A stretch of 55,650 bases of DNA from Rhodococcus yananensis. GTDB taxonomy: Bacteria; Actinomycetota; Actinomycetes; Mycobacteriales; Mycobacteriaceae. Both the position numbers and the translations under genes were made by a program. Position 1 is the stretch's first letter; each line of letters begins with the position of its first letter. The DNA is taken from contig NZ_JAIYEP010000023.1 of assembly GCF_020515525.1 (NCBI RefSeq), forward strand, positions 1 to 55,650, given 5' to 3'. The notes beneath the pieces were generated by a model that searched no databases, was not told the DNA's origin, and was given only the letters and a program-made list of their open reading frames with translations. Below, in pieces: positions 1 through 55,650 of this stretch.

Positions 1-75
1 TCGAACATCGCCCGCGCCTGCCGACGCCTGGCAGCAGACCCGTATCAGGCCGTCGGCCTGATCCTGGAAGGATGA
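1..75 (+). CDS. 3' end of an unidentified protein-coding gene (partial)
   Basis: Frame 1 is open from the window edge and ends in TGA at 73-75. It gives a 24-residue C-terminus ending in AVGLILEG. Third codon positions are mostly G or C, as in the neighbouring genes. The fragment is too short to assign a family, and the start lies outside the window. Confidence 0.4.
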   Translation, partial: SNIARACRRLAADPYQAVGLILEG

Positions 76-179
76 AATAGCAGGTCACCGCCCTGACGGT
101 CAACAACTACGGGACCCTGCTCGCGGTGCACCGCCACTTCGTAGCTCGTTCCGGGACCTTTGGTGAAGACGACGCGCAT
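45..179 (-). CDS. possible 44-aa hypothetical protein
   Basis: A short reading frame begins MRVVFTKGPG and ends at 45, converging on and slightly overlapping the partial gene at the window edge. It lies beyond the hairpin that probably ends the RibD-like transcript. The reading could be extended up to 317, overlapping the previous gene, but the extra residues are Arg/Pro/Ala-rich and look non-coding. GC at third positions is only moderate for this genome. No family is recognised, and it may not be a gene. Confidence 0.25.
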   Translation of the reverse strand: MRVVFTKGPGTSYEVAVHREQGPVVVDRQGGDLLFHPSRIRPTA

Positions 180-228
180 ACCCGAACGGTAGACACGAGC
201 GGTGGGTGCCCGCATCCGACTTTCCGTC

Positions 229-282
229 GCGTGCCGAACCGAGCGGGCGTGTGCCGAGCCGACCGGGGCCGGTTCGGCACGC
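229..282 (-). terminator. hairpin downstream of the RibD-like gene
   Basis: A perfect 12-bp inverted repeat (GCGTGCCGAACC at 229-240, its complement at 271-282) encloses a 30-nt GC-rich loop that holds another copy of the arm (GTGCCGAGCC). It lies 25 nt beyond the stop of the minus-strand gene ending at 307. There is no T run, which is common for actinobacterial terminators. Its function is inferred from position and structure. Confidence 0.5.
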
Positions 283-306
283 GGACGCCGCACCGTCCGT
301 GCACGA

Positions 307-1077
307 TCATCGGTCATCCGATGCCGCCGCCACGCGGATCCAGCGGGTGAGGACCGTGCCGTCGTCGTCGGCGACGATGTGCGCAGGTCGCATCCCGGTG
401 ACGACCGCGGTGGGTGCGGTGGCGATGCGGCCGGCGTCCCCGGCCGCCAGCACCGGCGCCCACGTCAGACACAGCTCGTCGACGACACCGTCCACGATCA
501 ACCGGCCGAACAACGACGGGCCACCCTCGCACAACACCCGTGTCCAGCCGGCGTCCGCGACGGCCGCTGTGAGCGTTGCACCGTCGATGTCGCGGTCGGC
601 GATCACCCGCACGTCGGCGCCGGCATCACGCAACGCGGTCAGGGCGCTCTCGGGCGCGCGGCGGCTGGTGAACACCACCGTCGGCACCGTGGTGTCGGTG
701 AACAGGCGCAGCCCGGGATCCAGGTTGCCGGACGAGGTGACGACCGCGATCGGCGGCACCGGCGACAACCCCGCCGCGACACGCCGCTGCCGTGTCACCT
801 CACTCGTGCGGGCGCCGCCGTAGCCTTCGGCGCGCGCGGTGCCCGCACCGACGAGCACGACGTCGGCGAGCTCACGGAGCAGGCCGAACACCCTTCTGTC
901 GGAAGGAGAACCGAGCGCGCCGGATCGCCCCTCGACGGACACGGCCCCGTCGAGCGACGACACGAAGTTGATGCGGATCCACGGTCGGGTCAGGTCGTCG
1001 GGGTAGGAGTACAGGGTGCGCAGGCCCGCGTCGTCGAGAACGTGGGTGGCGGTCGCAGGGTCGTCGAGTCGGCGCAT
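307..1077 (-). CDS. RibD C-terminal-domain reductase (Rv2671-like)
   Basis: This 256-aa protein consists of the RibD_C pyrimidine reductase / dihydrofolate-reductase-like fold alone, without the deaminase half of bifunctional RibD. Visible family motifs are INFVSSLDGAVS near the N-terminus, LLRELADVVLVGAGTARAEGYG in the middle and CEGGPSLFG in the C-terminal third, the expected NADPH and substrate loops. Length and order of motifs match mycobacterial Rv2671, reported to act as a dihydrofolate reductase analogue; whether this copy serves folate, riboflavin or another pathway cannot be told. The ATG at 1077 was chosen because the longer reading (to 1203) runs into the 51-bp palindrome. No good Shine-Dalgarno sequence precedes it, so the start is tentative. 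Confidence 0.85.
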   Translation of the reverse strand: MRRLDDPATATHVLDDAGLRTLYSYPDDLTRPWIRINFVSSLDGAVSVEGRSGALGSPSDRRVFGLLRELADVVLVGAGTARAEGYGGARTSEVTRQRRVAAGLSPVPPIAVVTSSGNLDPGLRLFTDTTVPTVVFTSRRAPESALTALRDAGADVRVIADRDIDGATLTAAVADAGWTRVLCEGGPSLFGRLIVDGVVDELCLTWAPVLAAGDAGRIATAPTAVVTGMRPAHIVADDDGTVLTRWIRVAAASDDR

Positions 1078-1158
1078 GTCGTCGATCAGATCACGTGAGA
1101 GGCGCCACGTCACGCACCGCGGTCGGGAGCGGGGTGGGCCCGTGCCCCGTCCGGAGCC

Positions 1159-1209
1159 GCGCGAATGTGCCACTCGCTCGATCCAGTCGATCGAACGATA
1201 CATTCGCGC
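1159..1209. repeat. 51-bp palindromic element, copy A
   Basis: The element starts GCGCGAATGT and ends ACATTCGCGC, with a less regular interior (CACTCGCTCGATC on the left, GATCGAACGAT on the right). It is exactly 51 bp, like the copies at 8622, 34118 and 39527. It lies 34 nt beyond the stop of the CoA synthetase gene (minus strand), so it probably acts as the terminator of that gene. Confidence 0.8.
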
Positions 1210-1243
1210 GCAACGGAATCGGCGACTCGCCGAATCTCGGTGG

Positions 1244-3136
1244 TCAGCCCTGTAGCTGCTGCCGCAGGGCTTCGAGCACCGCGGGATCCTCGATGGTCGA
1301 CGGCACCGAGTACTCCTCGTGATCGGCGATCTGCCGCATCGTCTTACGCAGGATCTTGCCGGAGCGGGTCTTCGGGAGTGCCTCGACGACGGTCACGTCG
1401 CGGAATGTCGCGACCGCGCCGATCTGGTCGCGGACCATCGTGACGAGTTCGGCACGCAACTTCTCGTGCTCGATGTCGACACCCGCCTTGAGTACGACGT
1501 ACCCCGACGGGCGCTGGCCCTTGAGGTCGTCGCGGATTCCGACGACGGCGCATTCGGCGACCGCCGGGTGCGCCGCCACGACCGCTTCCATGCTCCCGGT
1601 CGAAAGCCGGTGTCCGGCAACGTTGATGACGTCGTCGGAGCGACCCAGGACGAAGACGTAGCCGTCGTCGTCGATGAATCCGGAGTCGCCGGTGAGGTAG
1701 TGGCCGGGGAAGGTATCGAGGTACGAGCGGCGGTAGCGCTCGTCGTCGCGCCACAGTCCGGTGAGGGTGCCCGGTGGCAGCGGCAGCCGCACCACGATGT
1801 TGCCCTCGGTGTTCGCGTCGACCGGTGTGCCCTCGCCGTCGACGATCTCCACCCGGTAACCGGGCACCGGCACGGTCGGGGAACCGGCCTTGATCGGCAT
1901 GGGGTCGAGACCGCGCAGGTTCGCGACGATCGCCCAGCCCGTCTCGGTCTGCCACCAGTGGTCGACGACGGGGCGACCGAGGACCCGCGTGGCCCACTCG
2001 TAGGTGTCGGGGTCGAGGCGCTCACCGGCGGCGAACAGCGTCTGCATCGTCGAGATGTCGTACTCGGCGAGTTCTGCCGCGTCGGGGTCGGCCTTGCGTA
2101 CGGCACGGATCGCGGTGGGTGCCGTGAACAGGGCCTTCACGCCGTACTCCGAGATGATTCGCCAGAACGCACCCGCGTCGGGGGTGCCGACGGGCTTGCC
2201 CTCGTACATCACCGTCGTCGCACCCCGCAGCAGGGGCCCGTACACGATGTACGAGTGCCCGACGACCCACCCCACATCGGAGGCGGTCCACCACACGTCA
2301 CCGGGGGAGATGTCGTAGATGTTGCGCATCGACCACAGCAGCGCCACCGCATGACCACCGTTGTCGCGGACCACACCCTTCGGTTTCCCGGTGGTGCCGG
2401 AGGTGTACAGGATGTACAGCGGATCGGTGGCCGCGACCGGCACAGGGTCGGCGGGCGACGAGGCGGCGGTCAGTTCGTCCCAGTCGAACCACGCCGCGGA
2501 CGAGGCCTTGTGGTCGGCGGCGGAACCGGGGACCTCCTCGCGGTTCTTCACGACGACGGTGTGCGGCGGGGTCTTCGACAGTTGCAGCGCCTGCTCGACC
2601 ATCGGCAGGTATTCGATGGTGCGGCCGGGTTCCAACCCACCCGACGCCGTCACCAGCAGCACGGGCTGTGCGTCGTCGATGCGGGTGGCGAGTTCCTTCG
2701 CGGCGAACCCGCCGAACACGACCGAATGCACGGCACCGATGCGGGCGCACGCGAGCATCGCGACGGCGGCCTCCGGGATCATCGGCATGTAGATCACCAC
2801 GCGGTCGCCGGCGACGACACCCTGATCGCGCAGCGCACCCGCGAAGGTGGCGACCTCGTCGAGGAGCTGCGCGTAGGTGTACGTGCGCTTGGCCGGGACC
2901 ATCGCCGAATCCCAGATCAGGGCGGCGCGGTCGCCGTGGCCTGCGGCGACGTGCCGATCGAGGGCGTTGACGCTGGTGTTGAGGGTGGCGTCGGGAAACC
3001 AGCGGTAGGACGGCGCCTGCGAGTCGTCGAGGGCGCGAGTGGGTGCCGTCACCCACTCCACGTCCCGGGCGGCGGCGAGCCAGAACGTCTCCGGATCTTC
3101 CACGCTCTGCCGGAACGCGTTCTCGTACGAGCTCAT
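1244..3136 (-). CDS. prpE: propionyl/acetyl-CoA synthetase (AMP-forming)
   Basis: This 630-aa cytosolic acyl-CoA synthetase activates short-chain acids through an acyl-AMP intermediate. Visible motifs are the phosphate loop YTSGTTGKPKGVV (around residue 245), WWQTETG, the hinge/ribose segment YLTGDSGF and the C-terminal PKTRSGKILRK, whose last-motif lysine is catalytic and is the site of inhibitory acetylation in this family. Length and N-terminus (MSSYENAFRQSVEDPETFW) fit the PrpE branch better than Acs, but acetate may also be used. The ATG at 3136 is the first start with family-like residues; the reading upstream of it is non-coding in style. A copy of the 51-bp palindrome follows the gene. 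A degenerate CRP-type sequence (TGTGA-N6-CCACT, about 3163-3178) lies in the divergent promoter region. Confidence 0.9.
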   Translation of the reverse strand: MSSYENAFRQSVEDPETFWLAAARDVEWVTAPTRALDDSQAPSYRWFPDATLNTSVNALDRHVAAGHGDRAALIWDSAMVPAKRTYTYAQLLDEVATFAGALRDQGVVAGDRVVIYMPMIPEAAVAMLACARIGAVHSVVFGGFAAKELATRIDDAQPVLLVTASGGLEPGRTIEYLPMVEQALQLSKTPPHTVVVKNREEVPGSAADHKASSAAWFDWDELTAASSPADPVPVAATDPLYILYTSGTTGKPKGVVRDNGGHAVALLWSMRNIYDISPGDVWWTASDVGWVVGHSYIVYGPLLRGATTVMYEGKPVGTPDAGAFWRIISEYGVKALFTAPTAIRAVRKADPDAAELAEYDISTMQTLFAAGERLDPDTYEWATRVLGRPVVDHWWQTETGWAIVANLRGLDPMPIKAGSPTVPVPGYRVEIVDGEGTPVDANTEGNIVVRLPLPPGTLTGLWRDDERYRRSYLDTFPGHYLTGDSGFIDDDGYVFVLGRSDDVINVAGHRLSTGSMEAVVAAHPAVAECAVVGIRDDLKGQRPSGYVVLKAGVDIEHEKLRAELVTMVRDQIGAVATFRDVTVVEALPKTRSGKILRKTMRQIADHEEYSVPSTIEDPAVLEALRQQLQG

Positions 3137-3278
3137 CGGTTCGTGTCCTTCCTCGACAACGATGTGATCGCGACCACTGTATTCGACGCTCCGGGACGCG
3201 AGTGGGTGCCGACGGGAACCGTGCGCCCGACGGTGTCGAACGGTCGACGAGCGGAGGCGACGCTCGTAGGGTGAGCGC

Positions 3279-3947
3279 ATGACTCTGCTCGCCGAGGATC
3301 TGCTGTTGCTGGCGCTCGACGACGACTCCGGCAAGGCCGTCGTCGACGGTGTGACGCTGCCGCGTGCGCTCGCCGGTGCCGTACTCCTCGAGTTGACTCT
3401 CGACGGTGTCGTGGTCCTCGACGGCGAGGGTGAGCGCCGACGCAGGGGGCGCGTCGTGGTCCGCGACGCGGTTCCGGCCGATCCGTTGCTCGCCGACGCG
3501 GTGGCGCAGCTGGGATCCCGGAAGCCGATGAAACCGGACGCAGCCATCGAGAAGCTGAGCGGGAAGATCCGCGAGCGTGTGCTCGAACGGGTCGTCGACA
3601 ACGGATGGGTGCGTGAGGAACGTGGCAGGATCCTGGGGTTGTTCCCCACCCGGCGGTGGCCCGCGACCGACGACAGTCATGAGCGGCAGGTTCGCGCCGA
3701 GTTGCATTCCGTGCTCGTCGACGGTCTGACGCCGACGCCGCGCACCGCCGCGCTGATCTCCCTGCTGTCGGCGGCGAAGATGGTGCCGAAGACGCTTCCG
3801 GAAGCCGACCGGAAGCGGGTCGCCCAGCGTGCCGTGGAGATCGCGGACGGGAACTGGGCGGGTGCGGCCGTGCGCAGGGCGGTCGACTCGGTGAACGCCG
3901 CCATTCTGGTGGCGGTCGCGGTGCCGGCCGTGGTCGCGAGCAACTGA
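3279..3947 (+). CDS. GPP34 (Golgi phosphoprotein 3-like) family protein
   Basis: This 222-aa protein begins MTLLAEDLLLLALDDDSGK, the hallmark start of the GPP34/Vps74 domain, which spans nearly the whole length and includes the helical KLSGKIRERVLERVVDNGWVREE and LGLFPTRRWP segments. In eukaryotes the fold binds phosphoinositides; the job of the common actinobacterial members is unknown. The gene looks leaderless: TAGGGT (3267-3272) lies 6 nt before the ATG. It is divergent from prpE and converges on accD3 with only 9 nt between stops. Confidence 0.85.
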   Translation: MTLLAEDLLLLALDDDSGKAVVDGVTLPRALAGAVLLELTLDGVVVLDGEGERRRRGRVVVRDAVPADPLLADAVAQLGSRKPMKPDAAIEKLSGKIRERVLERVVDNGWVREERGRILGLFPTRRWPATDDSHERQVRAELHSVLVDGLTPTPRTAALISLLSAAKMVPKTLPEADRKRVAQRAVEIADGNWAGAAVRRAVDSVNAAILVAVAVPAVVASN

Positions 3948-3956
3948 CGTCCTCGG

Positions 3957-5462
3957 TTACCGGGGTGTGCCGAGTCGCCGGTAGCGTTCGAGGCGGCGGG
4001 CGCGCCGGGCGTCATCGGATTCTGTTGCCAGGGAACCGAGTTCGCAGGCGACGGCCGCGCCGACGCGCTTGAGGAATGCGACCGGCTCGTCGGCGGCATC
4101 CGGGTGTTCGGGCACGACTCCGTCGACGACACCGTCACGCAACAGATCTCGCGACCGGATGCCCTGGTCGGTGGCCATCCGGGGTGCGTGGACGGTGTCG
4201 CGGTGCACGATCGCGCTCGCCCCCTCCGGCGGCAGCGGGGCCAGCCAGCCGTGCTGCGCACACAGCACGCGGTCGGCGGGCAGCAAGGCCAGGGCGCCGC
4301 CGCCGGTGCCCTGCCCGAGCAGCACCGACACCGTGGGTGTCCGCAGGGTGACCAGATCCGCGAGGCACCGCGCGATCTCGGGCGCCAGACCACGTTCCTC
4401 GGCGTCCCGCGACAGGGCGGCACCCGACGTGTCGATGACGAGCACCAGAGGCAGACGCAACTCCTCCGCCAGGCGCATCGCGCGCCGTGCTTCCCGCAGC
4501 GCACCCGGACCCATCGGCGCCGCCGCGGTCTGGCCGCTGCGGTCCTGACCGAACAGGACGCAGGACACCCCGCGGAACCGGGCCAGCGAGAGCAGCACCG
4601 TCGCATCCGATTCGCCCTCTCCGGTGCCCGAGAGCGGTACCTGCGCGGACGCGGCGTGTCGCAGGAGTTGACGGATGCCGGGGCGGTCGGCGCGGCGGCT
4701 GAGCATCACCGACTGCCACGCCGGAACGTCCGGGACGGCGTCGACATTCGCGACGGCGGGTTCGGCGGCGGTGTCAGGACGGTTCTCCTCCACCAGGACC
4801 CGCAGCAGTCGGTGCACCACCTGTCGCAGCCCGTCCAGCGGGATGACACCGTCGATCACACCGCGTCGGTACAGGTTCTCCGCGGTCTGCACGCCCTCGG
4901 GGAAGTCCTCGTGGTACAGCGCCCGGTAGACGCGGGGGCCGAGGAACCCGACGAGGGCACCCGGCTGCGCTGCGGTGACGTGACCGAGAGACCCCCACGA
5001 CGCGAACACCCCGCCTGTCGTCGGATCGCGCAAGTACACCAGGTAGCCGAGGTGAGCGGCCTTGTGGGCCGCGACCGCCGCAGCGATCTTCACCATCTGC
5101 ACGAACGCAACGGTTCCCTCCTGCATACGGGTACCACCCGACGTGGGGGAGGCGAGCAGCGGAAGCCCTTCCGCGGTGGCGCGTTCGACCGCGGTGACGA
5201 TGCGTTCGGCCGCCGCGACCCCGATCGACCCTGCAAGAAAAGCGAACTCGCAGGCGATCAGCGCGACGCGACGGCCGTGCACGGTACCCACGCCCGTGAT
5301 CACCGACTCGTCGACCCCGGACCGCTCGGCTGCTCGGGCGAGGGCGTCGCGGTATTCGTCGTCCGCATCCACCCGAACCGGCGCGGTGTCCCACGACGTG
5401 AAACTGCCCGGGTCGAGTACCCGGTCGATGAATTCCTGCGCCGAGATCCTGTTGCCGGCCAC
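3957..5462 (-). CDS. accD3: AccD3-like acyl-CoA carboxylase carboxyltransferase subunit
   Basis: This 501-aa protein has two crotonase-fold carboxyltransferase halves. The N-terminal half carries CEFAFLAGSIGVAAAERI and SPTSGGTRMQEG, the acyl-CoA and oxyanion segments. The C-terminal half carries LVLVIDTSGAALS, LGQGTGGGALALLPADRVL and WLAPLPPEGASAI. Residue order and length closely follow M. tuberculosis AccD3 (Rv0904c), a poorly characterised member of the AccD set. The GTG start at 5462 is preceded by GGGAGG 5-6 nt upstream. In M. tuberculosis accD3 sits next to echA6; here that neighbour is 15 kb away (20747), suggesting a rearrangement or insertion. The biotinylated partner is not in this window, and the substrate is unknown. 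Confidence 0.88.
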   Translation of the reverse strand: MAGNRISAQEFIDRVLDPGSFTSWDTAPVRVDADDEYRDALARAAERSGVDESVITGVGTVHGRRVALIACEFAFLAGSIGVAAAERIVTAVERATAEGLPLLASPTSGGTRMQEGTVAFVQMVKIAAAVAAHKAAHLGYLVYLRDPTTGGVFASWGSLGHVTAAQPGALVGFLGPRVYRALYHEDFPEGVQTAENLYRRGVIDGVIPLDGLRQVVHRLLRVLVEENRPDTAAEPAVANVDAVPDVPAWQSVMLSRRADRPGIRQLLRHAASAQVPLSGTGEGESDATVLLSLARFRGVSCVLFGQDRSGQTAAAPMGPGALREARRAMRLAEELRLPLVLVIDTSGAALSRDAEERGLAPEIARCLADLVTLRTPTVSVLLGQGTGGGALALLPADRVLCAQHGWLAPLPPEGASAIVHRDTVHAPRMATDQGIRSRDLLRDGVVDGVVPEHPDAADEPVAFLKRVGAAVACELGSLATESDDARRARRLERYRRLGTPR

Positions 5463-5542
5463 GCCGCCTCCCTCGTCGATACGTCCGGGACAGACTGTAC
5501 GAGACGGGAGGTGGCGGTGGCACACGATCGTGCGCAGCTCCC

Positions 5543-5600
5543 GCGGACCGAACTGTTTCCCGCGACGGCAGTTGCAGACGCGGGAAACAGTTGGGGCCGC
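5543..5600 (-). terminator. large hairpin downstream of the ABC-2 operon
   Basis: A 22-bp stem with two mismatches (GCGGACCGAACTGTTTCCCGCG at 5543-5564 reduced to a perfect 14-bp core AACTGTTTCCCGCG) pairs with 5579-5600 around a 14-nt loop. It lies about 80 nt beyond the stop of the permease gene at 5680 and upstream of accD3, so it probably ends the ABC operon. Confidence 0.6.
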
Positions 5601-5679
5601 AGGAACGGTTTCACCGTCGGGGTGTGGCCGAGCGCGATTTCCGATGGAAACTTGCGCACGGCCCCGTTCGACGGGACGG

Positions 5680-6873
5680 TCAGCGTCCCAGCGCTTCCTT
5701 CCACGTCACCGTGCGGCCGATCCTCAGGACCGAACGCTGGTAGATCTTCGCGGCCACCACGCCGAGCAGTGCGGTCGTGACGATCATCAGCACGACGGTA
5801 CCCACGATCTGGAGTGGCGTCGCGACACCGGCGGCGATGCGCAGCGGCATGAGAACCGCGGAGAACGGGGGAATCCAGCTCAGGACGGTACTCCACGTGG
5901 CTTCCGGATCGTCGATCGACGCGAACGCCGCGAAGAACATCGCGAGGATGACGAACATCAACGGTCCGGACGTCGAGTTGACGTCCTCCTGTCGTGACAC
6001 CATCGACCCGGCCGCGGCGTAGAGGACCGCGAAGAACGCGAAGCCGAGGACGAACCAACCGAGCGTGCTCGCGAACACTCCGAGCGCTGTTCCGGTGATG
6101 GTGAGGGTATCGGTGGCGAGCGCCGCACCGACACTCACCGCGCCGTACGCGGTGAGCTGCAGAAGACCGACCGCGCCGATGCCGAGGATCTTGCCCCACA
6201 GCAACTGCAGCGGCCGCAACGTCGACAGCAGCAACTCGACGACCCGCGACGATTTCTCCTCGACGACACCCATCGCGACGTACATGCCGAACATCAGGAT
6301 CTGCATGTACAGCACGACCACGGCGACGATCGACAAGATGATGCGTTGTCCCTGTTCGGGGTCCGGAGGATCGATGGCCTCCACCGTCACGGTGGCCCGG
6401 GCCGTCGCCGCGGCGATGTCGGCCGGATCCACGCCGCGCTCGGTCAGTGCCGTCGCCTGCGCCTGCTGGGCGACCGCGGCGTCGAGGAGCGCCGACAGAT
6501 CACTGTCGATGTCGGATTCGGTGAGCGCGGTGACGCTTCCGTCGTCGCCGGGAACCAGCGCGACATCGATCTCGCCGTCGGTGACCTGCGCGCGACCGGC
6601 GTCGGCGTCGGGCAGCTCGGAGAGGTCGAGCGGCATGCCGGTCGCCTCGCCGATGGTGCCGAGTGTCGCGCTGAGGCCCGACGTTCCGACGACGCCGACC
6701 CGGGGGCGGTCGTCGTCCCCGCCGCCGAGGAACGCCATCGCCACGATGCCGACGACGATCGCAACCAGGATCAGGCTGTTGCTGATGAGGAAGCTCTTCT
6801 TCCGGACCTGTGTCAGGAACTCCCGGCGGGCCACGAGGCCGATCGCACGGGTCGCGGTCAACGGGGCGCTCAC
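5680..6873 (-). CDS. ABC-2 type transporter permease (NatB-like)
   Basis: This 397-aa membrane protein begins with a cytoplasmic segment and TARREFLTQVRKKSFL-type amphipathic helix, then a first membrane helix (about residues 26-48), a roughly 170-residue extracytoplasmic domain, and five to six more helices from around residue 205. That layout is typical of the NatB/YhaP branch of ABC-2 permeases, exporters of drugs, lipids or ions. The GTG start at 6873 overlaps the stop of the ATPase gene by 4 nt (GTGA), showing translational coupling. It is the last gene of the four-gene operon begun by the XRE regulator at 8566. Substrate unknown. Confidence 0.88.
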   Translation of the reverse strand: MSAPLTATRAIGLVARREFLTQVRKKSFLISNSLILVAIVVGIVAMAFLGGGDDDRPRVGVVGTSGLSATLGTIGEATGMPLDLSELPDADAGRAQVTDGEIDVALVPGDDGSVTALTESDIDSDLSALLDAAVAQQAQATALTERGVDPADIAAATARATVTVEAIDPPDPEQGQRIILSIVAVVVLYMQILMFGMYVAMGVVEEKSSRVVELLLSTLRPLQLLWGKILGIGAVGLLQLTAYGAVSVGAALATDTLTITGTALGVFASTLGWFVLGFAFFAVLYAAAGSMVSRQEDVNSTSGPLMFVILAMFFAAFASIDDPEATWSTVLSWIPPFSAVLMPLRIAAGVATPLQIVGTVVLMIVTTALLGVVAAKIYQRSVLRIGRTVTWKEALGR

Positions 6874-7760
6874 GCGGCGACCACCTCTCGGAACAGATCG
6901 GTCAGGGACGGCTGATGCAGTGAGAATTCGTGGACGGGACCGGTTTCGAGCGCGGTCTCGAGGATCTTCTGATCGTCCACACCGGCGGTGACGGACAGGA
7001 CGGTGCGGCCGTCGGTCCGGTCGACGGTCGTGACGCCGGGAAGTCCGTTCGCCCATCCGTGCGGGGCGTTCGGGGCGTGAACGACGAGGCGGGCGTCGCC
7101 GCCGGACCGCAGTTCGTCGACGGTGCCGACCGCTCTCATCCTGCCCTTCACGATGATGCCGACCCGGTGGCACAGGCGCTCGACGAGGTCGAGTTGGTGG
7201 CTCGAGAAGATCACCGGCACACCGCTGTTCGCCTTGTCGATCAATACCTCGCTCATGACGTCCACTGCGACGGGGTCCAGGCCCGAGAACGGTTCGTCGA
7301 GGACGAGCACCTTCGGGTCGTGGACGAGTGCGGCGGCGAGCTGGACTCGTTGCTGGTTGCCGAGCGAGAGTGAATCGACGGTGTCGCCGATGCGTTCGGC
7401 GATGCCGAGGCGTTCCGTCCAGCGGCGTACCGCATCCGACGCTTCTGATCTCGAAAGTCCATGCAGTTGAGCGAGATACGAAAGCTGCTCTCCGACCTTC
7501 ATCTTCGGGTACAGGCCTCTCTCCTCGGGCATGTATCCGATGGTTCGGCGCACGTCCAGGTCGACGAGGCGGTCGTCGAGACGGACCTCCCCCGAATCGG
7601 CGGCGAGAACGCCGAGGGTGATGCGCATCGTGGTGGTCTTGCCGGCGCCGTTGCTTCCGACGAAACCGAAGAGTTCACCGGGGCGGACCTCGAAGCTCAC
7701 TCCGTCGAGTGCGACGGTGCTCCCGTATCTCTTGGAGATGTTGTCGATGGTCAGGGTCAT
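6870..7760 (-). CDS. ABC transporter ATP-binding protein (NatA-like)
   Basis: This 296-aa ATPase has Walker A GSNGAGKTTT near residue 40, the Q-loop region YMPEERGLYPKMKV, signature motif LSLGNQQRV, Walker B VLVLDEPFSGLDP and switch histidine in FSSHQLD. The MPEERGLY segment is typical of NatA-type exporters. Residues 220-296 form the extra C-terminal domain seen in this branch. The ATG at 7760 follows the stop of the membrane-protein gene by 1 nt and the 3' end overlaps the permease start, so all are co-translated. It should power the permease at 5680. Confidence 0.93.
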   Translation of the reverse strand: MTLTIDNISKRYGSTVALDGVSFEVRPGELFGFVGSNGAGKTTTMRITLGVLAADSGEVRLDDRLVDLDVRRTIGYMPEERGLYPKMKVGEQLSYLAQLHGLSRSEASDAVRRWTERLGIAERIGDTVDSLSLGNQQRVQLAAALVHDPKVLVLDEPFSGLDPVAVDVMSEVLIDKANSGVPVIFSSHQLDLVERLCHRVGIIVKGRMRAVGTVDELRSGGDARLVVHAPNAPHGWANGLPGVTTVDRTDGRTVLSVTAGVDDQKILETALETGPVHEFSLHQPSLTDLFREVVAA

Positions 7761-7761
7761 G

Positions 7762-8292
7762 TCAGTCCTCCGGGTCGTCGTCGGGCTGGTTCCAGGCGAG
7801 TAGGACGGCGGGCAGGCACCCGCTGAACAGTATCGAGGCGAGTGCGAATCCGCCCGCCGAGTAGGCGAGTTGCCGATGATCGACCGAGTCGAGGACGGAG
7901 CCGAAGATGAGAGCGAATATCGGTAGGAGAAGGAGCGATTGAGCCACCGACAGGCCGATGGAGCGGGCGCTGTTGCGTTCGGCGATCTCACGTTCGTCGA
8001 GTGCCAGTCGCGGCGCATCCGATTGCCGACCGGACACGATCTGCAGGCCTGTCCACACCGGAAGGAACAGGAGGGTGAGGGGGATCCAGGCGATCGCGAC
8101 GGTCATCGTGAAGTACGACGCCACGGAGACGCTGAACGTTCCGATGAGCAGCGCGACGACGGCGCAGGCGAGGATCCGGCGTCGTTTCCGATTGCGCCAG
8201 CCCGGTAGCCATCCGGCGGTGAGCTCCTCGTTCCGCAGGAATCTGCGGGCGCGATGGTCCTCGTAGCGTTCGAGCAAAGTCCCGGTGGGCAT
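7762..8292 (-). CDS. four-helix membrane protein of the ABC operon
   Basis: This 176-aa protein has four clear hydrophobic helices (about residues 40-62, 64-88, 112-134 and 143-166) and a basic N-terminus containing RNRKRRR just before the first helix. No enzymatic motif is visible and the family is not recognised beyond resembling small membrane proteins found beside XRE regulators and NatAB transporters. The ATG lies 1 nt after the XRE gene's stop, and the 3' end is 1 nt from the ATPase start. A role as an accessory or sensing subunit is inference from context. Confidence 0.8.
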   Translation of the reverse strand: MPTGTLLERYEDHRARRFLRNEELTAGWLPGWRNRKRRRILACAVVALLIGTFSVSVASYFTMTVAIAWIPLTLLFLPVWTGLQIVSGRQSDAPRLALDEREIAERNSARSIGLSVAQSLLLLPIFALIFGSVLDSVDHRQLAYSAGGFALASILFSGCLPAVLLAWNQPDDDPED

Positions 8293-8293
8293 G

Positions 8294-8566
8294 TCAGGCC
8301 TCCTTGCGGGGCTTGTAGAGCTCCGTCGACAACGGACCGAACTCGGTGCGAGAAAAGACGGCTTCGACGGGAAGCGAGAACACGTCGCAGATGCGGAATG
8401 CGAGATCGAGGCTGGGGTAGTGGTCGCCGCGTTCGAGCGCCCCGACGGTCTGGGGATTCACTTCGATGAGTTCGGCGAGTTGCGCGCGGCTCATGCCGCG
8501 TTCCACCCGCAGCACGCGGATGCGGTTGTGGATGGGGAGGGTCGCCCCACGTCTCACCGGACTCAT
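8294..8566 (-). CDS. XRE-family transcriptional regulator
   Basis: This 90-aa protein is almost entirely one helix-turn-helix domain: IHNRIRVLRVERGMSRAQLAELIEVNPQTVGALERGDHYPSLDLAFRI, of the short YgzD-type group, with a 20-residue tail. It is the first gene of the operon and most likely represses it through the dyad at 8577-8603. The ATG at 8566 was chosen; an in-frame TTG at 8602 sits inside that operator and would read through promoter-like sequence. No Shine-Dalgarno sequence is visible, so the mRNA may start at or near the ATG. Confidence 0.85.
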   Translation of the reverse strand: MSPVRRGATLPIHNRIRVLRVERGMSRAQLAELIEVNPQTVGALERGDHYPSLDLAFRICDVFSLPVEAVFSRTEFGPLSTELYKPRKEA

Positions 8567-8576
8567 GCGATGAAGT

Positions 8577-8603
8577 GTTGTAAAAACCCAACGTTTTGTC
8601 AAC
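8577..8603 (-). promoter_or_regulatory. operator/promoter of the XRE-ABC operon
   Basis: A 27-bp interrupted dyad reads GTTG-N2-AAAAC-N5-GTTTT-N2-CAAC, with all nine paired positions on each side complementary. On the minus strand it contains TTGACA (a consensus -35) and TACAAC (-10-like, short 14-nt spacing), 10 nt before the XRE start. It is a strong candidate for the autoregulatory binding site of the XRE protein. Confidence 0.6.
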
Positions 8604-8621
8604 TGACGACAACCTCGTGGT

Positions 8622-8672
8622 GAGCGAGTGGTACACCGGATCGATTCAATCGAGCGAGCGATACATTCGCTC
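8622..8672. repeat. 51-bp palindromic element, copy B (hybrid arms)
   Basis: This copy starts GAGCGAGTGGTACACC and ends AGCGATACATTCGCTC. Its left arm is the GGTACACC type of copy C, and its right arm is the ATGTATCGCTCG type of copy D. It lies between the XRE promoter and the hexanucleotide repeat, about 85 nt beyond the stop of the S4 gene, and probably ends that operon. Confidence 0.8.
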
Positions 8673-8690
8673 GGACGGCGGGGACGGCGG

Positions 8691-8741
8691 GCCGCAGCCG
8701 CAGCCGCAGCCGCAGCCGCAGCCGCAGACGCAGACGCAGCT
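8691..8741. repeat. hexanucleotide tandem repeat (GCCGCA)n
   Basis: About six direct copies of GCCGCA followed by two of GACGCA run between the S4 gene's 3' end (8759) and palindrome copy B. No gene covers it. Such simple repeats can change copy number by slippage, so its length may differ between strains. Confidence 0.75.
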
Positions 8742-8758
8742 GAGGTCGCGGGGTGGGG

Positions 8759-9133
8759 TCAGTCCTCGTTGAAGGTGCGGATGCGGTCGAGTTCGCGACG
8801 GTCCTTCTTCGTCGGTCGACCCGCACCGCGGTCGCGGCGGGGCATGGACGCGAGGATCTCCTTCGGCGGTGGGGGTGGACTGTGGTCGATGTACGCGGTC
8901 GCGGCGATCGGTGCACCGACCCGCTTGTTGACAAGTTGCGTGACCTCGACGATCTTCTCGAGACCGTGGGCGCGCACCCGCACCTCGGCGCCGATCGTCA
9001 CGGGGGTGGACGGTTTCGCGGTGACGCCGTCGACCCGCACGTGCCCGGCGCGGCATGCCGAAGCCGCCGCCGACCGGGTCTTGAACAACCGCACCGACCA
9101 CGTCCAGCTGTCCACCCGCACACTTCCGCTCAT
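8759..9133 (-). CDS. S4-domain RNA-binding protein (Hsp15/HslR-like)
   Basis: This 124-aa protein has an N-terminal S4 domain (VRVDSWTWSVRLFKTRSAAASACRAGHVRVDG, residues 5-36, continuing to about 70) and a basic C-terminal tail (KKDRRELDRIRTF), the plan of Hsp15. In E. coli Hsp15 binds 50S subunits still carrying a nascent chain-tRNA and aids their recycling. The ATG at 9133 is 2 nt after the ABC-F stop, so both are translated from one message. Pairing with an ABC-F protein and an efflux pump suggests a role when translation is stalled by antibiotics; that is inference. Confidence 0.85.
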   Translation of the reverse strand: MSGSVRVDSWTWSVRLFKTRSAAASACRAGHVRVDGVTAKPSTPVTIGAEVRVRAHGLEKIVEVTQLVNKRVGAPIAATAYIDHSPPPPPKEILASMPRRDRGAGRPTKKDRRELDRIRTFNED

Positions 9134-9135
9134 GG

Positions 9136-10773
9136 CTACAGCAACTCCTCGCTCAGTCGTCCGTCGTCGAGCATCCACCGGCGGGTGCACCTGGTGGTGT
9201 CGAGCATCCGCCGGTCGTGCGTGACCAGCAGCAGCGTGCCGTCGAAGGTGTCCACGGCCTCCTCCAGTTGCTCGATCGCCGGAAGATCCAGATGGTTGGT
9301 GGGTTCGTCGAGCACCAGCAGGTTCACGCCGCGGGCCTGCAGCAACGCGAGCCCCGCCCGGGTGCGTTCCCCCGGCGACAACGACGACGCGGGCCGCAAC
9401 ACGTGGTGGCCCTTGAGTGCGAACTTCGCAAGAAGCGTGCGGACGTCGGCGTCGGGCCACTCGGGGACGTTACGGCCGAACGCCTCGACGAGCGGTTCGT
9501 CGCCGTCGAACGCGCCCCGGGCCTGGTCGATCTCCCCGACCAGCACCCCCGACCCGAGCGAGGCGCGCCCCGAGTCGGGAGCGAGGGTGCCGAGCAGCAG
9601 ACGCAGGAGTGTCGTCTTGCCCGCGCCGTTGGGTCCGGTGACGACGATGCGATCACCCCACTCCACCTGTGTCGTCACCGGCCCGAACGTGAACGACCCG
9701 CGGCGCACCGTCGCGTCGTCGAGGGTTGCGACGACGGTGCCGCTGCGCGGCGCCGACGCGATCGACATGCGCAGTTCCCATTCCTTGCGGGGTTCGGCGA
9801 CCACCTCGAGCCGTTCGATGCGGCGCTGCGTCTGCCGGGCCTTCGCGGCCTGCTTCTCGGTGGCCTCGGCCCGGACCTTGCGGCCGGCCTTGTCGTTGTC
9901 CTTGCTCTTGCGGCGGGCGTTGCGGACTCCGTGTTCGAGCCAGTTGCGTTGCATCCGCGCTCGATCCTCGAGTTGTGCCTTGGTGTCGGCGTATTCCTCG
10001 TACTGTTCGCGGGCGTGCCGCCGCGCGACGGCGCGTTCGACGAGGTACGCCTCGTAGCCGCCGTCGTACACGGAGATCTGTTGCTGCACCGGATCGAGTT
10101 CGACGATGCCGGTGACCGTGCGGGCGAGGAACTCCCGGTCGTGACTGACGACGACGAGCGCGGTGCGGGTGTCGGCGACGAACCGTTCGAGACGTTCGAG
10201 TCCGGCGAGATCGAGGTCGTTGGTGGGTTCGTCGAGCAGGAGCACGTCGTAGCGCGACAGCAGCAGCGCCGCGAGACCGGCGCGTGCGGCCTGCCCACCG
10301 GACAGGTCGGTCATCGGTGCGTCGAGTCCCACGTCGAGTCCGAGATCGGCGACGACCTTCTCGGCGCGGTCGGCGAGGTCGGCGCCGCCCAGCGCGAGCC
10401 ACCGTTCGAGGGCGGGGGTGTAGTCGTCGACGTCGGAGCTGCCCAACTGCCCGGCGGCGGTATTCATGATGGTCTCCGCGTCGGCGACGCCGGTGCGTCG
10501 ACCGAGGAATCCGAGGATGGTCTCGCCGGCGATCCGGTCGGGTTCCTGCGCGAGATATCCGATCGTGGCGTCGGGCGGGCTGAGCGTGACGGTGCCGGTG
10601 ACGTCTGCGTCGCCGACACCGGCGAGGGTGGTGAGCAGCGTCGACTTGCCCGCGCCGTTCGCACCGACCAGACCGATGACGTCGCCGGGGGCGACGGTCA
10701 GATCGAGGCCGTCGAACAGGGTGCGTTCGGCCCGGGACGCGGACAGGCCGCTGATACGAAGTGTTGCGCTCAC
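9136..10773 (-). CDS. ABC-F family ATPase (ribosome-associated)
   Basis: This 545-aa protein has two ABC domains and no membrane helices. Domain 1 has Walker A GANGAGKST, signature LSGGQAAR and Walker B LLLDEPTNDLD. Domain 2 has GPNGAGKTT, signature LSPGERTR and LVLDEPTNHLD. Between them (about residues 235-315) is a long charged interdomain linker, rich in Arg, Lys and Glu, which in ABC-F proteins reaches into the ribosome. Members protect ribosomes from antibiotics or resolve stalling. The GTG start at 10773 is 7 nt after the MFS stop, and the gene is followed after 2 nt by the S4 gene. Family is certain; whether it confers resistance, and to which drug, is not shown by sequence. Confidence 0.92.
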   Translation of the reverse strand: MSATLRISGLSASRAERTLFDGLDLTVAPGDVIGLVGANGAGKSTLLTTLAGVGDADVTGTVTLSPPDATIGYLAQEPDRIAGETILGFLGRRTGVADAETIMNTAAGQLGSSDVDDYTPALERWLALGGADLADRAEKVVADLGLDVGLDAPMTDLSGGQAARAGLAALLLSRYDVLLLDEPTNDLDLAGLERLERFVADTRTALVVVSHDREFLARTVTGIVELDPVQQQISVYDGGYEAYLVERAVARRHAREQYEEYADTKAQLEDRARMQRNWLEHGVRNARRKSKDNDKAGRKVRAEATEKQAAKARQTQRRIERLEVVAEPRKEWELRMSIASAPRSGTVVATLDDATVRRGSFTFGPVTTQVEWGDRIVVTGPNGAGKTTLLRLLLGTLAPDSGRASLGSGVLVGEIDQARGAFDGDEPLVEAFGRNVPEWPDADVRTLLAKFALKGHHVLRPASSLSPGERTRAGLALLQARGVNLLVLDEPTNHLDLPAIEQLEEAVDTFDGTLLLVTHDRRMLDTTRCTRRWMLDDGRLSEELL

Positions 10774-10780
10774 CCCTCGA

Positions 10781-12121
10781 TTATCCCCGAGCGGAGGATT
10801 CCGCCGGTTCTCCCGTGTCGGCTCCGTCGTCGTCGATGCGTTCGAGCGGAACGTCGAGGGGGTGTTCCATCTCGTCGCGCGTCATCCGCGCCGCGACGAT
10901 CACGACCAGTGCCACCACGATCGGGACGCACCCGACGAGGACGAACACCGGGGTGAGACCGACGGTCGCGGCGAGAGGTCCGGCGAGGGCCATCGACACC
11001 GGCATGAACACGAGCGAGACGAAGAAGTCGAGGCTCGACACCCGGCCCAGCAGGTGCGGCGGTACCCGGCGTTGCAGCAGGGTGCCCCAGATCACGGTCG
11101 GTGCCTCGAACAGCACGCCGACGACGAACACGGCCGCGGCGATCATCACGATCGACTCCGCGAATCCGACGACGACGAGCGGGACCGATCCGATACCCCA
11201 CATCAGCATCATCACCGTCAGGTAGCGCCGGGGGAGTCGCGTCGATGCCATCGCCAGAGCACCCACCGCGCCGCCCGCCCCGAACGCGGCCAGCACGAGT
11301 GCGTGGGCACCGGGGCCGCCACCGGGGATGTCCTTGATGACGAACGGGATCAGAACCTCGATCGGCCCCATCAACACCAGCACGATGATCGAGCCGAACA
11401 GGAGCGTGCCGAGCAGCCACGGTGTGCGGATCATGTACCGGAAGCCGTCGAGGAGATCGGTGGTGGCCGCGCGGAGCGGATGTCCGCCCGTGTCGGTCAG
11501 GTCGCGCCGCACCGGCGTCGGCTGCATCAGCAGCAGGCACAGCGCTCCCGCGACCTCGAACACGGCGACGGCGACCAGGGCCGCACCGGGCGAGATCGAC
11601 GCCACCGCCGCGCCGGCCAGCGCGGGGCCCGCGGCCTGCATGCACACCGGTCGGAGAACGCCTTCGATTCCGTTGGCGGCCAGTAGATCCTGCGGTGGAA
11701 CGATCGACGGAAGCAGTGCCGAGTAGGCGGGGTAGTGGAATCCCTCGCTGAGTCCGACGACGAATCCGGCGACCGCGAGATGCCAGAACGTCACTCGGCC
11801 GGTGAGCGCGAGAACCGCGACGACGGTGATGATCGCTGCCCGGACGGTGAACGCGGCCAGCAGGATCCGACGTTGCGGCACCCGATCGGCGAGGACGCCG
11901 CCGGCGAGACCGGTGAGGACCATGCCGACGGCCGGGCCCGTCGCGACGAGGGACAGCTGTGCGGGGCCGCCGCCGATCTCGATGACCTGCCAGACGAGCG
12001 CGACCAACCACATTCCTGCCGCGAGCATGCCCAGCGACAACGCCAGCACCAGCACACGGTACTGCAGCCACCGGAAGGGGCGCGCGGGTCCGCGCGCCCA
12101 TCGCGTGGTGGTCTCGTGCAC
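10781..12121 (-). CDS. MFS efflux transporter (Tap/Tet(V)-like)
   Basis: This 446-aa protein has about twelve membrane helices, the loop 2-3 motif GGVLADRVPQRRI, and the LSEGFHYPAYSALLPSIVPPQDLLAANG segment typical of the Tap/Tet(V)/enterobactin-exporter branch of the major facilitator superfamily. It should export a drug or lipophilic compound with proton antiport. The GTG at 12121 is preceded by AAGGGGA; the longer reading up to 12430 is Arg/Pro-rich and overlaps the protease gene, so it was rejected. First gene of the operon with ABC-F and S4; promoter at 12157-12194. Confidence 0.88.
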   Translation of the reverse strand: MHETTTRWARGPARPFRWLQYRVLVLALSLGMLAAGMWLVALVWQVIEIGGGPAQLSLVATGPAVGMVLTGLAGGVLADRVPQRRILLAAFTVRAAIITVVAVLALTGRVTFWHLAVAGFVVGLSEGFHYPAYSALLPSIVPPQDLLAANGIEGVLRPVCMQAAGPALAGAAVASISPGAALVAVAVFEVAGALCLLLMQPTPVRRDLTDTGGHPLRAATTDLLDGFRYMIRTPWLLGTLLFGSIIVLVLMGPIEVLIPFVIKDIPGGGPGAHALVLAAFGAGGAVGALAMASTRLPRRYLTVMMLMWGIGSVPLVVVGFAESIVMIAAAVFVVGVLFEAPTVIWGTLLQRRVPPHLLGRVSSLDFFVSLVFMPVSMALAGPLAATVGLTPVFVLVGCVPIVVALVVIVAARMTRDEMEHPLDVPLERIDDDGADTGEPAESSARG

Positions 12122-12156
12122 GGCGGTCGTCCCCTTCGGTCGGCTGATGTGGACCG

Positions 12157-12194
12157 ATTCTCCGTCGGCGAGTGCGTTCCCATCAACGCATTTT
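12157..12194 (-). promoter_or_regulatory. WhiB7-type promoter of the MFS-ABC-F-S4 operon
   Basis: Read on the minus strand, AAAAT (12194-12190) is followed after 3 nt by TTGATG (-35, 12186-12181), an 18-nt spacer and GAGAAT (-10, 12162-12157), about 30 nt before the Shine-Dalgarno and GTG. An AT-rich patch 3 nt upstream of the -35 is the known layout of WhiB7-activated promoters in mycobacteria. A perfect dyad TGCGTT-N6-AACGCA (12173-12190) overlaps the -35 and could bind a second regulator. No regulator gene is adjacent. Confidence 0.45.
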
Positions 12195-12216
12195 CCGGTG
12201 GGCGCTCGGATCGACG

Positions 12217-13320
12217 TCAGCGCACCGGGCCCGAGTCGAGGACGAGGTCGGCGGTGTGCAGTGACCCGGACTCGTCCCGCCAGTCGATGCGGACGCGGTC
12301 GCCGGGAGCGCGGCGCGACAGGTGATCCTCGAGGTCGGCGGTGGAGGTGACGGGCGATCCGTCGAACGCGACGACGACGTCGCCGGATTCGAGCCCGGCG
12401 CGGTACGCGGGGGTTCCGTACGACACCCACAGGATCTCGGCGCCGCGACTCGTTCCGCCGCCGCGCGCGGTGGTCACGTTGATGCCGAGCAGCGGGGTGG
12501 GGCCGACGTGGACGCTGTCGGTGCTCACGCCGCTGCGCACCTGGTCGACGACGGCGAGCGCGTCGGCGATCGGCACCGCATACGCCTCGGGGGTGGTCTC
12601 GGAGGCGGATTGCGCCGCGCCCGGCCCCTCCGCATCGTCCGGGCCGACGGCACCGGCGGTGTTGATCCCGACGACCGCACCGTACGCGTCCACCAGCGGC
12701 CCGCCGGAATCGCCGGGGCGGATCGCGGCGTCGGTCTGCAGCATCCCGGTGAGCCGATGTCGGGAACCGTCACCGGAATCGCGGACGACGACGTCGCGTC
12801 CGTGTGCCACAACGGTTCCGGGGGCAGCGACGACGACGCCACCGCCGTCGGCGTTCCCGAACGCGGTGACCGGGGCGCCGATCGCGGGTGGTGCGTCGGC
12901 GAGCGTGGCGACGGGCAGGTCGTGGGCGGCGCCGAGGCCGAGGACGGCGATGTCGCGGTCGCGGTCGTAACCGAGCACGTCGACGTCGTAGATCAGTCCG
13001 GTGGCGGGGCTGACGGCGCGGATGTCGAGGGCGCCGCTGACCACGTGATGGTTGGTGAGCACCGAACCGTCCGCGGTGAGCACCACTCCGGTGCCGGCGA
13101 CCCCTGTCCAGCCGTGACCGGCGTCGATCAGGACGATCACCGATTCGATGCGGGCGGCGACCTCGTCGGCCGTCGGTGGGGGCGGCGGGGGAGCGGCGGG
13201 GGCCGCGGCGGGTGCCGGTGGCGGGAGAGCGGGATCGTCGTTCGTGGCGGGGGCGCTGACGATCAGGCTGGCCGTCGTCGCGACGGCGACCAGCAGGACG
13301 GCTGCGCCGCGCCCGGTCAC
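12217..13320 (-). CDS. membrane-anchored or secreted trypsin-like serine protease with PDZ domain (HtrA-like)
   Basis: This 367-aa protein has an N-terminal signal or anchor helix (residues 4-24), a Pro/Ala-rich linker (residues 30-50), a trypsin-like domain and a C-terminal PDZ domain (about 270-360). The triad is visible as H92 in TNHHVV, D123 in RDIAVL and S205 in GDSGGP. It should act outside the membrane in protein quality control or signalling. The GTG start at 13320 overlaps the flavoprotein stop by 4 nt (GTGA), so the two are co-translated although no functional link is obvious. The 3' end lies 95 nt from the MFS start. Confidence 0.88.
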   Translation of the reverse strand: MTGRGAAVLLVAVATTASLIVSAPATNDDPALPPPAPAAAPAAPPPPPPTADEVAARIESVIVLIDAGHGWTGVAGTGVVLTADGSVLTNHHVVSGALDIRAVSPATGLIYDVDVLGYDRDRDIAVLGLGAAHDLPVATLADAPPAIGAPVTAFGNADGGGVVVAAPGTVVAHGRDVVVRDSGDGSRHRLTGMLQTDAAIRPGDSGGPLVDAYGAVVGINTAGAVGPDDAEGPGAAQSASETTPEAYAVPIADALAVVDQVRSGVSTDSVHVGPTPLLGINVTTARGGGTSRGAEILWVSYGTPAYRAGLESGDVVVAFDGSPVTSTADLEDHLSRRAPGDRVRIDWRDESGSLHTADLVLDSGPVR

Positions 13321-14438
13321 GGCGACGCGACCCCGGAGGTCAGATGATCGAGGAGTTCACGGGCGGCGGCGCGGCCGGCACGGTTCGCGCCGATCGTGGA
13401 GGCGGACGGTCCGTAGCCGACGAGATGGATGCGGGGGTCGGCGGCGACCCGGGTGGCGAGGCGTCCGGTCATGGTGATGCCTCCGCCCGGGTTGCGCAGC
13501 CCGAGCGGCGCGAGGTGATCGAGTGAGCTGCGGAATCCGGTGCACCACAGGATGACGTCGACGTCGAGTGCCGTGCCGTCGGCCCACCGGACGCCGGTCT
13601 CGGTGATCTCGTCGAACATCGGGAGTCGGTCGAGTGCACCACGTTCGCGGGCGGCGCGGACCGCGGGGGTGACGGGGAGTCCGGTGACGGACACGACGGA
13701 TCCCGGCGGAAGCCCGCGACGAACGCGGTCCTCGACGGCCGCGACGGCGGCGCGTCCGATCTCGGGGCTGAATTCTTCGTCGCTCCAGGTGGGTTCGCGC
13801 CGGGTGACCCAGGTGGTGGCGGTGATGCGGGAGATCTCGTCGAGCAGCTGCACGGCGGAGATGCCGCCGCCGACGACGAGGACGTGTTGCCCGACGAATT
13901 CGTCGGCGGTCCGGTAGTTCCGGGTGTGCAGTTGACGGCCGAGGAAGCGCGCGACGCCGGGATACCAGGGCACGAACGGGCGTTCCCACGTCCCGGTGGC
14001 GTTGATGATCCCGCGGGCGCGGTAGGTGCCGGAGTCGGTCTCGACCCGGAGGTGGTCGCCGCGATCGCAGACGACGGTGACGCGGACGGGTCGGCGCACG
14101 GACAGGCCGAAGCGGGATTCGTAGTCGGCGTAGTACGCGGGGACGGCGGTGGACGCGGGGACGGATCCGGCGCCGGTGTCGACGACGTCGGAGAACGCGG
14201 ATCCGGGGAGATCGTGAACGGCGTTGACGGTGCTCAGGGTCAGCGACGGCCAGCGGTGTTGCCATGCGCCCCCGGGGCCGAACGAACTGTCGAGGACGAC
14301 GAATCCGGCTCCGGGTGCGAGGCCGAGGCGACGGAGGTGGTAGGCGGACGACAGTCCGGCCTGGCCGGCTCCGATCACCACGACGTCGACGTCGGCGACG
14401 ATGTCGTCGACGGTCGGGGCGGGCGGTTCGACGGTCAT
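13317..14438 (-). CDS. FAD-dependent oxidoreductase / flavin monooxygenase-like protein
   Basis: This 373-aa protein has an FAD-binding Rossmann motif near the N-terminus (VVVIGAGQAGLSSAYHL), a second dinucleotide motif in the middle (HVLVVGGGISAVQLLDE) and a C-terminal WCTGFRSSLDHLAPL segment, together typical of CzcO/FMO-like NAD(P)H-dependent flavoproteins. Substrate unknown. The ATG at 14438 was used; readings extending to 15611 run antisense to the SPFH gene. It is the first gene of a two-gene unit with the protease. Confidence 0.85.
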   Translation of the reverse strand: MTVEPPAPTVDDIVADVDVVVIGAGQAGLSSAYHLRRLGLAPGAGFVVLDSSFGPGGAWQHRWPSLTLSTVNAVHDLPGSAFSDVVDTGAGSVPASTAVPAYYADYESRFGLSVRRPVRVTVVCDRGDHLRVETDSGTYRARGIINATGTWERPFVPWYPGVARFLGRQLHTRNYRTADEFVGQHVLVVGGGISAVQLLDEISRITATTWVTRREPTWSDEEFSPEIGRAAVAAVEDRVRRGLPPGSVVSVTGLPVTPAVRAARERGALDRLPMFDEITETGVRWADGTALDVDVILWCTGFRSSLDHLAPLGLRNPGGGITMTGRLATRVAADPRIHLVGYGPSASTIGANRAGRAAARELLDHLTSGVASP

Positions 14439-14548
14439 GGGGTCTCCGCGTTCGGGGTGTCCTCGGGTTCCATCATGCCGTGACGGGAGGGGTCGACGCG
14501 GGGGAACGGGAGCGTGCGGGTGGCCGAGCGCACCGCGCAGCCGTAAAT

Positions 14549-14585
14549 GTGATATCACTTTAATATCGTAATGATGACAAGGAGG
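14549..14585 (+). promoter_or_regulatory. AT-rich promoter and operator of the SPFH-RHH operon
   Basis: An AT-rich island in otherwise GC-rich DNA holds the perfect palindrome GTGATATCAC (14549-14558), then TAATAT (14561-14566, a good -10), and AAGGAGG (14579-14585), an unusually strong Shine-Dalgarno 6 nt before the ATG at 14592. The related octamer AATATCGT follows the palindrome in tandem. Tandem short boxes over a promoter are typical of ribbon-helix-helix operators, so the small protein at 15492 is a candidate autoregulator. Confidence 0.55.
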
Positions 14586-14591
14586 AGCGTC

Positions 14592-15479
14592 ATGGAACAC
14601 CCCGAATCGTTCACCGTCGAACGTCCGGGTCACTCGACCGGTGGGTGGGCGGTCGCCGTCGCCGCGCTCGTCGCCGAGCTCGCCGCGATCGGTCTCATCG
14701 TGTGGGGCGCGATCGAGGTGATCGTTCCGCTGATCGTCGTGGGTGCAGTGCTCTCCGTGGTCGCCGGCATCGCGCTGGTCGGGCTCGTCCTCGTCGAGCC
14801 GAACGAGGCGCGGGTGCTCCAGCTGCTCGGCGGTTCCTACGCGGGTACGCTCCGCGAACCCGGCCTGCGGTGGATGAATCCGCTCAACTCCCGGCTCAAG
14901 GTCTCCACCCGCATCCGCAACCACGAGACGGGTCGCGCCAAGGTCAACGACGCCGACGGCAACCCCATCGAGATCTCCGCGATCATCGTGTGGCAGGTGG
15001 AGGACACCGCCCGCGCCGTGTTCGACGTCGACGACTTCGAGGAGTTCGTCGAGGTCCAGACGGAGGCGGCCGTCCGCCACATCGCCGGCAGCTATCCGTA
15101 CGACGGTGACCGGGCGGTGATGTCGCTGCGTCAGAACGCCGACGAGATCACCACGAAACTGTCGGAGGAAGTGCGTGATCGGGTGCAATCCGCGGGTGTT
15201 CGCGTCATCGAGACCCGCATCAACCAACTCGCGTACGCACCGGAGATCGCGCAGGCGATGCTCCGCCGGCAGCAGGCCGGTGCGGTGATCGCGGCCCGCG
15301 AACAGATCGTGCACGGGGCCGTCTCGATGGTGGGCAACGCGCTCGAACGTCTCGAAGCCGAGCACACCGTCGAACTCGACGAGGAACGCAAGGCAGCGAT
15401 GGTCTCCAACCTGCTCGTGGTGCTGTGCGGAGACCAGGGTGCCCAGCCGGTGGTCAACACGGGCACGCTCTACCAGTAA
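14592..15479 (+). CDS. SPFH/band-7 domain protein
   Basis: This 295-aa protein has two membrane helices at residues 18-60 followed by [19 protein letters not shown] and a full SPFH domain, ending in a helical segment ([32 protein letters not shown]). SPFH proteins (stomatins, flotillins, HflK/C) form membrane-bound oligomers that organise microdomains or control proteases. The ATG at 14592 was chosen over the overlapping ATG at 14571 because AAGGAGG lies 6 nt before it. It is followed after 12 nt by a ribbon-helix-helix gene. Confidence 0.88.
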
Positions 15480-15491
15480 CGGGAACCCGTC

Positions 15492-15695
15492 ATGGCCGAA
15501 CGCAAGAAGGTTCTGCTGCGGCTCGACCCGGCCGTCCACGACGCGCTCGCGCGGTGGGCGGCCGACGAGTTGCGCAGCACCAACGCCCAGATCGAGTTCG
15601 TGCTGCGCCACGCGCTGACCGAGGCGGGACGCATGCCCCGCGACGCCGGGCGGATCCGGCGGCCCGGCAGACCGAGATCGGGCGACCCCGACTAG
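15492..15695 (+). CDS. Arc-like ribbon-helix-helix protein
   Basis: This 67-aa protein begins AERKKVLLRLDPAVHDALARWAADELRSTNAQIEFVLRHAL, a beta strand plus two helices with the RSTNAQIEFVL segment seen in Arc/MetJ-type DNA-binding proteins of the Arc-like group, then a basic Pro/Arg-rich tail. It lies 12 nt after the SPFH stop. No partner toxin is present. It probably regulates its own operon through the GTGATATCAC region, or serves as an adaptor; this is inferred from fold and context. Confidence 0.75.
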   Translation: MAERKKVLLRLDPAVHDALARWAADELRSTNAQIEFVLRHALTEAGRMPRDAGRIRRPGRPRSGDPD

Positions 15696-15810
15696 CGAAC
15701 CGCCGGTGCCCGCCGAGCGTGCCGCCGCACCACCGGCCGCGGCGCGGTCGTCGCGAAATCCGCTCGTGGACTGCGGGGTCAGCCGTTAGCGTGGTGGAGG
15801 TGATCGCACC

Positions 15811-17544
15811 GTGCTGACCCGCCTGATCGTCGCGTACCTGCCGCGCTACCGCGTGAACGTCGTCGCGGTGGTGCTGCTGCAGTTCGTGGCGACCGCCGCG
15901 ATGCTGTACCTGCCGACGCTCAACGCCGACATCATCGACAACGGGGTCGCCCGCGGCGACACCGACTACATCCTGCGCGTCGGTGGCGTGATGTTTGCGG
16001 TGGCCCTCGTGCAGGTGCTGTGCATGGTGTGCGGACAGTACTTCGGGGCGCGCGGCGCACTCGGTGTCGGCCGCGACATCCGACACGACCTGCTGCACCG
16101 GGTGAACACGTTCTCCGCGCGGGAGGTCGGCAGGTTCGGGGCACCTTCGCTGATCACCCGCACCACCAACGACGTCCAGCAGGTTCAGCTGCTGCTGGTG
16201 ATGAGTTCGTTCATCCTCGTGACCGCGCCGATCATGTGCATCGGCGGCATCGCCATGGGCATCCACGTCGCGTCCGGTCTCGCATGGATCCTGGTGGTGT
16301 CCGTGCCGGTGCTCGGCGTCGTGATGGCAGCGATCATCCGCGTGATGATCCCCGGATTCCGGGTGATGCAGGCCCGACTCGACAGCGTGAACCGGATCCT
16401 GCGGGAACAGATCACCGGCATCCGGGTGGTGCGCGCATTCGTGCGGGAACGCCACGAGACCGCCCGCTTCGCCGTCGCCAACGACGAACTCGCCGACGCG
16501 AGCCTGCGGGTGGGTCGCATGATGGCCCTGATGTTCCCGGTGGTCATGCTCATCACCAACGTCACGATCGTCGGGATCATCTGGATCGGCGGACACCGGA
16601 TCTCCGACGGCAGCGTGGAGATCGGCGCGCTCACCGCGATGATCTCCTACGTCATGCAGATCATGATGTCGGTGATGATGGCCTCCTTCCTCGCGATGAT
16701 GGCCCCGCGCGCATCCGTGTGCGCCGAACGCATCGGTGACGTCCTCGCCACCGAGACCTCGGTGCTCCGACCCGAGAACCCCGTCGGGTTCGCCGACGAT
16801 CCCGCGACCGTCGACTTCCGCGGAGCCGAGTTCCGGTATCCCGGTGCCGACAGTCCCGTCGTGCACGACCTCACGTTCCGTGTCGCGCCGGGCACCACCA
16901 CCGCGATCGTCGGATCCACCGGATCCGGCAAGACCACCCTGATCGGGCTGGTGCCGCGCCTGATCGACGTCACCGCCGGCGCCGTGCTCGTCGGCGGCAC
17001 CGACGTCCGCCACCTCGACCCCGACACGTTGCGTTCGGCGATCGGGCTGGTGCCGCAACGGGCCTACCTGTTCTCGGGCACCGTCGCCTCCAACATCCGC
17101 TACGGCAGGCCCGATGCCGGCGACGACGAGATCTGGGCGGCGCTGCGCGTCGCGCAGGCCGAGGAGTTCGTCCGCGCGATGCCGCTGGGCCTGGACACTC
17201 CGATCGCGCAGGGCGGCACCACCGTCTCCGGCGGCCAGCGGCAGCGGCTCGCGATCGCCCGCGCACTCGTCCGCAGACCCGCCGTCTACCTGTTCGACGA
17301 CGCCTTCTCGGCGCTCGATCTCGCCACCGACGCGCGACTGCGCTCGGCGCTGCGCCCCGCGACCGTCGACGCCGCCGTGCTCATCGTCGCCCAGCGCGTC
17401 TCCACGATCATGGACGCCGACCAGATCGTGGTGCTCGACCGGGGCCGGGTGGTCGGACTCGGCCGGCACACCGATCTGCTCGGAACGTGCGAGACGTACA
17501 CCGAGATCGTCCGCTCCCAGCTCGCCGCGTCGGAATCCGCATGA
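15811..17544 (+). CDS. ABC exporter, half-transporter with degenerate ATP site
   Basis: This 577-aa type IV ABC exporter has six membrane helices (residues 1-310) and an ATPase domain. Walker A is GSTGSGKTT and the signature is VSGGQRQR. The residue after the Walker B aspartate is Asp instead of the catalytic Glu (YLFDDAFSALD), and the switch position has Gln instead of His (VAQRVST). The same two changes mark the degenerate subunit of heterodimeric exporters such as TM287/288. Together with the next gene it resembles mycobacterial Rv1273c/Rv1272c. The GTG start at 15811 follows GGAGG by 9 nt, and the 3' end overlaps the partner by ATGA. Confidence 0.9.
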   Translation: MLTRLIVAYLPRYRVNVVAVVLLQFVATAAMLYLPTLNADIIDNGVARGDTDYILRVGGVMFAVALVQVLCMVCGQYFGARGALGVGRDIRHDLLHRVNTFSAREVGRFGAPSLITRTTNDVQQVQLLLVMSSFILVTAPIMCIGGIAMGIHVASGLAWILVVSVPVLGVVMAAIIRVMIPGFRVMQARLDSVNRILREQITGIRVVRAFVRERHETARFAVANDELADASLRVGRMMALMFPVVMLITNVTIVGIIWIGGHRISDGSVEIGALTAMISYVMQIMMSVMMASFLAMMAPRASVCAERIGDVLATETSVLRPENPVGFADDPATVDFRGAEFRYPGADSPVVHDLTFRVAPGTTTAIVGSTGSGKTTLIGLVPRLIDVTAGAVLVGGTDVRHLDPDTLRSAIGLVPQRAYLFSGTVASNIRYGRPDAGDDEIWAALRVAQAEEFVRAMPLGLDTPIAQGGTTVSGGQRQRLAIARALVRRPAVYLFDDAFSALDLATDARLRSALRPATVDAAVLIVAQRVSTIMDADQIVVLDRGRVVGLGRHTDLLGTCETYTEIVRSQLAASESA

Positions 17545-19493
17545 CGGGGCCGGGCGGCAGGCAGCCGATGGGTGCGCCCGGGCAGAAGGCCCGCTCGTTC
17601 GGGCCGTCGGTGCGACGCCTGCTGAGGCTGCTCGTGTCCTATCGCGGATTCATGGCGATGATTCTGGTCGCGACCGTCGCGTCCGTGATCCTCACCGCGA
17701 TCTCCCCGCGGATCCTCGGGCACGCCACCGACCTGATCTTCGACGGTGTCATCGGGAGAACGCTTCCCGCCGGCACCACCAAGGACGAGGCCGTCGCCGA
17801 CCTCCGCGCACGCGGCCAGGACACGTTCGCCGACATGGTCGCGTCGATGGACGTCACCCCCGGGGTCGGCATCGATTTCGCCGCGGTCGGCAAGGTGTTG
17901 TCGATCGTCCTCGCCCTGTACATCGGGTCGGCGTTGCTGTCGTGGATCGGCGCGTACCTGCTCAACATCGTCGTGGTCGGCACCATCCGGCGGTTGCGCT
18001 CCGAGGTGGAGGCGAAGGTGCACCGGCTCCCGTTGCGCTACTACGACACCATCCCCCGCGGCGATCTGCTCAGCCGCGTCACCAACGACCTCGACAACCT
18101 GTCGCAGAGCCTGCAGCAGACCGTCTCCCAGGCGTTGAACTCGGTGCTCACCGTCCTCGCGATCCTCGTGATGATGCTGTCGATCTCACCGCTGCTCACG
18201 CTCATCGCGCTCGTGACGATCCCCGCGGCGCTCGCCGCGACCGTGCTCATCGCGCGCCGCTCGAAACCGCATTTCGCGGCGCAGTGGTCGTCGACCGGGA
18301 AACTCAACGCCCAGGTCGAGGAAGCGTTCACCGGACACGAACTCCTGCAGGCGTTCGGGCGCCGGCACGAGGTCGAGGCCGAATTCGACATCCGCAACGA
18401 CAAGCTCTACGACTCGAGCTGGCGCGCCCAGTTCATCTCCGGACTCGTGCAACCCGCCATCATGTTCCTCGGCAACCTCAATTTCGTCGCGGTCGCCGTC
18501 GTCGGCGGGCTTCAGGTCGCGTCCGGTTCGCTCAGCCTCGGCTCCGTGCAGGCGTTCATCCAGTACTCGCGGCAGTTCACCCAGCCTCTCGCTCAGATCG
18601 GCTCCATGTTCAACCTGCTGCAGAGTGGGGTGGCCTCCGCCGAACGCATCTTCGACATCCTCGACGCCGACGAACAGACGCCCGACCCCGCCGAACCGCG
18701 CACGCCGACGACGAATTGCGGACGCATCGAATTCGACGACGTCTCCTTCCGGTACGTCGACGCCGAGCCGCTCATCGAGAACCTGTCGCTCGTCGCCGAA
18801 CCCGGGCACATGGTGGCCATCGTCGGGCCCACCGGTGCCGGCAAGACCACCCTCGTCAACCTCATCATGCGGTTCTACGACGTCGACACCGGAACGATCC
18901 GCGTCGACGGCGTGGACTCCACCGCCATGACCCGCGACGACCTGCGCGAACGCACCGGCATGGTGTTGCAGGACTCGTGGTTGTTCGGAGGCACCATCTA
19001 CGAGAACATCGCCTACGGCGACCCCACCGCCACCCGCGACGAGGTGATGGAAGCCGCCGAACTGAGCCACGTCGACCACTTCGTGCGCTCACTGCCCGAC
19101 GGTTACGACACCCGCATCGACGACGAGGGCGGGGGAGTCAGCGCCGGTGAGCGGCAGCTCATCACGATCGCGCGGGCCTTCCTCGCGAAACCGGTGGTGC
19201 TCATCCTCGACGAGGCGACCAGCTCCGTCGACACGCGCACCGAACTGCTCATCCAACAGGCCATGGCGACGCTGCGCACCGACCGGACGAGCTTCGTCAT
19301 CGCCCACCGGCTCTCGACGATCCGCGACGCCGACGTCATCGTCGTCATGGACGGCGGGCGCATCGTCGAACAGGGCGACCACGACGACCTGCTCGCCGCG
19401 CGCGGCGCCTACTACGACCTGTACGTCAGCCAGTTCACCGGGCCGGCGGAGACACCGGACGACCCCGACCCGGTGTCGGTGGTCTCGGAATAG
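17541..19493 (+). CDS. ABC exporter, half-transporter with consensus ATP site
   Basis: This 650-aa partner of the preceding gene has a longer first extracytoplasmic loop (about residues 65-120) between helices 1 and 2, six membrane helices and a canonical ATPase domain: GPTGAGKTT, VSAGERQL (signature with Ala for the first Gly), LILDEATSSVD with the catalytic Glu, and IAHRLST with the switch His. It completes a heterodimer in which only one composite site hydrolyses ATP fast. The ATG at 17541 overlaps the upstream stop (ATGA). Drug or lipid export is the likely role; the substrate is not visible. Confidence 0.9.
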   Translation: MTGPGGRQPMGAPGQKARSFGPSVRRLLRLLVSYRGFMAMILVATVASVILTAISPRILGHATDLIFDGVIGRTLPAGTTKDEAVADLRARGQDTFADMVASMDVTPGVGIDFAAVGKVLSIVLALYIGSALLSWIGAYLLNIVVVGTIRRLRSEVEAKVHRLPLRYYDTIPRGDLLSRVTNDLDNLSQSLQQTVSQALNSVLTVLAILVMMLSISPLLTLIALVTIPAALAATVLIARRSKPHFAAQWSSTGKLNAQVEEAFTGHELLQAFGRRHEVEAEFDIRNDKLYDSSWRAQFISGLVQPAIMFLGNLNFVAVAVVGGLQVASGSLSLGSVQAFIQYSRQFTQPLAQIGSMFNLLQSGVASAERIFDILDADEQTPDPAEPRTPTTNCGRIEFDDVSFRYVDAEPLIENLSLVAEPGHMVAIVGPTGAGKTTLVNLIMRFYDVDTGTIRVDGVDSTAMTRDDLRERTGMVLQDSWLFGGTIYENIAYGDPTATRDEVMEAAELSHVDHFVRSLPDGYDTRIDDEGGGVSAGERQLITIARAFLAKPVVLILDEATSSVDTRTELLIQQAMATLRTDRTSFVIAHRLSTIRDADVIVVMDGGRIVEQGDHDDLLAARGAYYDLYVSQFTGPAETPDDPDPVSVVSE

Positions 19494-19562
19494 CTTCCCG
19501 CGGCCCGAATCGCTTCCCACGGATGTTGTTACCGTCGCGGGAAGCGATTCGGGTCGCGGGAG
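19494..19562. terminator. long bidirectional hairpin between convergent genes
   Basis: A stem of about 23 bp (19494-19518 with 19539-19562, one bulge; core CCGAATCGCTTCCC) is extended by ACGG/CCGT inside the loop. It starts right after the ABC exporter stop and overlaps the last codons of the nitroreductase gene on the other strand, so it can end both transcripts. Confidence 0.65.
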
Positions 19563-20545
19563 ATCACTTGCGCCACCGTCAGCACGGCGTCCGTGGGCAG
19601 TCGCGGGGTGGGCTTCGGGCGGCCCTCGTCGGGTGTCGCACCGATCCGCACCAGCGCCTGCGGGTAGCCGCCGTCCGGGACGAGGCCCGCGACCGTGGAC
19701 CGGCTGCGTGCCACCTCCGTCACGTGGGTGAGCGGGCACGTCGCGAACCGGTGAACGGTGGCTTCGAGCAGCAGGGCCGACAACGCCTCCCCGGCGGCGA
19801 GCCACGACGCGGTGTCGTCGTCGGAGGTCGAGATCAGCACGACCGTGGACCGGTCGGTGGTCGGGGGATGCGCGCCCGCGCCGCCGCGCGTGCCGGCGGG
19901 GAAACGTCGTCCGACGTCGACGCGGTCGCGCTGCTCGGCGGTGGCGAGCGCCTCGGCCGGAACCCCGGTGGCGCCGGTGGAATGCCCTGTCCACCAACTC
20001 AACTCTTCGTGGTAGGCGGAGTCGTAACGACGCTGGGCTGCGCTCTGCTCGGTGGCCTCGGCCAACACCGACCGGGCCGGGACGTCGAGCGCCGTCACCG
20101 TTGCCGGGGACACCGCCGCGGTGGCGGCCACGATCCGTTCCACCACCGGATCATCCACCGGCGCGAACGGGCGCCGGTCGGAGCTGCGTCGCCGGATCGC
20201 CGACACCAGATCGAAATCGTGCGAGGCGGGGCGGGCGTCGTGTCCGAACCGGACCGTCGCGAGCCGCTCCGAACGGCCGCCCTCGGGCAGGGTCAGCACG
20301 TCCGTCGACCATTTCAGGGCGGTGAATGCGACGCGCAGATGGTGCAGGGCCGCCCCGCAGCTGATGACGAGTTGGCGCCCCGACGGATCCGCCGATCGCA
20401 CCGCCCGGGACGTGTCGCTGCACAGATCCAGTGCCGTCGTTCCGTACGTCCACCGCCACGGCTGGCTGTTGTGCACCGAGGGTGCGCGGCACGCGAGCGC
20501 CACGGCCATCCGCACCACATCGGTATCGGGTACGCGCACGCTCAT
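19529..20545 (-). CDS. Acg-family nitroreductase-like protein
   Basis: This 338-aa protein has the conserved N-terminal RAPSVHNSQPWRW and CGAALHHLRVAF segments and SAIRRRSSDRRPF in the middle, marking the Acg (Rv2032) group. These proteins have the nitroreductase fold, but Acg itself is reported to bind FMN with a lid that blocks access, suggesting flavin storage or a redox sink. In M. tuberculosis they are DosR-controlled; no clear DosR box is visible here. The ATG at 20545 is preceded by GGGAG 5 nt upstream. It is divergent from echA6 with a 200-nt gap. Confidence 0.82.
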   Translation of the reverse strand: MSVRVPDTDVVRMAVALACRAPSVHNSQPWRWTYGTTALDLCSDTSRAVRSADPSGRQLVISCGAALHHLRVAFTALKWSTDVLTLPEGGRSERLATVRFGHDARPASHDFDLVSAIRRRSSDRRPFAPVDDPVVERIVAATAAVSPATVTALDVPARSVLAEATEQSAAQRRYDSAYHEELSWWTGHSTGATGVPAEALATAEQRDRVDVGRRFPAGTRGGAGAHPPTTDRSTVVLISTSDDDTASWLAAGEALSALLLEATVHRFATCPLTHVTEVARSRSTVAGLVPDGGYPQALVRIGATPDEGRPKPTPRLPTDAVLTVAQVISRDPNRFPRR

Positions 20546-20746
20546 GATCACTCCCGTGTTCGGTGCGTTGCCGAGGCATCCGGTTCCGCCCACCGGTCAT
20601 CCCCCCGCCGGCTCCCTCCATTGTTCGCCCTGTGCGGCGTCCGGTCCAGTGCCCGGGCGGGAACGCGGTGGCCGGTCGGGGCGCAACGCGCGCGGCGCAC
20701 GGATGGGATGATGCGTCAGGTCGGTGACGAAAGGACGGGACAACGC

Positions 20747-21478
20747 ATGATCGGGATCAGCCGCGACGGGGACGTCGTGACCGTGGAACTGCAGCGGGAG
20801 GAGCGTCGCAACGCCCTCACCACCCAATTGTGCGTGGAGATCCGGGAAGCTGTGGAACGGGCCGTGGACGAGGACGCGCGGGTCGTCGTGATCACCGGGC
20901 GGGGTTCGGCGTTCTGCGCGGGCGCCGACCTGACCGGGGACGTCTACGCGGAAGGGTTCACCGACAGTCTCGCCGAGACACTGCGTACCCTCGTCGACGC
21001 ACCGATCCCGATCGTCGCCGCGGTCAACGGCCCCGCGATCGGGGCGGGAACCCAACTCGCGTTGGCCTCCGATCTGCGTGTCGTGGCGCCCGGCGCGCGC
21101 TTCGCGGTTCCCGCCGTGAAACTGGGGATCTCCGTGGACCGGTGGACGGTGCGTCGGCTCGCGTCGCTGGTCGGTGGTGGCCCCGCCCGCACCGTGATGC
21201 TCACGTCCGACGCCATCGAGGCCGACGAGGCCTTCGCGCGGGGACTCGCGAACCGGATCGGCCACCTCGCGGACGCGCAGGCGTGGGCGCAGGAGATCGC
21301 GAAGCTGGCGCCGCTGTCGCTGCGCGCCCACAAACTGTTCCTCAACGACGACGGCACCCGCGGCGAGCCGGGACCCGAACAGACCGCGGCCGTCGCCGCG
21401 GCGTGGCTCAGCGAGGACGCGCAGGAGGCCCGGCAGGCCCGCACGGAACGCCGCGACCCGGTGTTCCGGGGCCGGTGA
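20747..21478 (+). CDS. echA6: enoyl-CoA hydratase/isomerase-family protein EchA6
   Basis: This 243-aa crotonase-fold protein has the CoA-binding oxyanion segments RGSAFCAGADL and NGPAIGAGTQLALASDL. Length and sequence match M. tuberculosis EchA6 (Rv0905), a member lacking hydratase activity that binds acyl-CoA and has been linked to mycolic acid precursor supply. The ATG at 20747 follows a purine-rich AAAGGACGGGA. It is followed after 37 nt by the metallo-hydrolase and then ctpE, the same order as Rv0905, Rv0906 and Rv0908. Confidence 0.85.
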   Translation: MIGISRDGDVVTVELQREERRNALTTQLCVEIREAVERAVDEDARVVVITGRGSAFCAGADLTGDVYAEGFTDSLAETLRTLVDAPIPIVAAVNGPAIGAGTQLALASDLRVVAPGARFAVPAVKLGISVDRWTVRRLASLVGGGPARTVMLTSDAIEADEAFARGLANRIGHLADAQAWAQEIAKLAPLSLRAHKLFLNDDGTRGEPGPEQTAAVAAAWLSEDAQEARQARTERRDPVFRGR

Positions 21479-21515
21479 GACACGCCGCGGTGACCAGCGG
21501 ACGGACGAACGGACG

Positions 21516-22685
21516 ATGAGCGGGGAGCCGATGCACGCCGACGATGCGGAATCCGTGAACAGCAGGCCCGGTTTCGGGCGTCTCGTCGGCTCGGTCGCCG
21601 CGGGCGCCGGTGTCGCGTGGCTGGCTCGGGCCGCCCGTGGCCTACCCACGTCGATCGGTGCGACCGTCGCGGACATCCGCCCGTACGCCGCGGGATCGCC
21701 CCGCTACCGCGACGACCGATTCCACAACACCGAACCGTCCCACCCGCTCGGGCCCGAGCAGAGCGGCGGATTCGTCCGGGATCTGCTCACCCGCCGGGCG
21801 CTGGGTACCCCCGCCGGGCGGGTGCCGCTCGCCCCGTACCTCGCGCCGGTCGAGTCCACCGGCCTGGCCGTCACGTGGTTCGGGCATTCGAGTGTGCTCG
21901 TCGAGATCGACGGGCACCGGGTGCTCGCCGATCCGGTGTGGGGGGAGCGGGTGTCGCCGTCACGCACCGTCGGGCCGTCACGTCTGCACCCGGCACCGGT
22001 GGAGTTGGCGATGCTCCCGCCGATCGACGCCGTCGTGATCTCCCACGACCACTACGACCATCTCGACCGGTTCACCGTCGAGACGCTCGCGGCGACCCAG
22101 CCCGACGCGCGGTTCGTCGTGCCCCTCGGTGTCGGCGCCCACCTGCGGCGGTGGCGGATCCCGCACGACCGGATCGTCGAACTCGACTGGGACGAACGCA
22201 CCGAGATCGGGTCGCTGACCCTCACCTGCACGGAGGCCAGGCACTTCTCCGGCCGAGGCCTGCTCCGCGACATCACCCTGTGGTCGTCGTGGGTGCTGCG
22301 CGGACCCACCCACTCGGTGTTCTTCGGTGGCGACAGCGGCTACACCCGCCGCTTCGCGGACGTCGGCGAGAAGTACGGTCCGTTCGATCTGACGTTGCTG
22401 CCCGTCGGCGCGTACGACCGGCGTTGGCCGGACATCCACATGAACCCGGAGGAAGCGGTCCGCACCCACCTCGACCTCGGTGGGATCGACCGGCCCGGGT
22501 CGCTGCTCGTTCCCGTGCACTGGGGCACCTTCAACCTGGCATTCCACTCCTGGTCCGAACCCGTCGACCGGCTGCTGCCGGCCGCGGCGGACGCGGCGGT
22601 GGCCACGGCCGTGCCGATGCCGGGGCAGCGGATCGACGTCACGCGGCCCGCGCCGACCGACCTGTGGTGGACGGAACTGCAGTGA
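21516..22685 (+). CDS. metallo-beta-lactamase-fold hydrolase (Rv0906-like)
   Basis: This protein of up to 389 aa has the zinc motif SHDHYDHLD (HxHxDH) around residue 178, then [14 protein letters not shown] and VPVHWGTF, the metal ligands and active-site segments of the NAPE-PLD-like / UlaG-like branch. An N-terminal hydrophobic stretch (residues 25-42) could anchor it. Order and length match mycobacterial Rv0906. The ATG at 21516 gives the full reading; the ATG at 21531 has GGGGAG just upstream and is an equal candidate. A lipid-type phosphodiester substrate is suggested by the family only. Confidence 0.83.
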
Positions 22686-22723
22686 CCTGCGCGGCGTCGC
22701 CGCCGCCGGTGCCCGCGCTGGCA

Positions 22724-22729
22724 TAACCT
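22724..22729 (+). promoter_or_regulatory. -10 element of ctpE (putative leaderless mRNA)
   Basis: TAACCT lies 8 nt before the ctpE ATG with no Shine-Dalgarno sequence between. The transcript would begin at or within a base or two of the start codon. Confidence 0.5.
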
Positions 22730-22737
22730 TTGTCACC

Positions 22738-25227
22738 ATGGCATTCGAAGAGCCCACCGCGGTCGCCGCCGCGGCCGACGTGTGCACCGACGACCCGGTG
22801 TACGCGCAGCGCGGGTTGTCCACCGAACAGGTCGCCGAGCGGGTCGCGCGCGGCGACACCAACGACGTCCCGGCCCGCGCGTCCCGGTCGGTGAAGGACA
22901 TCGTCCGCGGCAACGTCTTCACGCGGATCAACGCGATCCTCGGCGTGCTCCTGATCATCGTGCTCGCCACCGGATCGATCATCGACGGCATGTTCGGCCT
23001 GCTGATCATCGCGAACAGCGGCATCGGCATCATCCAGGAGATCCGCGCCAAACGGACCCTCGACAAGCTCGCGATCGTCGGGCAGGCCAAACCCGTGGTG
23101 CGGCGGGACGGTGCCGCCGGGGAACTCGCCCCGCGGGACGTGGTGCTCGACGACGTCATCGAACTCGGCCCCGGCGACCAGCTCGTCGTGGACGGTGTGG
23201 TCCTCGAGGCCGAAGGGCTCGAACTCGACGAGTCGCTGCTCACCGGGGAGGCCGATGCCATCGACAAGCCGCCGGGCGCGGCCGTCATGTCGGGTAGTTT
23301 CGTCGCCTCGGGGTCCGGCGCGTATCGGGCGACGAAGGTGGGCCGCGACGCCTACGCGGCGCGGCTCGCGGAGGAGGCCAGCAAGTTCACGTTGGTGCAC
23401 TCGGAGCTGATGTCGGGGATCAACAAGATCCTCCAGCTCATCACCTACCTGATGATCCCCGCCGGGCTGCTCATCATCTACAACCAGTTGTTCTCCAGCG
23501 GAGAGGCGCTCGGGCCGGCGCTGAGCGGCATGGTCGCGGCGCTCGTGCCGATGGTGCCCGAAGGTCTGGTGTTGATGACGTCGATCGCGTTCGCGGTCGG
23601 TGTCATCCGGCTCGGCCGCCGTCAGTGCCTGGTGCAGGAACTGCCCGCGATCGAGGGGCTGGCCCGGGTCGACGTGGTGTGCGCCGACAAGACGGGCACG
23701 CTCACCGAGAACGGGATGCGGCTGCACGAGCTGGTTCCCGTCGACGACACCGATCAGGAGGTCGCGAAGCAGGCGTTGGCGTCGCTCGCCGCCGACGATC
23801 CGCGACCCAACGCGAGCGTCCTCGCGATCGCCGAGGCGTTCGGTGACGACCCGGGGTGGGGTGAGGCGACGGCCGTCGCCCCGTTCTCGTCGGCGAAGAA
23901 GTGGAGCGGCCAGTCGTACGGGCAGCACGGCAACTGGCTGCTCGGCGCACCCGACGTCCTCCTCGATCCGCAGTCGGCGACGGCGCGCCGCGCCGAGGAG
24001 ATCGGCGGGCAGGGTCTGCGGGTGTTGCTGTTGGCCCGCAGCGACGTCCCCGTCGACGACGAGCGGGCGCCCGGCACCGTCACACCGGTGTCGCTGGTGG
24101 TGCTCGAACAACGGATCCGCCCCGACGCGCGCGACACCCTCGAATACTTCGCCGACCAGAAGGTCGAGGTGAAGGTGATCTCCGGCGACAACGCCGTGTC
24201 GGTCGGCGCGGTCGCGTCGTCGTTGGGTCTGCCGGGCGGCGAGACACCCGTCGATGCCCGCACCCTGCCCGAGGACCCGGACGCGCTCGCCGACACCGTC
24301 ACGTCCGCGACGACCTTCGGCAGGGTCCGGCCCGACCAGAAACGTGCCATGGTCGGTGCGTTGCAGTCGCGCGGGCACACCGTGGCGATGACCGGCGACG
24401 GTGTGAACGACGTGCTGGCGCTCAAGGACGCCGACATCGGGGTGGCGATGGGGTCGGGGAGCCCGGCGACCCGATCCGTCGCGCAGATCGTGCTCCTCGA
24501 CAACAGGTTCGCGACCTTGCCTTACGTGGTGGGGGAGGGGCGCCGCGTCATCGGCAACATCGAGCGTGTCTCGAACCTGTTCCTGACGAAGACCGTGTAC
24601 TCGGTGCTCCTGGCGTTCCTCGTCGGGGTGTCCGGCGTTCTGTCGCAGACGTTCGATTTCGAACCGCTGCCGTATCCGTTCCTGCCGCGGCACGTGACGA
24701 TCGCGGCGTGGTTCACCATCGGTATCCCCGCGTTCCTGTTGTCGCTGGCACCGAACAACGAGCGCGCCCGCAGCGGATTCGTGCCGCGGGTGATGCGCCT
24801 GGCGATCCCGTCGGGCGTGATCATCGGCATCACCACGTTCGTCTGCTACGTGCTGGTGTATGCGGGACCGGACCAGACCGACGCGGAGAAGATGCAGGCC
24901 GGCACGTCCGCGCTGATCACCTTGATCATGATCGCGTTGTGGGTGCTGGCGGTGGTCGCCCGCCCGTACGTGTGGTGGAAGCTGGTGTTGCTCGCCGGAT
25001 CCGTGCTCGGCTACGTGATCCTGTTCGCGTTCCCCTTCACGCGCGAGTTCTTCGCGCTGGACATGTCCAACGAGGGCGCAACGATCACCGCGTTCACGTG
25101 CGGTGCGATCGGTGTGGTGCTGGTGGAGATCGCGTGGTGGGTCACGGGGCGCCTGCACGGTGAGCACCGCAGGCTGTTCGCGTCGAGTGACGACCTGCCC
25201 GGAGAGCACCCACCTGTGGCAGGGTGA
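22738..25227 (+). CDS. ctpE: CtpE-like P-type cation ATPase
   Basis: This 829-aa P-type ATPase has LLTGEADAI (actuator TGE loop), PMVPEGL in a membrane helix, the phosphorylated [10 protein letters not shown], and the hinge [17 protein letters not shown]. The order and closeness to M. tuberculosis CtpE (Rv0908), a reported calcium importer needed for cell-surface integrity, support the name. Ten membrane helices are expected: four before the phosphorylation domain and six after residue about 600. It starts at ATG 22738 with a putative leaderless promoter, 52 nt after the metallo-hydrolase, and is followed by the MT0933-type small gene as in M. tuberculosis. Confidence 0.9.
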
Positions 25228-25292
25228 GAAGCCCGGGTGGTTCGGAGACCGATACCGGTGGTTTCCGACCGGGCACACGAAAGGACCACGTC

Positions 25293-25484
25293 ATGGGATT
25301 GCTGGACAGCGTCAAGGGTCTGGTCGGCAAGGGCAAGGAATTCGCGGCACAGAACCCCGACAAGGTCAACGATGCGATCGAGAAGGCCGGCGACGTCGCG
25401 GACGAGAAGACCGGCGGCAAGTACGCCCAGCACGTCGACAAGGCACAGGACGCGGCGCGCAAGGCACTCGGCTCGGAAGGATGA
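25293..25484 (+). CDS. MT0933/Rv0909-type antitoxin-like protein, no toxin partner
   Basis: This 63-aa charged helical protein (MGLLDSVKGLVGKGKEFAAQ, then NPDKVNDAIEKAGDVADEKTGG) matches the MT0933_antitox family; in M. tuberculosis Rv0909 pairs with the SRPBCC-fold toxin Rv0910. No such toxin follows here: the next gene encodes a DCC thiol protein. The ATG at 25293 has AAAGGA 7 nt upstream. It may be a non-toxin relative with a stress role, as CsbD-like helical proteins are. Family likely, function open. Confidence 0.8.
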   Translation: MGLLDSVKGLVGKGKEFAAQNPDKVNDAIEKAGDVADEKTGGKYAQHVDKAQDAARKALGSEG

Positions 25485-25509
25485 ACCCGGCAGGCACGGG
25501 TTCGGGGGA

Positions 25510-25905
25510 ATGATCTCGCGCGCAGAGAACCGGAGTCCGTACACGGTCGAGATCCTCTACGACCGCGACTGCGGCTTCTGCGTGCGGTGCGTGCACCTGC
25601 TGCGCCGGCTCGACCGGCGCGGCCGGGTGCGTGCCACCGCGTTGCAGGAACCCGGCGCACCCGCACGATTCGGGCTCCGCGTCGACGAAGCGCTCGAACA
25701 GGCCTGGGCCGTCGATTCCGACGGCCGCACACACGCCGGTGCCGGCGCGATCGACGCGGCACTGGCCGGTGCACTCGGCACCCGGCTTCCGCTGCACGTG
25801 TACCGGATCCCGGGAATCCACGCGTTGCAGGACGCCGCGTACCGGTGGGTCGCCGCGAACCGGTACCGGCTCCCCGGTGGTGGCGGTAGCTGCGCCGTCG
25901 AGTGA
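25510..25905 (+). CDS. DCC-family thiol-disulfide oxidoreductase (DUF393)
   Basis: This 131-aa protein has the defining YDRDCGFCVRC motif at residues 17-27 with the redox CxxC, the central RATALQEPGAPARFG and C-terminal RIPGIHALQDAAYRWVAANRYRL of the DCC family. A disulfide or thiol role is predicted from the motif; no substrate is known. The ATG at 25510 is preceded by GGGGGA with little spacing. It ends 39 nt before the antiporter, whose own CACAAT-N6-GTG suggests a separate promoter. Confidence 0.85.
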   Translation: MISRAENRSPYTVEILYDRDCGFCVRCVHLLRRLDRRGRVRATALQEPGAPARFGLRVDEALEQAWAVDSDGRTHAGAGAIDAALAGALGTRLPLHVYRIPGIHALQDAAYRWVAANRYRLPGGGGSCAVE

Positions 25906-25944
25906 ACCCGCCGAGATCCGCGGCCGACACGACACAATCGACGG

Positions 25945-27582
25945 GTGAACGGCACCCTGATCCTCCTCGTCGTCATCGCGGCCATCGCGGTGACCGGCCT
26001 CGCCAACCGCGGCAACCTGCAGGCCCCGCTCGTTCTCGTCACGATCGGTTCGATCGCGTCGTTCGTGCCGGGTGTGCCGCACCTGGAACTGCACCCGCAC
26101 GTCATCCTCGGTGTGGTGCTGCCGCCGCTGCTGTACTCGGCGTCCCTACGTTTCTCCGTCGCCACGTTCCGGCGGCACCTCGGCCCCATCCTGCGGCTGG
26201 GCATCTTCATGGTTCTCGTCACCGCGTTCGTGGTGGCGTTCGTCGCCGACTCGATGATCCCGGAACTGACACTCGGGGCGGCCCTCGTCCTCGGCGCCGT
26301 GGTCGCGCCGACCGACGCGGTCAGCGCCGTCGCGGTCGGGCAGAAACTCGGATTGCCGCGCCGCGTCATCGCGATCCTCACCGGTGAGGGCCTCGTCAAC
26401 GACGCGACCGCACTGACCCTGTTCGCGGTGGCGATCTCGGCGGTCGTCGGTTCGCGCGGTCTCGTCGACCAGCCCGTCGTGTTCTTCCTGTACGAGGTCG
26501 CCGGTGGAGTCGGAGTCGGTCTGCTGCTCGCGGTGATCGTGCACTGGGTGCGCGGCCGCATGTACGACTCGCCCCTCGAGACGGCGGCGGGCCTGGTGTT
26601 GCCGTTCGCCGCATACCTGGCCGCCGAGGAGATCGGGGCGTCCGGAGTGCTCGCCGTCGTCACCGCCGGGCTCTACATGGGGCACCGCGCCACCGACGTG
26701 TCGGTGGGCACCCGCATCCAGGAACGATCGGTGTGGGAGAGCGTCGACGTGCTCCTCGAGATGTTCGTCTTCGCCTACATGGGAATGCAACTGAAGTTCG
26801 TGGTCGACGGGGTCCGCGGGCACGGCATCGACCTCGGCGACGCCGCCGTCTACGCGGTCGTGGTGCTGGCCGTCGTCATGGCGATCCGACCGGTGTGGGT
26901 GCTGCTGCACTGGGCGCGCCGCGGCGTGATGCGGCGCATGGGGTGGCGCCGCGCGGGCTACGACCATCTGAACGTGCGCGAGCACATCGTCGTGTCGTGG
27001 GCCGGTATGCGCGGTGTCGTCACCCTCGCGGCCGCCGGCGGTGTGCCGTTCGTCCTCGCGAACGGTGACCCGTTCCCGGGCCGTGAGATCATTCAGGCGC
27101 TCGCCTTCGTCGTCGCCGTCGGAACCCTGCTCATCCAGGGCGCGACGATGCCCCTGCTCATCAGGAGACTCGACGTGTCCGACCCGTACGAACGGATCCG
27201 CGCCGAAGAACAACTCGCGCTCGCCCGCCGGATCTCCCGCAAGGCCGGTGAGGACACGATGCGCACCCTCGCGGAGAACCCACCCGACGGTGTGGACGGG
27301 ACCGTCGTCGCCACCACCCTCGAGCGGGTGCACCGATCCATGCAGTCCCGGCTCGACGCGCAACGCGCCGAGGACACCGGCGAACTCGATCCCGCCGCCA
27401 TCCGCGCCGGAATCCTGTTCGACGACTTCCGTCGCGCAACCCTGCGCGCCCAGCGGGACGCGCTGATCGCCGCCCGTGACGCCGGGGACCTCGACGACGA
27501 AACCCTCCGCGGGGTGCTCGAGAGCCTCGACACGGAGGAAGCCGCCGTCGAGGAACGCGTCAACCGGCGCGCACGGCGGTGA
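25945..27582 (+). CDS. CPA1-family Na+/H+ antiporter
   Basis: This 545-aa protein has about twelve membrane helices with the ion-site motifs APTDAVSAVAVG and GEGLVNDATALTLF (the ND pair), then WAGMRGVVTLAAA, typical of NhaP/NHE-type antiporters. The last about 110 residues form a charged cytoplasmic tail. GTG start at 25945 with CACAAT 6 nt upstream. Its stop is 4 nt before the LytS-type kinase, so it is the first gene of a five-gene unit ending with a sodium-coupled symporter; it may help maintain the sodium gradient that drives uptake. Confidence 0.88.
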   Translation: MNGTLILLVVIAAIAVTGLANRGNLQAPLVLVTIGSIASFVPGVPHLELHPHVILGVVLPPLLYSASLRFSVATFRRHLGPILRLGIFMVLVTAFVVAFVADSMIPELTLGAALVLGAVVAPTDAVSAVAVGQKLGLPRRVIAILTGEGLVNDATALTLFAVAISAVVGSRGLVDQPVVFFLYEVAGGVGVGLLLAVIVHWVRGRMYDSPLETAAGLVLPFAAYLAAEEIGASGVLAVVTAGLYMGHRATDVSVGTRIQERSVWESVDVLLEMFVFAYMGMQLKFVVDGVRGHGIDLGDAAVYAVVVLAVVMAIRPVWVLLHWARRGVMRRMGWRRAGYDHLNVREHIVVSWAGMRGVVTLAAAGGVPFVLANGDPFPGREIIQALAFVVAVGTLLIQGATMPLLIRRLDVSDPYERIRAEEQLALARRISRKAGEDTMRTLAENPPDGVDGTVVATTLERVHRSMQSRLDAQRAEDTGELDPAAIRAGILFDDFRRATLRAQRDALIAARDAGDLDDETLRGVLESLDTEEAAVEERVNRRARR

Positions 27583-27586
27583 TCGC

Positions 27587-28807
27587 GTGACCGCCGTCGC
27601 CGTCCTCGTCCTCCTCCTCGTGATCACGGTGGTCGCGGCAGGATTCGCCGCCGTATGGTTGCGGACCCGCCGCGTCGTGACCACCCCCGCCGAACGTGCC
27701 GTCCACAGCACCCTGCACACCGCGTCGCTCGCGGCGCGGCCACTGCGCCGCGGCCTCGACGCCGACTCGGCCGCCGAGGCCGCACCGCACCTGAGGCAAC
27801 TGCTCGGCGGGGCACAGGCGGTCGCGTTGATCGACGCGGACGGTGCTCTCCTCGCGTGGCACGGCCCGTTCGAGGCACTCACCGGGCAACTCGTCGACGC
27901 CGCCGCCCGCGCGATCGACGGTGAACGCCGCGTCCTCGTCGGGCACGGCACCCTGGACCGCGGCCCCGCCGACATCGCCGCCCGCGCCCTGATCGCGCAG
28001 CCGCTCGTCGTCGACGACGTGGGCGTCGCCGGGGTGCTCGGTGTGGTCACCACCACCGACCCGGGACCGGCGTTGCTGGGGGCGCTCACCGAGGTCGCCC
28101 GGTACGCGTGCAGCCAACTCGAACTCGCCGAACTCGACGCGTCCCGCGCCCGACTCGACCGCGCCGAGGTGCGTGCCCTGCGTGCGCAGATCAGCCCGCA
28201 CTTCGTGTACAACGCCCTCAACACCGTCGCGTCGTTCGTCCGCACCGACCCCGACCGGGCACGCGAACTGCTCCTCGAATTCGCCGACTTCACCCGCTAC
28301 TCGTTCCGCGCGACCGGCGAGTACACGCTGCTCGCCGACGAACTGCGCAACATCGACCGCTATCTGACCCTCGAACGAGCCCGGTTCGGCAACGCCCTCG
28401 AGGTGCGCCTGCAGATCGCACCGGAAGTCCTCAACGTCGCACTGCCGTTCCTCGCGTTGCAGCCGCTCGTCGAGAACGCGGTGCGGCACGGCATCGCCGG
28501 CAAGTCGACGCGTGCCGGCACCATCACCATCGTCGCCGCCGACGAGGGAACCGACTGCGTCATCACCGTCGAGGACGACGGCGTCGGCATGGATCCCGAA
28601 CTGCTGCGGTCCGGGGTGCTCGACTCCACCCGGGACGGTGACGGCACCGCAGTGAAGGAATCCGCACACGTCGGCCTCGCGAACGTCGACGACAGGCTGC
28701 GCGCCGCGTTCGGCAACGACTACGGCCTGGTCGTCGACACCGCGCCGGGCGCCGGCACGAAGGTCGGCATGCGCGTCCCGAAGTTCCGGGCGGGTATCCG
28801 GCCGTGA
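27587..28807 (+). CDS. LytS/YpdA-type sensor histidine kinase
   Basis: This 406-aa kinase has one N-terminal membrane helix (residues 1-25), a GAF-like region (about 65-180), and the His_kinase domain of the LytS family: RAQISPHFVYNALNTVAS with phospho-acceptor H205, then ENAVRHGI and EDDGVGMD (N and G boxes). It lacks the 5-6 helix 5TMR_LYT sensor of BtsS and LytS, so it probably senses a cytoplasmic signal or listens to a partner protein. GTG start 4 nt after the antiporter stop. It pairs with the LytTR regulator 31 nt downstream. Confidence 0.9.
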   Translation: MTAVAVLVLLLVITVVAAGFAAVWLRTRRVVTTPAERAVHSTLHTASLAARPLRRGLDADSAAEAAPHLRQLLGGAQAVALIDADGALLAWHGPFEALTGQLVDAAARAIDGERRVLVGHGTLDRGPADIAARALIAQPLVVDDVGVAGVLGVVTTTDPGPALLGALTEVARYACSQLELAELDASRARLDRAEVRALRAQISPHFVYNALNTVASFVRTDPDRARELLLEFADFTRYSFRATGEYTLLADELRNIDRYLTLERARFGNALEVRLQIAPEVLNVALPFLALQPLVENAVRHGIAGKSTRAGTITIVAADEGTDCVITVEDDGVGMDPELLRSGVLDSTRDGDGTAVKESAHVGLANVDDRLRAAFGNDYGLVVDTAPGAGTKVGMRVPKFRAGIRP

Positions 28808-28838
28808 CCGGGAACGCTCGTGGCACGATGGGTGCGCT

Positions 28839-29615
28839 GTGAACGAGATCACCGACACCCTCGCCGTCCTCGCCGTCGACGACGAACCGCCCGCCCTCGA
28901 CGAGTTGGCCTTTCTGCTGCGCGCCCGACCAGAGGTCGGGCACGTCCACACCGCGGGAGAGGCCACGACCGCGTTGCGGCTCCTGCAGGGCGGGGGGATC
29001 GACGCCGTGTTCCTCGACATCAGCATGCCCGGACTCGACGGCCTCGAACTCGCCGGGATCCTCCGCAACTTCGCGACACCACCGGACGTGGTGTTCGTGA
29101 CCGCACACGACGACCGCGCGGTGTCCGCGTTCGACCTCGGTGCCGTGGACTACGTCCTCAAACCGCTCCGGGAGGAACGCCTCGCCGAGGCGGTGCGGCG
29201 CATCGCGCAGCGCCGCGCCCCCGCCACCGGCACCGACACGACCCCCGGCGACGAGGTGATTCCCGTCGAACTCGGCGGCATCACCACGCTCGTCCCGCGG
29301 TCGTCGGTGCGGTGGGTCGAAGCCGACGGAGACTACGCCCGACTCCACACCGACACCGCGTCACACCTCGTCCGCATCCCCCTCTCGTCGCTGGAGAGCC
29401 GCTGGGCGGACGCCGGGTTCCTCCGGGTACACCGCTCGTATCTGGTGGCATTACCACTGGTCACAGGGATCCGCAGCGTCGGATCCGGTCTCGTCGTGTG
29501 CATGCGGCCCGTCGGCGACGAAGCACCCGTCGAACTGCCCGTCAGCCGCCGACACACCCGCGAACTCAAGGACCGCCTGATCCGCGGACCGATGCAGAGT
29601 TGGACATCGCGGTGA
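28839..29615 (+). CDS. LytTR-family response regulator
   Basis: This 258-aa protein has a receiver domain (residues 8-125: AVDDE, phospho-acceptor D60 in FLDISMPGLDG, and DYVLKPL) and a LytTR DNA-binding domain (about 150-250: SSVRWVEADGDYARLHT, RVHRSYLV). Partner of the preceding kinase. The double repeat at 31966-31994 matches the LytTR site consensus and is its likely target. GTG start at 28839; its stop overlaps the next gene (GTGA). Confidence 0.9.
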   Translation: MNEITDTLAVLAVDDEPPALDELAFLLRARPEVGHVHTAGEATTALRLLQGGGIDAVFLDISMPGLDGLELAGILRNFATPPDVVFVTAHDDRAVSAFDLGAVDYVLKPLREERLAEAVRRIAQRRAPATGTDTTPGDEVIPVELGGITTLVPRSSVRWVEADGDYARLHTDTASHLVRIPLSSLESRWADAGFLRVHRSYLVALPLVTGIRSVGSGLVVCMRPVGDEAPVELPVSRRHTRELKDRLIRGPMQSWTSR

Positions 29616-30103
29616 CCGGATCACAGGACGACGACCCGCGGCAGCATCCGAGTGCCGCACCGCGGCAGCGCCCGAGTGCCGCACCGCGGCAGCGCCCGAG
29701 TGCCGCACCGCGGCAGCGCCCGAGTGCCGCACCGCGGCAGCGCCCGAGTACCGCACCGCGGCAGCGGGTCGTGCTCGCCGAACGGCGCGGCGCCCGGATC
29801 GTCCGAACCCGCGTCGAGGTGCAACAGCAGACGGCGGTCGGCGACGCGATGGTGCGCGGCCTCGTCCGGGCCCAACTCGGACTGGCACTGCGGGTCGCGT
29901 TGACCGTTGTGTGCCTGCTCGGCGCCGTCCCACTGATCTCCCACCTGCTGCCCGGTGTCGCGGGCGTGACGATCCTCGGGGTGCCGCTGCTGTGGATCGG
30001 GCTCGGCGCCGGCGCCTACCTGCTGCTGTTCGCGTTCGCGTGGCTGTACGTGCGGCTCGCCGAACGCAACGAACAGGACTTCACCGACATCACCGACGCC
30101 TGA
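29612..30103 (+). CDS. small membrane protein with N-terminal PSAAPRQR repeats
   Basis: This 163-aa protein starts with a hydrophilic tail holding five 8-residue repeats (PSAAPRQR, one with Thr), then a basic segment (VVLAERRGARIVRTRVEVQQQT) and two membrane helices (about residues 90-112 and 120-145). It sits between the LytTR regulator (4-nt GTGA overlap) and the symporter (7 nt gap). The position just before a sodium:solute symporter and the two-helix C-terminal half resemble DUF485 partners of such symporters, but the sequence is not clearly of that family. Confidence 0.75.
   Translation: MTGSQDDDPRQHPSAAPRQRPSAAPRQRPSAAPRQRPSAAPRQRPSTAPRQRVVLAERRGARIVRTRVEVQQQTAVGDAMVRGLVRAQLGLALRVALTVVCLLGAVPLISHLLPGVAGVTILGVPLLWIGLGAGAYLLLFAFAWLYVRLAERNEQDFTDITDA
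29648..29767 (+). repeat. 24-bp tandem repeat (five units) inside a gene
   Basis: Five head-to-tail copies of a 24-bp unit (CCGAGTGCCGCACCGCGGCA plus GCGC) encode the PSAAPRQR repeats. The first four units are nearly identical and the last has one A for G change. Near-identity suggests recent expansion, and copy number may vary between strains in whole codons. Confidence 0.85.
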
Positions 30104-30110
30104 CCCGCAC

Positions 30111-31943
30111 ATGGACTCACCCGTGCCCGTGCTCACCGTCGTCGGTCTCGTCGTCGCCGCCGTCGCGACCGTCGCGATCGGCGTGTACGGGGTACGCATG
30201 GCGCGCACCACCTCCGACTTCCTCGTCGCGTCCCGCAGCGTGGGGCCGCGTTGGAACGCCGCCGCGATCTCCGGCGAATACCTGTCGGCGGCATCGTTCC
30301 TCGGCGTTGCGGGGCTCGTCGCCAAGTACGGGGCCGACGCACTCTGGTATCCGGTGGGATTCACCGCCGGCTACCTCGGCCTGCTGCTGTTCGTCGCGGC
30401 GCCGCTGCGCCGTTCCGGTGCCTACACGGTGCCCGACTTCGCCGAGTACCGGCTCGGGCAGCCGTGGCTGCGCACCCTCGCGATGCTCGTCGTCGCCGTC
30501 ATCTGCGTCCTCTACCTGGTACCGCAGTTCCAGGGTGCGGGACTGACCCTCAACATCCTGCTCGGACTGCCCGGCTGGGTGGGGGTCGCCGTCGTCGGTG
30601 TCATCGTCATCGCCAACGTCGTCGGCGGCGGCATGCGCTCGATCACCTTCGTGCAGGCCTTCCAGTACTGGCTCAAACTCACCGCGGTGGCGTTGCCCGC
30701 GCTGGTACTCGCGGTGCACTTCGCGGGCGACGACCGGGCGGTGGACGAGCCGCTGCCGCCGACCGTCGTGGACGCGACGACCGTCGACATCACCGTCGAC
30801 GTCGTCGTGCAGGTCGCCGAACCGTTGACCGTCACCGTTCGCGGTGAGGTCGACGCGCGACCCGTCGACGGCCGCATCACCCTGGCGCCCGGCGAACACG
30901 AGCTCGCCGCCGGCACCGAACTCGCCCTCGACGCGGGCTCCTCCGTCCCGGTGGTCGCGGGTGCGCCGAGCGACGGCGCGGCATGGTCGTCGCCGGGCGC
31001 CGGGATCGGTGAGGGCCCGCAGCACCACCTGTTCCAGGTGTACTCGCTGATGATCGCCACATTCCTCGGCACGATGGGTCTCCCGCACGTCCTCGTCCGC
31101 TTCTACACCAATCCCGACGGGCGAGCCGCCCGCATCACGTCCCTCGCGGTGATCGCGCTGCTCGGCGTGTTCTATCTGTTCCCGACGCTGCTCGGGGTGT
31201 TCGCGCGCCTGTACGTACCGCAACTGCTCATCACCGGCCGGTCCGACGCCGCTGTGCTGCTGCTCCCCGGCTCGGTGCTGTCGGGGTGGGGTGGGCAGCT
31301 GCTCGCGGCGCTCGTCGCGTCCGGCGCCATCGCCGCGTTCCTGTCCACGTCGTCGGGGTTGCTCGTCAGTGTCGCCGGGGTGCTGTCGACGGACGTGCTG
31401 CGCGGCCGTGTCCGCGACTTCCGGATCGCGGCGGTCCTCGCCGGGGTGGTGCCGCTGCTGTTGGCGCTGTCGGTGACGTCACTGGACCTGTCGAGGTGGG
31501 TGGGGCAGGTGTTCGGGATCGCCGCGTCCACGCTGTGTCCGCTGCTGATCCTGGGTATCTGGTGGCGGGGGCTGACAGCGGTCGGTGCTGCCGCGGGCAT
31601 GATCGTCGGCGGGGCGGTGGCCGGTGGCGCCGCGCTGCTGGCGGTCGTCGCCCCGTTCGATCCGGCGACGGCCGGGGGGTGGCCGTCGGTGCTGTCGGCA
31701 TACCCGGCGGCGATCAGTGTTCCGCTGGCGTTCTCGACCATGGTGCTGGTGAGCCTCGCGACGCGCAGTCGGATACCGGTGGACGTCGGCCGGGTGTTCT
31801 CCCAGATGCACGTGCCGGAACGACTCGGACTGGGCCGGGACCGCGAGCTCGGGGCATTCGACGACCGGCATTCGGCCACCGCGGTTCCGGAGCCGCAACC
31901 CGTTCCGGACGAACACGACCGACCGGGTGGGACCATCGGGTAG
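30111..31943 (+). CDS. sodium:solute symporter (SSS/SLC5) with extracytoplasmic insert
   Basis: This 610-aa protein has SSS motifs (GEYLSAASFLGVAGLVAKYGADALWYPVGF near helices 1-2, GLPHVLVRFYTNPDGRAAR in the middle, ASGAIAAFLSTSSGLLVSVAG for the Na2 region) and about thirteen helices. It is closest to acetate/monocarboxylate symporters (ActP/MctC). Unusual is a roughly 100-residue insert (about 205-305) of beta-type, acidic sequence such as TTVDITVDVVVQVAEPLTVTV between two helices, not present in its sister at 32446. A hydrophilic tail of about 50 residues ends it. Co-transcribed with the LytS/LytTR genes, so it may be regulator-linked uptake or part of sensing. Confidence 0.88.
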   Translation: MDSPVPVLTVVGLVVAAVATVAIGVYGVRMARTTSDFLVASRSVGPRWNAAAISGEYLSAASFLGVAGLVAKYGADALWYPVGFTAGYLGLLLFVAAPLRRSGAYTVPDFAEYRLGQPWLRTLAMLVVAVICVLYLVPQFQGAGLTLNILLGLPGWVGVAVVGVIVIANVVGGGMRSITFVQAFQYWLKLTAVALPALVLAVHFAGDDRAVDEPLPPTVVDATTVDITVDVVVQVAEPLTVTVRGEVDARPVDGRITLAPGEHELAAGTELALDAGSSVPVVAGAPSDGAAWSSPGAGIGEGPQHHLFQVYSLMIATFLGTMGLPHVLVRFYTNPDGRAARITSLAVIALLGVFYLFPTLLGVFARLYVPQLLITGRSDAAVLLLPGSVLSGWGGQLLAALVASGAIAAFLSTSSGLLVSVAGVLSTDVLRGRVRDFRIAAVLAGVVPLLLALSVTSLDLSRWVGQVFGIAASTLCPLLILGIWWRGLTAVGAAAGMIVGGAVAGGAALLAVVAPFDPATAGGWPSVLSAYPAAISVPLAFSTMVLVSLATRSRIPVDVGRVFSQMHVPERLGLGRDRELGAFDDRHSATAVPEPQPVPDEHDRPGGTIG

Positions 31944-31965
31944 TGCCGTTCGTCGCTGTCGGTCG

Positions 31966-31994
31966 ACCGTTCGGCGCACGGCACGACAGTTCGG
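31966..31994 (+). promoter_or_regulatory. LytTR-type double binding site
   Basis: Two direct repeats ACCGTTCGG (31966-31974) and ACAGTTCGG (31986-31994), 20 bp start to start, each fit every position of the published LytTR half-site consensus [TA][AC][CA]GTTN[AG][TG]. They end 21 nt before the predicted -35 of the DUF485-symporter operon, an activator position. Confidence 0.6.
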
Positions 31995-32015
31995 CGTGCA
32001 GCCGGTACGCACCCC

Positions 32016-32044
32016 TTCTGGTGTGATGCCCATCTCATTAGCGT
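32016..32044 (+). promoter_or_regulatory. promoter of the DUF485-symporter operon with CRP/GlxR-like site
   Basis: TTCTGG (32016-32021) and TAGCGT (32039-32044) are spaced 17 nt. Between them lies TGTGA-TGCCCA-TCTCA (32022-32037), one mismatch from the CRP/GlxR consensus TGTGA-N6-TCACA; binding there would block RNA polymerase. A second perfect dyad TGTGGT-C-ACCACA (32046-32058) covers the predicted transcription start. Confidence 0.45.
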
Positions 32045-32086
32045 CTGTGGTCACCACAACTCACACGTACGACCGAGGAGTCGGCA

Positions 32087-32449
32087 GTGACCACAGCAGC
32101 CCCGAGGGAGAGCTCGGTACCGGAGCGGCGTATCCCCTCACCGCAAGAATTCGTCGACATGCAGGCCAGCCCCGAGTTCCAGGAACTGCGCAGCCGGCTG
32201 CGCCGGTTCGTGTTCCCGGTGACGGCGTTCTTCCTGTCCTGGTACGCCCTGTACGTGCTCCTCGCGACCTACGCCGACGAGTTCATGGCGACCAAGGTGA
32301 TCGGCAACATCAACGTCGGCCTGATCCTGGGGCTCGGCCAGTTCGTGACGACCTTCGCCATCACCGCCCTGTACGTCAAGTTCGCCGGGCGCGAGCTGGA
32401 TCCGCGGTCCGCCGCGATCCGTGAAGAGCTGGAAGGACCGCAGCAGTGA
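32087..32449 (+). CDS. DUF485 membrane protein (YjcH-like symporter partner)
   Basis: This 120-aa protein has a soluble N-terminus (SPQEFVDMQASPEFQELRSRLRRFVFP, the DUF485 signature) and two membrane helices (about residues 45-65 and 75-97). DUF485 proteins are encoded just upstream of acetate/pyruvate symporters (E. coli yjcH-actP, Corynebacterium cg0952-mctC). GTG start at 32087 with GAGGAG 7 nt upstream; the stop overlaps the symporter start (GTGA). Confidence 0.9.
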   Translation: MTTAAPRESSVPERRIPSPQEFVDMQASPEFQELRSRLRRFVFPVTAFFLSWYALYVLLATYADEFMATKVIGNINVGLILGLGQFVTTFAITALYVKFAGRELDPRSAAIREELEGPQQ

Positions 32450-34080
32450 ACGTACTCGCGCAGGCGCACACCGACGTCGGCAATCCCATCCTCAACATCG
32501 CGATCTTCATCGCGTTCGTCGTCGTCACCATGGGCCTGGTCATCAAGGCCAGCCGCACCACGAAGAAGGCCTCCGACTTCTACACCGGCGGCGGCCAGTT
32601 CTCCGGTCCGCAGAACGGGTTCGCGATCGCCGGTGACTACCTGTCGGCCGCGTCGTTCCTCGGCATCGCCGGTGCCATCGCCGTCTACGGCTACGACGGA
32701 TTCCTCTACTCGATCGGGTTCCTCGTCGCGTGGCTCGTGGCGCTGCTGCTCGTCGCCGAACTGCTCCGCAACACCGGGCGGTTCACCATGGCCGACGTGC
32801 TGAGCTTCCGGCTCAAGCAACGGCCCGTGCGGATGGCCGCGGCCCTGTCGACGCTCGCTGTGTCGCTGTTCTACCTGCTCGCGCAGATGGCCGGTGCCGG
32901 TGGTCTCGTCGCGCTGCTGCTCGACATCGAAGGCACGACCGGACAGGCGATCGTCGTCGCGATCGTCGGTGCGCTCATGATCGTGTACGTGCTCATCGGG
33001 GGCATGAAGGGCACCACCTACGTGCAGATGGTCAAGGCCGTTCTGCTCGTCGCCGGTGCCGCCGTGATGTTCCTGCTGGTGCTGTTCGCCGTGCGCGGCA
33101 ACTTCTCGCAGCTGCTGGCCGACGCGCAGGCCATGGCCTCGAACTCCGCGGACGAGACCGTCGCGAACCGCGACATCCTCGCTCCCGGCGCCAAGTACGG
33201 CATCAGCGGCATGACCCGCATCGACTTCATCTCGCTCGGTATCGCACTCGTACTCGGTACCGCCGGTCTGCCGCACGTGCTCATGCGCTTCTACACGGTG
33301 CCCACCGCGAAGGAGGCCCGCCGTTCGGTGACCTGGGCGATCTCCCTGATCGGCGCCTTCTACCTGTTCACGCTGGTGCTCGGCTACGGTGCCGCGAAGA
33401 CGGTCGGCCCCGACGTCATCCTCGGTGCCCCCGGCGGTGAGAACGCCGCCGCGCCGCTGCTCGCCTTCGAACTCGGCGGAACCGTGTTCCTCGCGGTGAT
33501 CTCGGCGGTCGCGTTCGCCACGATCCTCGCCGTCGTCGCGGGGCTCGCCATCACGGCATCCGCGTCGTTCGCCCACGACATCTACGCCAACGTCCTCAAG
33601 CGCGGCAACGCCACCGAGGACGAGCAGGTACGCGTCTCCCGGATCACCGTCGTCGTGATCGGTGTTCTGTCGATCGTGCTCGGCATCCTGGCGATGGGGC
33701 AGAACATCGCCTTCCTGGTGGCACTGGCCTTCGCGGTGGCCGCGTCGGCGAACCTGCCGACCCTGCTGTACTCGCTGTTCTGGAAGAAGTTCAACACCAC
33801 CGGCGCACTGTTCAGCATCTACGGTGGTCTCATCAGCTGCCTGCTGCTGATCGTGTTCTCGCCGGCCGTGTCGGGCAAGGCGTCGTCGATGTTCCCGAAC
33901 GCCGACTTCGCGTGGTTCCCGCTGTCCAACCCGGGCATCGTGTCCATCCCGCTGGCGTTCGTCCTCGGCATCGTCGGCACCTACGTCGGCCGCAACAAGA
34001 CGGAAGATCCGTTCAAGCAGGCCGAGATGGAGGTCCGTTCCCTCACCGGTGTCGGTGTGGAGAAGGCGGTCGCCCACTGA
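32446..34080 (+). CDS. monocarboxylate/acetate sodium:solute symporter (MctC/ActP-like)
   Basis: This 544-aa SSS transporter has thirteen helices, YTGGGQFSGPQNGFAIAGDYLSAASFLG at the first helices, AGLPHVLMRFYTVPTAKEARRSV in the middle and VVAGLAITASASFAHD in the Na2 region. The DUF485 partner and overall likeness to MctC and ActP suggest uptake of acetate, pyruvate or propionate with sodium or protons. The prpE-type synthetase at 1244 could use such substrates. GTG start at 32446. A 51-bp palindrome inside a longer hairpin lies 16-110 nt after the stop. Confidence 0.92.
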   Translation: MNVLAQAHTDVGNPILNIAIFIAFVVVTMGLVIKASRTTKKASDFYTGGGQFSGPQNGFAIAGDYLSAASFLGIAGAIAVYGYDGFLYSIGFLVAWLVALLLVAELLRNTGRFTMADVLSFRLKQRPVRMAAALSTLAVSLFYLLAQMAGAGGLVALLLDIEGTTGQAIVVAIVGALMIVYVLIGGMKGTTYVQMVKAVLLVAGAAVMFLLVLFAVRGNFSQLLADAQAMASNSADETVANRDILAPGAKYGISGMTRIDFISLGIALVLGTAGLPHVLMRFYTVPTAKEARRSVTWAISLIGAFYLFTLVLGYGAAKTVGPDVILGAPGGENAAAPLLAFELGGTVFLAVISAVAFATILAVVAGLAITASASFAHDIYANVLKRGNATEDEQVRVSRITVVVIGVLSIVLGILAMGQNIAFLVALAFAVAASANLPTLLYSLFWKKFNTTGALFSIYGGLISCLLLIVFSPAVSGKASSMFPNADFAWFPLSNPGIVSIPLAFVLGIVGTYVGRNKTEDPFKQAEMEVRSLTGVGVEKAVAH

Positions 34081-34095
34081 CGTCGGGGTGGATGA

Positions 34096-34187
34096 CCCAC
34101 CCCCCACCCCCCTGAGTGAGCGAACGGTACACCCGATCGATCGGATCGATCGGGTGTACCACTCGCTCACGGGTGGGGGCGGGTGGG
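34096..34187. terminator. extended hairpin with C-rich and G-rich arms
   Basis: Palindrome copy C is flanked by CCCACCCCCCACCCCCC (34096-34112) and GGGTGGGGGCGGGTGGG (34171-34187), which are largely complementary, so the stem can reach about 40 bp. The G tract also fits a G-quadruplex pattern (four G runs of three or more with one- or two-base loops) immediately before ligD. Probable terminator of the symporter operon, possibly affecting ligD expression. Confidence 0.6.
34118..34168. repeat. 51-bp palindromic element, copy C
   Basis: It starts GAGCGAACGGTACACCCGAT and ends GGGTGTACCACTCGCTC; both arms are the GGTACACC type and pair almost perfectly around GATCGATCGGATCGATC. It is flanked by a further GT/AC pair. 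It lies 37 nt beyond the symporter stop. Confidence 0.85.
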
Positions 34188-34202
34188 CGGCACAATGAGG
34201 GC

Positions 34203-36461
34203 ATGCCGACCCGCACGGTCGACGGGCTGCGACTGAACGTCACGAACGTCGACAAGGTGCTGTACCCGAGCACCGGCACCGTCAAGGGCGACGTCATCGA
34301 CTACTACATCGCCGTCGCCGGTGCGATGCTGCCGCACGTCGCCGGACGCCCCGGCACCCGCAAACGCTGGCCGAACGGGGTGGACGAACCCGCCTTCTTC
34401 GAGAAGAACCTCGCCGCGCACGCACCGTCGTGGCTCGACCGCCGCACCGTCCGACACCGGCACAGCACCGTCACCTACCCGGTGATCGACTCGGCGGCGG
34501 GGCTGGCGTGGCTCGGGCAGCAGGCCGCCCTCGAACTGCACGTGCCGCAGTGGCGATTCCACGGCCCTGTCCCGGGCATCGCGACCCGGCTCGTGTTCGA
34601 CCTCGACCCCGGACCCGGCGTGGGCCTGACCCAGTGCGCGCGGGTGGCGGGATACGTCCGCGACACCGTCGCGGAGTTGGGCTGGACGGCCTATCCGGTG
34701 ACCAGCGGCAGCAAAGGAATCCACGTCTACGTTCCCCTCGACCGGGAACTCGCCGCCGACGGTGCGTCCACCGTCGCGCGACAGGTCGCGATGAACCTCG
34801 CGACACTCCACCCGGACCTGGTGACGGCGACGATGTCGAAGGCCGTCCGCGGAGGCAGGGTGTTCGTCGACTGGAGTCAGAACAACGCCGCGAAGACCAC
34901 CGTTGCCCCGTACTCGCTGCGGGGCCGCGACGAACCGTGGGTGGCGGCGCCCCGCACCTGGGACGAACTCGACGATCCCGAGCTGCGACATCTGCGGTTC
35001 GACGAGGTCCTCGACCGCATCGCCGAACACGGTGATCTGCTGGACGGACTCGACCCACCGCTGCCCGACGACCCGCCGGCCGATGCGCTGAGCGTCTACC
35101 GTGCCAAGCGCAACGCCGCACGCACCCCCGAACCCGTCCCCGACACGATCGGCGACGGAGCCGACGACAACCGGTTCGTCATCCACGAACACCACGCGCG
35201 GCGCCTGCATTTCGACCTGCGTCTCGAACACGACGGGGTACTCGCGTCCTGGGCGGTGCCGAAGAACCTGCCGGAGGACACCGGAACGAACCATCTGGCG
35301 GTCCGCACCGAGGACCACCCCCTCGAATACCTGGGGTTCCACGGAACCATCCCCCGGGGCGAATACGGAGCCGGGGAGATGTCGGTGTGGGACACGGGGA
35401 CGTTCGACACCGAGAAGTGGCGCGACGACGAGGTGATCGTGTGGCTGCGCGGCACCCGGCTGACGGGACGGTACGCCCTCATCCGCACCGGTGGGCGCCA
35501 GTGGCTCGCGCACCGCATGAAGCGGCAGACCCCCCGATTCCCCGACGGCGTCCTGCCGATGTCGGCGACACCCGGCACCGTCGACGATCTCGACGCCGCG
35601 CGGTGGGCGTTCGAAGGGAAATGGGACGGCTATCGTGCGATCGCCGAGATCCGGGATTCCACCGTGCGATTGCGGGCACGGTCCGGTCGCGACATCACCG
35701 ACGAGTACCCGACGCTGGGCGACCTCGCGCGGATCCTCGCCGGCCACGACGCGGTACTCGACGGCGAGATCGTCGCGGTCGCGCCGGACGGCACCACGAG
35801 CTTCCGGTTGCTGCAGCACGGCGGGGTACCGCAGTACCGGGTCTTCGACGTCCTGTATCTCGACGGCGTGTCACTGCTCGGCAAACCGTACGACGATCGT
35901 CGCCGCGTACTCGACGCGCTGGCCGCGGCCGTCGACGGACTGTGCGTCCCGGAGCCGATCGCGGGCGACGGCGCGGCAGCGGTGCGCGCCGCGGCGGACC
36001 GCGGCTGGGAGGGTGTCGTCGCGAAACGACGCGACTCGCCGTACCTGCCGGGCAAGCGCAGTCCGACGTGGATCAAGGCGAAGAACTGGCTCACACAGTC
36101 GGTGGTCGTCGGCGGATACCGGTGGGGGAAGGGTGCGCGCACGGCGACGTTCGGGTCGCTGCTCGTGGGTGTCCACACCGACGACGGACTCGTGTACGCG
36201 GGCCGGGTCGGCACCGGTTTCGACGATCGCGACCTGGCGTATCTGACGGCCGAACTGCATGCGCGCGAACGCCCCGACTGCCCGTTCACCGGTGGCGTGC
36301 CCGAGGCGGATCGCGGTGACGCGGTGTGGGTCGCGCCCGAGCTGGTGGGGGAGGTGCAATTCCAGGCGTGGACCGACGGGGGGCGTCTGCGGCATCCCAG
36401 CTGGCTGGGAACACGCGACGATCTCGGCCCCGAGGCGGTGCGGCGGGAGGACACGACGTGA
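34203..36461 (+). CDS. ligD: multifunctional NHEJ DNA ligase D
   Basis: This 752-aa protein has the three LigD domains in mycobacterial order: polymerase/primase (residues 1-290, metal-binding VFDLDPGPG, SGSKGIHVYVPL), 3'-phosphoesterase (about 320-450, HEHHARRLHFDLRLEHDG, WAVPKN) and ATP-dependent ligase (470-750, FEGKWDGYR with adenylated K473, DGEIVA, EGVVAKRRDSPY, WIKAKN). It repairs double-strand breaks together with Ku. The ku gene, adjacent in M. tuberculosis, is not in this window. ATG at 34203 with GAGGG just upstream; the longer reading begins inside palindrome copy C and was rejected. Confidence 0.95.
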   Translation: MPTRTVDGLRLNVTNVDKVLYPSTGTVKGDVIDYYIAVAGAMLPHVAGRPGTRKRWPNGVDEPAFFEKNLAAHAPSWLDRRTVRHRHSTVTYPVIDSAAGLAWLGQQAALELHVPQWRFHGPVPGIATRLVFDLDPGPGVGLTQCARVAGYVRDTVAELGWTAYPVTSGSKGIHVYVPLDRELAADGASTVARQVAMNLATLHPDLVTATMSKAVRGGRVFVDWSQNNAAKTTVAPYSLRGRDEPWVAAPRTWDELDDPELRHLRFDEVLDRIAEHGDLLDGLDPPLPDDPPADALSVYRAKRNAARTPEPVPDTIGDGADDNRFVIHEHHARRLHFDLRLEHDGVLASWAVPKNLPEDTGTNHLAVRTEDHPLEYLGFHGTIPRGEYGAGEMSVWDTGTFDTEKWRDDEVIVWLRGTRLTGRYALIRTGGRQWLAHRMKRQTPRFPDGVLPMSATPGTVDDLDAARWAFEGKWDGYRAIAEIRDSTVRLRARSGRDITDEYPTLGDLARILAGHDAVLDGEIVAVAPDGTTSFRLLQHGGVPQYRVFDVLYLDGVSLLGKPYDDRRRVLDALAAAVDGLCVPEPIAGDGAAAVRAAADRGWEGVVAKRRDSPYLPGKRSPTWIKAKNWLTQSVVVGGYRWGKGARTATFGSLLVGVHTDDGLVYAGRVGTGFDDRDLAYLTAELHARERPDCPFTGGVPEADRGDAVWVAPELVGEVQFQAWTDGGRLRHPSWLGTRDDLGPEAVRREDTT

Positions 36462-36594
36462 ACACGATTCGCGGGCCGTCGACGTGTCTGCGCCCCGATG
36501 CCCCGGGAAAAATGTAGCGTTACTCGCAGACCGGACCGCAGTCCGTCGGGGAACCGCCCGGTCGTCGGTGCAGCCCAGCTCGAGGATTCGTGTC

Positions 36595-36897
36595 ATGACC
36601 AGTGCGCTCGGCCCCTCCCCGATATCAGGTCCCGCGCGGGTCCGTTCCGTACTCGCCGCGCCACCGTCGGCGCCCGTGCGGTTGTCGGACCGTGAGATCG
36701 AGATCCTCCGCATGTGGCTGATGACCGAGTCGAAAGCGGAGGTCGCGGCGTGTCTGCACGTCACGGTGGCGACGGTGAGCACGCACATCTCGCGGATCCG
36801 CGAGAAGTACACGCGGGTGGGTCGTCCCGCACCGACGAAGACCGCGTTGCTCGTGCGTGCGCTGCAGGACGGCGTGATCACGATCGACGAGTTGTGA
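36595..36897 (+). CDS. LuxR-type helix-turn-helix protein (stand-alone)
   Basis: This 100-aa protein is a disordered N-terminus plus a LuxR/NarL-type helix-turn-helix (VRLSDREIEILRMWLMTESKAEVAACLHVTVATVSTHISRIREKY, residues 29-72) and a short helical tail. There is no receiver or sensor domain. A probable -10 (TAGCGT, 36515-36520) lies 75 nt upstream, giving a leader of about 70 nt; CGAGGA precedes the ATG. Target unknown. The 130-nt gap after ligD holds only this promoter. Confidence 0.78.
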   Translation: MTSALGPSPISGPARVRSVLAAPPSAPVRLSDREIEILRMWLMTESKAEVAACLHVTVATVSTHISRIREKYTRVGRPAPTKTALLVRALQDGVITIDEL

Positions 36898-36945
36898 CGT
36901 CACGCGAATTGTGACGGGACGGTCGGCGACGTACTGTCGCGGGCC

Positions 36946-37275
36946 GTGACTGTCGTCAAATCGATCGTTCTGTTCGTGGTTGCCGCGCTGTTCGAGATCG
37001 GTGGTGCGTGGCTCGTGTGGCAGGGCGTGCGCGAACACCGCGGTTGGATCTGGGTCGGTCTCGGCGTCCTGGCGCTCGGCGCATACGGATTCGTCGCGAC
37101 CCTGCAACCCGACGCTCACTTCGGGCGGATTCTCGCCGCCTACGGCGGGGTGTTCGTTGCGGGATCGCTCGTGTGGGCGATGGTGATGGACGGCTTCCGG
37201 CCCGACAGGTGGGACGTCACCGGTGCCCTCGTGTGTCTCGTCGGGGTCGCCGTCATCATGTACGCGCCGCGCTGA
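36946..37275 (+). CDS. YnfA/UPF0060 family membrane protein
   Basis: This 109-aa protein has four membrane helices and the family motifs [13 protein letters not shown] near the start and [16 protein letters not shown] plus [19 protein letters not shown] near the end. Related to small multidrug-resistance-like proteins; transport role unproven. GTG at 36946 with TACTGT 8 nt upstream, so probably leaderless. It converges on the secreted-protein gene with 6 nt between. Confidence 0.9.
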
Positions 37276-37281
37276 CGCAGG

Positions 37282-37740
37282 TCAGCCGACGACGACGGTG
37301 CCTGTCGCCGGGGTCGAGTTGCAGAGCGGTCCGCTGCCGAGGCTCACGGACCCGAACACGGTGACCAGTACCTCGCCGGCGCCGGTCTCGACATCCGCCG
37401 ACAGGTTCGGGTACGTACCCGCGAGGTCGGCCATCCCCGCCGCACCGGTGTCGCGGTTGAGCCACGCCACCGACACCTGGCCTGCCGCGGGCATGATCCC
37501 GATCGCCGGCCCCGTCGAGAACACCACGTGACCGGGTGCGATCGCCGGGTCGGTCTCGGGCCCCGGTTGCGCGGTGACGGTGGTGAACGACGCGAGACTG
37601 CCCTGGTTGAGGCAGCCGATGGTGACGGCCGTACCCACCGGCTGGGCGGGTGCCGCGGTGGCGGCGCCGGCCAGCGCGACGGCGGCCGCGACGGGTGCGG
37701 CGAGGGTGAGTGCTCGACGGATGGCTCGCAATGCAGGCAT
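37282..37740 (-). CDS. secreted hypothetical protein
   Basis: This 152-aa protein has a classical signal peptide (MPALRAIRRALTLAAPVAAA, hydrophobic to about residue 29, cleavage near ATAAPA) and a mature part of about 120 residues rich in Gly, Ala, Thr and Val with two cysteines (C43 and C140) that could form a disulfide. No known domain is recognised. ATG at 37740 with GAGGAG 8 nt upstream. The 195-nt divergent gap to the GNAT gene holds only promoters. Confidence 0.8.
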   Translation of the reverse strand: MPALRAIRRALTLAAPVAAAVALAGAATAAPAQPVGTAVTIGCLNQGSLASFTTVTAQPGPETDPAIAPGHVVFSTGPAIGIMPAAGQVSVAWLNRDTGAAGMADLAGTYPNLSADVETGAGEVLVTVFGSVSLGSGPLCNSTPATGTVVVG

Positions 37741-37935
37741 GCTGCAGGCTCCTCGATGTCCGGGTCCTCATCGCCGGGTGCCCACCGCCGGTTCAGCAGG
37801 CGGCGCGTCCCGTACCGATGACTCCGGTGAGTGTATCGGGAAGACGCTGTGCGACGAGGCGATTCGACGAGGGTGGGTGCCGTGATTCCGCGGTGCGCCC
37901 ACCGCGCCGAACCGAACGGTGGTTATCGTCGACGG

Positions 37936-38544
37936 ATGGATTTCCTCGCGATCCCCACACTGACCGGACGCCTCGTCACGCTCGAACCGCTCGGGCGCGA
38001 GCATCGCGACGACCTGGCGGATGCGGTCGCGGAGGACGGCCTGTACGAGAAGGCCTGGTACACGCGGACACCGTCACCCGAGGGGATGGGCGCGGCGATC
38101 GATGCGAAGTCGGCCGAGCACGCCGCCGGTCGCGTCGTCCCGTGGGTGATCCGACGGGCCGCCGACGGCACGGCGGTGGGCATGACGACGTTTCTGAACA
38201 TCCGCGCCGACCACCGGCGTCTCGAGATCGGCTCGACCTGGCTGTCGGCGAGCGCGCAGGGAACGGGAATCAACACCGAGGCCAAGCTCCTCCAACTCAC
38301 CCACGCCTTCGAGACGTTGCAGTGCATCGCCGTGGAATTCCGCACGCACTGGCACAACCGGCGGTCGCGGCGTGCGATCGAGGCACTCGGTGCGAAGCAG
38401 GACGGGGTTCTGCGCAACCATGATCTGTGGCGCGACGGGACGATGCGCGACGTCGTGGTCTTCTCGATCATCGAGAACGAGTGGCCGACGGTGAAACTGG
38501 GACTGACCGAGAAGCTGCGTGCCGGTCCGGTGCCGCGGACCTGA
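37936..38544 (+). CDS. GNAT family N-acetyltransferase (RimJ/RimL-like)
   Basis: This 202-aa protein has the GNAT fold with LTGRLVTLEPLGREH at the start, TTFLNIRADHRRLEIGSTWLS in the core and the acetyl-CoA loop region AQGTGINTEAKLLQLTHAFE, followed by TEW-type HWHNRRSRRAIEALGAKQDG. It is of the RimJ/RimL type that modifies protein N-termini or small molecules; substrate unknown. ATG at 37936 with TATCGT 6 nt upstream, leaderless. Confidence 0.88.
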   Translation: MDFLAIPTLTGRLVTLEPLGREHRDDLADAVAEDGLYEKAWYTRTPSPEGMGAAIDAKSAEHAAGRVVPWVIRRAADGTAVGMTTFLNIRADHRRLEIGSTWLSASAQGTGINTEAKLLQLTHAFETLQCIAVEFRTHWHNRRSRRAIEALGAKQDGVLRNHDLWRDGTMRDVVVFSIIENEWPTVKLGLTEKLRAGPVPRT

Positions 38545-38565
38545 CCCGGGCGCCACCCACACACC

Positions 38566-38584
38566 CTGAGTTAGGGTGACCTCA
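38566..38584 (+). promoter_or_regulatory. IdeR/DtxR-like box at the siderophore-interacting protein gene
   Basis: CTGAGTTAGGGTGACCTCA agrees with the IdeR/DtxR consensus TTAGGTTAGGCTAACCTAA at 13 of 19 positions by hand alignment. It covers the predicted -10 TAGGGT (38572-38577) and reaches the ATG at 38584, so binding of an iron-loaded repressor would block transcription. Confidence 0.4.
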
Positions 38585-39474
38585 TGAAATGGGAGAACTT
38601 CGTTTCCACCCTGGTCGGCAGCGAATCGGTCACCGCGAACCTGCTGCGCCTCCGCTTCGAGATCGGTGGCGGCACCGGACCCGGCTACGTGCCGATCGCG
38701 CCGGGGGACGAGGCCGTCGCCTTCTACTTCTCCGGCGACGGTGAGGAACTGCACGCTCGGCCCAGCGACAATCCCGCCGCGCTGGGCGGCTGGGAGATCG
38801 CCGACGAGGAACGCAGCGTCGGGCACCGCAACTACACGGTGCGCGCGTTCGATCCGTCGACGCGGACGATGACCGTCGATGTCGCCGTCCACGATCACGG
38901 CCCCGCGATCGACTGGTTCCGGGCCGCCGAACCCGGCTGGCGTGTCCTCACCGCGGGGCCGCGCTCCTGGTACGAGCCGCCGGCCGCCGGTCGGCACGTA
39001 CTCGCCGGTGATCTTGCGGCGTTGCCCGCGCTCGCTCGGATCCTCGAGGCGACCGACGAGTCGATCCCGGTGACCGTGATCGCGGAGGTCCTCGACCGCA
39101 GCGACCTCGACTACCTTCCCGCCCGCGCGAACACCGAGATCGTCGAACTCGTCGGATCGGGCAACGGTGCGGCACCGACACGACTGTCGTCGGCGTTGAC
39201 CGAACTGGACCTGCCCGCGGACGCGTACTGCTGGTTCTCGGGTGAGGCAGCCGACATCCGCGCTGCGAAGAAGCACCTGCGGTCGCTGGGGTGGTCGCGC
39301 GACCGGTTCGACATCGTCGGCTACTGGCGTGAGGACGCCGAGAAGTGGGCAGTGAAGTTCGAAGAATGCGGCGACGAACTGCGTCGGATCTACGCGGACG
39401 CCCTCGCGGACGGCAAGTCGGTCGAGGAGGCCATGGACGTCTACGAGGAAGCATTGGAGAAGGCCGGACTCTGA
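38584..39474 (+). CDS. siderophore-interacting protein (FAD/NAD(P)H ferric reductase)
   Basis: This 296-aa protein has the FAD-binding RNYTVRAFD motif near residue 83 and the SIP-family GPAIDWFRAAEPGWRVLTAGPRSWYEP segment, followed by a C-terminal NAD(P)H-binding half (HVLAGDLAALPALARIL, YCWFSGEAADIRAAKKHLRSLGWSRDRFDIVGYW) and an extra helical tail of about 40 residues. It should release iron from ferric siderophores in the cytosol. ATG at 38584 with TAGGGT 6 nt upstream: leaderless. Confidence 0.9.
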   Translation: MKWENFVSTLVGSESVTANLLRLRFEIGGGTGPGYVPIAPGDEAVAFYFSGDGEELHARPSDNPAALGGWEIADEERSVGHRNYTVRAFDPSTRTMTVDVAVHDHGPAIDWFRAAEPGWRVLTAGPRSWYEPPAAGRHVLAGDLAALPALARILEATDESIPVTVIAEVLDRSDLDYLPARANTEIVELVGSGNGAAPTRLSSALTELDLPADAYCWFSGEAADIRAAKKHLRSLGWSRDRFDIVGYWREDAEKWAVKFEECGDELRRIYADALADGKSVEEAMDVYEEALEKAGL

Positions 39475-39526
39475 TCGCCCCGGTCGCGCCGGTGCCCGCC
39501 GAGTCGCGGGTGCCACCCGCCCCGGT

Positions 39527-39577
39527 GAGCGAATGTATCGCTCGCTCGATTGATTCGAGCGAGCGATACATTCGCTC
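39527..39577. repeat. 51-bp palindromic element, copy D
   Basis: The most perfect copy: GAGCGAATGTATCGCTCGCT and its complement pair with only one mismatch across 25-bp arms around a single central base. It lies 52 nt after the siderophore-interacting protein stop and 54 nt from the 3' end of the convergent tRNA gene, so it can insulate both. Confidence 0.9.
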
Positions 39578-39630
39578 GATTGGCAGGGGAGGGGGAGGCG
39601 AAAACGTGCCTTTACCAGGAAAAATCTGTG

Positions 39631-39703
39631 TGCCCCCGGCAGGATTCGAACCTGCGACACCCGCTTTAGGAGAGCGGTGCTCTATCCCCTGAGCTACGAG
39701 GGC
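39631..39703 (-). tRNA. tRNA-Arg (anticodon CCU)
   Basis: The reverse complement folds as a standard 73-nt cloverleaf. The 7-bp acceptor is GCCCTCG paired with CGGGGGC (one T-G), the D arm is GCTCAGGGGATAGAGC, the anticodon stem CCGCT/AGCGG has loop CTCCTAA, and the T arm carries GGTTCGAATCC. The discriminator is A and no CCA is encoded. Anticodon CCT reads the rare arginine codon AGG. Confidence 0.97.
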
Positions 39704-39946
39704 GTGTGCTGATCGGGTGGTCCCGACCGGCGCGCTGTGAGTGTAGCGGTCCGCGGTGCTCGATGCCGAAGCGAGCGCCGCGACCGGCCGCTCGTTACGT
39801 ACCGGTCGGTTCGTTTCCCGCGTTGTGAGATCACTGGAAGGTCACGCTGGACCACCGCTATATCGTTTTGTTACCTTGAGTCGCCAAGGACGGCCGGAGC
39901 GTTACAGCGATGGTCGGGATCGGGACGACGGAACGGGACGGCGACT

Positions 39947-40777
39947 GTGGCACGGCACCAGCGGACACGCGACGAGGCACCTGCATTCGAGATCGACCAG
40001 GCGGGTACGCCGATCGCGCGGGGTCGGCACCGGCTCGAGCCGACCGGTACGTCCGCGCCGGTGAAGGCCGCGACCGTCGCCGCCGCGACGGGTGCGTTCT
40101 TCGCCATCGGATCGCAGTTCGCGGCCGGTACCGCTGCCGCGCATCCCGGGCACGACGCCCCCGTGCAGGCCACCCCGCCGCAGACCGGCAACCTTCCGTT
40201 CGAGCTGCCCGCGGGCCTGCTTCCGGAAGGCGTCGAGATCCCGGTGATCCCCGGCGTCACCGCACCCGCCGAGCAGGGTGCGCCCCAGCTGCCCGTCGAG
40301 GTCGCCGACCTCGTCCAGCAGTTCACCGGCGGCAACAACTGGCTCGACGACCTCAACCCCGTCAAGCCCAGCACCGTGCAGCCCGTCTCCGGCACGTTGA
40401 CCTCCGACTTCGGCCAGCGGTGGGGCGCCCACCACGGCGGTATCGACATCGCCGCCCCGATCGGCACCCCGATCCAGTCGGCGTCCGACGGCACCGTCGT
40501 CGACGCGGGCGCCGCATCCGGATACGGGCAGTGGGTGAGGATCCAGAACGACGACGGCACCACCGCCGTCTACGGGCACGTCGACACCTACCAGGTTTCC
40601 GCGGGGCAGCGGGTGTCCGCGGGGCAGCAGATCGCGACTGTCGGCAACCGCGGGTGGTCCACCGGACCGCACCTGCACTTCGAAGTGTGGGATCAGAACG
40701 GCGCCAAGACCGATCCGAACGCGTGGCTGAACAACCGCGGCGTGTTCGCCGACTGGGACATCAACCGCTCGCTCTGA
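39947..40777 (+). CDS. M23-family peptidase (LytM-type endopeptidase), exported
   Basis: This 276-aa protein has a cytoplasmic basic N-terminus, a membrane or signal helix (residues 40-62), a Pro-rich spacer and a C-terminal M23 domain (about 160-265). Zinc ligands are visible as the H and D of WGAHHGGIDIAAP and the second H of GPHLHFEVW. It should cut peptidoglycan peptides or activate other hydrolases. GTG at 39947 follows a GGGACGG stretch. The 240 nt upstream hold the tRNA promoter region and an AT-rich TATATCGTTTTGTTACCTTG (about 39859-39878), likely its own promoter. Confidence 0.85.
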   Translation: MARHQRTRDEAPAFEIDQAGTPIARGRHRLEPTGTSAPVKAATVAAATGAFFAIGSQFAAGTAAAHPGHDAPVQATPPQTGNLPFELPAGLLPEGVEIPVIPGVTAPAEQGAPQLPVEVADLVQQFTGGNNWLDDLNPVKPSTVQPVSGTLTSDFGQRWGAHHGGIDIAAPIGTPIQSASDGTVVDAGAASGYGQWVRIQNDDGTTAVYGHVDTYQVSAGQRVSAGQQIATVGNRGWSTGPHLHFEVWDQNGAKTDPNAWLNNRGVFADWDINRSL

Positions 40778-40893
40778 CCGGAGCGGACTCCGCACCCGCC
40801 CTCCCGTCCCCGCTGCTCTTCTGATCCACGCAACGCCGCGCGTCACAGCGTTAGGCTTGCCGGAAGAGCCGCCGGAAGATCGAGAGGGCGCCC

Positions 40894-42420
40894 ATGGGCA
40901 CCGATATCACCGCGTGCGCCTTCACCGGCGCCGATCGGCGCCGCTTCCGGCGCAAGGTCGCCGACTGCATGGATGCTCTCGAACGTATGCTCCGCGACGG
41001 CACCTTCGCCGACGTGCACGCGTCCCCGGAACCCCAACTGGGTATGGAGATCGAGTTCAACCTCGTCCGCGACGACATGTCGCCGGCGATGTCGAACCTC
41101 GAGGTGCTGCAGGCCATCGACGACCACGCCGTGTTCCAGACCGAACTCGGCCAGTTCAACGTCGAGATGAATGTGGAACCGGGACCGCTCAGTGGTGACG
41201 CGACCCTCGACGTCGAGGAATCCCTGCGCGAATCCCTGCGCCGCGCGGACGACCGCATGCACCTGTTCGACGCGCAGCTCGTCATGATCGGGATGCTCCC
41301 CACCCTCGAACTCGACCATCTGGGCCGCGACCGCATCACCGCCAATCCCCGTTACGAGGCGCTCAACGAGCAGATCTTCGCGGCCCGCGGGGAGGACATC
41401 GAACTCGAACTCGACGGGGTTCCGCTACCGGGCACCGACGTCGCCGAACGGTTGCGGGCCGACACCAACTCGGTGGTGCCGGAGGCGGCGTGCACGTCGC
41501 TGCAACTGCATCTGCGGCTCGCTCCCGACGACTTCGCGCCGCACTGGAACGCCGCGCAGTGCCTGGCGGGTGTGCAGGTGGCGCTCGCCGCGAACTCGCC
41601 GTTCCTCGCGGGCAAGGCCCTGTGGCACGAGACTCGCATCCCGCTGTTCGCGCAGGCCACCGACACCCGACCGCTGGAACTGAAGAACCAGGGCGTGCGA
41701 CCGCGCGTGTGGTTCGGGGAACGCTGGATCGAGTCACCGCTCGACCTGTTCGAGGAGAATGCGCGGTATTTCACCGCGTTGCTGCCGGAGGTGTCCGACG
41801 CGGATCCCCTCGCCGATCTCGCGGAAGGGCGTATCCCGGCGCTGCGCGAGTTGCAGATGCACAACGGCACGATCTACCGGTGGAACCGCCCGGTGTACGA
41901 CGTGAGCGACGGGCAGGCGCACCTGCGGATCGAGAATCGAGTGCTGCCGGCCGGGCCGACGGTGCTCGACACGATGGCCAACGCCGCCTTCTACTACGGC
42001 GCGTTGCGCGCGGTGGTGGACGCCGACATCCCACTGTGGCGGCGGATGACGTTCGACGCCGCACACGAGAATCTGAGGCTCGCCGCGGAATTCGGGTTGG
42101 ATGCGCGCCTGTACTGGCCGGATGTCGGCTGGGTCGGTGCCGACGAACTGGTGTTGCGGCGGTTGCTGCCGCTCGCCGACGCCGGTCTCGCGTCGTTCGG
42201 ACTGTCGGCGCGAGCCCGCGACCGGTACCTCGGCATCATCGAGGGCCGCTGCCTGAACCGGCGGACGGGCGCGGCGTGGCAGCGGCACAACGTCGCGGCC
42301 CGTGAGCGTGCGGGGGAGGACCGTCGTGTCGCGTTGACCGGGATGCTCCGCGACTACGTGGCCGCCATGACCGACGGTCGACCCGTCCACGAATGGGATG
42401 TCGCGCGGTCGGAGTCGTAG
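40894..42420 (+). CDS. GCS2-family carboxylate-amine ligase (glutamate-cysteine ligase-like)
   Basis: This 508-aa protein has the GCS2 fold with GMEIEFNLV around residue 50, a NVEMNVEPGPLSG segment, TSLQLHLRLAPDDF in the middle and RIENRVLPAGPT, the ATP- and substrate-binding parts. Actinobacteria of this kind use mycothiol, not glutathione, so the product is uncertain; ergothioneine EgtA is a relative but shorter. ATG at 40894 with GAGAGGG 6 nt upstream and TAGGCT (40852-40857) as -10. A small hairpin (ACACCG-N7-CGGTGT, 42429-42447) follows the stop. Confidence 0.82.
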   Translation: MGTDITACAFTGADRRRFRRKVADCMDALERMLRDGTFADVHASPEPQLGMEIEFNLVRDDMSPAMSNLEVLQAIDDHAVFQTELGQFNVEMNVEPGPLSGDATLDVEESLRESLRRADDRMHLFDAQLVMIGMLPTLELDHLGRDRITANPRYEALNEQIFAARGEDIELELDGVPLPGTDVAERLRADTNSVVPEAACTSLQLHLRLAPDDFAPHWNAAQCLAGVQVALAANSPFLAGKALWHETRIPLFAQATDTRPLELKNQGVRPRVWFGERWIESPLDLFEENARYFTALLPEVSDADPLADLAEGRIPALRELQMHNGTIYRWNRPVYDVSDGQAHLRIENRVLPAGPTVLDTMANAAFYYGALRAVVDADIPLWRRMTFDAAHENLRLAAEFGLDARLYWPDVGWVGADELVLRRLLPLADAGLASFGLSARARDRYLGIIEGRCLNRRTGAAWQRHNVAARERAGEDRRVALTGMLRDYVAAMTDGRPVHEWDVARSES

Positions 42421-42596
42421 CGACCGCGACACCGCGACCGTCGGTGTGGTCACCACCCGGTCGGCGGGCACCAGCACCGCGGAGAGGACGGCGAGCAGAC
42501 CGAGCACGCCCACGGAAGCGGCTGGGTGGGGTCGGGCGCCGTCGGGCGATGTCGTCGGACACGGCGGTGTCCATGAACCGAGGGTGGACGCGAAAC

Positions 42597-42632
42597 GGGT
42601 GGTGCTCCGGCCGTCGGGCCGGGGCACCACCC
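42597..42632 (-). terminator. terminator of the nsrR-hmp operon
   Basis: A 16-bp stem (GGGTGGTGC, one T-G pair, CCGGCC) closes on the tetraloop GTCG and lies 18 nt beyond the hmp stop. The rest of the 229-nt gap 42421-42649 holds no convincing gene; the ORFs crossing it overlap the GCS2 gene antisense. Confidence 0.8.
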
Positions 42633-42649
42633 GTCATCGGTCGACGAGA

Positions 42650-43876
42650 TCAGGCTCCGGTGGGCGCCCAGCTGTCGGGGCCGAACACCTCGTAGTGGAT
42701 GTTCTCGGCGGGGACGTTGCGCTCGATCAGGGCCTCACGCAGCGACAGCATGAACGGCAGCGGGCCGCACAGGTAGGCCTGCGTCTTCGGATCCAGCGGC
42801 ACCGAGGAGATGTCGGCGCGGCCGAGGCGGATCGTCTCGATGGGCTGACGGGCGCCGAGGTCCTCGTACCAGCGGTACACGTCGGCGGACGGGATCTTCT
42901 CGACGAGGGTCGCGAGCTCGTGCCGGTGGGCGTGGGCGGCGGCCGACCGGTCGGCGTGCAGCACGGAGATCTTGCGCTGGTCGCCGATCTCGGCCAGGTG
43001 CGAGAGCATCCCGATCATCGGGGTGCAGCCGATGCCGGCGGATGCGAGGAAGATCGGGGCGTCCTCGTCGCCGAGCACCAGGTCGCCGAACGGGGTGGTG
43101 ACCTGCAGCTCGTCGCCCTCGAACAGGTTGTCGAACAGGAAGTTCGAGACCTCACCGGCGGGGATGACGGTGCCGTCGGGGCCGGTGGTGGCGGCGACCC
43201 GCTTGACGGTGATACGCCAATCGCCCTGCGACGGTGCGCTCGACAGGCTGTACTGGCGGATCTGGCGTGCGCCGTCGGGCAGCTTCACGCCGACCGACAG
43301 ATACTGGCCGGGGCGGAACGACGGCAGCGGCGCGCCGTCGAGGGAGGTCAGGACGAAGGAGACGGTGTCGGACGACTGGTAGAGACGCTCGGCGACACGG
43401 ACGGTGCGCCAGACCTCACCGGTCTCGACGCCCGCCGACGCGTAGAGGTTGGCCTCGAGGTCGATGAGGGTGTTCGCCATCAGCCAGTACAGCTCGTCCC
43501 AGGCCTTCGCGACCTCGGGAGTGATTGCCTCACCGAGGATTTCGACGATCGCCTCGAACAGGTGCTTGTGCACGATCCAGTACTCGTCGGGCTTGATGCC
43601 GAGGGAGGCGTGCTTGTGCGCGATGCGCGACAGGACGGCCTCGACACGCGCGGGGTCGGGATCGAGCTGGAGGGTGGCGAAGGCGGCGATCGACCCGGCG
43701 AGGGCCTTCTGCTGCTCACCCTGCTTCTGGTTGCCCCGGTTGAACAGATCTCGTTCGAGTTCAGGGTGCTCGCCGAACATCTTCCGGTAGAAGAGGGGCG
43801 TGATGTCGCCGATGGCAGCACCGACCGCGGGGAGGGTGGCCGCGATGACTTCCTTGGACTCGGATGAGAGTGCCAT
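42650..43876 (-). CDS. hmp: flavohemoglobin (nitric oxide dioxygenase)
   Basis: This 408-aa protein has an N-terminal globin (residues 1-140, proximal heme His in IAHKHASLG) and a ferredoxin-reductase part with FAD motif RQIRQYSLSSAP, the flavin/NAD segment ASAGIGCTPMIGML and C-terminal YEVFGPDSW. It converts NO and oxygen to nitrate in the cytosol. ATG at 43876 with GGAG 6 nt upstream; the ORF could be read six codons longer but lacks a site there. It follows the NsrR gene by 18 nt in the same transcript. Confidence 0.95.
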   Translation of the reverse strand: MALSSESKEVIAATLPAVGAAIGDITPLFYRKMFGEHPELERDLFNRGNQKQGEQQKALAGSIAAFATLQLDPDPARVEAVLSRIAHKHASLGIKPDEYWIVHKHLFEAIVEILGEAITPEVAKAWDELYWLMANTLIDLEANLYASAGVETGEVWRTVRVAERLYQSSDTVSFVLTSLDGAPLPSFRPGQYLSVGVKLPDGARQIRQYSLSSAPSQGDWRITVKRVAATTGPDGTVIPAGEVSNFLFDNLFEGDELQVTTPFGDLVLGDEDAPIFLASAGIGCTPMIGMLSHLAEIGDQRKISVLHADRSAAAHAHRHELATLVEKIPSADVYRWYEDLGARQPIETIRLGRADISSVPLDPKTQAYLCGPLPFMLSLREALIERNVPAENIHYEVFGPDSWAPTGA

Positions 43877-43894
43877 GGTGAACTCCATTTCCAT

Positions 43895-44335
43895 TCAGGG
43901 TGTGGGCTGTATCAGGGTCAACAGGACGGGCTCGATCTTGGACTTCGCGAGATCGGCGACCGTCACGCCGTCGAGTGAGGAGAAGAAGGCCTCCTGGGCT
44001 TCGCGGAGAGCCTTGCGGAGACGGCAGCCGTTGCGCAACGGGCAGGGTTTCGCGCCGTCGCACTCGACCGTCTCTCCGTCTCCCTCGAGCTGTCGTGTCA
44101 GCCATCCGATGGTGGCGACACGACCGAGTTCGGTGATGGCCAGTCCGCCCCCTCGTCCGCGGCGGGTGGTCACGACACCGAGTTCGCTCAATCGGGCAAC
44201 CACCTTCGTCGTATGTGCGTACGAGATGTGCAGCTGCTCGGCAACGGTTTTGGTCCTGGGTGTACTGTCCGCCGGGGCGGCGGCCAGGTACATGACAACT
44301 CGCAGTCCGAGATCGGTGAACTGCGTGAGCTGCAT
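43895..44335 (-). CDS. nsrR: Rrf2-family NO-sensing repressor NsrR
   Basis: This 146-aa protein has a winged helix (MQLTQFTDLGLRVVMYLA; TVAEQLHISYAHTTKVVARLSELGVV) and three cysteines C92, C98 and C104 spaced as in Streptomyces NsrR (93, 99, 105). It also has Asp8, the fourth iron-sulfur ligand there. NO damages the cluster and releases DNA. It is first in a two-gene unit with hmp, its classical target. Leaderless: TAGGCT 6 nt before the ATG. Its dyad operator is at 44351-44373. Confidence 0.92.
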   Translation of the reverse strand: MQLTQFTDLGLRVVMYLAAAPADSTPRTKTVAEQLHISYAHTTKVVARLSELGVVTTRRGRGGGLAITELGRVATIGWLTRQLEGDGETVECDGAKPCPLRNGCRLRKALREAQEAFFSSLDGVTVADLAKSKIEPVLLTLIQPTP

Positions 44336-44350
44336 GGCTGCAGCCTAGTT

Positions 44351-44373
44351 AATTTGCATCCACGATGACAATT
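44351..44373 (-). promoter_or_regulatory. NsrR operator candidate
   Basis: A dyad of the form AATTNNCATC-N3-GATGNNAATT lies in a rare AT-rich stretch just upstream of the nsrR -10 (TAGGCT, 44347-44342 on the minus strand). It would cover the -35 to -10 region, so a bound repressor blocks nsrR-hmp. Half-sites resemble the ATGCATC part of known NsrR sites. Confidence 0.6.
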
Positions 44374-44427
44374 TAATGTGACGTAGATCGCGGACGCAAA
44401 CCCGTTGTCTCCCTTGTCGCCCCGGCA

Positions 44428-44447
44428 ACAGGGGCGAAAGTCCATTC
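44428..44447 (+). promoter_or_regulatory. degenerate DevR/DosR-like box upstream of USP gene
   Basis: GGGGC-GAAA-GTCCA has the GGGAC-N4-GTCCC layout with one mismatch per half. Its centre is about 43 bp upstream of the predicted start of the leaderless USP transcript (44481), the usual spacing of functional DosR boxes. The outer bases do not match, so confidence is low. Confidence 0.3.
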
Positions 44448-44480
44448 CACACCACAATGTTTGCGACTAGCCTCTCCGTT

Positions 44481-45386
44481 GTGACACTTCCAGGCGAACA
44501 CCCCCGGGACTACAACAACGTAACGGTCGGTGTGGACGGATCGCCCGCATCGGGTAGAGCGGTCGCGTGGGCCGCGGCCACCGCCGCCGCGCGCGGCGCG
44601 GCCCTGCACCTCGTGCACGCCGTCGACTTCGTCTCGACCGGGTGGGCCGCCACGCCCTTCGTGCAGACCTCCCAGGTGTTCGAGTGGGCGGAGGAGGACG
44701 CACGCGCCGTCCTGAAGGACGCCGAACGCATCGCCCGCGACACCGCACCCGACCTCGAGATCACCGCGGCCCTGTCGTTGACCGGCAGCGCCAAGTGGCT
44801 CGTCGAACTGTCGCGGCAGACCCTCATGCTCGTGCTCGGTGCGTCCGGCAGCGGCCGGATCGGTGAGGTGTTGCTGGGCTCCACGCCGGTCGCCGTCGTC
44901 GGGCACGCCGAGTGCCCCGTCGTGGTGGTGCGCGGCGACCGGGAGATCGACGCCGACGGTCCGGTCGTCGTGGGTGTCGACGGCAGTCCCCTGAGCGAGG
45001 ATGCGCTCGCCGCGGCGTTCGAGGAGGCATCGTTCCGCAACGTGGACCTCGTGGCCGTGCACGTGTGGAGCGACGTGAGGTCCGGGGCGGTCGACCGCTC
45101 GCCCCTCGTGTTCGATCCCCGTGCGTTCGAGGAGAGCGAGCACGCCCTCCTCGCCGAACGGCTCGCCGGATACCGCGAGCGGTACCCCGACGTCGCCGTC
45201 GACCGCAAGGTGTACATCGACGGACCCCGCACCCACCTGCTGGAGTGGAGCGAGAAGGCGCAGCTCGTCGTCGTGGGTAGTCGCGGCCGCGGCGGCTTCA
45301 CCGGTCTGATCCTCGGATCCACCAGTCAGGCGTTGCTACGCGCGGCCCGCTGCCCGGTGATGGTGGTGCGGCCCGACGAGACCTGA
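44481..45386 (+). CDS. universal stress protein, two UspA domains
   Basis: This 301-aa cytosolic protein has two tandem Usp domains: residues 12-145 (VGVDGSPASGRAV start, LGASGSGRIGEVLLGST ATP loop) and 155-298 (VVGVDGSPLSED; VVGSRGRGGFTGLILGSTS). The G-x2-G-x9-G-[ST] ATP pattern is intact in both. Such proteins are typical DosR-regulon members. GTG at 44481 with TAGCCT 7 nt upstream, no Shine-Dalgarno: leaderless. The 145 nt between this start and nsrR carry both promoters, the NsrR dyad and a DosR-like box. Confidence 0.9.
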   Translation: MTLPGEHPRDYNNVTVGVDGSPASGRAVAWAAATAAARGAALHLVHAVDFVSTGWAATPFVQTSQVFEWAEEDARAVLKDAERIARDTAPDLEITAALSLTGSAKWLVELSRQTLMLVLGASGSGRIGEVLLGSTPVAVVGHAECPVVVVRGDREIDADGPVVVGVDGSPLSEDALAAAFEEASFRNVDLVAVHVWSDVRSGAVDRSPLVFDPRAFEESEHALLAERLAGYRERYPDVAVDRKVYIDGPRTHLLEWSEKAQLVVVGSRGRGGFTGLILGSTSQALLRAARCPVMVVRPDET

Positions 45387-45453
45387 CGGCGGTAGTGTGC
45401 GTGACGACGGTCCGTCAGCGTGCGCCGCACGCGAGGAGAGAACGAGGTCGCGC

Positions 45454-46494
45454 ATGCGCATCGGAATGGGTCTGAACTACAGTGCCGGGTTCGCCGAGAC
45501 AGCGGCGGAGGTGACCGACCTCGAGCGCGCCGGCCTCGACATCCTGTTCGTCCCCGAGGCGTACTCGTTCGACGCGGTCAGCCAGATCGGGTACCTCGCC
45601 GCGAAGACCTCCCGCGTCGAACTCGCCTCCGGCATCTTCCAGCTGTACACGCGCACCCCGGCGCTGACCGCGATGACCGCGGCCGGCCTCGACTACGTCT
45701 CCGACGGGCGCTTCGTCATGGGGATCGGCGCGTCGGGACCGCAGGTCATCGAAGGTTTCCACGGTGTGCCCTACCACGCTCCGCTGGGCCGCACCCGCGA
45801 GATCGTGGAGATCTGCCGGAAGGTGTGGCGACGCGAGAAGCTCGAATACCAGGGCAAGTACTACCAGCTGCCGTTGCCGGAGGACCGGGGCACCGGGCTC
45901 GGCAAGCCGCTCAAGCTCATCAACCATCCGGTGCGCGAGCGCATCCCGATCGTCATCGCGTCCCTCGGACCGAAGAACGTGGCGATGACCGCCGAGATCG
46001 CCGAGGGCTGGGAGCCCATCTTCTACTTCCCGGAGAAGGCCGCCGACGTGTGGGGCGAGTCGCTCGCCAAGGGCAAGGCCAAGCGCGACCCGGCGCTCGG
46101 CGACCTGCAGATCTACGTGCAGGCGGCCCTCGCGATCGGCGACGACGTCGACCACATGATCGACTGGGTGCGCCCCACCCTCGCGCTCTACATCGGCGGG
46201 ATGGGCGCGAAGGGCAAGAACTTCTACAACGATCTCGCGGTCCGGTACGGCTACGCCGAGGAGGCCGAACGCATCCAGGATCTGTACCTGGCCGGTAAGA
46301 AGCAGGAGGCCGCGGCCGCGGTGCCCGACGAGTTGGTGCGCGCGGTGTCGCTGATCGGCCCCGAGAGTTACGTCCGCGAGCGGGTCGCCGCGTTCGCGGA
46401 ATCGGGTGTCACCACCCTCAACGTCCTCCCGCTCGCGGCCGACACCGCGGGGCGGGTCCGCCTGATCGAGCAGTTGCGGAACATCTGCGACTGA
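45454..46494 (+). CDS. LLM-class F420-dependent oxidoreductase
   Basis: This 346-aa protein has the luciferase-like TIM barrel with LERAGLDILFVPEAYSFD, the RVELASGIFQLYTRTPA and GRFVMGIGASGPQVIEGFHGVPY signatures of F420-binding members, close in layout to mycobacterial Rv3520c. Substrate unknown. ATG at 45454 with GAGG about 8 nt upstream; the longer reading from 45397 lacks a site. It lies between two USP genes, with 26 nt before the second. Confidence 0.87.
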   Translation: MRIGMGLNYSAGFAETAAEVTDLERAGLDILFVPEAYSFDAVSQIGYLAAKTSRVELASGIFQLYTRTPALTAMTAAGLDYVSDGRFVMGIGASGPQVIEGFHGVPYHAPLGRTREIVEICRKVWRREKLEYQGKYYQLPLPEDRGTGLGKPLKLINHPVRERIPIVIASLGPKNVAMTAEIAEGWEPIFYFPEKAADVWGESLAKGKAKRDPALGDLQIYVQAALAIGDDVDHMIDWVRPTLALYIGGMGAKGKNFYNDLAVRYGYAEEAERIQDLYLAGKKQEAAAAVPDELVRAVSLIGPESYVRERVAAFAESGVTTLNVLPLAADTAGRVRLIEQLRNICD

Positions 46495-46519
46495 CCGACC
46501 GACTGGATAGGCTGCGACC

Positions 46520-47431
46520 ATGAGCGAACTCGATCCCATCGTCGTGGCGGTCGACGGTTCCGAATCTGCGTCCACCGCGGTGATCTGGGCGGCACGCGCC
46601 GCCGCGGTGCGCGAGCGGACGTTGCGGATCGTCACGGTGGTGCACATCCCCGCGTTCTACTACTCGGAACCGTATCTCGCGCAGAGCTTCCACGAGGAGA
46701 TGAAGGCCACGGCCCGCGACCGCCTGGCCTCCGCGGCGGTCCTCGCCCGCCAGGTCGTCGACGAGACGGACGCGACGGTGACGATCACCACCGACCGGAT
46801 CGAGGGCAAGGTCGCGCCCGTCCTCATCGACGTCGCCGCCCGCGCCGACCGGCTCGTGGTGGGATCCCGCGGGCTCGGCGAGGTCAAGGGACTGCTCGCC
46901 GGATCGGTGTCCACGTCGGTCGCCGCGCACTCTGCGGCGCCGGTCGTCGTCGTCCGGGGCCGCACCCTCGAGGGGGCGCCACCGAACGACGGACCGGTCG
47001 TCGTCGGTATCGACGGGTCGGAATCGTGCCGTGCCGCAGTCGACGTCGCGTTCGAGGAGGCGTCGGCGCGAGGTGCGACCCTCGTCGCCGTCAACGTGTG
47101 GAGCGACGTGAGCGTGCAGCCCTCCCTCGGGGCCGTCCCGGAGGATCCGCACTGGGAACGCATCCAGACCGGCGAGGAGATCGTCCTCGCCGAACGTCTC
47201 GCCGGATATCAGGAGCGGTATCCGGACGTCGTCGTGGAACGGGTCGTCGCCCGCGACCGGCCGGTACGGGTGCTCAGCGAGTTCGCCGAACGCGCGCAGT
47301 TGCTGGTCGTGGGCAGCCGCGGACGCGGCGGGTTCAAGGGTCTGCTGCTGGGATCGACCAGCAACGCGCTGATCCAGACCGCCGACTGCCCGGTGATGGT
47401 GGTGCGGTCGCCGGTCGAGGAGGCCTCCTGA
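46520..47431 (+). CDS. universal stress protein, two UspA domains
   Basis: This 303-aa tandem Usp protein is a paralogue of the one at 44481. Domains cover residues 7-147 (VVAVDGSESASTA; VVGSRGLGEVKGLLAGSVS) and 155-298 (VVVGIDGSESCRA; VVGSRGRGGFKGLLLGSTSN), both with intact ATP-binding patterns. ATG at 46520 with TAGGCT 6 nt upstream, so it can be transcribed alone as a leaderless mRNA even though it follows the F420 gene closely. Ends in a shared terminator. Confidence 0.92.
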   Translation: MSELDPIVVAVDGSESASTAVIWAARAAAVRERTLRIVTVVHIPAFYYSEPYLAQSFHEEMKATARDRLASAAVLARQVVDETDATVTITTDRIEGKVAPVLIDVAARADRLVVGSRGLGEVKGLLAGSVSTSVAAHSAAPVVVVRGRTLEGAPPNDGPVVVGIDGSESCRAAVDVAFEEASARGATLVAVNVWSDVSVQPSLGAVPEDPHWERIQTGEEIVLAERLAGYQERYPDVVVERVVARDRPVRVLSEFAERAQLLVVGSRGRGGFKGLLLGSTSNALIQTADCPVMVVRSPVEEAS

Positions 47432-47458
47432 CGCCGATCGGGATTTCCCCGGTCGGCG
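47432..47458. terminator. bidirectional hairpin between USP and the 92-aa gene
   Basis: CGCCGA-T-CGGG pairs with CCCG-G-TCGGCG around an ATTTC-like loop. It lies immediately after the USP stop and 21 nt from the stop of the convergent small gene, so it can serve both. Confidence 0.65.
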
Positions 47459-47479
47459 GGAGTGCCGCCGCGCGTCGGC

Positions 47480-47758
47480 TCAGCCGAAATCGTCGAGACC
47501 CCGCCGCCCCAGGTCGCGCCAGGCGTCGGCCGGATGCACACCGCGGCGGACGGCCTCGTTCTCGATGAGCACCCCGAGCATCGCGGTGCTCAGATAGGCG
47601 AGATCGTCGAGCGATGCGCCGCGGTAGCGGGCGGCGAGCCACCCCGACGAGTTGCCGGCCTTCGCGGCCTGGGCCATGTCGAGCACCGTCCGGAACAGTT
47701 CCGCGCCCGACGGGTCGGGCGCGGGGTCGCGGTCGAATGCGGTGAGGTGTCGTGTCAC
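47480..47758 (-). CDS. hypothetical 92-aa protein coupled to the nitroreductase
   Basis: This 92-aa soluble, mostly helical protein (for example FRTVLDMAQAAKAGNSSGWLAARYRG and LAYLSTAMLGVLIENEAVRRG) ends DLGRRGLDDFG. No family is recognised. It lies 22 nt downstream of the Acg-like nitroreductase on the same strand and probably shares its promoter and DevR box, which would make it part of the dormancy response. Confidence 0.7.
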   Translation of the reverse strand: MTRHLTAFDRDPAPDPSGAELFRTVLDMAQAAKAGNSSGWLAARYRGASLDDLAYLSTAMLGVLIENEAVRRGVHPADAWRDLGRRGLDDFG

Positions 47759-47780
47759 GTGGTGGTCCCTTTCCCCCCGG

Positions 47781-48737
47781 TCAATAACCGATACGCATGA
47801 TCAGTTGCGGCGCGACGGGCATGCCCAGGCGCGCGGCGAGGCGTTGCGCGGAGTCCCCGATCCGCAGCGGGTGGGTCAGCACCGACGCCGACAGGCGCGC
47901 GTCCACCGCGGCGAGCCACGCCCGTTCGGTGGCCATCCCGATCCGGACGAGTTCGACCGGATCGTCGGATTCGGCACTGAACAACAGCACCGATTCGCGG
48001 TCGATCGCGTCGGCGAGAGCGGACGTATCGGGAATTCCCGTGGTGATCAATGCTTTTCCGGCTGCGCCGTGATCGTCGAGGGTGGCGCTCCAGGTGGTGA
48101 CGATCTCGGTGTTGCCCTGCGGCTGCCAATGCGACGTCCACGAGAACAACTCGCGCTGGTAATGCGGGTTGCGACGTCTGATCTCCGCCGAGTAGGTGAG
48201 CATGTCGGCGAGCGCGGGTGCTTCGTCGGACGCCAGCAGTCGGATGTCGACGCCGGGCACCCGGGTGCCGGCCGCGACGATGTCGCCGAGACATTCGGCG
48301 GGAACCGGGATGTCGGCGAACGCGTCACGGTGACTGTGCCGATGTGAGATCGCCGCGTACAGCCGCAGATCCGAGCTCGTCGGCACCGACGCCCCCCGCG
48401 ATTCGACGCGGGCGATCAGGGACGGCCGGTCGGGATCGGGGAACAGGACGGTGTGGGTGTTCCTGCCGAGCACCCGGATGGCCAGTTCCAGATTCGCGAC
48501 GGCGGTGCCGCACGAGATGAACCGGTCCGGTCGCAGCGTGTCGGTGCCGGGGTCGGTGAACGCGCCGGGGTCGACGAAGGTGCTGAACGCGCTGCGTTCC
48601 TCGAGTTCCGCGGCGTGCGCGGGAAGGAGAAGATTCCACGGTTGCGCGTCGTGCACCGACGGTGCTTCGATGACCGCGCGGGCGATGATGTCGGTGTCCT
48701 CGACCGACCAGGTTCCGGATTCGATGGTCACCTTCAC
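47781..48737 (-). CDS. Acg-family nitroreductase-like protein (dormancy-type)
   Basis: This 318-aa Acg/Rv3131-type protein has [17 protein letters not shown] near the start, [17 protein letters not shown] and the central [17 protein letters not shown]. In M. tuberculosis such proteins are strongly induced by DosR under hypoxia and NO. It is divergent from devR, and the 180-nt gap carries a DevR box 79 nt upstream. GTG at 48737; a second GTG two codons downstream (48731) has a better-spaced GAGAAGG and is possible. A second Acg relative lies at 19529. Confidence 0.87.
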
Positions 48738-48812
48738 CTTCTCTCACGGTCGTGTGCCGCGGACACGTCACGCGGTCTACCGTCCAGGTTCCCCCTGTGC
48801 CGTCCGGGCGGC

Positions 48813-48832
48813 CAGGGGACGAAGGTCCCGAA
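48813..48832. promoter_or_regulatory. DevR/DosR box between nitroreductase and devR
   Basis: CAGGGGACGAAGGTCCCGAA matches the 20-bp DosR consensus TTSGGGACTWWAGTCCCSAA at 16 of 20 positions, with both pentamers GGGAC and GTCCC perfect. Placed between divergent genes, it could allow DevR to activate the nitroreductase and its own gene. Confidence 0.65.
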
Positions 48833-48918
48833 CGTGCCGTCGAACGGCCCGGTCGTGCACGGTGGGGTGTGGGACTGCGACGATGTACCCATCGGATGTG
48901 CAACGAAAGGTGCGTGAG

Positions 48919-49566
48919 ATGCCCCGCGTATTTCTCGTCGACGACCACGAGATCGTGCGACGTGGACTGGTGGACCTGCTGAGCAGCGTGCCGGACTTCA
49001 CGGTCGTCGGCGAGGCGGCGTCCGTCGGTGAGGCCCTGGCCCGGATTCCGGGCAGCGGCGCCGACGTCGCCGTGCTCGACGTGCGACTCCCCGACGGCAA
49101 CGGTGTCGAACTGTGCCGCGAGCTGCGCGCACGGATGCCGGAGCTGCGGGCCCTGATGCTCACGTCGTACTCCGACGACGAGGCGTTGTTCGACGCGATC
49201 ATGGCGGGTGCATCGGGGTTCGTGCTCAAACAGATCCTCGGCACCGATCTGGTCTCGGCGATCCGCACGGTGGGGGAGGGCGGTTCGCTGCTCGACAGCC
49301 GCGCCACCGCCGCGCTGATGGATCGCATCCGCGCGTCCCGGGACGCCGACCCCCTCGCCGACCTGTCCGATCAGGAACGCGCCGTGTTCGAGCTGATCGG
49401 GGAGGGATTGACGAACCGCGAGATCGCCGAGCGACTGTTCCTGGCGGAGAAGACCGTCAAGAACTACGTGTCGCGGTTGCTCGCGAAGCTGGGGATGCAG
49501 CGACGTACCCAGGCCGCGGTCCTGGCGACCGAACTGCGGAAGGGCCGCCCGCACGACCACCACTGA
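48919..49566 (+). CDS. devR: DevR/DosR response regulator
   Basis: This 215-aa NarL-type regulator is nearly collinear with M. tuberculosis DevR. The receiver has [21 protein letters not shown], phospho-acceptor D54 in [12 protein letters not shown]82 and K104. The helix-turn-helix is [45 protein letters not shown]. It controls hypoxia/NO dormancy genes by binding GGGAC-N4-GTCCC boxes, one of which precedes it. ATG at 48919 with AAAGG 8 nt upstream. Unlike in M. tuberculosis, devS is not adjacent but lies 1.7 kb away on the other strand. Confidence 0.94.
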
Positions 49567-49580
49567 GCGGGCCGTCGGTT

Positions 49581-50600
49581 CTACTCGGCTGCGCGCCAGA
49601 ACGCGGGGAGTTCCGCGTCGAGTCGGTCCTTCGCCTGCATGGGAAGCGAGTGGGTGGTGTCCGGGAACACGTGGACGACGGCGCGGGGCAGTTCCCGCGC
49701 CCGGTCGGCTGCCTGCTCACCGCCGGCGAGCGAGTCCCGTTCCGCGATGGCGACATAGGTGGGCATCGTGAGGGCGCGAAGGTCGTCGTCGCCGAGCGGG
49801 GAGGGGGTGGGCAACGCGGCGGAGAAGTGTCGACTCGCCTGCTCGATCATCGCAGCCGTGTCGTCGGTGGGGTCGTGGTCGTCGACGCCCCCGACCTTCC
49901 CGAGGGCGGTGTGGCGCCAACCGTCCGGAATGCCGGGCAGGGTGGACACCGCCGCCCACCACAGCATCCGGGCCGGCGGGTGGGCGAACGTGAGGGCGGG
50001 TTCGAGCAGGGTCAGTGACCGGACGTTGTCGGGGAAGTGCCTCGCGTACGCCGCGGCGCTCGCCCCACCGAACGAATGCCCGACCACGTGCGCGTCGTCG
50101 GCGTCGAGTTGCGCGAGGGCGTCGGCGATCCACAGGGCCTGGTCGTCGGTGGACGCCAGCGGCACACCCTGCACGGACAGTCCGGCGTCGCCGAGCGCAT
50201 CGAAGGCGAGGACGCGGTGGTGTGCGAGGAAACCGGGGAGGTTCTCCGTCCACATCGGGACGCCGGACGACCTGCCCGGAACGAGAACGACGGGGACGGT
50301 GTCGGCTCGCTCCGGTGAACTCCATTCGTACGCGCGCACCGTCCCGAACGCGGTGGTGACGTCGTGGGTGGCGGTCGGTGTCGGCAGCGCCGCCATCGCC
50401 TTCTCGTAGGCCGCGACGTACTCGGCGCGTCCGTCGATGCTGCGGAAGTGCCCGACGCCGGGTGCTCCGAAGAAGAACTGCCCGGTGGCAACCACCCCGG
50501 CGACGGTGAACACCGCGACCAGCGCGATGCCGGTGCGCCGGGCGATTCTGCGTGCCCGGCGGGGTGGGGGTCGATCGGTGGGGGATGCATGCTCGGTCAC
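49581..50600 (-). CDS. membrane-anchored alpha/beta hydrolase
   Basis: This 339-aa protein has a basic N-terminus and one membrane helix (about residues 23-45), then an alpha/beta-hydrolase domain: PGRSSGVPMWTENLPGF oxyanion region, nucleophile serine in GHSFGG, acid in AERDSL and His in DTTHSLPM. Substrate unknown. The GTG at 50600 (AGGGG 5 nt upstream) is preferred over the ATG at 50636, which would lie 16 nt from the divergent TetR gene and overlap the promoter. Likely controlled by that TetR. Confidence 0.83.
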   Translation of the reverse strand: MTEHASPTDRPPPRRARRIARRTGIALVAVFTVAGVVATGQFFFGAPGVGHFRSIDGRAEYVAAYEKAMAALPTPTATHDVTTAFGTVRAYEWSSPERADTVPVVLVPGRSSGVPMWTENLPGFLAHHRVLAFDALGDAGLSVQGVPLASTDDQALWIADALAQLDADDAHVVGHSFGGASAAAYARHFPDNVRSLTLLEPALTFAHPPARMLWWAAVSTLPGIPDGWRHTALGKVGGVDDHDPTDDTAAMIEQASRHFSAALPTPSPLGDDDLRALTMPTYVAIAERDSLAGGEQAADRARELPRAVVHVFPDTTHSLPMQAKDRLDAELPAFWRAAE

Positions 50601-50634
50601 GGGAACCCCTGACTGCCGCTTTTGCAATATGTTC

Positions 50635-50646
50635 ATACCGTATCAT
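50635..50646. promoter_or_regulatory. TetR promoter with short operator dyad
   Basis: TATCAT (50641-50646) lies 6 nt before the TetR ATG and partly overlaps the palindrome ATAC-C-GTAT (50635-50643) in an AT-rich 50-nt divergent gap. It is a candidate operator for autoregulation and control of the hydrolase. Confidence 0.4.
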
Positions 50647-50652
50647 GGGGGC

Positions 50653-51225
50653 ATGCCGAGGATCGTCGACCATGCCCAGCGCCGCCGGGAGATCGTGTGG
50701 GCGCTGTGGGCCGTCATCCACGACCGCGGAATCGACGGCGTGACCTTCCGGGCGGTGGCCGCGGCGGGAGGTGTGTCGATCGGACGGGTGCAGCACTACT
50801 TCGAATCGAGGGAACACCTCATCCGTGCGGGCGCCGAACACATGGTCGCCGAGGCCGAACTGCGCTACCGGCACGACGGATCGCCGACGGACCCCCGGGC
50901 GGCTCTCGTCGCGCTCCTCACCCGGCCCGTGCCCACGGACGACTCGGGTCGCCCGGGTGTCTCCGTCTGGTACGCCTACCTCGCCGAATCGGCGAGCGAC
51001 CCGTGGATCCGGGCGTTCCTCGCCGACGCGACCCGCGGAACGGTCGCCGAGACCGAGCGACTGCTCACCGATCTCGGTGTGCCCGAGGACGTCAGCGGCC
51101 CGGCCGCGCTCCGCCTCGTCGCGGTGAGCAACGGAGTCACGCAGGCGGTGCTCCTCGGCGCGATGGATCCGGACGTCGGCATCGGACTCGTCACCGCCGA
51201 GGCGGATGCCCACACCCGTCGGTGA
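50653..51225 (+). CDS. TetR-family transcriptional regulator
   Basis: This 190-aa protein has an N-terminal helix-turn-helix (RREIVWALWAVIHDRGIDGVTFRAVAAAGGVSIGRVQHYFESREHLI, residues 11-57) and a TetR-type helical ligand domain. Divergent from the anchored hydrolase, it probably represses it. ATG at 50653. It converges on devS with 36 nt between stops and no obvious hairpin. Confidence 0.9.
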   Translation: MPRIVDHAQRRREIVWALWAVIHDRGIDGVTFRAVAAAGGVSIGRVQHYFESREHLIRAGAEHMVAEAELRYRHDGSPTDPRAALVALLTRPVPTDDSGRPGVSVWYAYLAESASDPWIRAFLADATRGTVAETERLLTDLGVPEDVSGPAALRLVAVSNGVTQAVLLGAMDPDVGIGLVTAEADAHTRR

Positions 51226-51261
51226 CCATCGAACGGGCCGACGGACACGGACGCCCCGCGG

Positions 51262-52926
51262 TCACGGCTGGAACGGGGCCTGCCACCGGACGCGGGTGCC
51301 ACCCGCGTCACCCGCCCCGACCGCGAACGTACCGCCGCACTGCTGAGCGCGACGCTCCAGGTTCGCGAGCCCGCTGCGCCGCGGGGTATCGGGCAGCCCG
51401 GTTCCGTCGTCGACGATCTCGATGACGAAATCGTCTGCGGCGCGGACGGAGACGGTGATGTTCTCGGACTGCGAATGCCGCAGCGCGTTGCTGAGACCTT
51501 CCCGCAACACGGCCTCGGCGTGCGGATGGATGCGATGGGGCACCAACGTGTCGATGGGCCCGACGAACTGCACGTTGGGCGCGACCGACGAGTGCACGCT
51601 CAGGTCGCCGACCACGTCCAGAAGACGGCGTCGCAGACTCGTCGACGCGGCCGCACCCGTGGTGTGCAGATCGAAGATCGTCGTGCGGATCTCCCGCACC
51701 GTCCGGTCCAACTGCTCGACGGCGTGCAACACGACGTCGGTGACCCGTTCGGAGTCGGCGCCGGGCACCATCGCGCTCTGCAGGCTCATACCCGTCGCGA
51801 ACAGTCGCTGGATCACGTTGTCGTGCAGGTCCTGCGCGATGCGATCGCGGTCGGCGAGCACATCGAGCAGACGCTTCTTGCGTTGCTGCTCGGCGAATTC
51901 GAGCGCGACCGCCGCCAGATTCGCCATCGACTCGAGCCGCGCGACATCCTCCTCGTCCCACGGATCGTTGCCCCGCGCCCGGGTGACGATCAACACGCCG
52001 GTGACGGTGGACGTCGCCGACAACGGCAGCACCACCGCGGTGCCGTCGTCGCCGTCGCCCGCCGACGGGAGCCCCGTGAGCGTGCGCGTGCGCACCGGCC
52101 TGCGGGTACGCAGCACGTCCAGGACGGGTGAGCCGGCCAGGTCGATGCGCACCGGGTCGGTGGTCGGAGCGGTCGGCGACGCCGCCCGGACCGTGCCGTG
52201 GGTGCCGTCGACGAGGACGACGAACGCACCTGCGCCGCGCGCCAGCTCGCGGACCTGGCCGGTGAGGAGCCCGAGCGTCTCGTCGACCGACCCTCCGACG
52301 AGCAGCCGGGCGTTGATCGAGGCCATCGCGGCGAGCCACCGCTCCCGGGTGAGTGACCCCTCGAACAGCCGGGCGTTGTCCACGGCCATCGCCGCCGACG
52401 TCGCGAGGACCTTGAGGATGACCTCGTCCTCCTCGGTGAACTCGGGCCCACCCAGCTTCTCCGTCAGGTAGATGCTGCCGAACACCTTGCCCCGGATCAT
52501 GATCGGGGTGCCGAGGAAACTCTTCATCGGGGGATGGTTCGGTGGGAAACCGATCGACGCGGGATGCGTCGACAGGTCGGCGAGCCGCACCGGACGCGGA
52601 TCGTTGATGAGCAGCCCGAGGATGCCGCGACCCTCGGGAAGGTGCCCCATCACGCTGCGCTGCTCCGGGTTGATGCCCTCGTACACGAACTCCGACAGTC
52701 CACCGTCGGCGGCGCGGACCCCGAGCGCGCCGTAGCGGGCGTCGAGCAGCGCCGTCGCCGACTGCACGATGCGTTGCAGCATCGAATCGAGCTCGAGACC
52801 GGAACCGACGACCAGCACCGCCTCGAGGAGCCCGCGCAGGGTCGCCGCCGTGGAATCGGCGTCGTCGAGCCGGTCGCGCAGGTCCGCCAGCAGGGTGTCG
52901 AGATCCGATCCCGTGACACCGCTCAT
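51262..52926 (-). CDS. devS: DevS/DosT-type GAF sensor histidine kinase
   Basis: This 554-aa protein has two GAF domains (about residues 38-185 and 205-345) and a HisKA_3/HATPase core (DRDRIAQDLHDNVIQRLF with H368; NALRH, DDGTGLP). The first GAF keeps the PPxHPPM segment (H131) where DosS/DosT hold their heme ligand, so O2/NO/CO sensing is likely. It is the expected partner of DevR but lies on the opposite strand, separated by two genes. ATG at 52926 overlaps the upstream hydrolase stop (ATGA). Confidence 0.9.
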   Translation of the reverse strand: MSGVTGSDLDTLLADLRDRLDDADSTAATLRGLLEAVLVVGSGLELDSMLQRIVQSATALLDARYGALGVRAADGGLSEFVYEGINPEQRSVMGHLPEGRGILGLLINDPRPVRLADLSTHPASIGFPPNHPPMKSFLGTPIMIRGKVFGSIYLTEKLGGPEFTEEDEVILKVLATSAAMAVDNARLFEGSLTRERWLAAMASINARLLVGGSVDETLGLLTGQVRELARGAGAFVVLVDGTHGTVRAASPTAPTTDPVRIDLAGSPVLDVLRTRRPVRTRTLTGLPSAGDGDDGTAVVLPLSATSTVTGVLIVTRARGNDPWDEEDVARLESMANLAAVALEFAEQQRKKRLLDVLADRDRIAQDLHDNVIQRLFATGMSLQSAMVPGADSERVTDVVLHAVEQLDRTVREIRTTIFDLHTTGAAASTSLRRRLLDVVGDLSVHSSVAPNVQFVGPIDTLVPHRIHPHAEAVLREGLSNALRHSQSENITVSVRAADDFVIEIVDDGTGLPDTPRRSGLANLERRAQQCGGTFAVGAGDAGGTRVRWQAPFQP

Positions 52927-53600
52927 GCCGCGCCTCCGATCAGGGCGACGGCAGCGGCGACCGCCGCGGCGGACGGATCGACCCTGGCGCGCCCGAGGTC
53001 GTGACCGGCGCCGTCGACCTCGACGAACGCGGTCGCGGCAGGGATCAGGTCTGCGGCCGCGCGGATCTCGTCGACGGTGCCGAACGGGTCGCGCGTACCC
53101 GAGACGAACAGCGTGGGCACGGTCACGGCGGGTAGATGCTCGACACGGGCCCGCTCCGGTCTACCCGGCGGATGCAGCGGATACGACAGCAGCACCAGTG
53201 TGTCGCAGAGCGACGGTTGCTCGGCGACCAGCATCGACGCCTGCCGGCCACCGTAGGAGACGCCACCGAGCAGCAGCGGTCCGTCGACGCGCTCGCGCAG
53301 GACGGCGGCGGTCGCGGCGATCCCGGCGCGGTCGTCGGCGGCCCGGGCCACCGACGGTGGGCCCTTCGGGCGGAGCCGACGGAACGGCAGGTCGTAGCGC
53401 AACGCGAGACAGCCGTGTTCGGCGAACCGGTCGCATACGCGCTGCAGGATCGCCGAGTCGCTGTTGCCGCCGGCGCCGTGGGTCAGGGCCACCGCGCCGC
53501 GGGGTGTTCCGTCCGGAACATGGAGGACACCGTGCACGGCGTCGGTGTCCAGCGGTTCGGTGTCCATGCCGACCACGGTAGTCGCGGGCCGTGCCGTCAT
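52923..53600 (-). CDS. alpha/beta hydrolase (dienelactone-hydrolase-like)
   Basis: This 225-aa cytosolic hydrolase has the oxyanion segment LTHGAGGNSDS, nucleophile serine in GVSYGGRQ, acid in SGTRDPFG and His in DGAGHDLG. Substrate unknown. The ATG at 53600 overlaps the transporter stop (ATGA) and its own stop overlaps the devS start (ATGA), so it is the middle of a translationally coupled trio. An internal ATG at 53567 is possible but would lose the coupling. Confidence 0.83.
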   Translation of the reverse strand: MTARPATTVVGMDTEPLDTDAVHGVLHVPDGTPRGAVALTHGAGGNSDSAILQRVCDRFAEHGCLALRYDLPFRRLRPKGPPSVARAADDRAGIAATAAVLRERVDGPLLLGGVSYGGRQASMLVAEQPSLCDTLVLLSYPLHPPGRPERARVEHLPAVTVPTLFVSGTRDPFGTVDEIRAAADLIPAATAFVEVDGAGHDLGRARVDPSAAAVAAAVALIGGAA

Positions 53601-54670
53601 GACGTCGGCGCCCCGACGACGGCGTCGGTGACCCGAGGTCGACGGAGCACCGTCGTCCAGATCCGGTGGAGCATCGCGGCGAACATCAGCGCCCACACAG
53701 CCCCCGCCACCCACAGTTCCGCGGCACCCACCGCGCCGACGAGCGGAAGTTCGTCGGCGCGACCCAGGTAGATCCCGGCGACGGCGTACATGCCGAGCGG
53801 GAACACGATCGACCACAGCGACGGGTCGTACGTCAACGGCACCTTGTGGATGCGGTGGCGCCACCACCCGGCGGCGATCAGCGGCGGGAACAGCCACGTC
53901 GCGAACGCCCAGATCACCACCGCCAGGCCCGCGATCAGCCCGCGTGTGGCGTCGACCATCGGCGCGTCGGACATCTCCACGATCCGTGCCCCGGCGACCA
54001 CCGTGATCGAACACGCGCCCATCGACACCCAGTAGGGCGCTGTCAGATCGGCGGGGCGCAGCGGGTACTGCAGCATGCGCGCCGCGACGAAGATTCCGGC
54101 CGCCGCGTACAGGAACAGGCCGACGCCCCACGCGAACACGGCGACGGCCGCGAGCAGCCGGCCGAGGTCGGTGTAGATCGGTTGCAGCGACGCCGCGGCG
54201 ACCGCCACGGATTCGCTGGCGACCACCCACACGAACCACGTGCCGTTGGCCTTGGCCAGCACGGGGCGTTCGGTGGTGCCCAGCACCGCCGTCCACGGGA
54301 TCACGTACCCGAGGACGAGCCAGGTGATCGCCGCGACGAGCAACAACGCCGCGGCGGTGTGGTGCCAGCCCTCCACGATCAACCGCACACCGAGCACGTT
54401 GCTGCCCGCGATGAACGTGAAGAACCCGAAGGCTCGCCCCGAGTCGGCCATGTCGGCGGCGAGATCCGCGCGGTACGCGACGAGTCGCCACAGCGACAGC
54501 ACGGTGAGCACGACGTAGCAGACGACGGCGACGAACAGCAGCACCTTCGACGGGACGGTCAGGCCCTTCAGATCCAGTCCGAGGGAGACGATCCCGGTCG
54601 CCATGACGAGCGCGTAGTACCCGGGCGCCAGTGTCCGGACTGCGTTGCGGAGCCGAGTCGGAAAGTCCAC
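53597..54670 (-). CDS. TDT/SLAC1-family membrane transporter (TehA-like)
   Basis: This 357-aa protein has ten membrane helices and the family start LAPGYYALVMATGIVSLGL with later FFTFIAGSNVLG and YWVSMGACSIT. TDT proteins transport small anions, C4-dicarboxylates or tellurite-related substrates; the actual one is not clear. GTG at 54670 with TAACGT 8 nt upstream gives a leaderless start for the TDT-hydrolase-devS operon. The gap to the Fpg stop is 49 nt. Confidence 0.86.
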   Translation of the reverse strand: MDFPTRLRNAVRTLAPGYYALVMATGIVSLGLDLKGLTVPSKVLLFVAVVCYVVLTVLSLWRLVAYRADLAADMADSGRAFGFFTFIAGSNVLGVRLIVEGWHHTAAALLLVAAITWLVLGYVIPWTAVLGTTERPVLAKANGTWFVWVVASESVAVAAASLQPIYTDLGRLLAAVAVFAWGVGLFLYAAAGIFVAARMLQYPLRPADLTAPYWVSMGACSITVVAGARIVEMSDAPMVDATRGLIAGLAVVIWAFATWLFPPLIAAGWWRHRIHKVPLTYDPSLWSIVFPLGMYAVAGIYLGRADELPLVGAVGAAELWVAGAVWALMFAAMLHRIWTTVLRRPRVTDAVVGAPTS

Positions 54671-54719
54671 GGTCGTGAACGTTACTTCAGGTGTTGTGCG
54701 GCATTCGGGCAGGTCCGCC

Positions 54720-55586
54720 TTACTTCAGTAGCCGGGACAGTTTCCGGTCCGCGAGGATCCGCCCGCCGGTCTGGCACGTCGGGCAGTACTGGAACGACCG
54801 GTCCGTGTATTCCACCTGCCGTACGGTGTCGCCGCACACCGGGCACGGCAGGCCGGTGCGCGCGTGCACCCGCAGACCCGATCTCTTCTCCGCTTTCAGG
54901 CGCGCGGCGCCCTGCCCGACGGACCGGGCAACCGCGTCGGTGAGCACCGAGCGGATGGCGGCGTGGAGTGCCGCCGACTCGTCGTCGGTCAGTCTCCCGG
55001 CGGTCGCGAACGGCGACAGTTGCGCTGTGTGCAGGATCTCGTCGGAGTAGGCGTTGCCGATCCCGGCGAGCACCCGTTGGTCGACGAGCACCGTCTTCAG
55101 GCGTGATGTGTTGCCGTGCAGCAGGGCGGCGAGGTCGTCGACGGTGATGTCGAGGGCGTCCGGACCCAGCCGCGCGACACCGGGAACGTCGCGGGGGTCG
55201 TGCACGACCCACACGGCGAGTCGTTTCCTGGTGCCCGCCTCGGTGAGGTCGATCGCCGGGGTCGTCGCGTCGGGCGCGAACAGGTGGATGCGCAGGGCGA
55301 GGGGACCGCGACCCAGTTTCGGAGGGGTCGGGGACGGCTCGTCGACCCAGCGCAACCATCCGCCGCGCGACAGGTGGGTCACCATCGTGAGGTCGCCGCT
55401 GTCGACGGTGAGGAACTTGCCGAACCGGCGGGAGCCGGTGATGTCGCGGCCCTGCAGCGCCGTGATCGGTGGGTCGGCGGTCTGCAGCGCACTGAGCGCG
55501 GCCACGTCGATGCGGCCCACCACCGAGCCGACGGCGTGGTCGCGCAGGAACACCGACAACGCCTCCACCTCGGGCAGCTCCGGCAT
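54720..55586 (-). CDS. Fpg/Nei family DNA glycosylase
   Basis: This 288-aa protein starts MPELPEVE, with catalytic P2 and E3, has the beta-hairpin lysine in SRRFGKFLTV, the helix-two-turn-helix segment VDQRVLAGIGNAYSDEILHTAQLSP and a C-terminal zinc finger (CPVC and CPTC, 16 residues apart). All catalytic parts are present, in contrast to the short Rv0944 of M. tuberculosis. It removes oxidised bases. The ATG at 55586 is fixed by the need for Pro at position 2; TAGCGT (55599-55594) lies 7 nt upstream. The final 50 nt of the window hold no further recognisable feature. Confidence 0.93.
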   Translation of the reverse strand: MPELPEVEALSVFLRDHAVGSVVGRIDVAALSALQTADPPITALQGRDITGSRRFGKFLTVDSGDLTMVTHLSRGGWLRWVDEPSPTPPKLGRGPLALRIHLFAPDATTPAIDLTEAGTRKRLAVWVVHDPRDVPGVARLGPDALDITVDDLAALLHGNTSRLKTVLVDQRVLAGIGNAYSDEILHTAQLSPFATAGRLTDDESAALHAAIRSVLTDAVARSVGQGAARLKAEKRSGLRVHARTGLPCPVCGDTVRQVEYTDRSFQYCPTCQTGGRILADRKLSRLLK

Positions 55587-55650
55587 GTCGCCCACGCTAC
55601 GACCCGTGCGCCTTTGTGGTAGATCGAAGGCGGTCTGCCATGCGGCGCGT

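Follow-up and report, generated by a model that had tools for sequence, protein, structure and literature searches.

To our knowledge, HUH transposases provide the only known cases in which dispersed palindromes have a gene dedicated to them. In REPIN-RAYT systems (REPtrons), an inverted doublet of short repeats with fixed spacing is dispersed between genes, the gene is flanked by its own repeats, occurs in single or low copy and is inherited in place, and repeats are more numerous where the gene is present (PMC3116915, PMC8049555, PMC6006769). The palindromes of Rhodococcus yananensis examined here are likewise extragenic, dispersed inverted pairs at fixed spacing with a cognate gene flanked by the repeats, but the partner protein is not an HUH (Y1) transposase and the elements are symmetrical and lack GTAG or CGTC tags (75 of 79 copies carry C or T at position −1, where a GTAG tag would have its G). 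The N-terminal part of the partner matches PADLOC models of AbiEi antitoxins, relatives of which (Rv2827c type) are reported to bind inverted repeats (PMC7319586); unlike those proteins, it has an extra conserved C-terminal part and no linked toxin at two loci. The words actinobacteria, Rhodococcus, Mycobacterium, Streptomyces and Frankia are absent from the available part of a 2013 survey of tagged repeats (PMC3733652), and we found no description of these palindromes or of the palindrome-gene pairing in the open-access literature. Together, palindrome and partner gene appear to make up a self-spreading repeat system of a new variety. Were an unrelated and widespread protein paired with matched palindromes, partnerships of this kind between repeat and gene would have arisen more than once, a large group of uncharacterised proteins would have a suggested function, and the species-specific palindromes at actinobacterial gene ends would be explained.

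The window is the whole 55,650-nt stretch analysed (contig NZ_JAIYEP010000023.1, positions 1 to 55,650). It holds four 51-bp elements, with the positions and ends given in an earlier note on this sequence: 1159..1209 (GCGCGA ends), 8622..8672, 34118..34168 and 39527..39577, none of them assigned to a strand, which score 62.8, 55.4, 67.6 and 78.2 bits, respectively, with model R1. All four had been called palindromic, a description that suits the copies at 34118 and 39527 (palindromy 0.90 and 0.94) better than those at 8622 and 1159 (0.67 and 0.71). The copy at 39527 consists of two type A halves and that at 34118 of two type B halves; a type B left half is joined to a type A right half at 8622, and at 1159 both half-sites are of the same broad type with differing details. 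The copies had been placed 34-85 nt beyond stop codons, and our home-made gene caller gives nearly the same distances (34, 86, 37 and 52 nt in the order above). The copy at 1159 adjoins the stop of an AMP-binding gene of the acetyl-CoA synthetase type (1244-3136, minus strand), the copy at 34118 lies between an SSF symporter gene, whose stop precedes it, and a LigD-like gene, and the copy at 39527 follows a siderophore-interacting protein gene and precedes, by 52-53 nt, a tRNA-Arg on the opposite strand. Pfam thereby supports three of the neighbours named earlier, whereas the supposed S4 protein next to 8622 is a 93-aa ORF for which no Pfam match at 0.001 was found. The copy at 34118 also sits within a split inverted repeat, a feature that is not general across copies.

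The earlier proposal of a dispersed family rather than chance hairpins, which called for a search for further copies, was borne out genome-wide: 59 forward matches were found to a pattern with 20 fixed bases and none to its reversed control, 79 intact copies could be extracted (78 of exactly 51 nt), and related genomes carry matches too. Each unit consists of two 25-nt half-sites, inverted and fixed in their spacing, with symmetrical consensus ends (GAGCGA/TCGCTC) and no unpaired tag. Copies differ from one another at a mean of 12.6 of 51 positions, and half-site positions 3, 5, 9 and 13 are unchanged in 156 of 156 half-sites. Relative to called genes, 72 copies lie wholly outside, seven overlap a gene end by 2-27 nt and none is inside. 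Arm types combine almost as under free assortment (42/27/9 observed, 39.5/32.0/6.5 expected), with arms of the same copy slightly more similar than re-dealt arms (5.58 vs 6.28, P = 0.0025). Covariation is modest (58 cells changed on both sides vs 30.6 in shuffles), and the transcribed strands of 31 tandem copies show no preference for G-U (45) over A-C (50). The near-free reassortment of half-sites and the missing G-U preference indicate that the palindrome is more than a hairpin maintained by compensatory changes.

Outside the window, a gene of about 320 aa that is single copy in this genome is flanked by one palindrome copy on each side. Its neighbours here are a luciferase-like gene and an enoyl-CoA hydratase gene, those of a homologue in Actinomycetospora are leucyl-tRNA synthetase and inositol-phosphate synthase genes, and at these two loci, the ones checked, neither a toxin gene nor a transposase lies beside the gene. 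A CtaG/CopD-like gene in the same genome likewise has a copy on each side, and the bracketing is therefore unremarkable in this genome alone. The chromosomal place of the partner gene is conserved across the main lineages, so that the gene does not itself hop. PADLOC AbiEi models match the N-terminal part of all 22 partner proteins (residues 19-185 in this genome's protein). The C-terminal part is conserved as well, with a motif D-G/N-W/F ... E/D-x-x-S-x3-H in 21 of 22, and may weakly resemble a PD-(D/E)XK nuclease: its match to REase_MTES_1575 (PF18741), which we take to have a Vsr-like fold, is sub-threshold (with E of 0.1 or less in 4 of 22 members), and Pfam nuclease matches fall under the curated cut-off wherever a cut-off is shown. 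Pfam scans of the partner proteins gave no match to the Y1 transposase family, and the HUH motif is missing in 21 of 22, the single HAH probably being due to chance. PDB sequence searches with the partner protein returned no useful match, and its predicted structure (three input sequences) had a pLDDT of 47.8, too low for use.

Gene and palindrome also go together across genomes. Within the genus (18 genomes), all eight genomes with a close homologue have at least six R1 rows and none of the ten others does. R1 also picks up a second family with the word CCGAAYGTCAC, as a comparison of places revealed, and the counts in G001, G007, G011 and probably G012 are mixtures of the two families. Three R1 rows occur in G010 (75% complete) and two in G014, both without the close gene. 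In the family sample, gene against R1 matches gave 20/2/11/118 (p = 4e-15), the 11 being genomes with the gene and without R1 matches. Of 394 genomes sampled from the class, 108 gave a match to the gene profile. Across the class, homologues are bracketed by their own, different palindromes. At 25 of 38 and 25 of 29 homologue loci the flanks matched each other better than the 95th percentile of swapped flanks. By flank score the partner gene ranked first of 141 genes here, and in Actinomycetospora its two copies ranked first and second of 200. At the lower cut-off of 18.4 the control is imperfect, with 64 of 200 Actinomycetospora genes and 12 of 141 genes here exceeding it; a score above 30 was reached by 10 and 2 of these genes (including two and one partner genes, respectively) compared with 20 of 29 partner loci. 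The second word occurs in five of the 18 genomes and flanks a gene copy in four of these; G010 has three such palindromes and no close gene. A third word, GGGGAGGNTGTGT, occurs in seven of the 18, with a distant homologue listed in only two of them. The second word tracks its gene variant well, the third only in part.

Our main reading, with a probability of roughly 0.6, is that the 51-bp palindromes are REPIN-like elements served by the dedicated gene between two copies and spread through protein-driven cutting and gene conversion. Sequence comparison establishes that the family exists, that its length is fixed and certain half-site positions never vary, that the gene is bracketed, that gene and family match across genomes and that an identical variant occurs at several unrelated sites; we infer that the partner protein copies the palindromes. 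The protein might bind the half-sites through its AbiEi-like N-terminal part, and its weakly nuclease-like C-terminal part might cut at or near the palindrome, after which repair from another copy would overwrite or seed sites by gene conversion. Such cutting and conversion would explain the reassorted arms, the exact length, the lack of target duplications and the likeness of copies within a genome. Copies may accumulate near stop codons because insertions elsewhere get lost, and some may also end transcripts as a side role. More broadly, and at a little under even odds, actinobacteria might hold a second, non-HUH class of palindrome-spreading systems, in which a widespread AbiEi-like and nuclease-like protein binds and cuts its own ~51-bp palindromes, repair copies them between gene ends and each lineage evolves a matched pair. 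If so, this class would account for many of the intergenic palindromes in actinobacteria that lack an explanation.

The earlier note had offered a terminator module or a non-autonomous mobile palindrome. Bidirectional intrinsic terminators might be homogenised within each genome, selection keeping the transcript hairpin and the partner gene being coincidental. The palindromes do share position and hairpin potential with Rho-independent terminators: a neighbouring stop codon lies no more than 100 nt from 58 of 79 copies, convergent gaps are enriched for elements (31 of 71 vs 9 of 97 other gaps of at least 60 nt, p = 3e-7; two loci counted as tandem are convergent, so that convergence is, if anything, understated), the two best window copies are predicted to fold at −39 to −45 kcal/mol, some covariation exists, and by eye a hairpin of some kind, mostly of unrelated sequence, stands at the symporter end of 34118 in 17 of 17 relatives. 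Nevertheless, a U-tract is lacking on either strand (T in at most 11 of 79 copies at each of +1 to +8, A in at most 14 of 79 at each of −8 to −1), the copy at 8622 folds at just −17 to −19 kcal/mol, and terminators account neither for the near-random arm pairing and missing G-U preference nor for the needless length of 51 nt, the sequence-level constraint at invariant half-site positions and the gene-family match. Termination is thus improbable as the reason for the family, while it might be an effect of placement. Insertion into terminator loops was considered too and rejected (flank complementarity outside the element 5.75 vs 5.64 ± 0.17 when permuted, with the tail not raised either). The mobile option is favoured by the cognate bracketed gene, the phyletic match, the species-specific families and the identical variant shared by five unrelated sites. 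Ordinary MITEs derived from a DDE transposon would share the fixed length, terminal inverted repeats and dispersal, but are very unlikely given that exact target duplications of length 2, 3 and 4 occur in 1, 3 and 1 of 79 copies and of length 5 to 11 in none, that no transposase adjoins the two gene loci, and that no match appeared in a viral collection searched by pattern or in phages and plasmids searched with one 101-base query. Operators of an AbiE toxin-antitoxin or defence locus, which the AbiEi model matches would suit, are the least credible proposal, since the two loci have housekeeping neighbours instead of a toxin partner and about eighty gene-end copies do not fit operators.

Alternatively, the partner might be a dedicated DNA-organising or regulatory factor and the palindromes its chromosomal binding sites, kept by selection without protein-driven movement. 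Invariant half-site positions, fixed spacing, the AbiEi-like N-terminus and the inverted-repeat binding of Rv2827c all agree with this explanation, which we consider unlikely. Placement at gene ends rather than promoters speaks against it, and the turnover of inner cores between close species, together with one variant at five sites, is more like a spreading repeat, as in our REPIN-like reading. In one genome, five identical copies occupy five unrelated sites, and at the two orthologous sites compared in a related species the cores differ. Nine orthologous pairs, picked for having pattern hits in both species, included no clean case of an empty against a filled site. A family switch was suspected at one ruber/aetherivorans site; alignment gave the same family on both sides. 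At the site of the 39527 copy, nothing but a short spacer is present in two of three relatives compared.

The four 51-mers of the window (at 1159, 8622, 34118 and 39527) are as the earlier note gave them, and a search of the whole genome bears out its proposal that they form a dispersed family. We built a model of the element, R1, from 40 copies of the R. yananensis genome itself. R1 gave at least 150 rows in this 4.25-Mb genome (both strands counted), and R1 and BLAST together yielded at least 79 intact elements, of which 78 measure 51 nt and one 52 nt, excluding two elements cut by contig ends (extracted stretches L041 and L043). A strict pattern of 20 fixed bases had 59 forward matches in the genome, and the same pattern reversed, as a control, had none. 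The assembly seems to break at these palindromes, as several of them sit at a contig end or close to one (contigs C12, C102, C6, C35, C70 and C133).

Each element consists of two inverted half-sites. The 78 full-length copies comprise 156 half-sites, which all agree at positions 3, 5, 9 and 13; positions 4 and 6 vary once, and the mean difference among copies is 12.6 of 51 positions. The base just outside is C or T on the left in 75 of 79 copies and G or A on the right in 78. Half-site types pair with near free assortment (42 AA, 27 AB and 9 BB), and the arms within one copy differ by 5.58, compared with 6.28 for re-dealt arms. In the pair count, double changes exceed those in shuffles (58 vs 30.6), which shows some coupling between the arms. 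On the transcribed strand in tandem contexts there are 45 G-U and 50 A-C pairs. Over the 79 copies there is no U-tract on either strand and no target duplication.

We called genes around the 79 copies with a home-made codon-usage gene caller. Seventy-two copies are free of called genes, the other seven extend over the end of a gene by 2-27 nt, and no copy lies inside a gene. At L040:2001, L061:2001, L009:2001 and L011:136 the element itself apparently provides the stop codon of a called gene, which runs 24-27 nt into it. The position just beyond stop codons described for the four window copies extends to the family, the immediately neighbouring stop being within 100 nt in 58 of 79. Neighbouring genes are convergent at 32 copies, tandem at 32, divergent at 10 and undetermined at 5, some gene-end overlaps having been missed. 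Where both neighbours were called, 31 of 71 gaps with an element are convergent; of 97 gaps without one, each 60 nt or longer and taken from the same stretches (a few of which overlap), 9 are convergent (p = 3e-7). Of 30 tandem gaps, 20 have the copy closer to the preceding stop than to the next start; the median distance is 65 nt to the stop and 139.5 nt to the start. The 40-nt left flanks are C-rich (1409 C, 906 G) and the right flanks G-rich (940 C, 1437 G), a bias not seen in convergent gaps of this genome that lack elements.

Among the matches listed, the strict pattern recurs in Actinomycetospora, Pseudonocardia, Rhodococcus, Rhodococcoides and a few odd records, with sequences that differ from genus to genus; it is present in 2 of 394 genomes of a class sample. 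The strict pattern itself imposes the 51-nt length; when lengths of 49-53 were allowed, 116 of 121 matches were 51 nt, in stretches pre-selected by the 51-nt pattern. Actinomycetospora also has paired units at a spacing of 75-76 nt, and an array with a 30-nt period is present at one Rhodococcoides locus. At the symporter end (34118) some hairpin is visible by eye in 17 of 17 relatives, and R1 recognises a palindrome of 49-51 nt in three of them; the 39527 site is just a short spacer in two of three relatives compared. A MAG labelled beta proteobacterium carries related 51-mers with identical flanks, mostly at contig ends (L117, L122, L123, L130, L166, L181 and L182); these are part of a longer repeat and probably a separate family.

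One Actinomycetospora locus, traced across 13 genomes, has a gene between two palindrome units that is present or absent at one place; of the species without it, one has a single 51-mer and another a plain hairpin. In three species a diverged form of the gene is bracketed there by a different palindrome family. A further Actinomycetospora family (GCGAGGGGAACCC...CCTCCCCTCGCG) occurs around the diverged gene and elsewhere (L200, L199, L194; L145:6199-6252). A profile of the Actinomycetospora protein found 13 open frames in the extracted stretches. One is the single copy in R. yananensis (C57:15327-16292), which lies between elements at 15086 and 16322 (L059:2001-3287, equal to C57:15086-16372) and whose start was set by alignment at L059:2242, upstream of the gene caller's start. 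The copy in L104 (Rhodococcus sp.) has elements upstream and, some 590 nt further on, downstream; that in L164, truncated by the stretch end, has two upstream. Flanking genes are conserved across many loci, in two separate neighbourhoods and a third in Actinomycetospora, so the gene is mostly inherited in place.

We examined the bracketing blindly by scoring how well the upstream flank of each locus matches its downstream flank (best local match) and comparing this score with the 95th percentile of swapped flanks. This percentile was exceeded at 25 of 38 homologue loci and, in a class-wide search, at 25 of 29 (p = 1e-15; one of 30 loci was dropped for a short flank, and the R. yananensis locus was included again), or 24 of 28 minus that locus. 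Among 141 control genes of R. yananensis the partner gene had the top score (83.2), and among 200 in Actinomycetospora two partner genes ranked first and second. The R. yananensis runner-up (34.2) lies at 45-47 kb in a group of neighbouring genes that resemble one another; adjacent genes at window positions 45007-47407 share segments of 73 and 114 nt that recur in similar form (77%), which probably cause this score. Taken alone, bracketing within R. yananensis is not remarkable, because a CtaG/CopD-like gene likewise has an element on each side and, by a rough estimate, one or two bracketed genes are expected. The weight of this evidence comes from the other genomes.

Gene and palindrome also occur together. 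A close homologue (E < 1e-50) is found in 8 of 18 genus genomes, the same eight that have six or more R1 rows, or about three or more elements with both strands counted (Fisher p = 2.3e-5). Eight of the other ten have no R1 rows, G010 (75% complete) has three and G014 two; counting any R1 row, p is 0.001. In a family sample of 151 genomes, leaving out four genus members not in the R1 sample, 20 have both, 2 the element only, 11 the gene only and 118 neither, gene calls being strong matches and genomes missing from the gene re-draw being scored as lacking it. Because a related word, CCGAAYGTCAC, is likewise recognised by R1, the R1 counts mix families in some genomes. This word occurs in 5 of 18 genus genomes (15, 23, 3, 13 and 14 copies) and itself flanks a gene copy in four of them, the fifth being the incomplete G010. 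The match of a third word, GGGGAGGNTGTGT, to the gene is partial: it occurs in seven of the 18, of which two, G005 and G008, have a distant homologue (about 29-31% identity) lying between two copies, but the other five have no such homologue among the matches listed.

PADLOC AbiEi models match the N-terminal part of the protein in 22 of 22 members, 21 of which share a D-G/N-W/F ... E/D-x-x-S-x3-H motif. We put forward a nuclease function as a hypothesis, since the Pfam matches (E up to 0.1; AbiEi_4 in 6 of 22, MTES_1575 in 4, AbiEi_1 in 2, AbiEi_3_N in 2) are weak and below cut-off wherever one was given. NCBIfam gave no match for three members. The HUH motif is absent in 21 of 22.

In G007, another genome of the genus, one identical 46-nt core occurs at five sites with unrelated flanks, one adjoining the partner gene; at both of these sites with an orthologous site to compare in G001, the G001 core differs. 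Nine orthologous pairs were compared, and in seven of them the flanks are better conserved than the inner core. All nine were found via the pattern, which could not reveal sites where one species lacks the element. The most likely mechanism would be gene conversion between elements, driven by the partner protein. In layout the system matches a REPtron (REPIN-RAYT), but in its enzyme it does not. We class it as a system that would work like REPIN-RAYT, and not as a member, because tests for two defining features found neither an HUH transposase nor a GTAG/CGTC tag.

Elsewhere in the window, the tRNA-Arg (gcg) called by ARAGORN at 19839-19931, without support in the Rfam scan, is probably false, and about six copies of a 24-nt repeat lie head-to-tail at 29612-29790.
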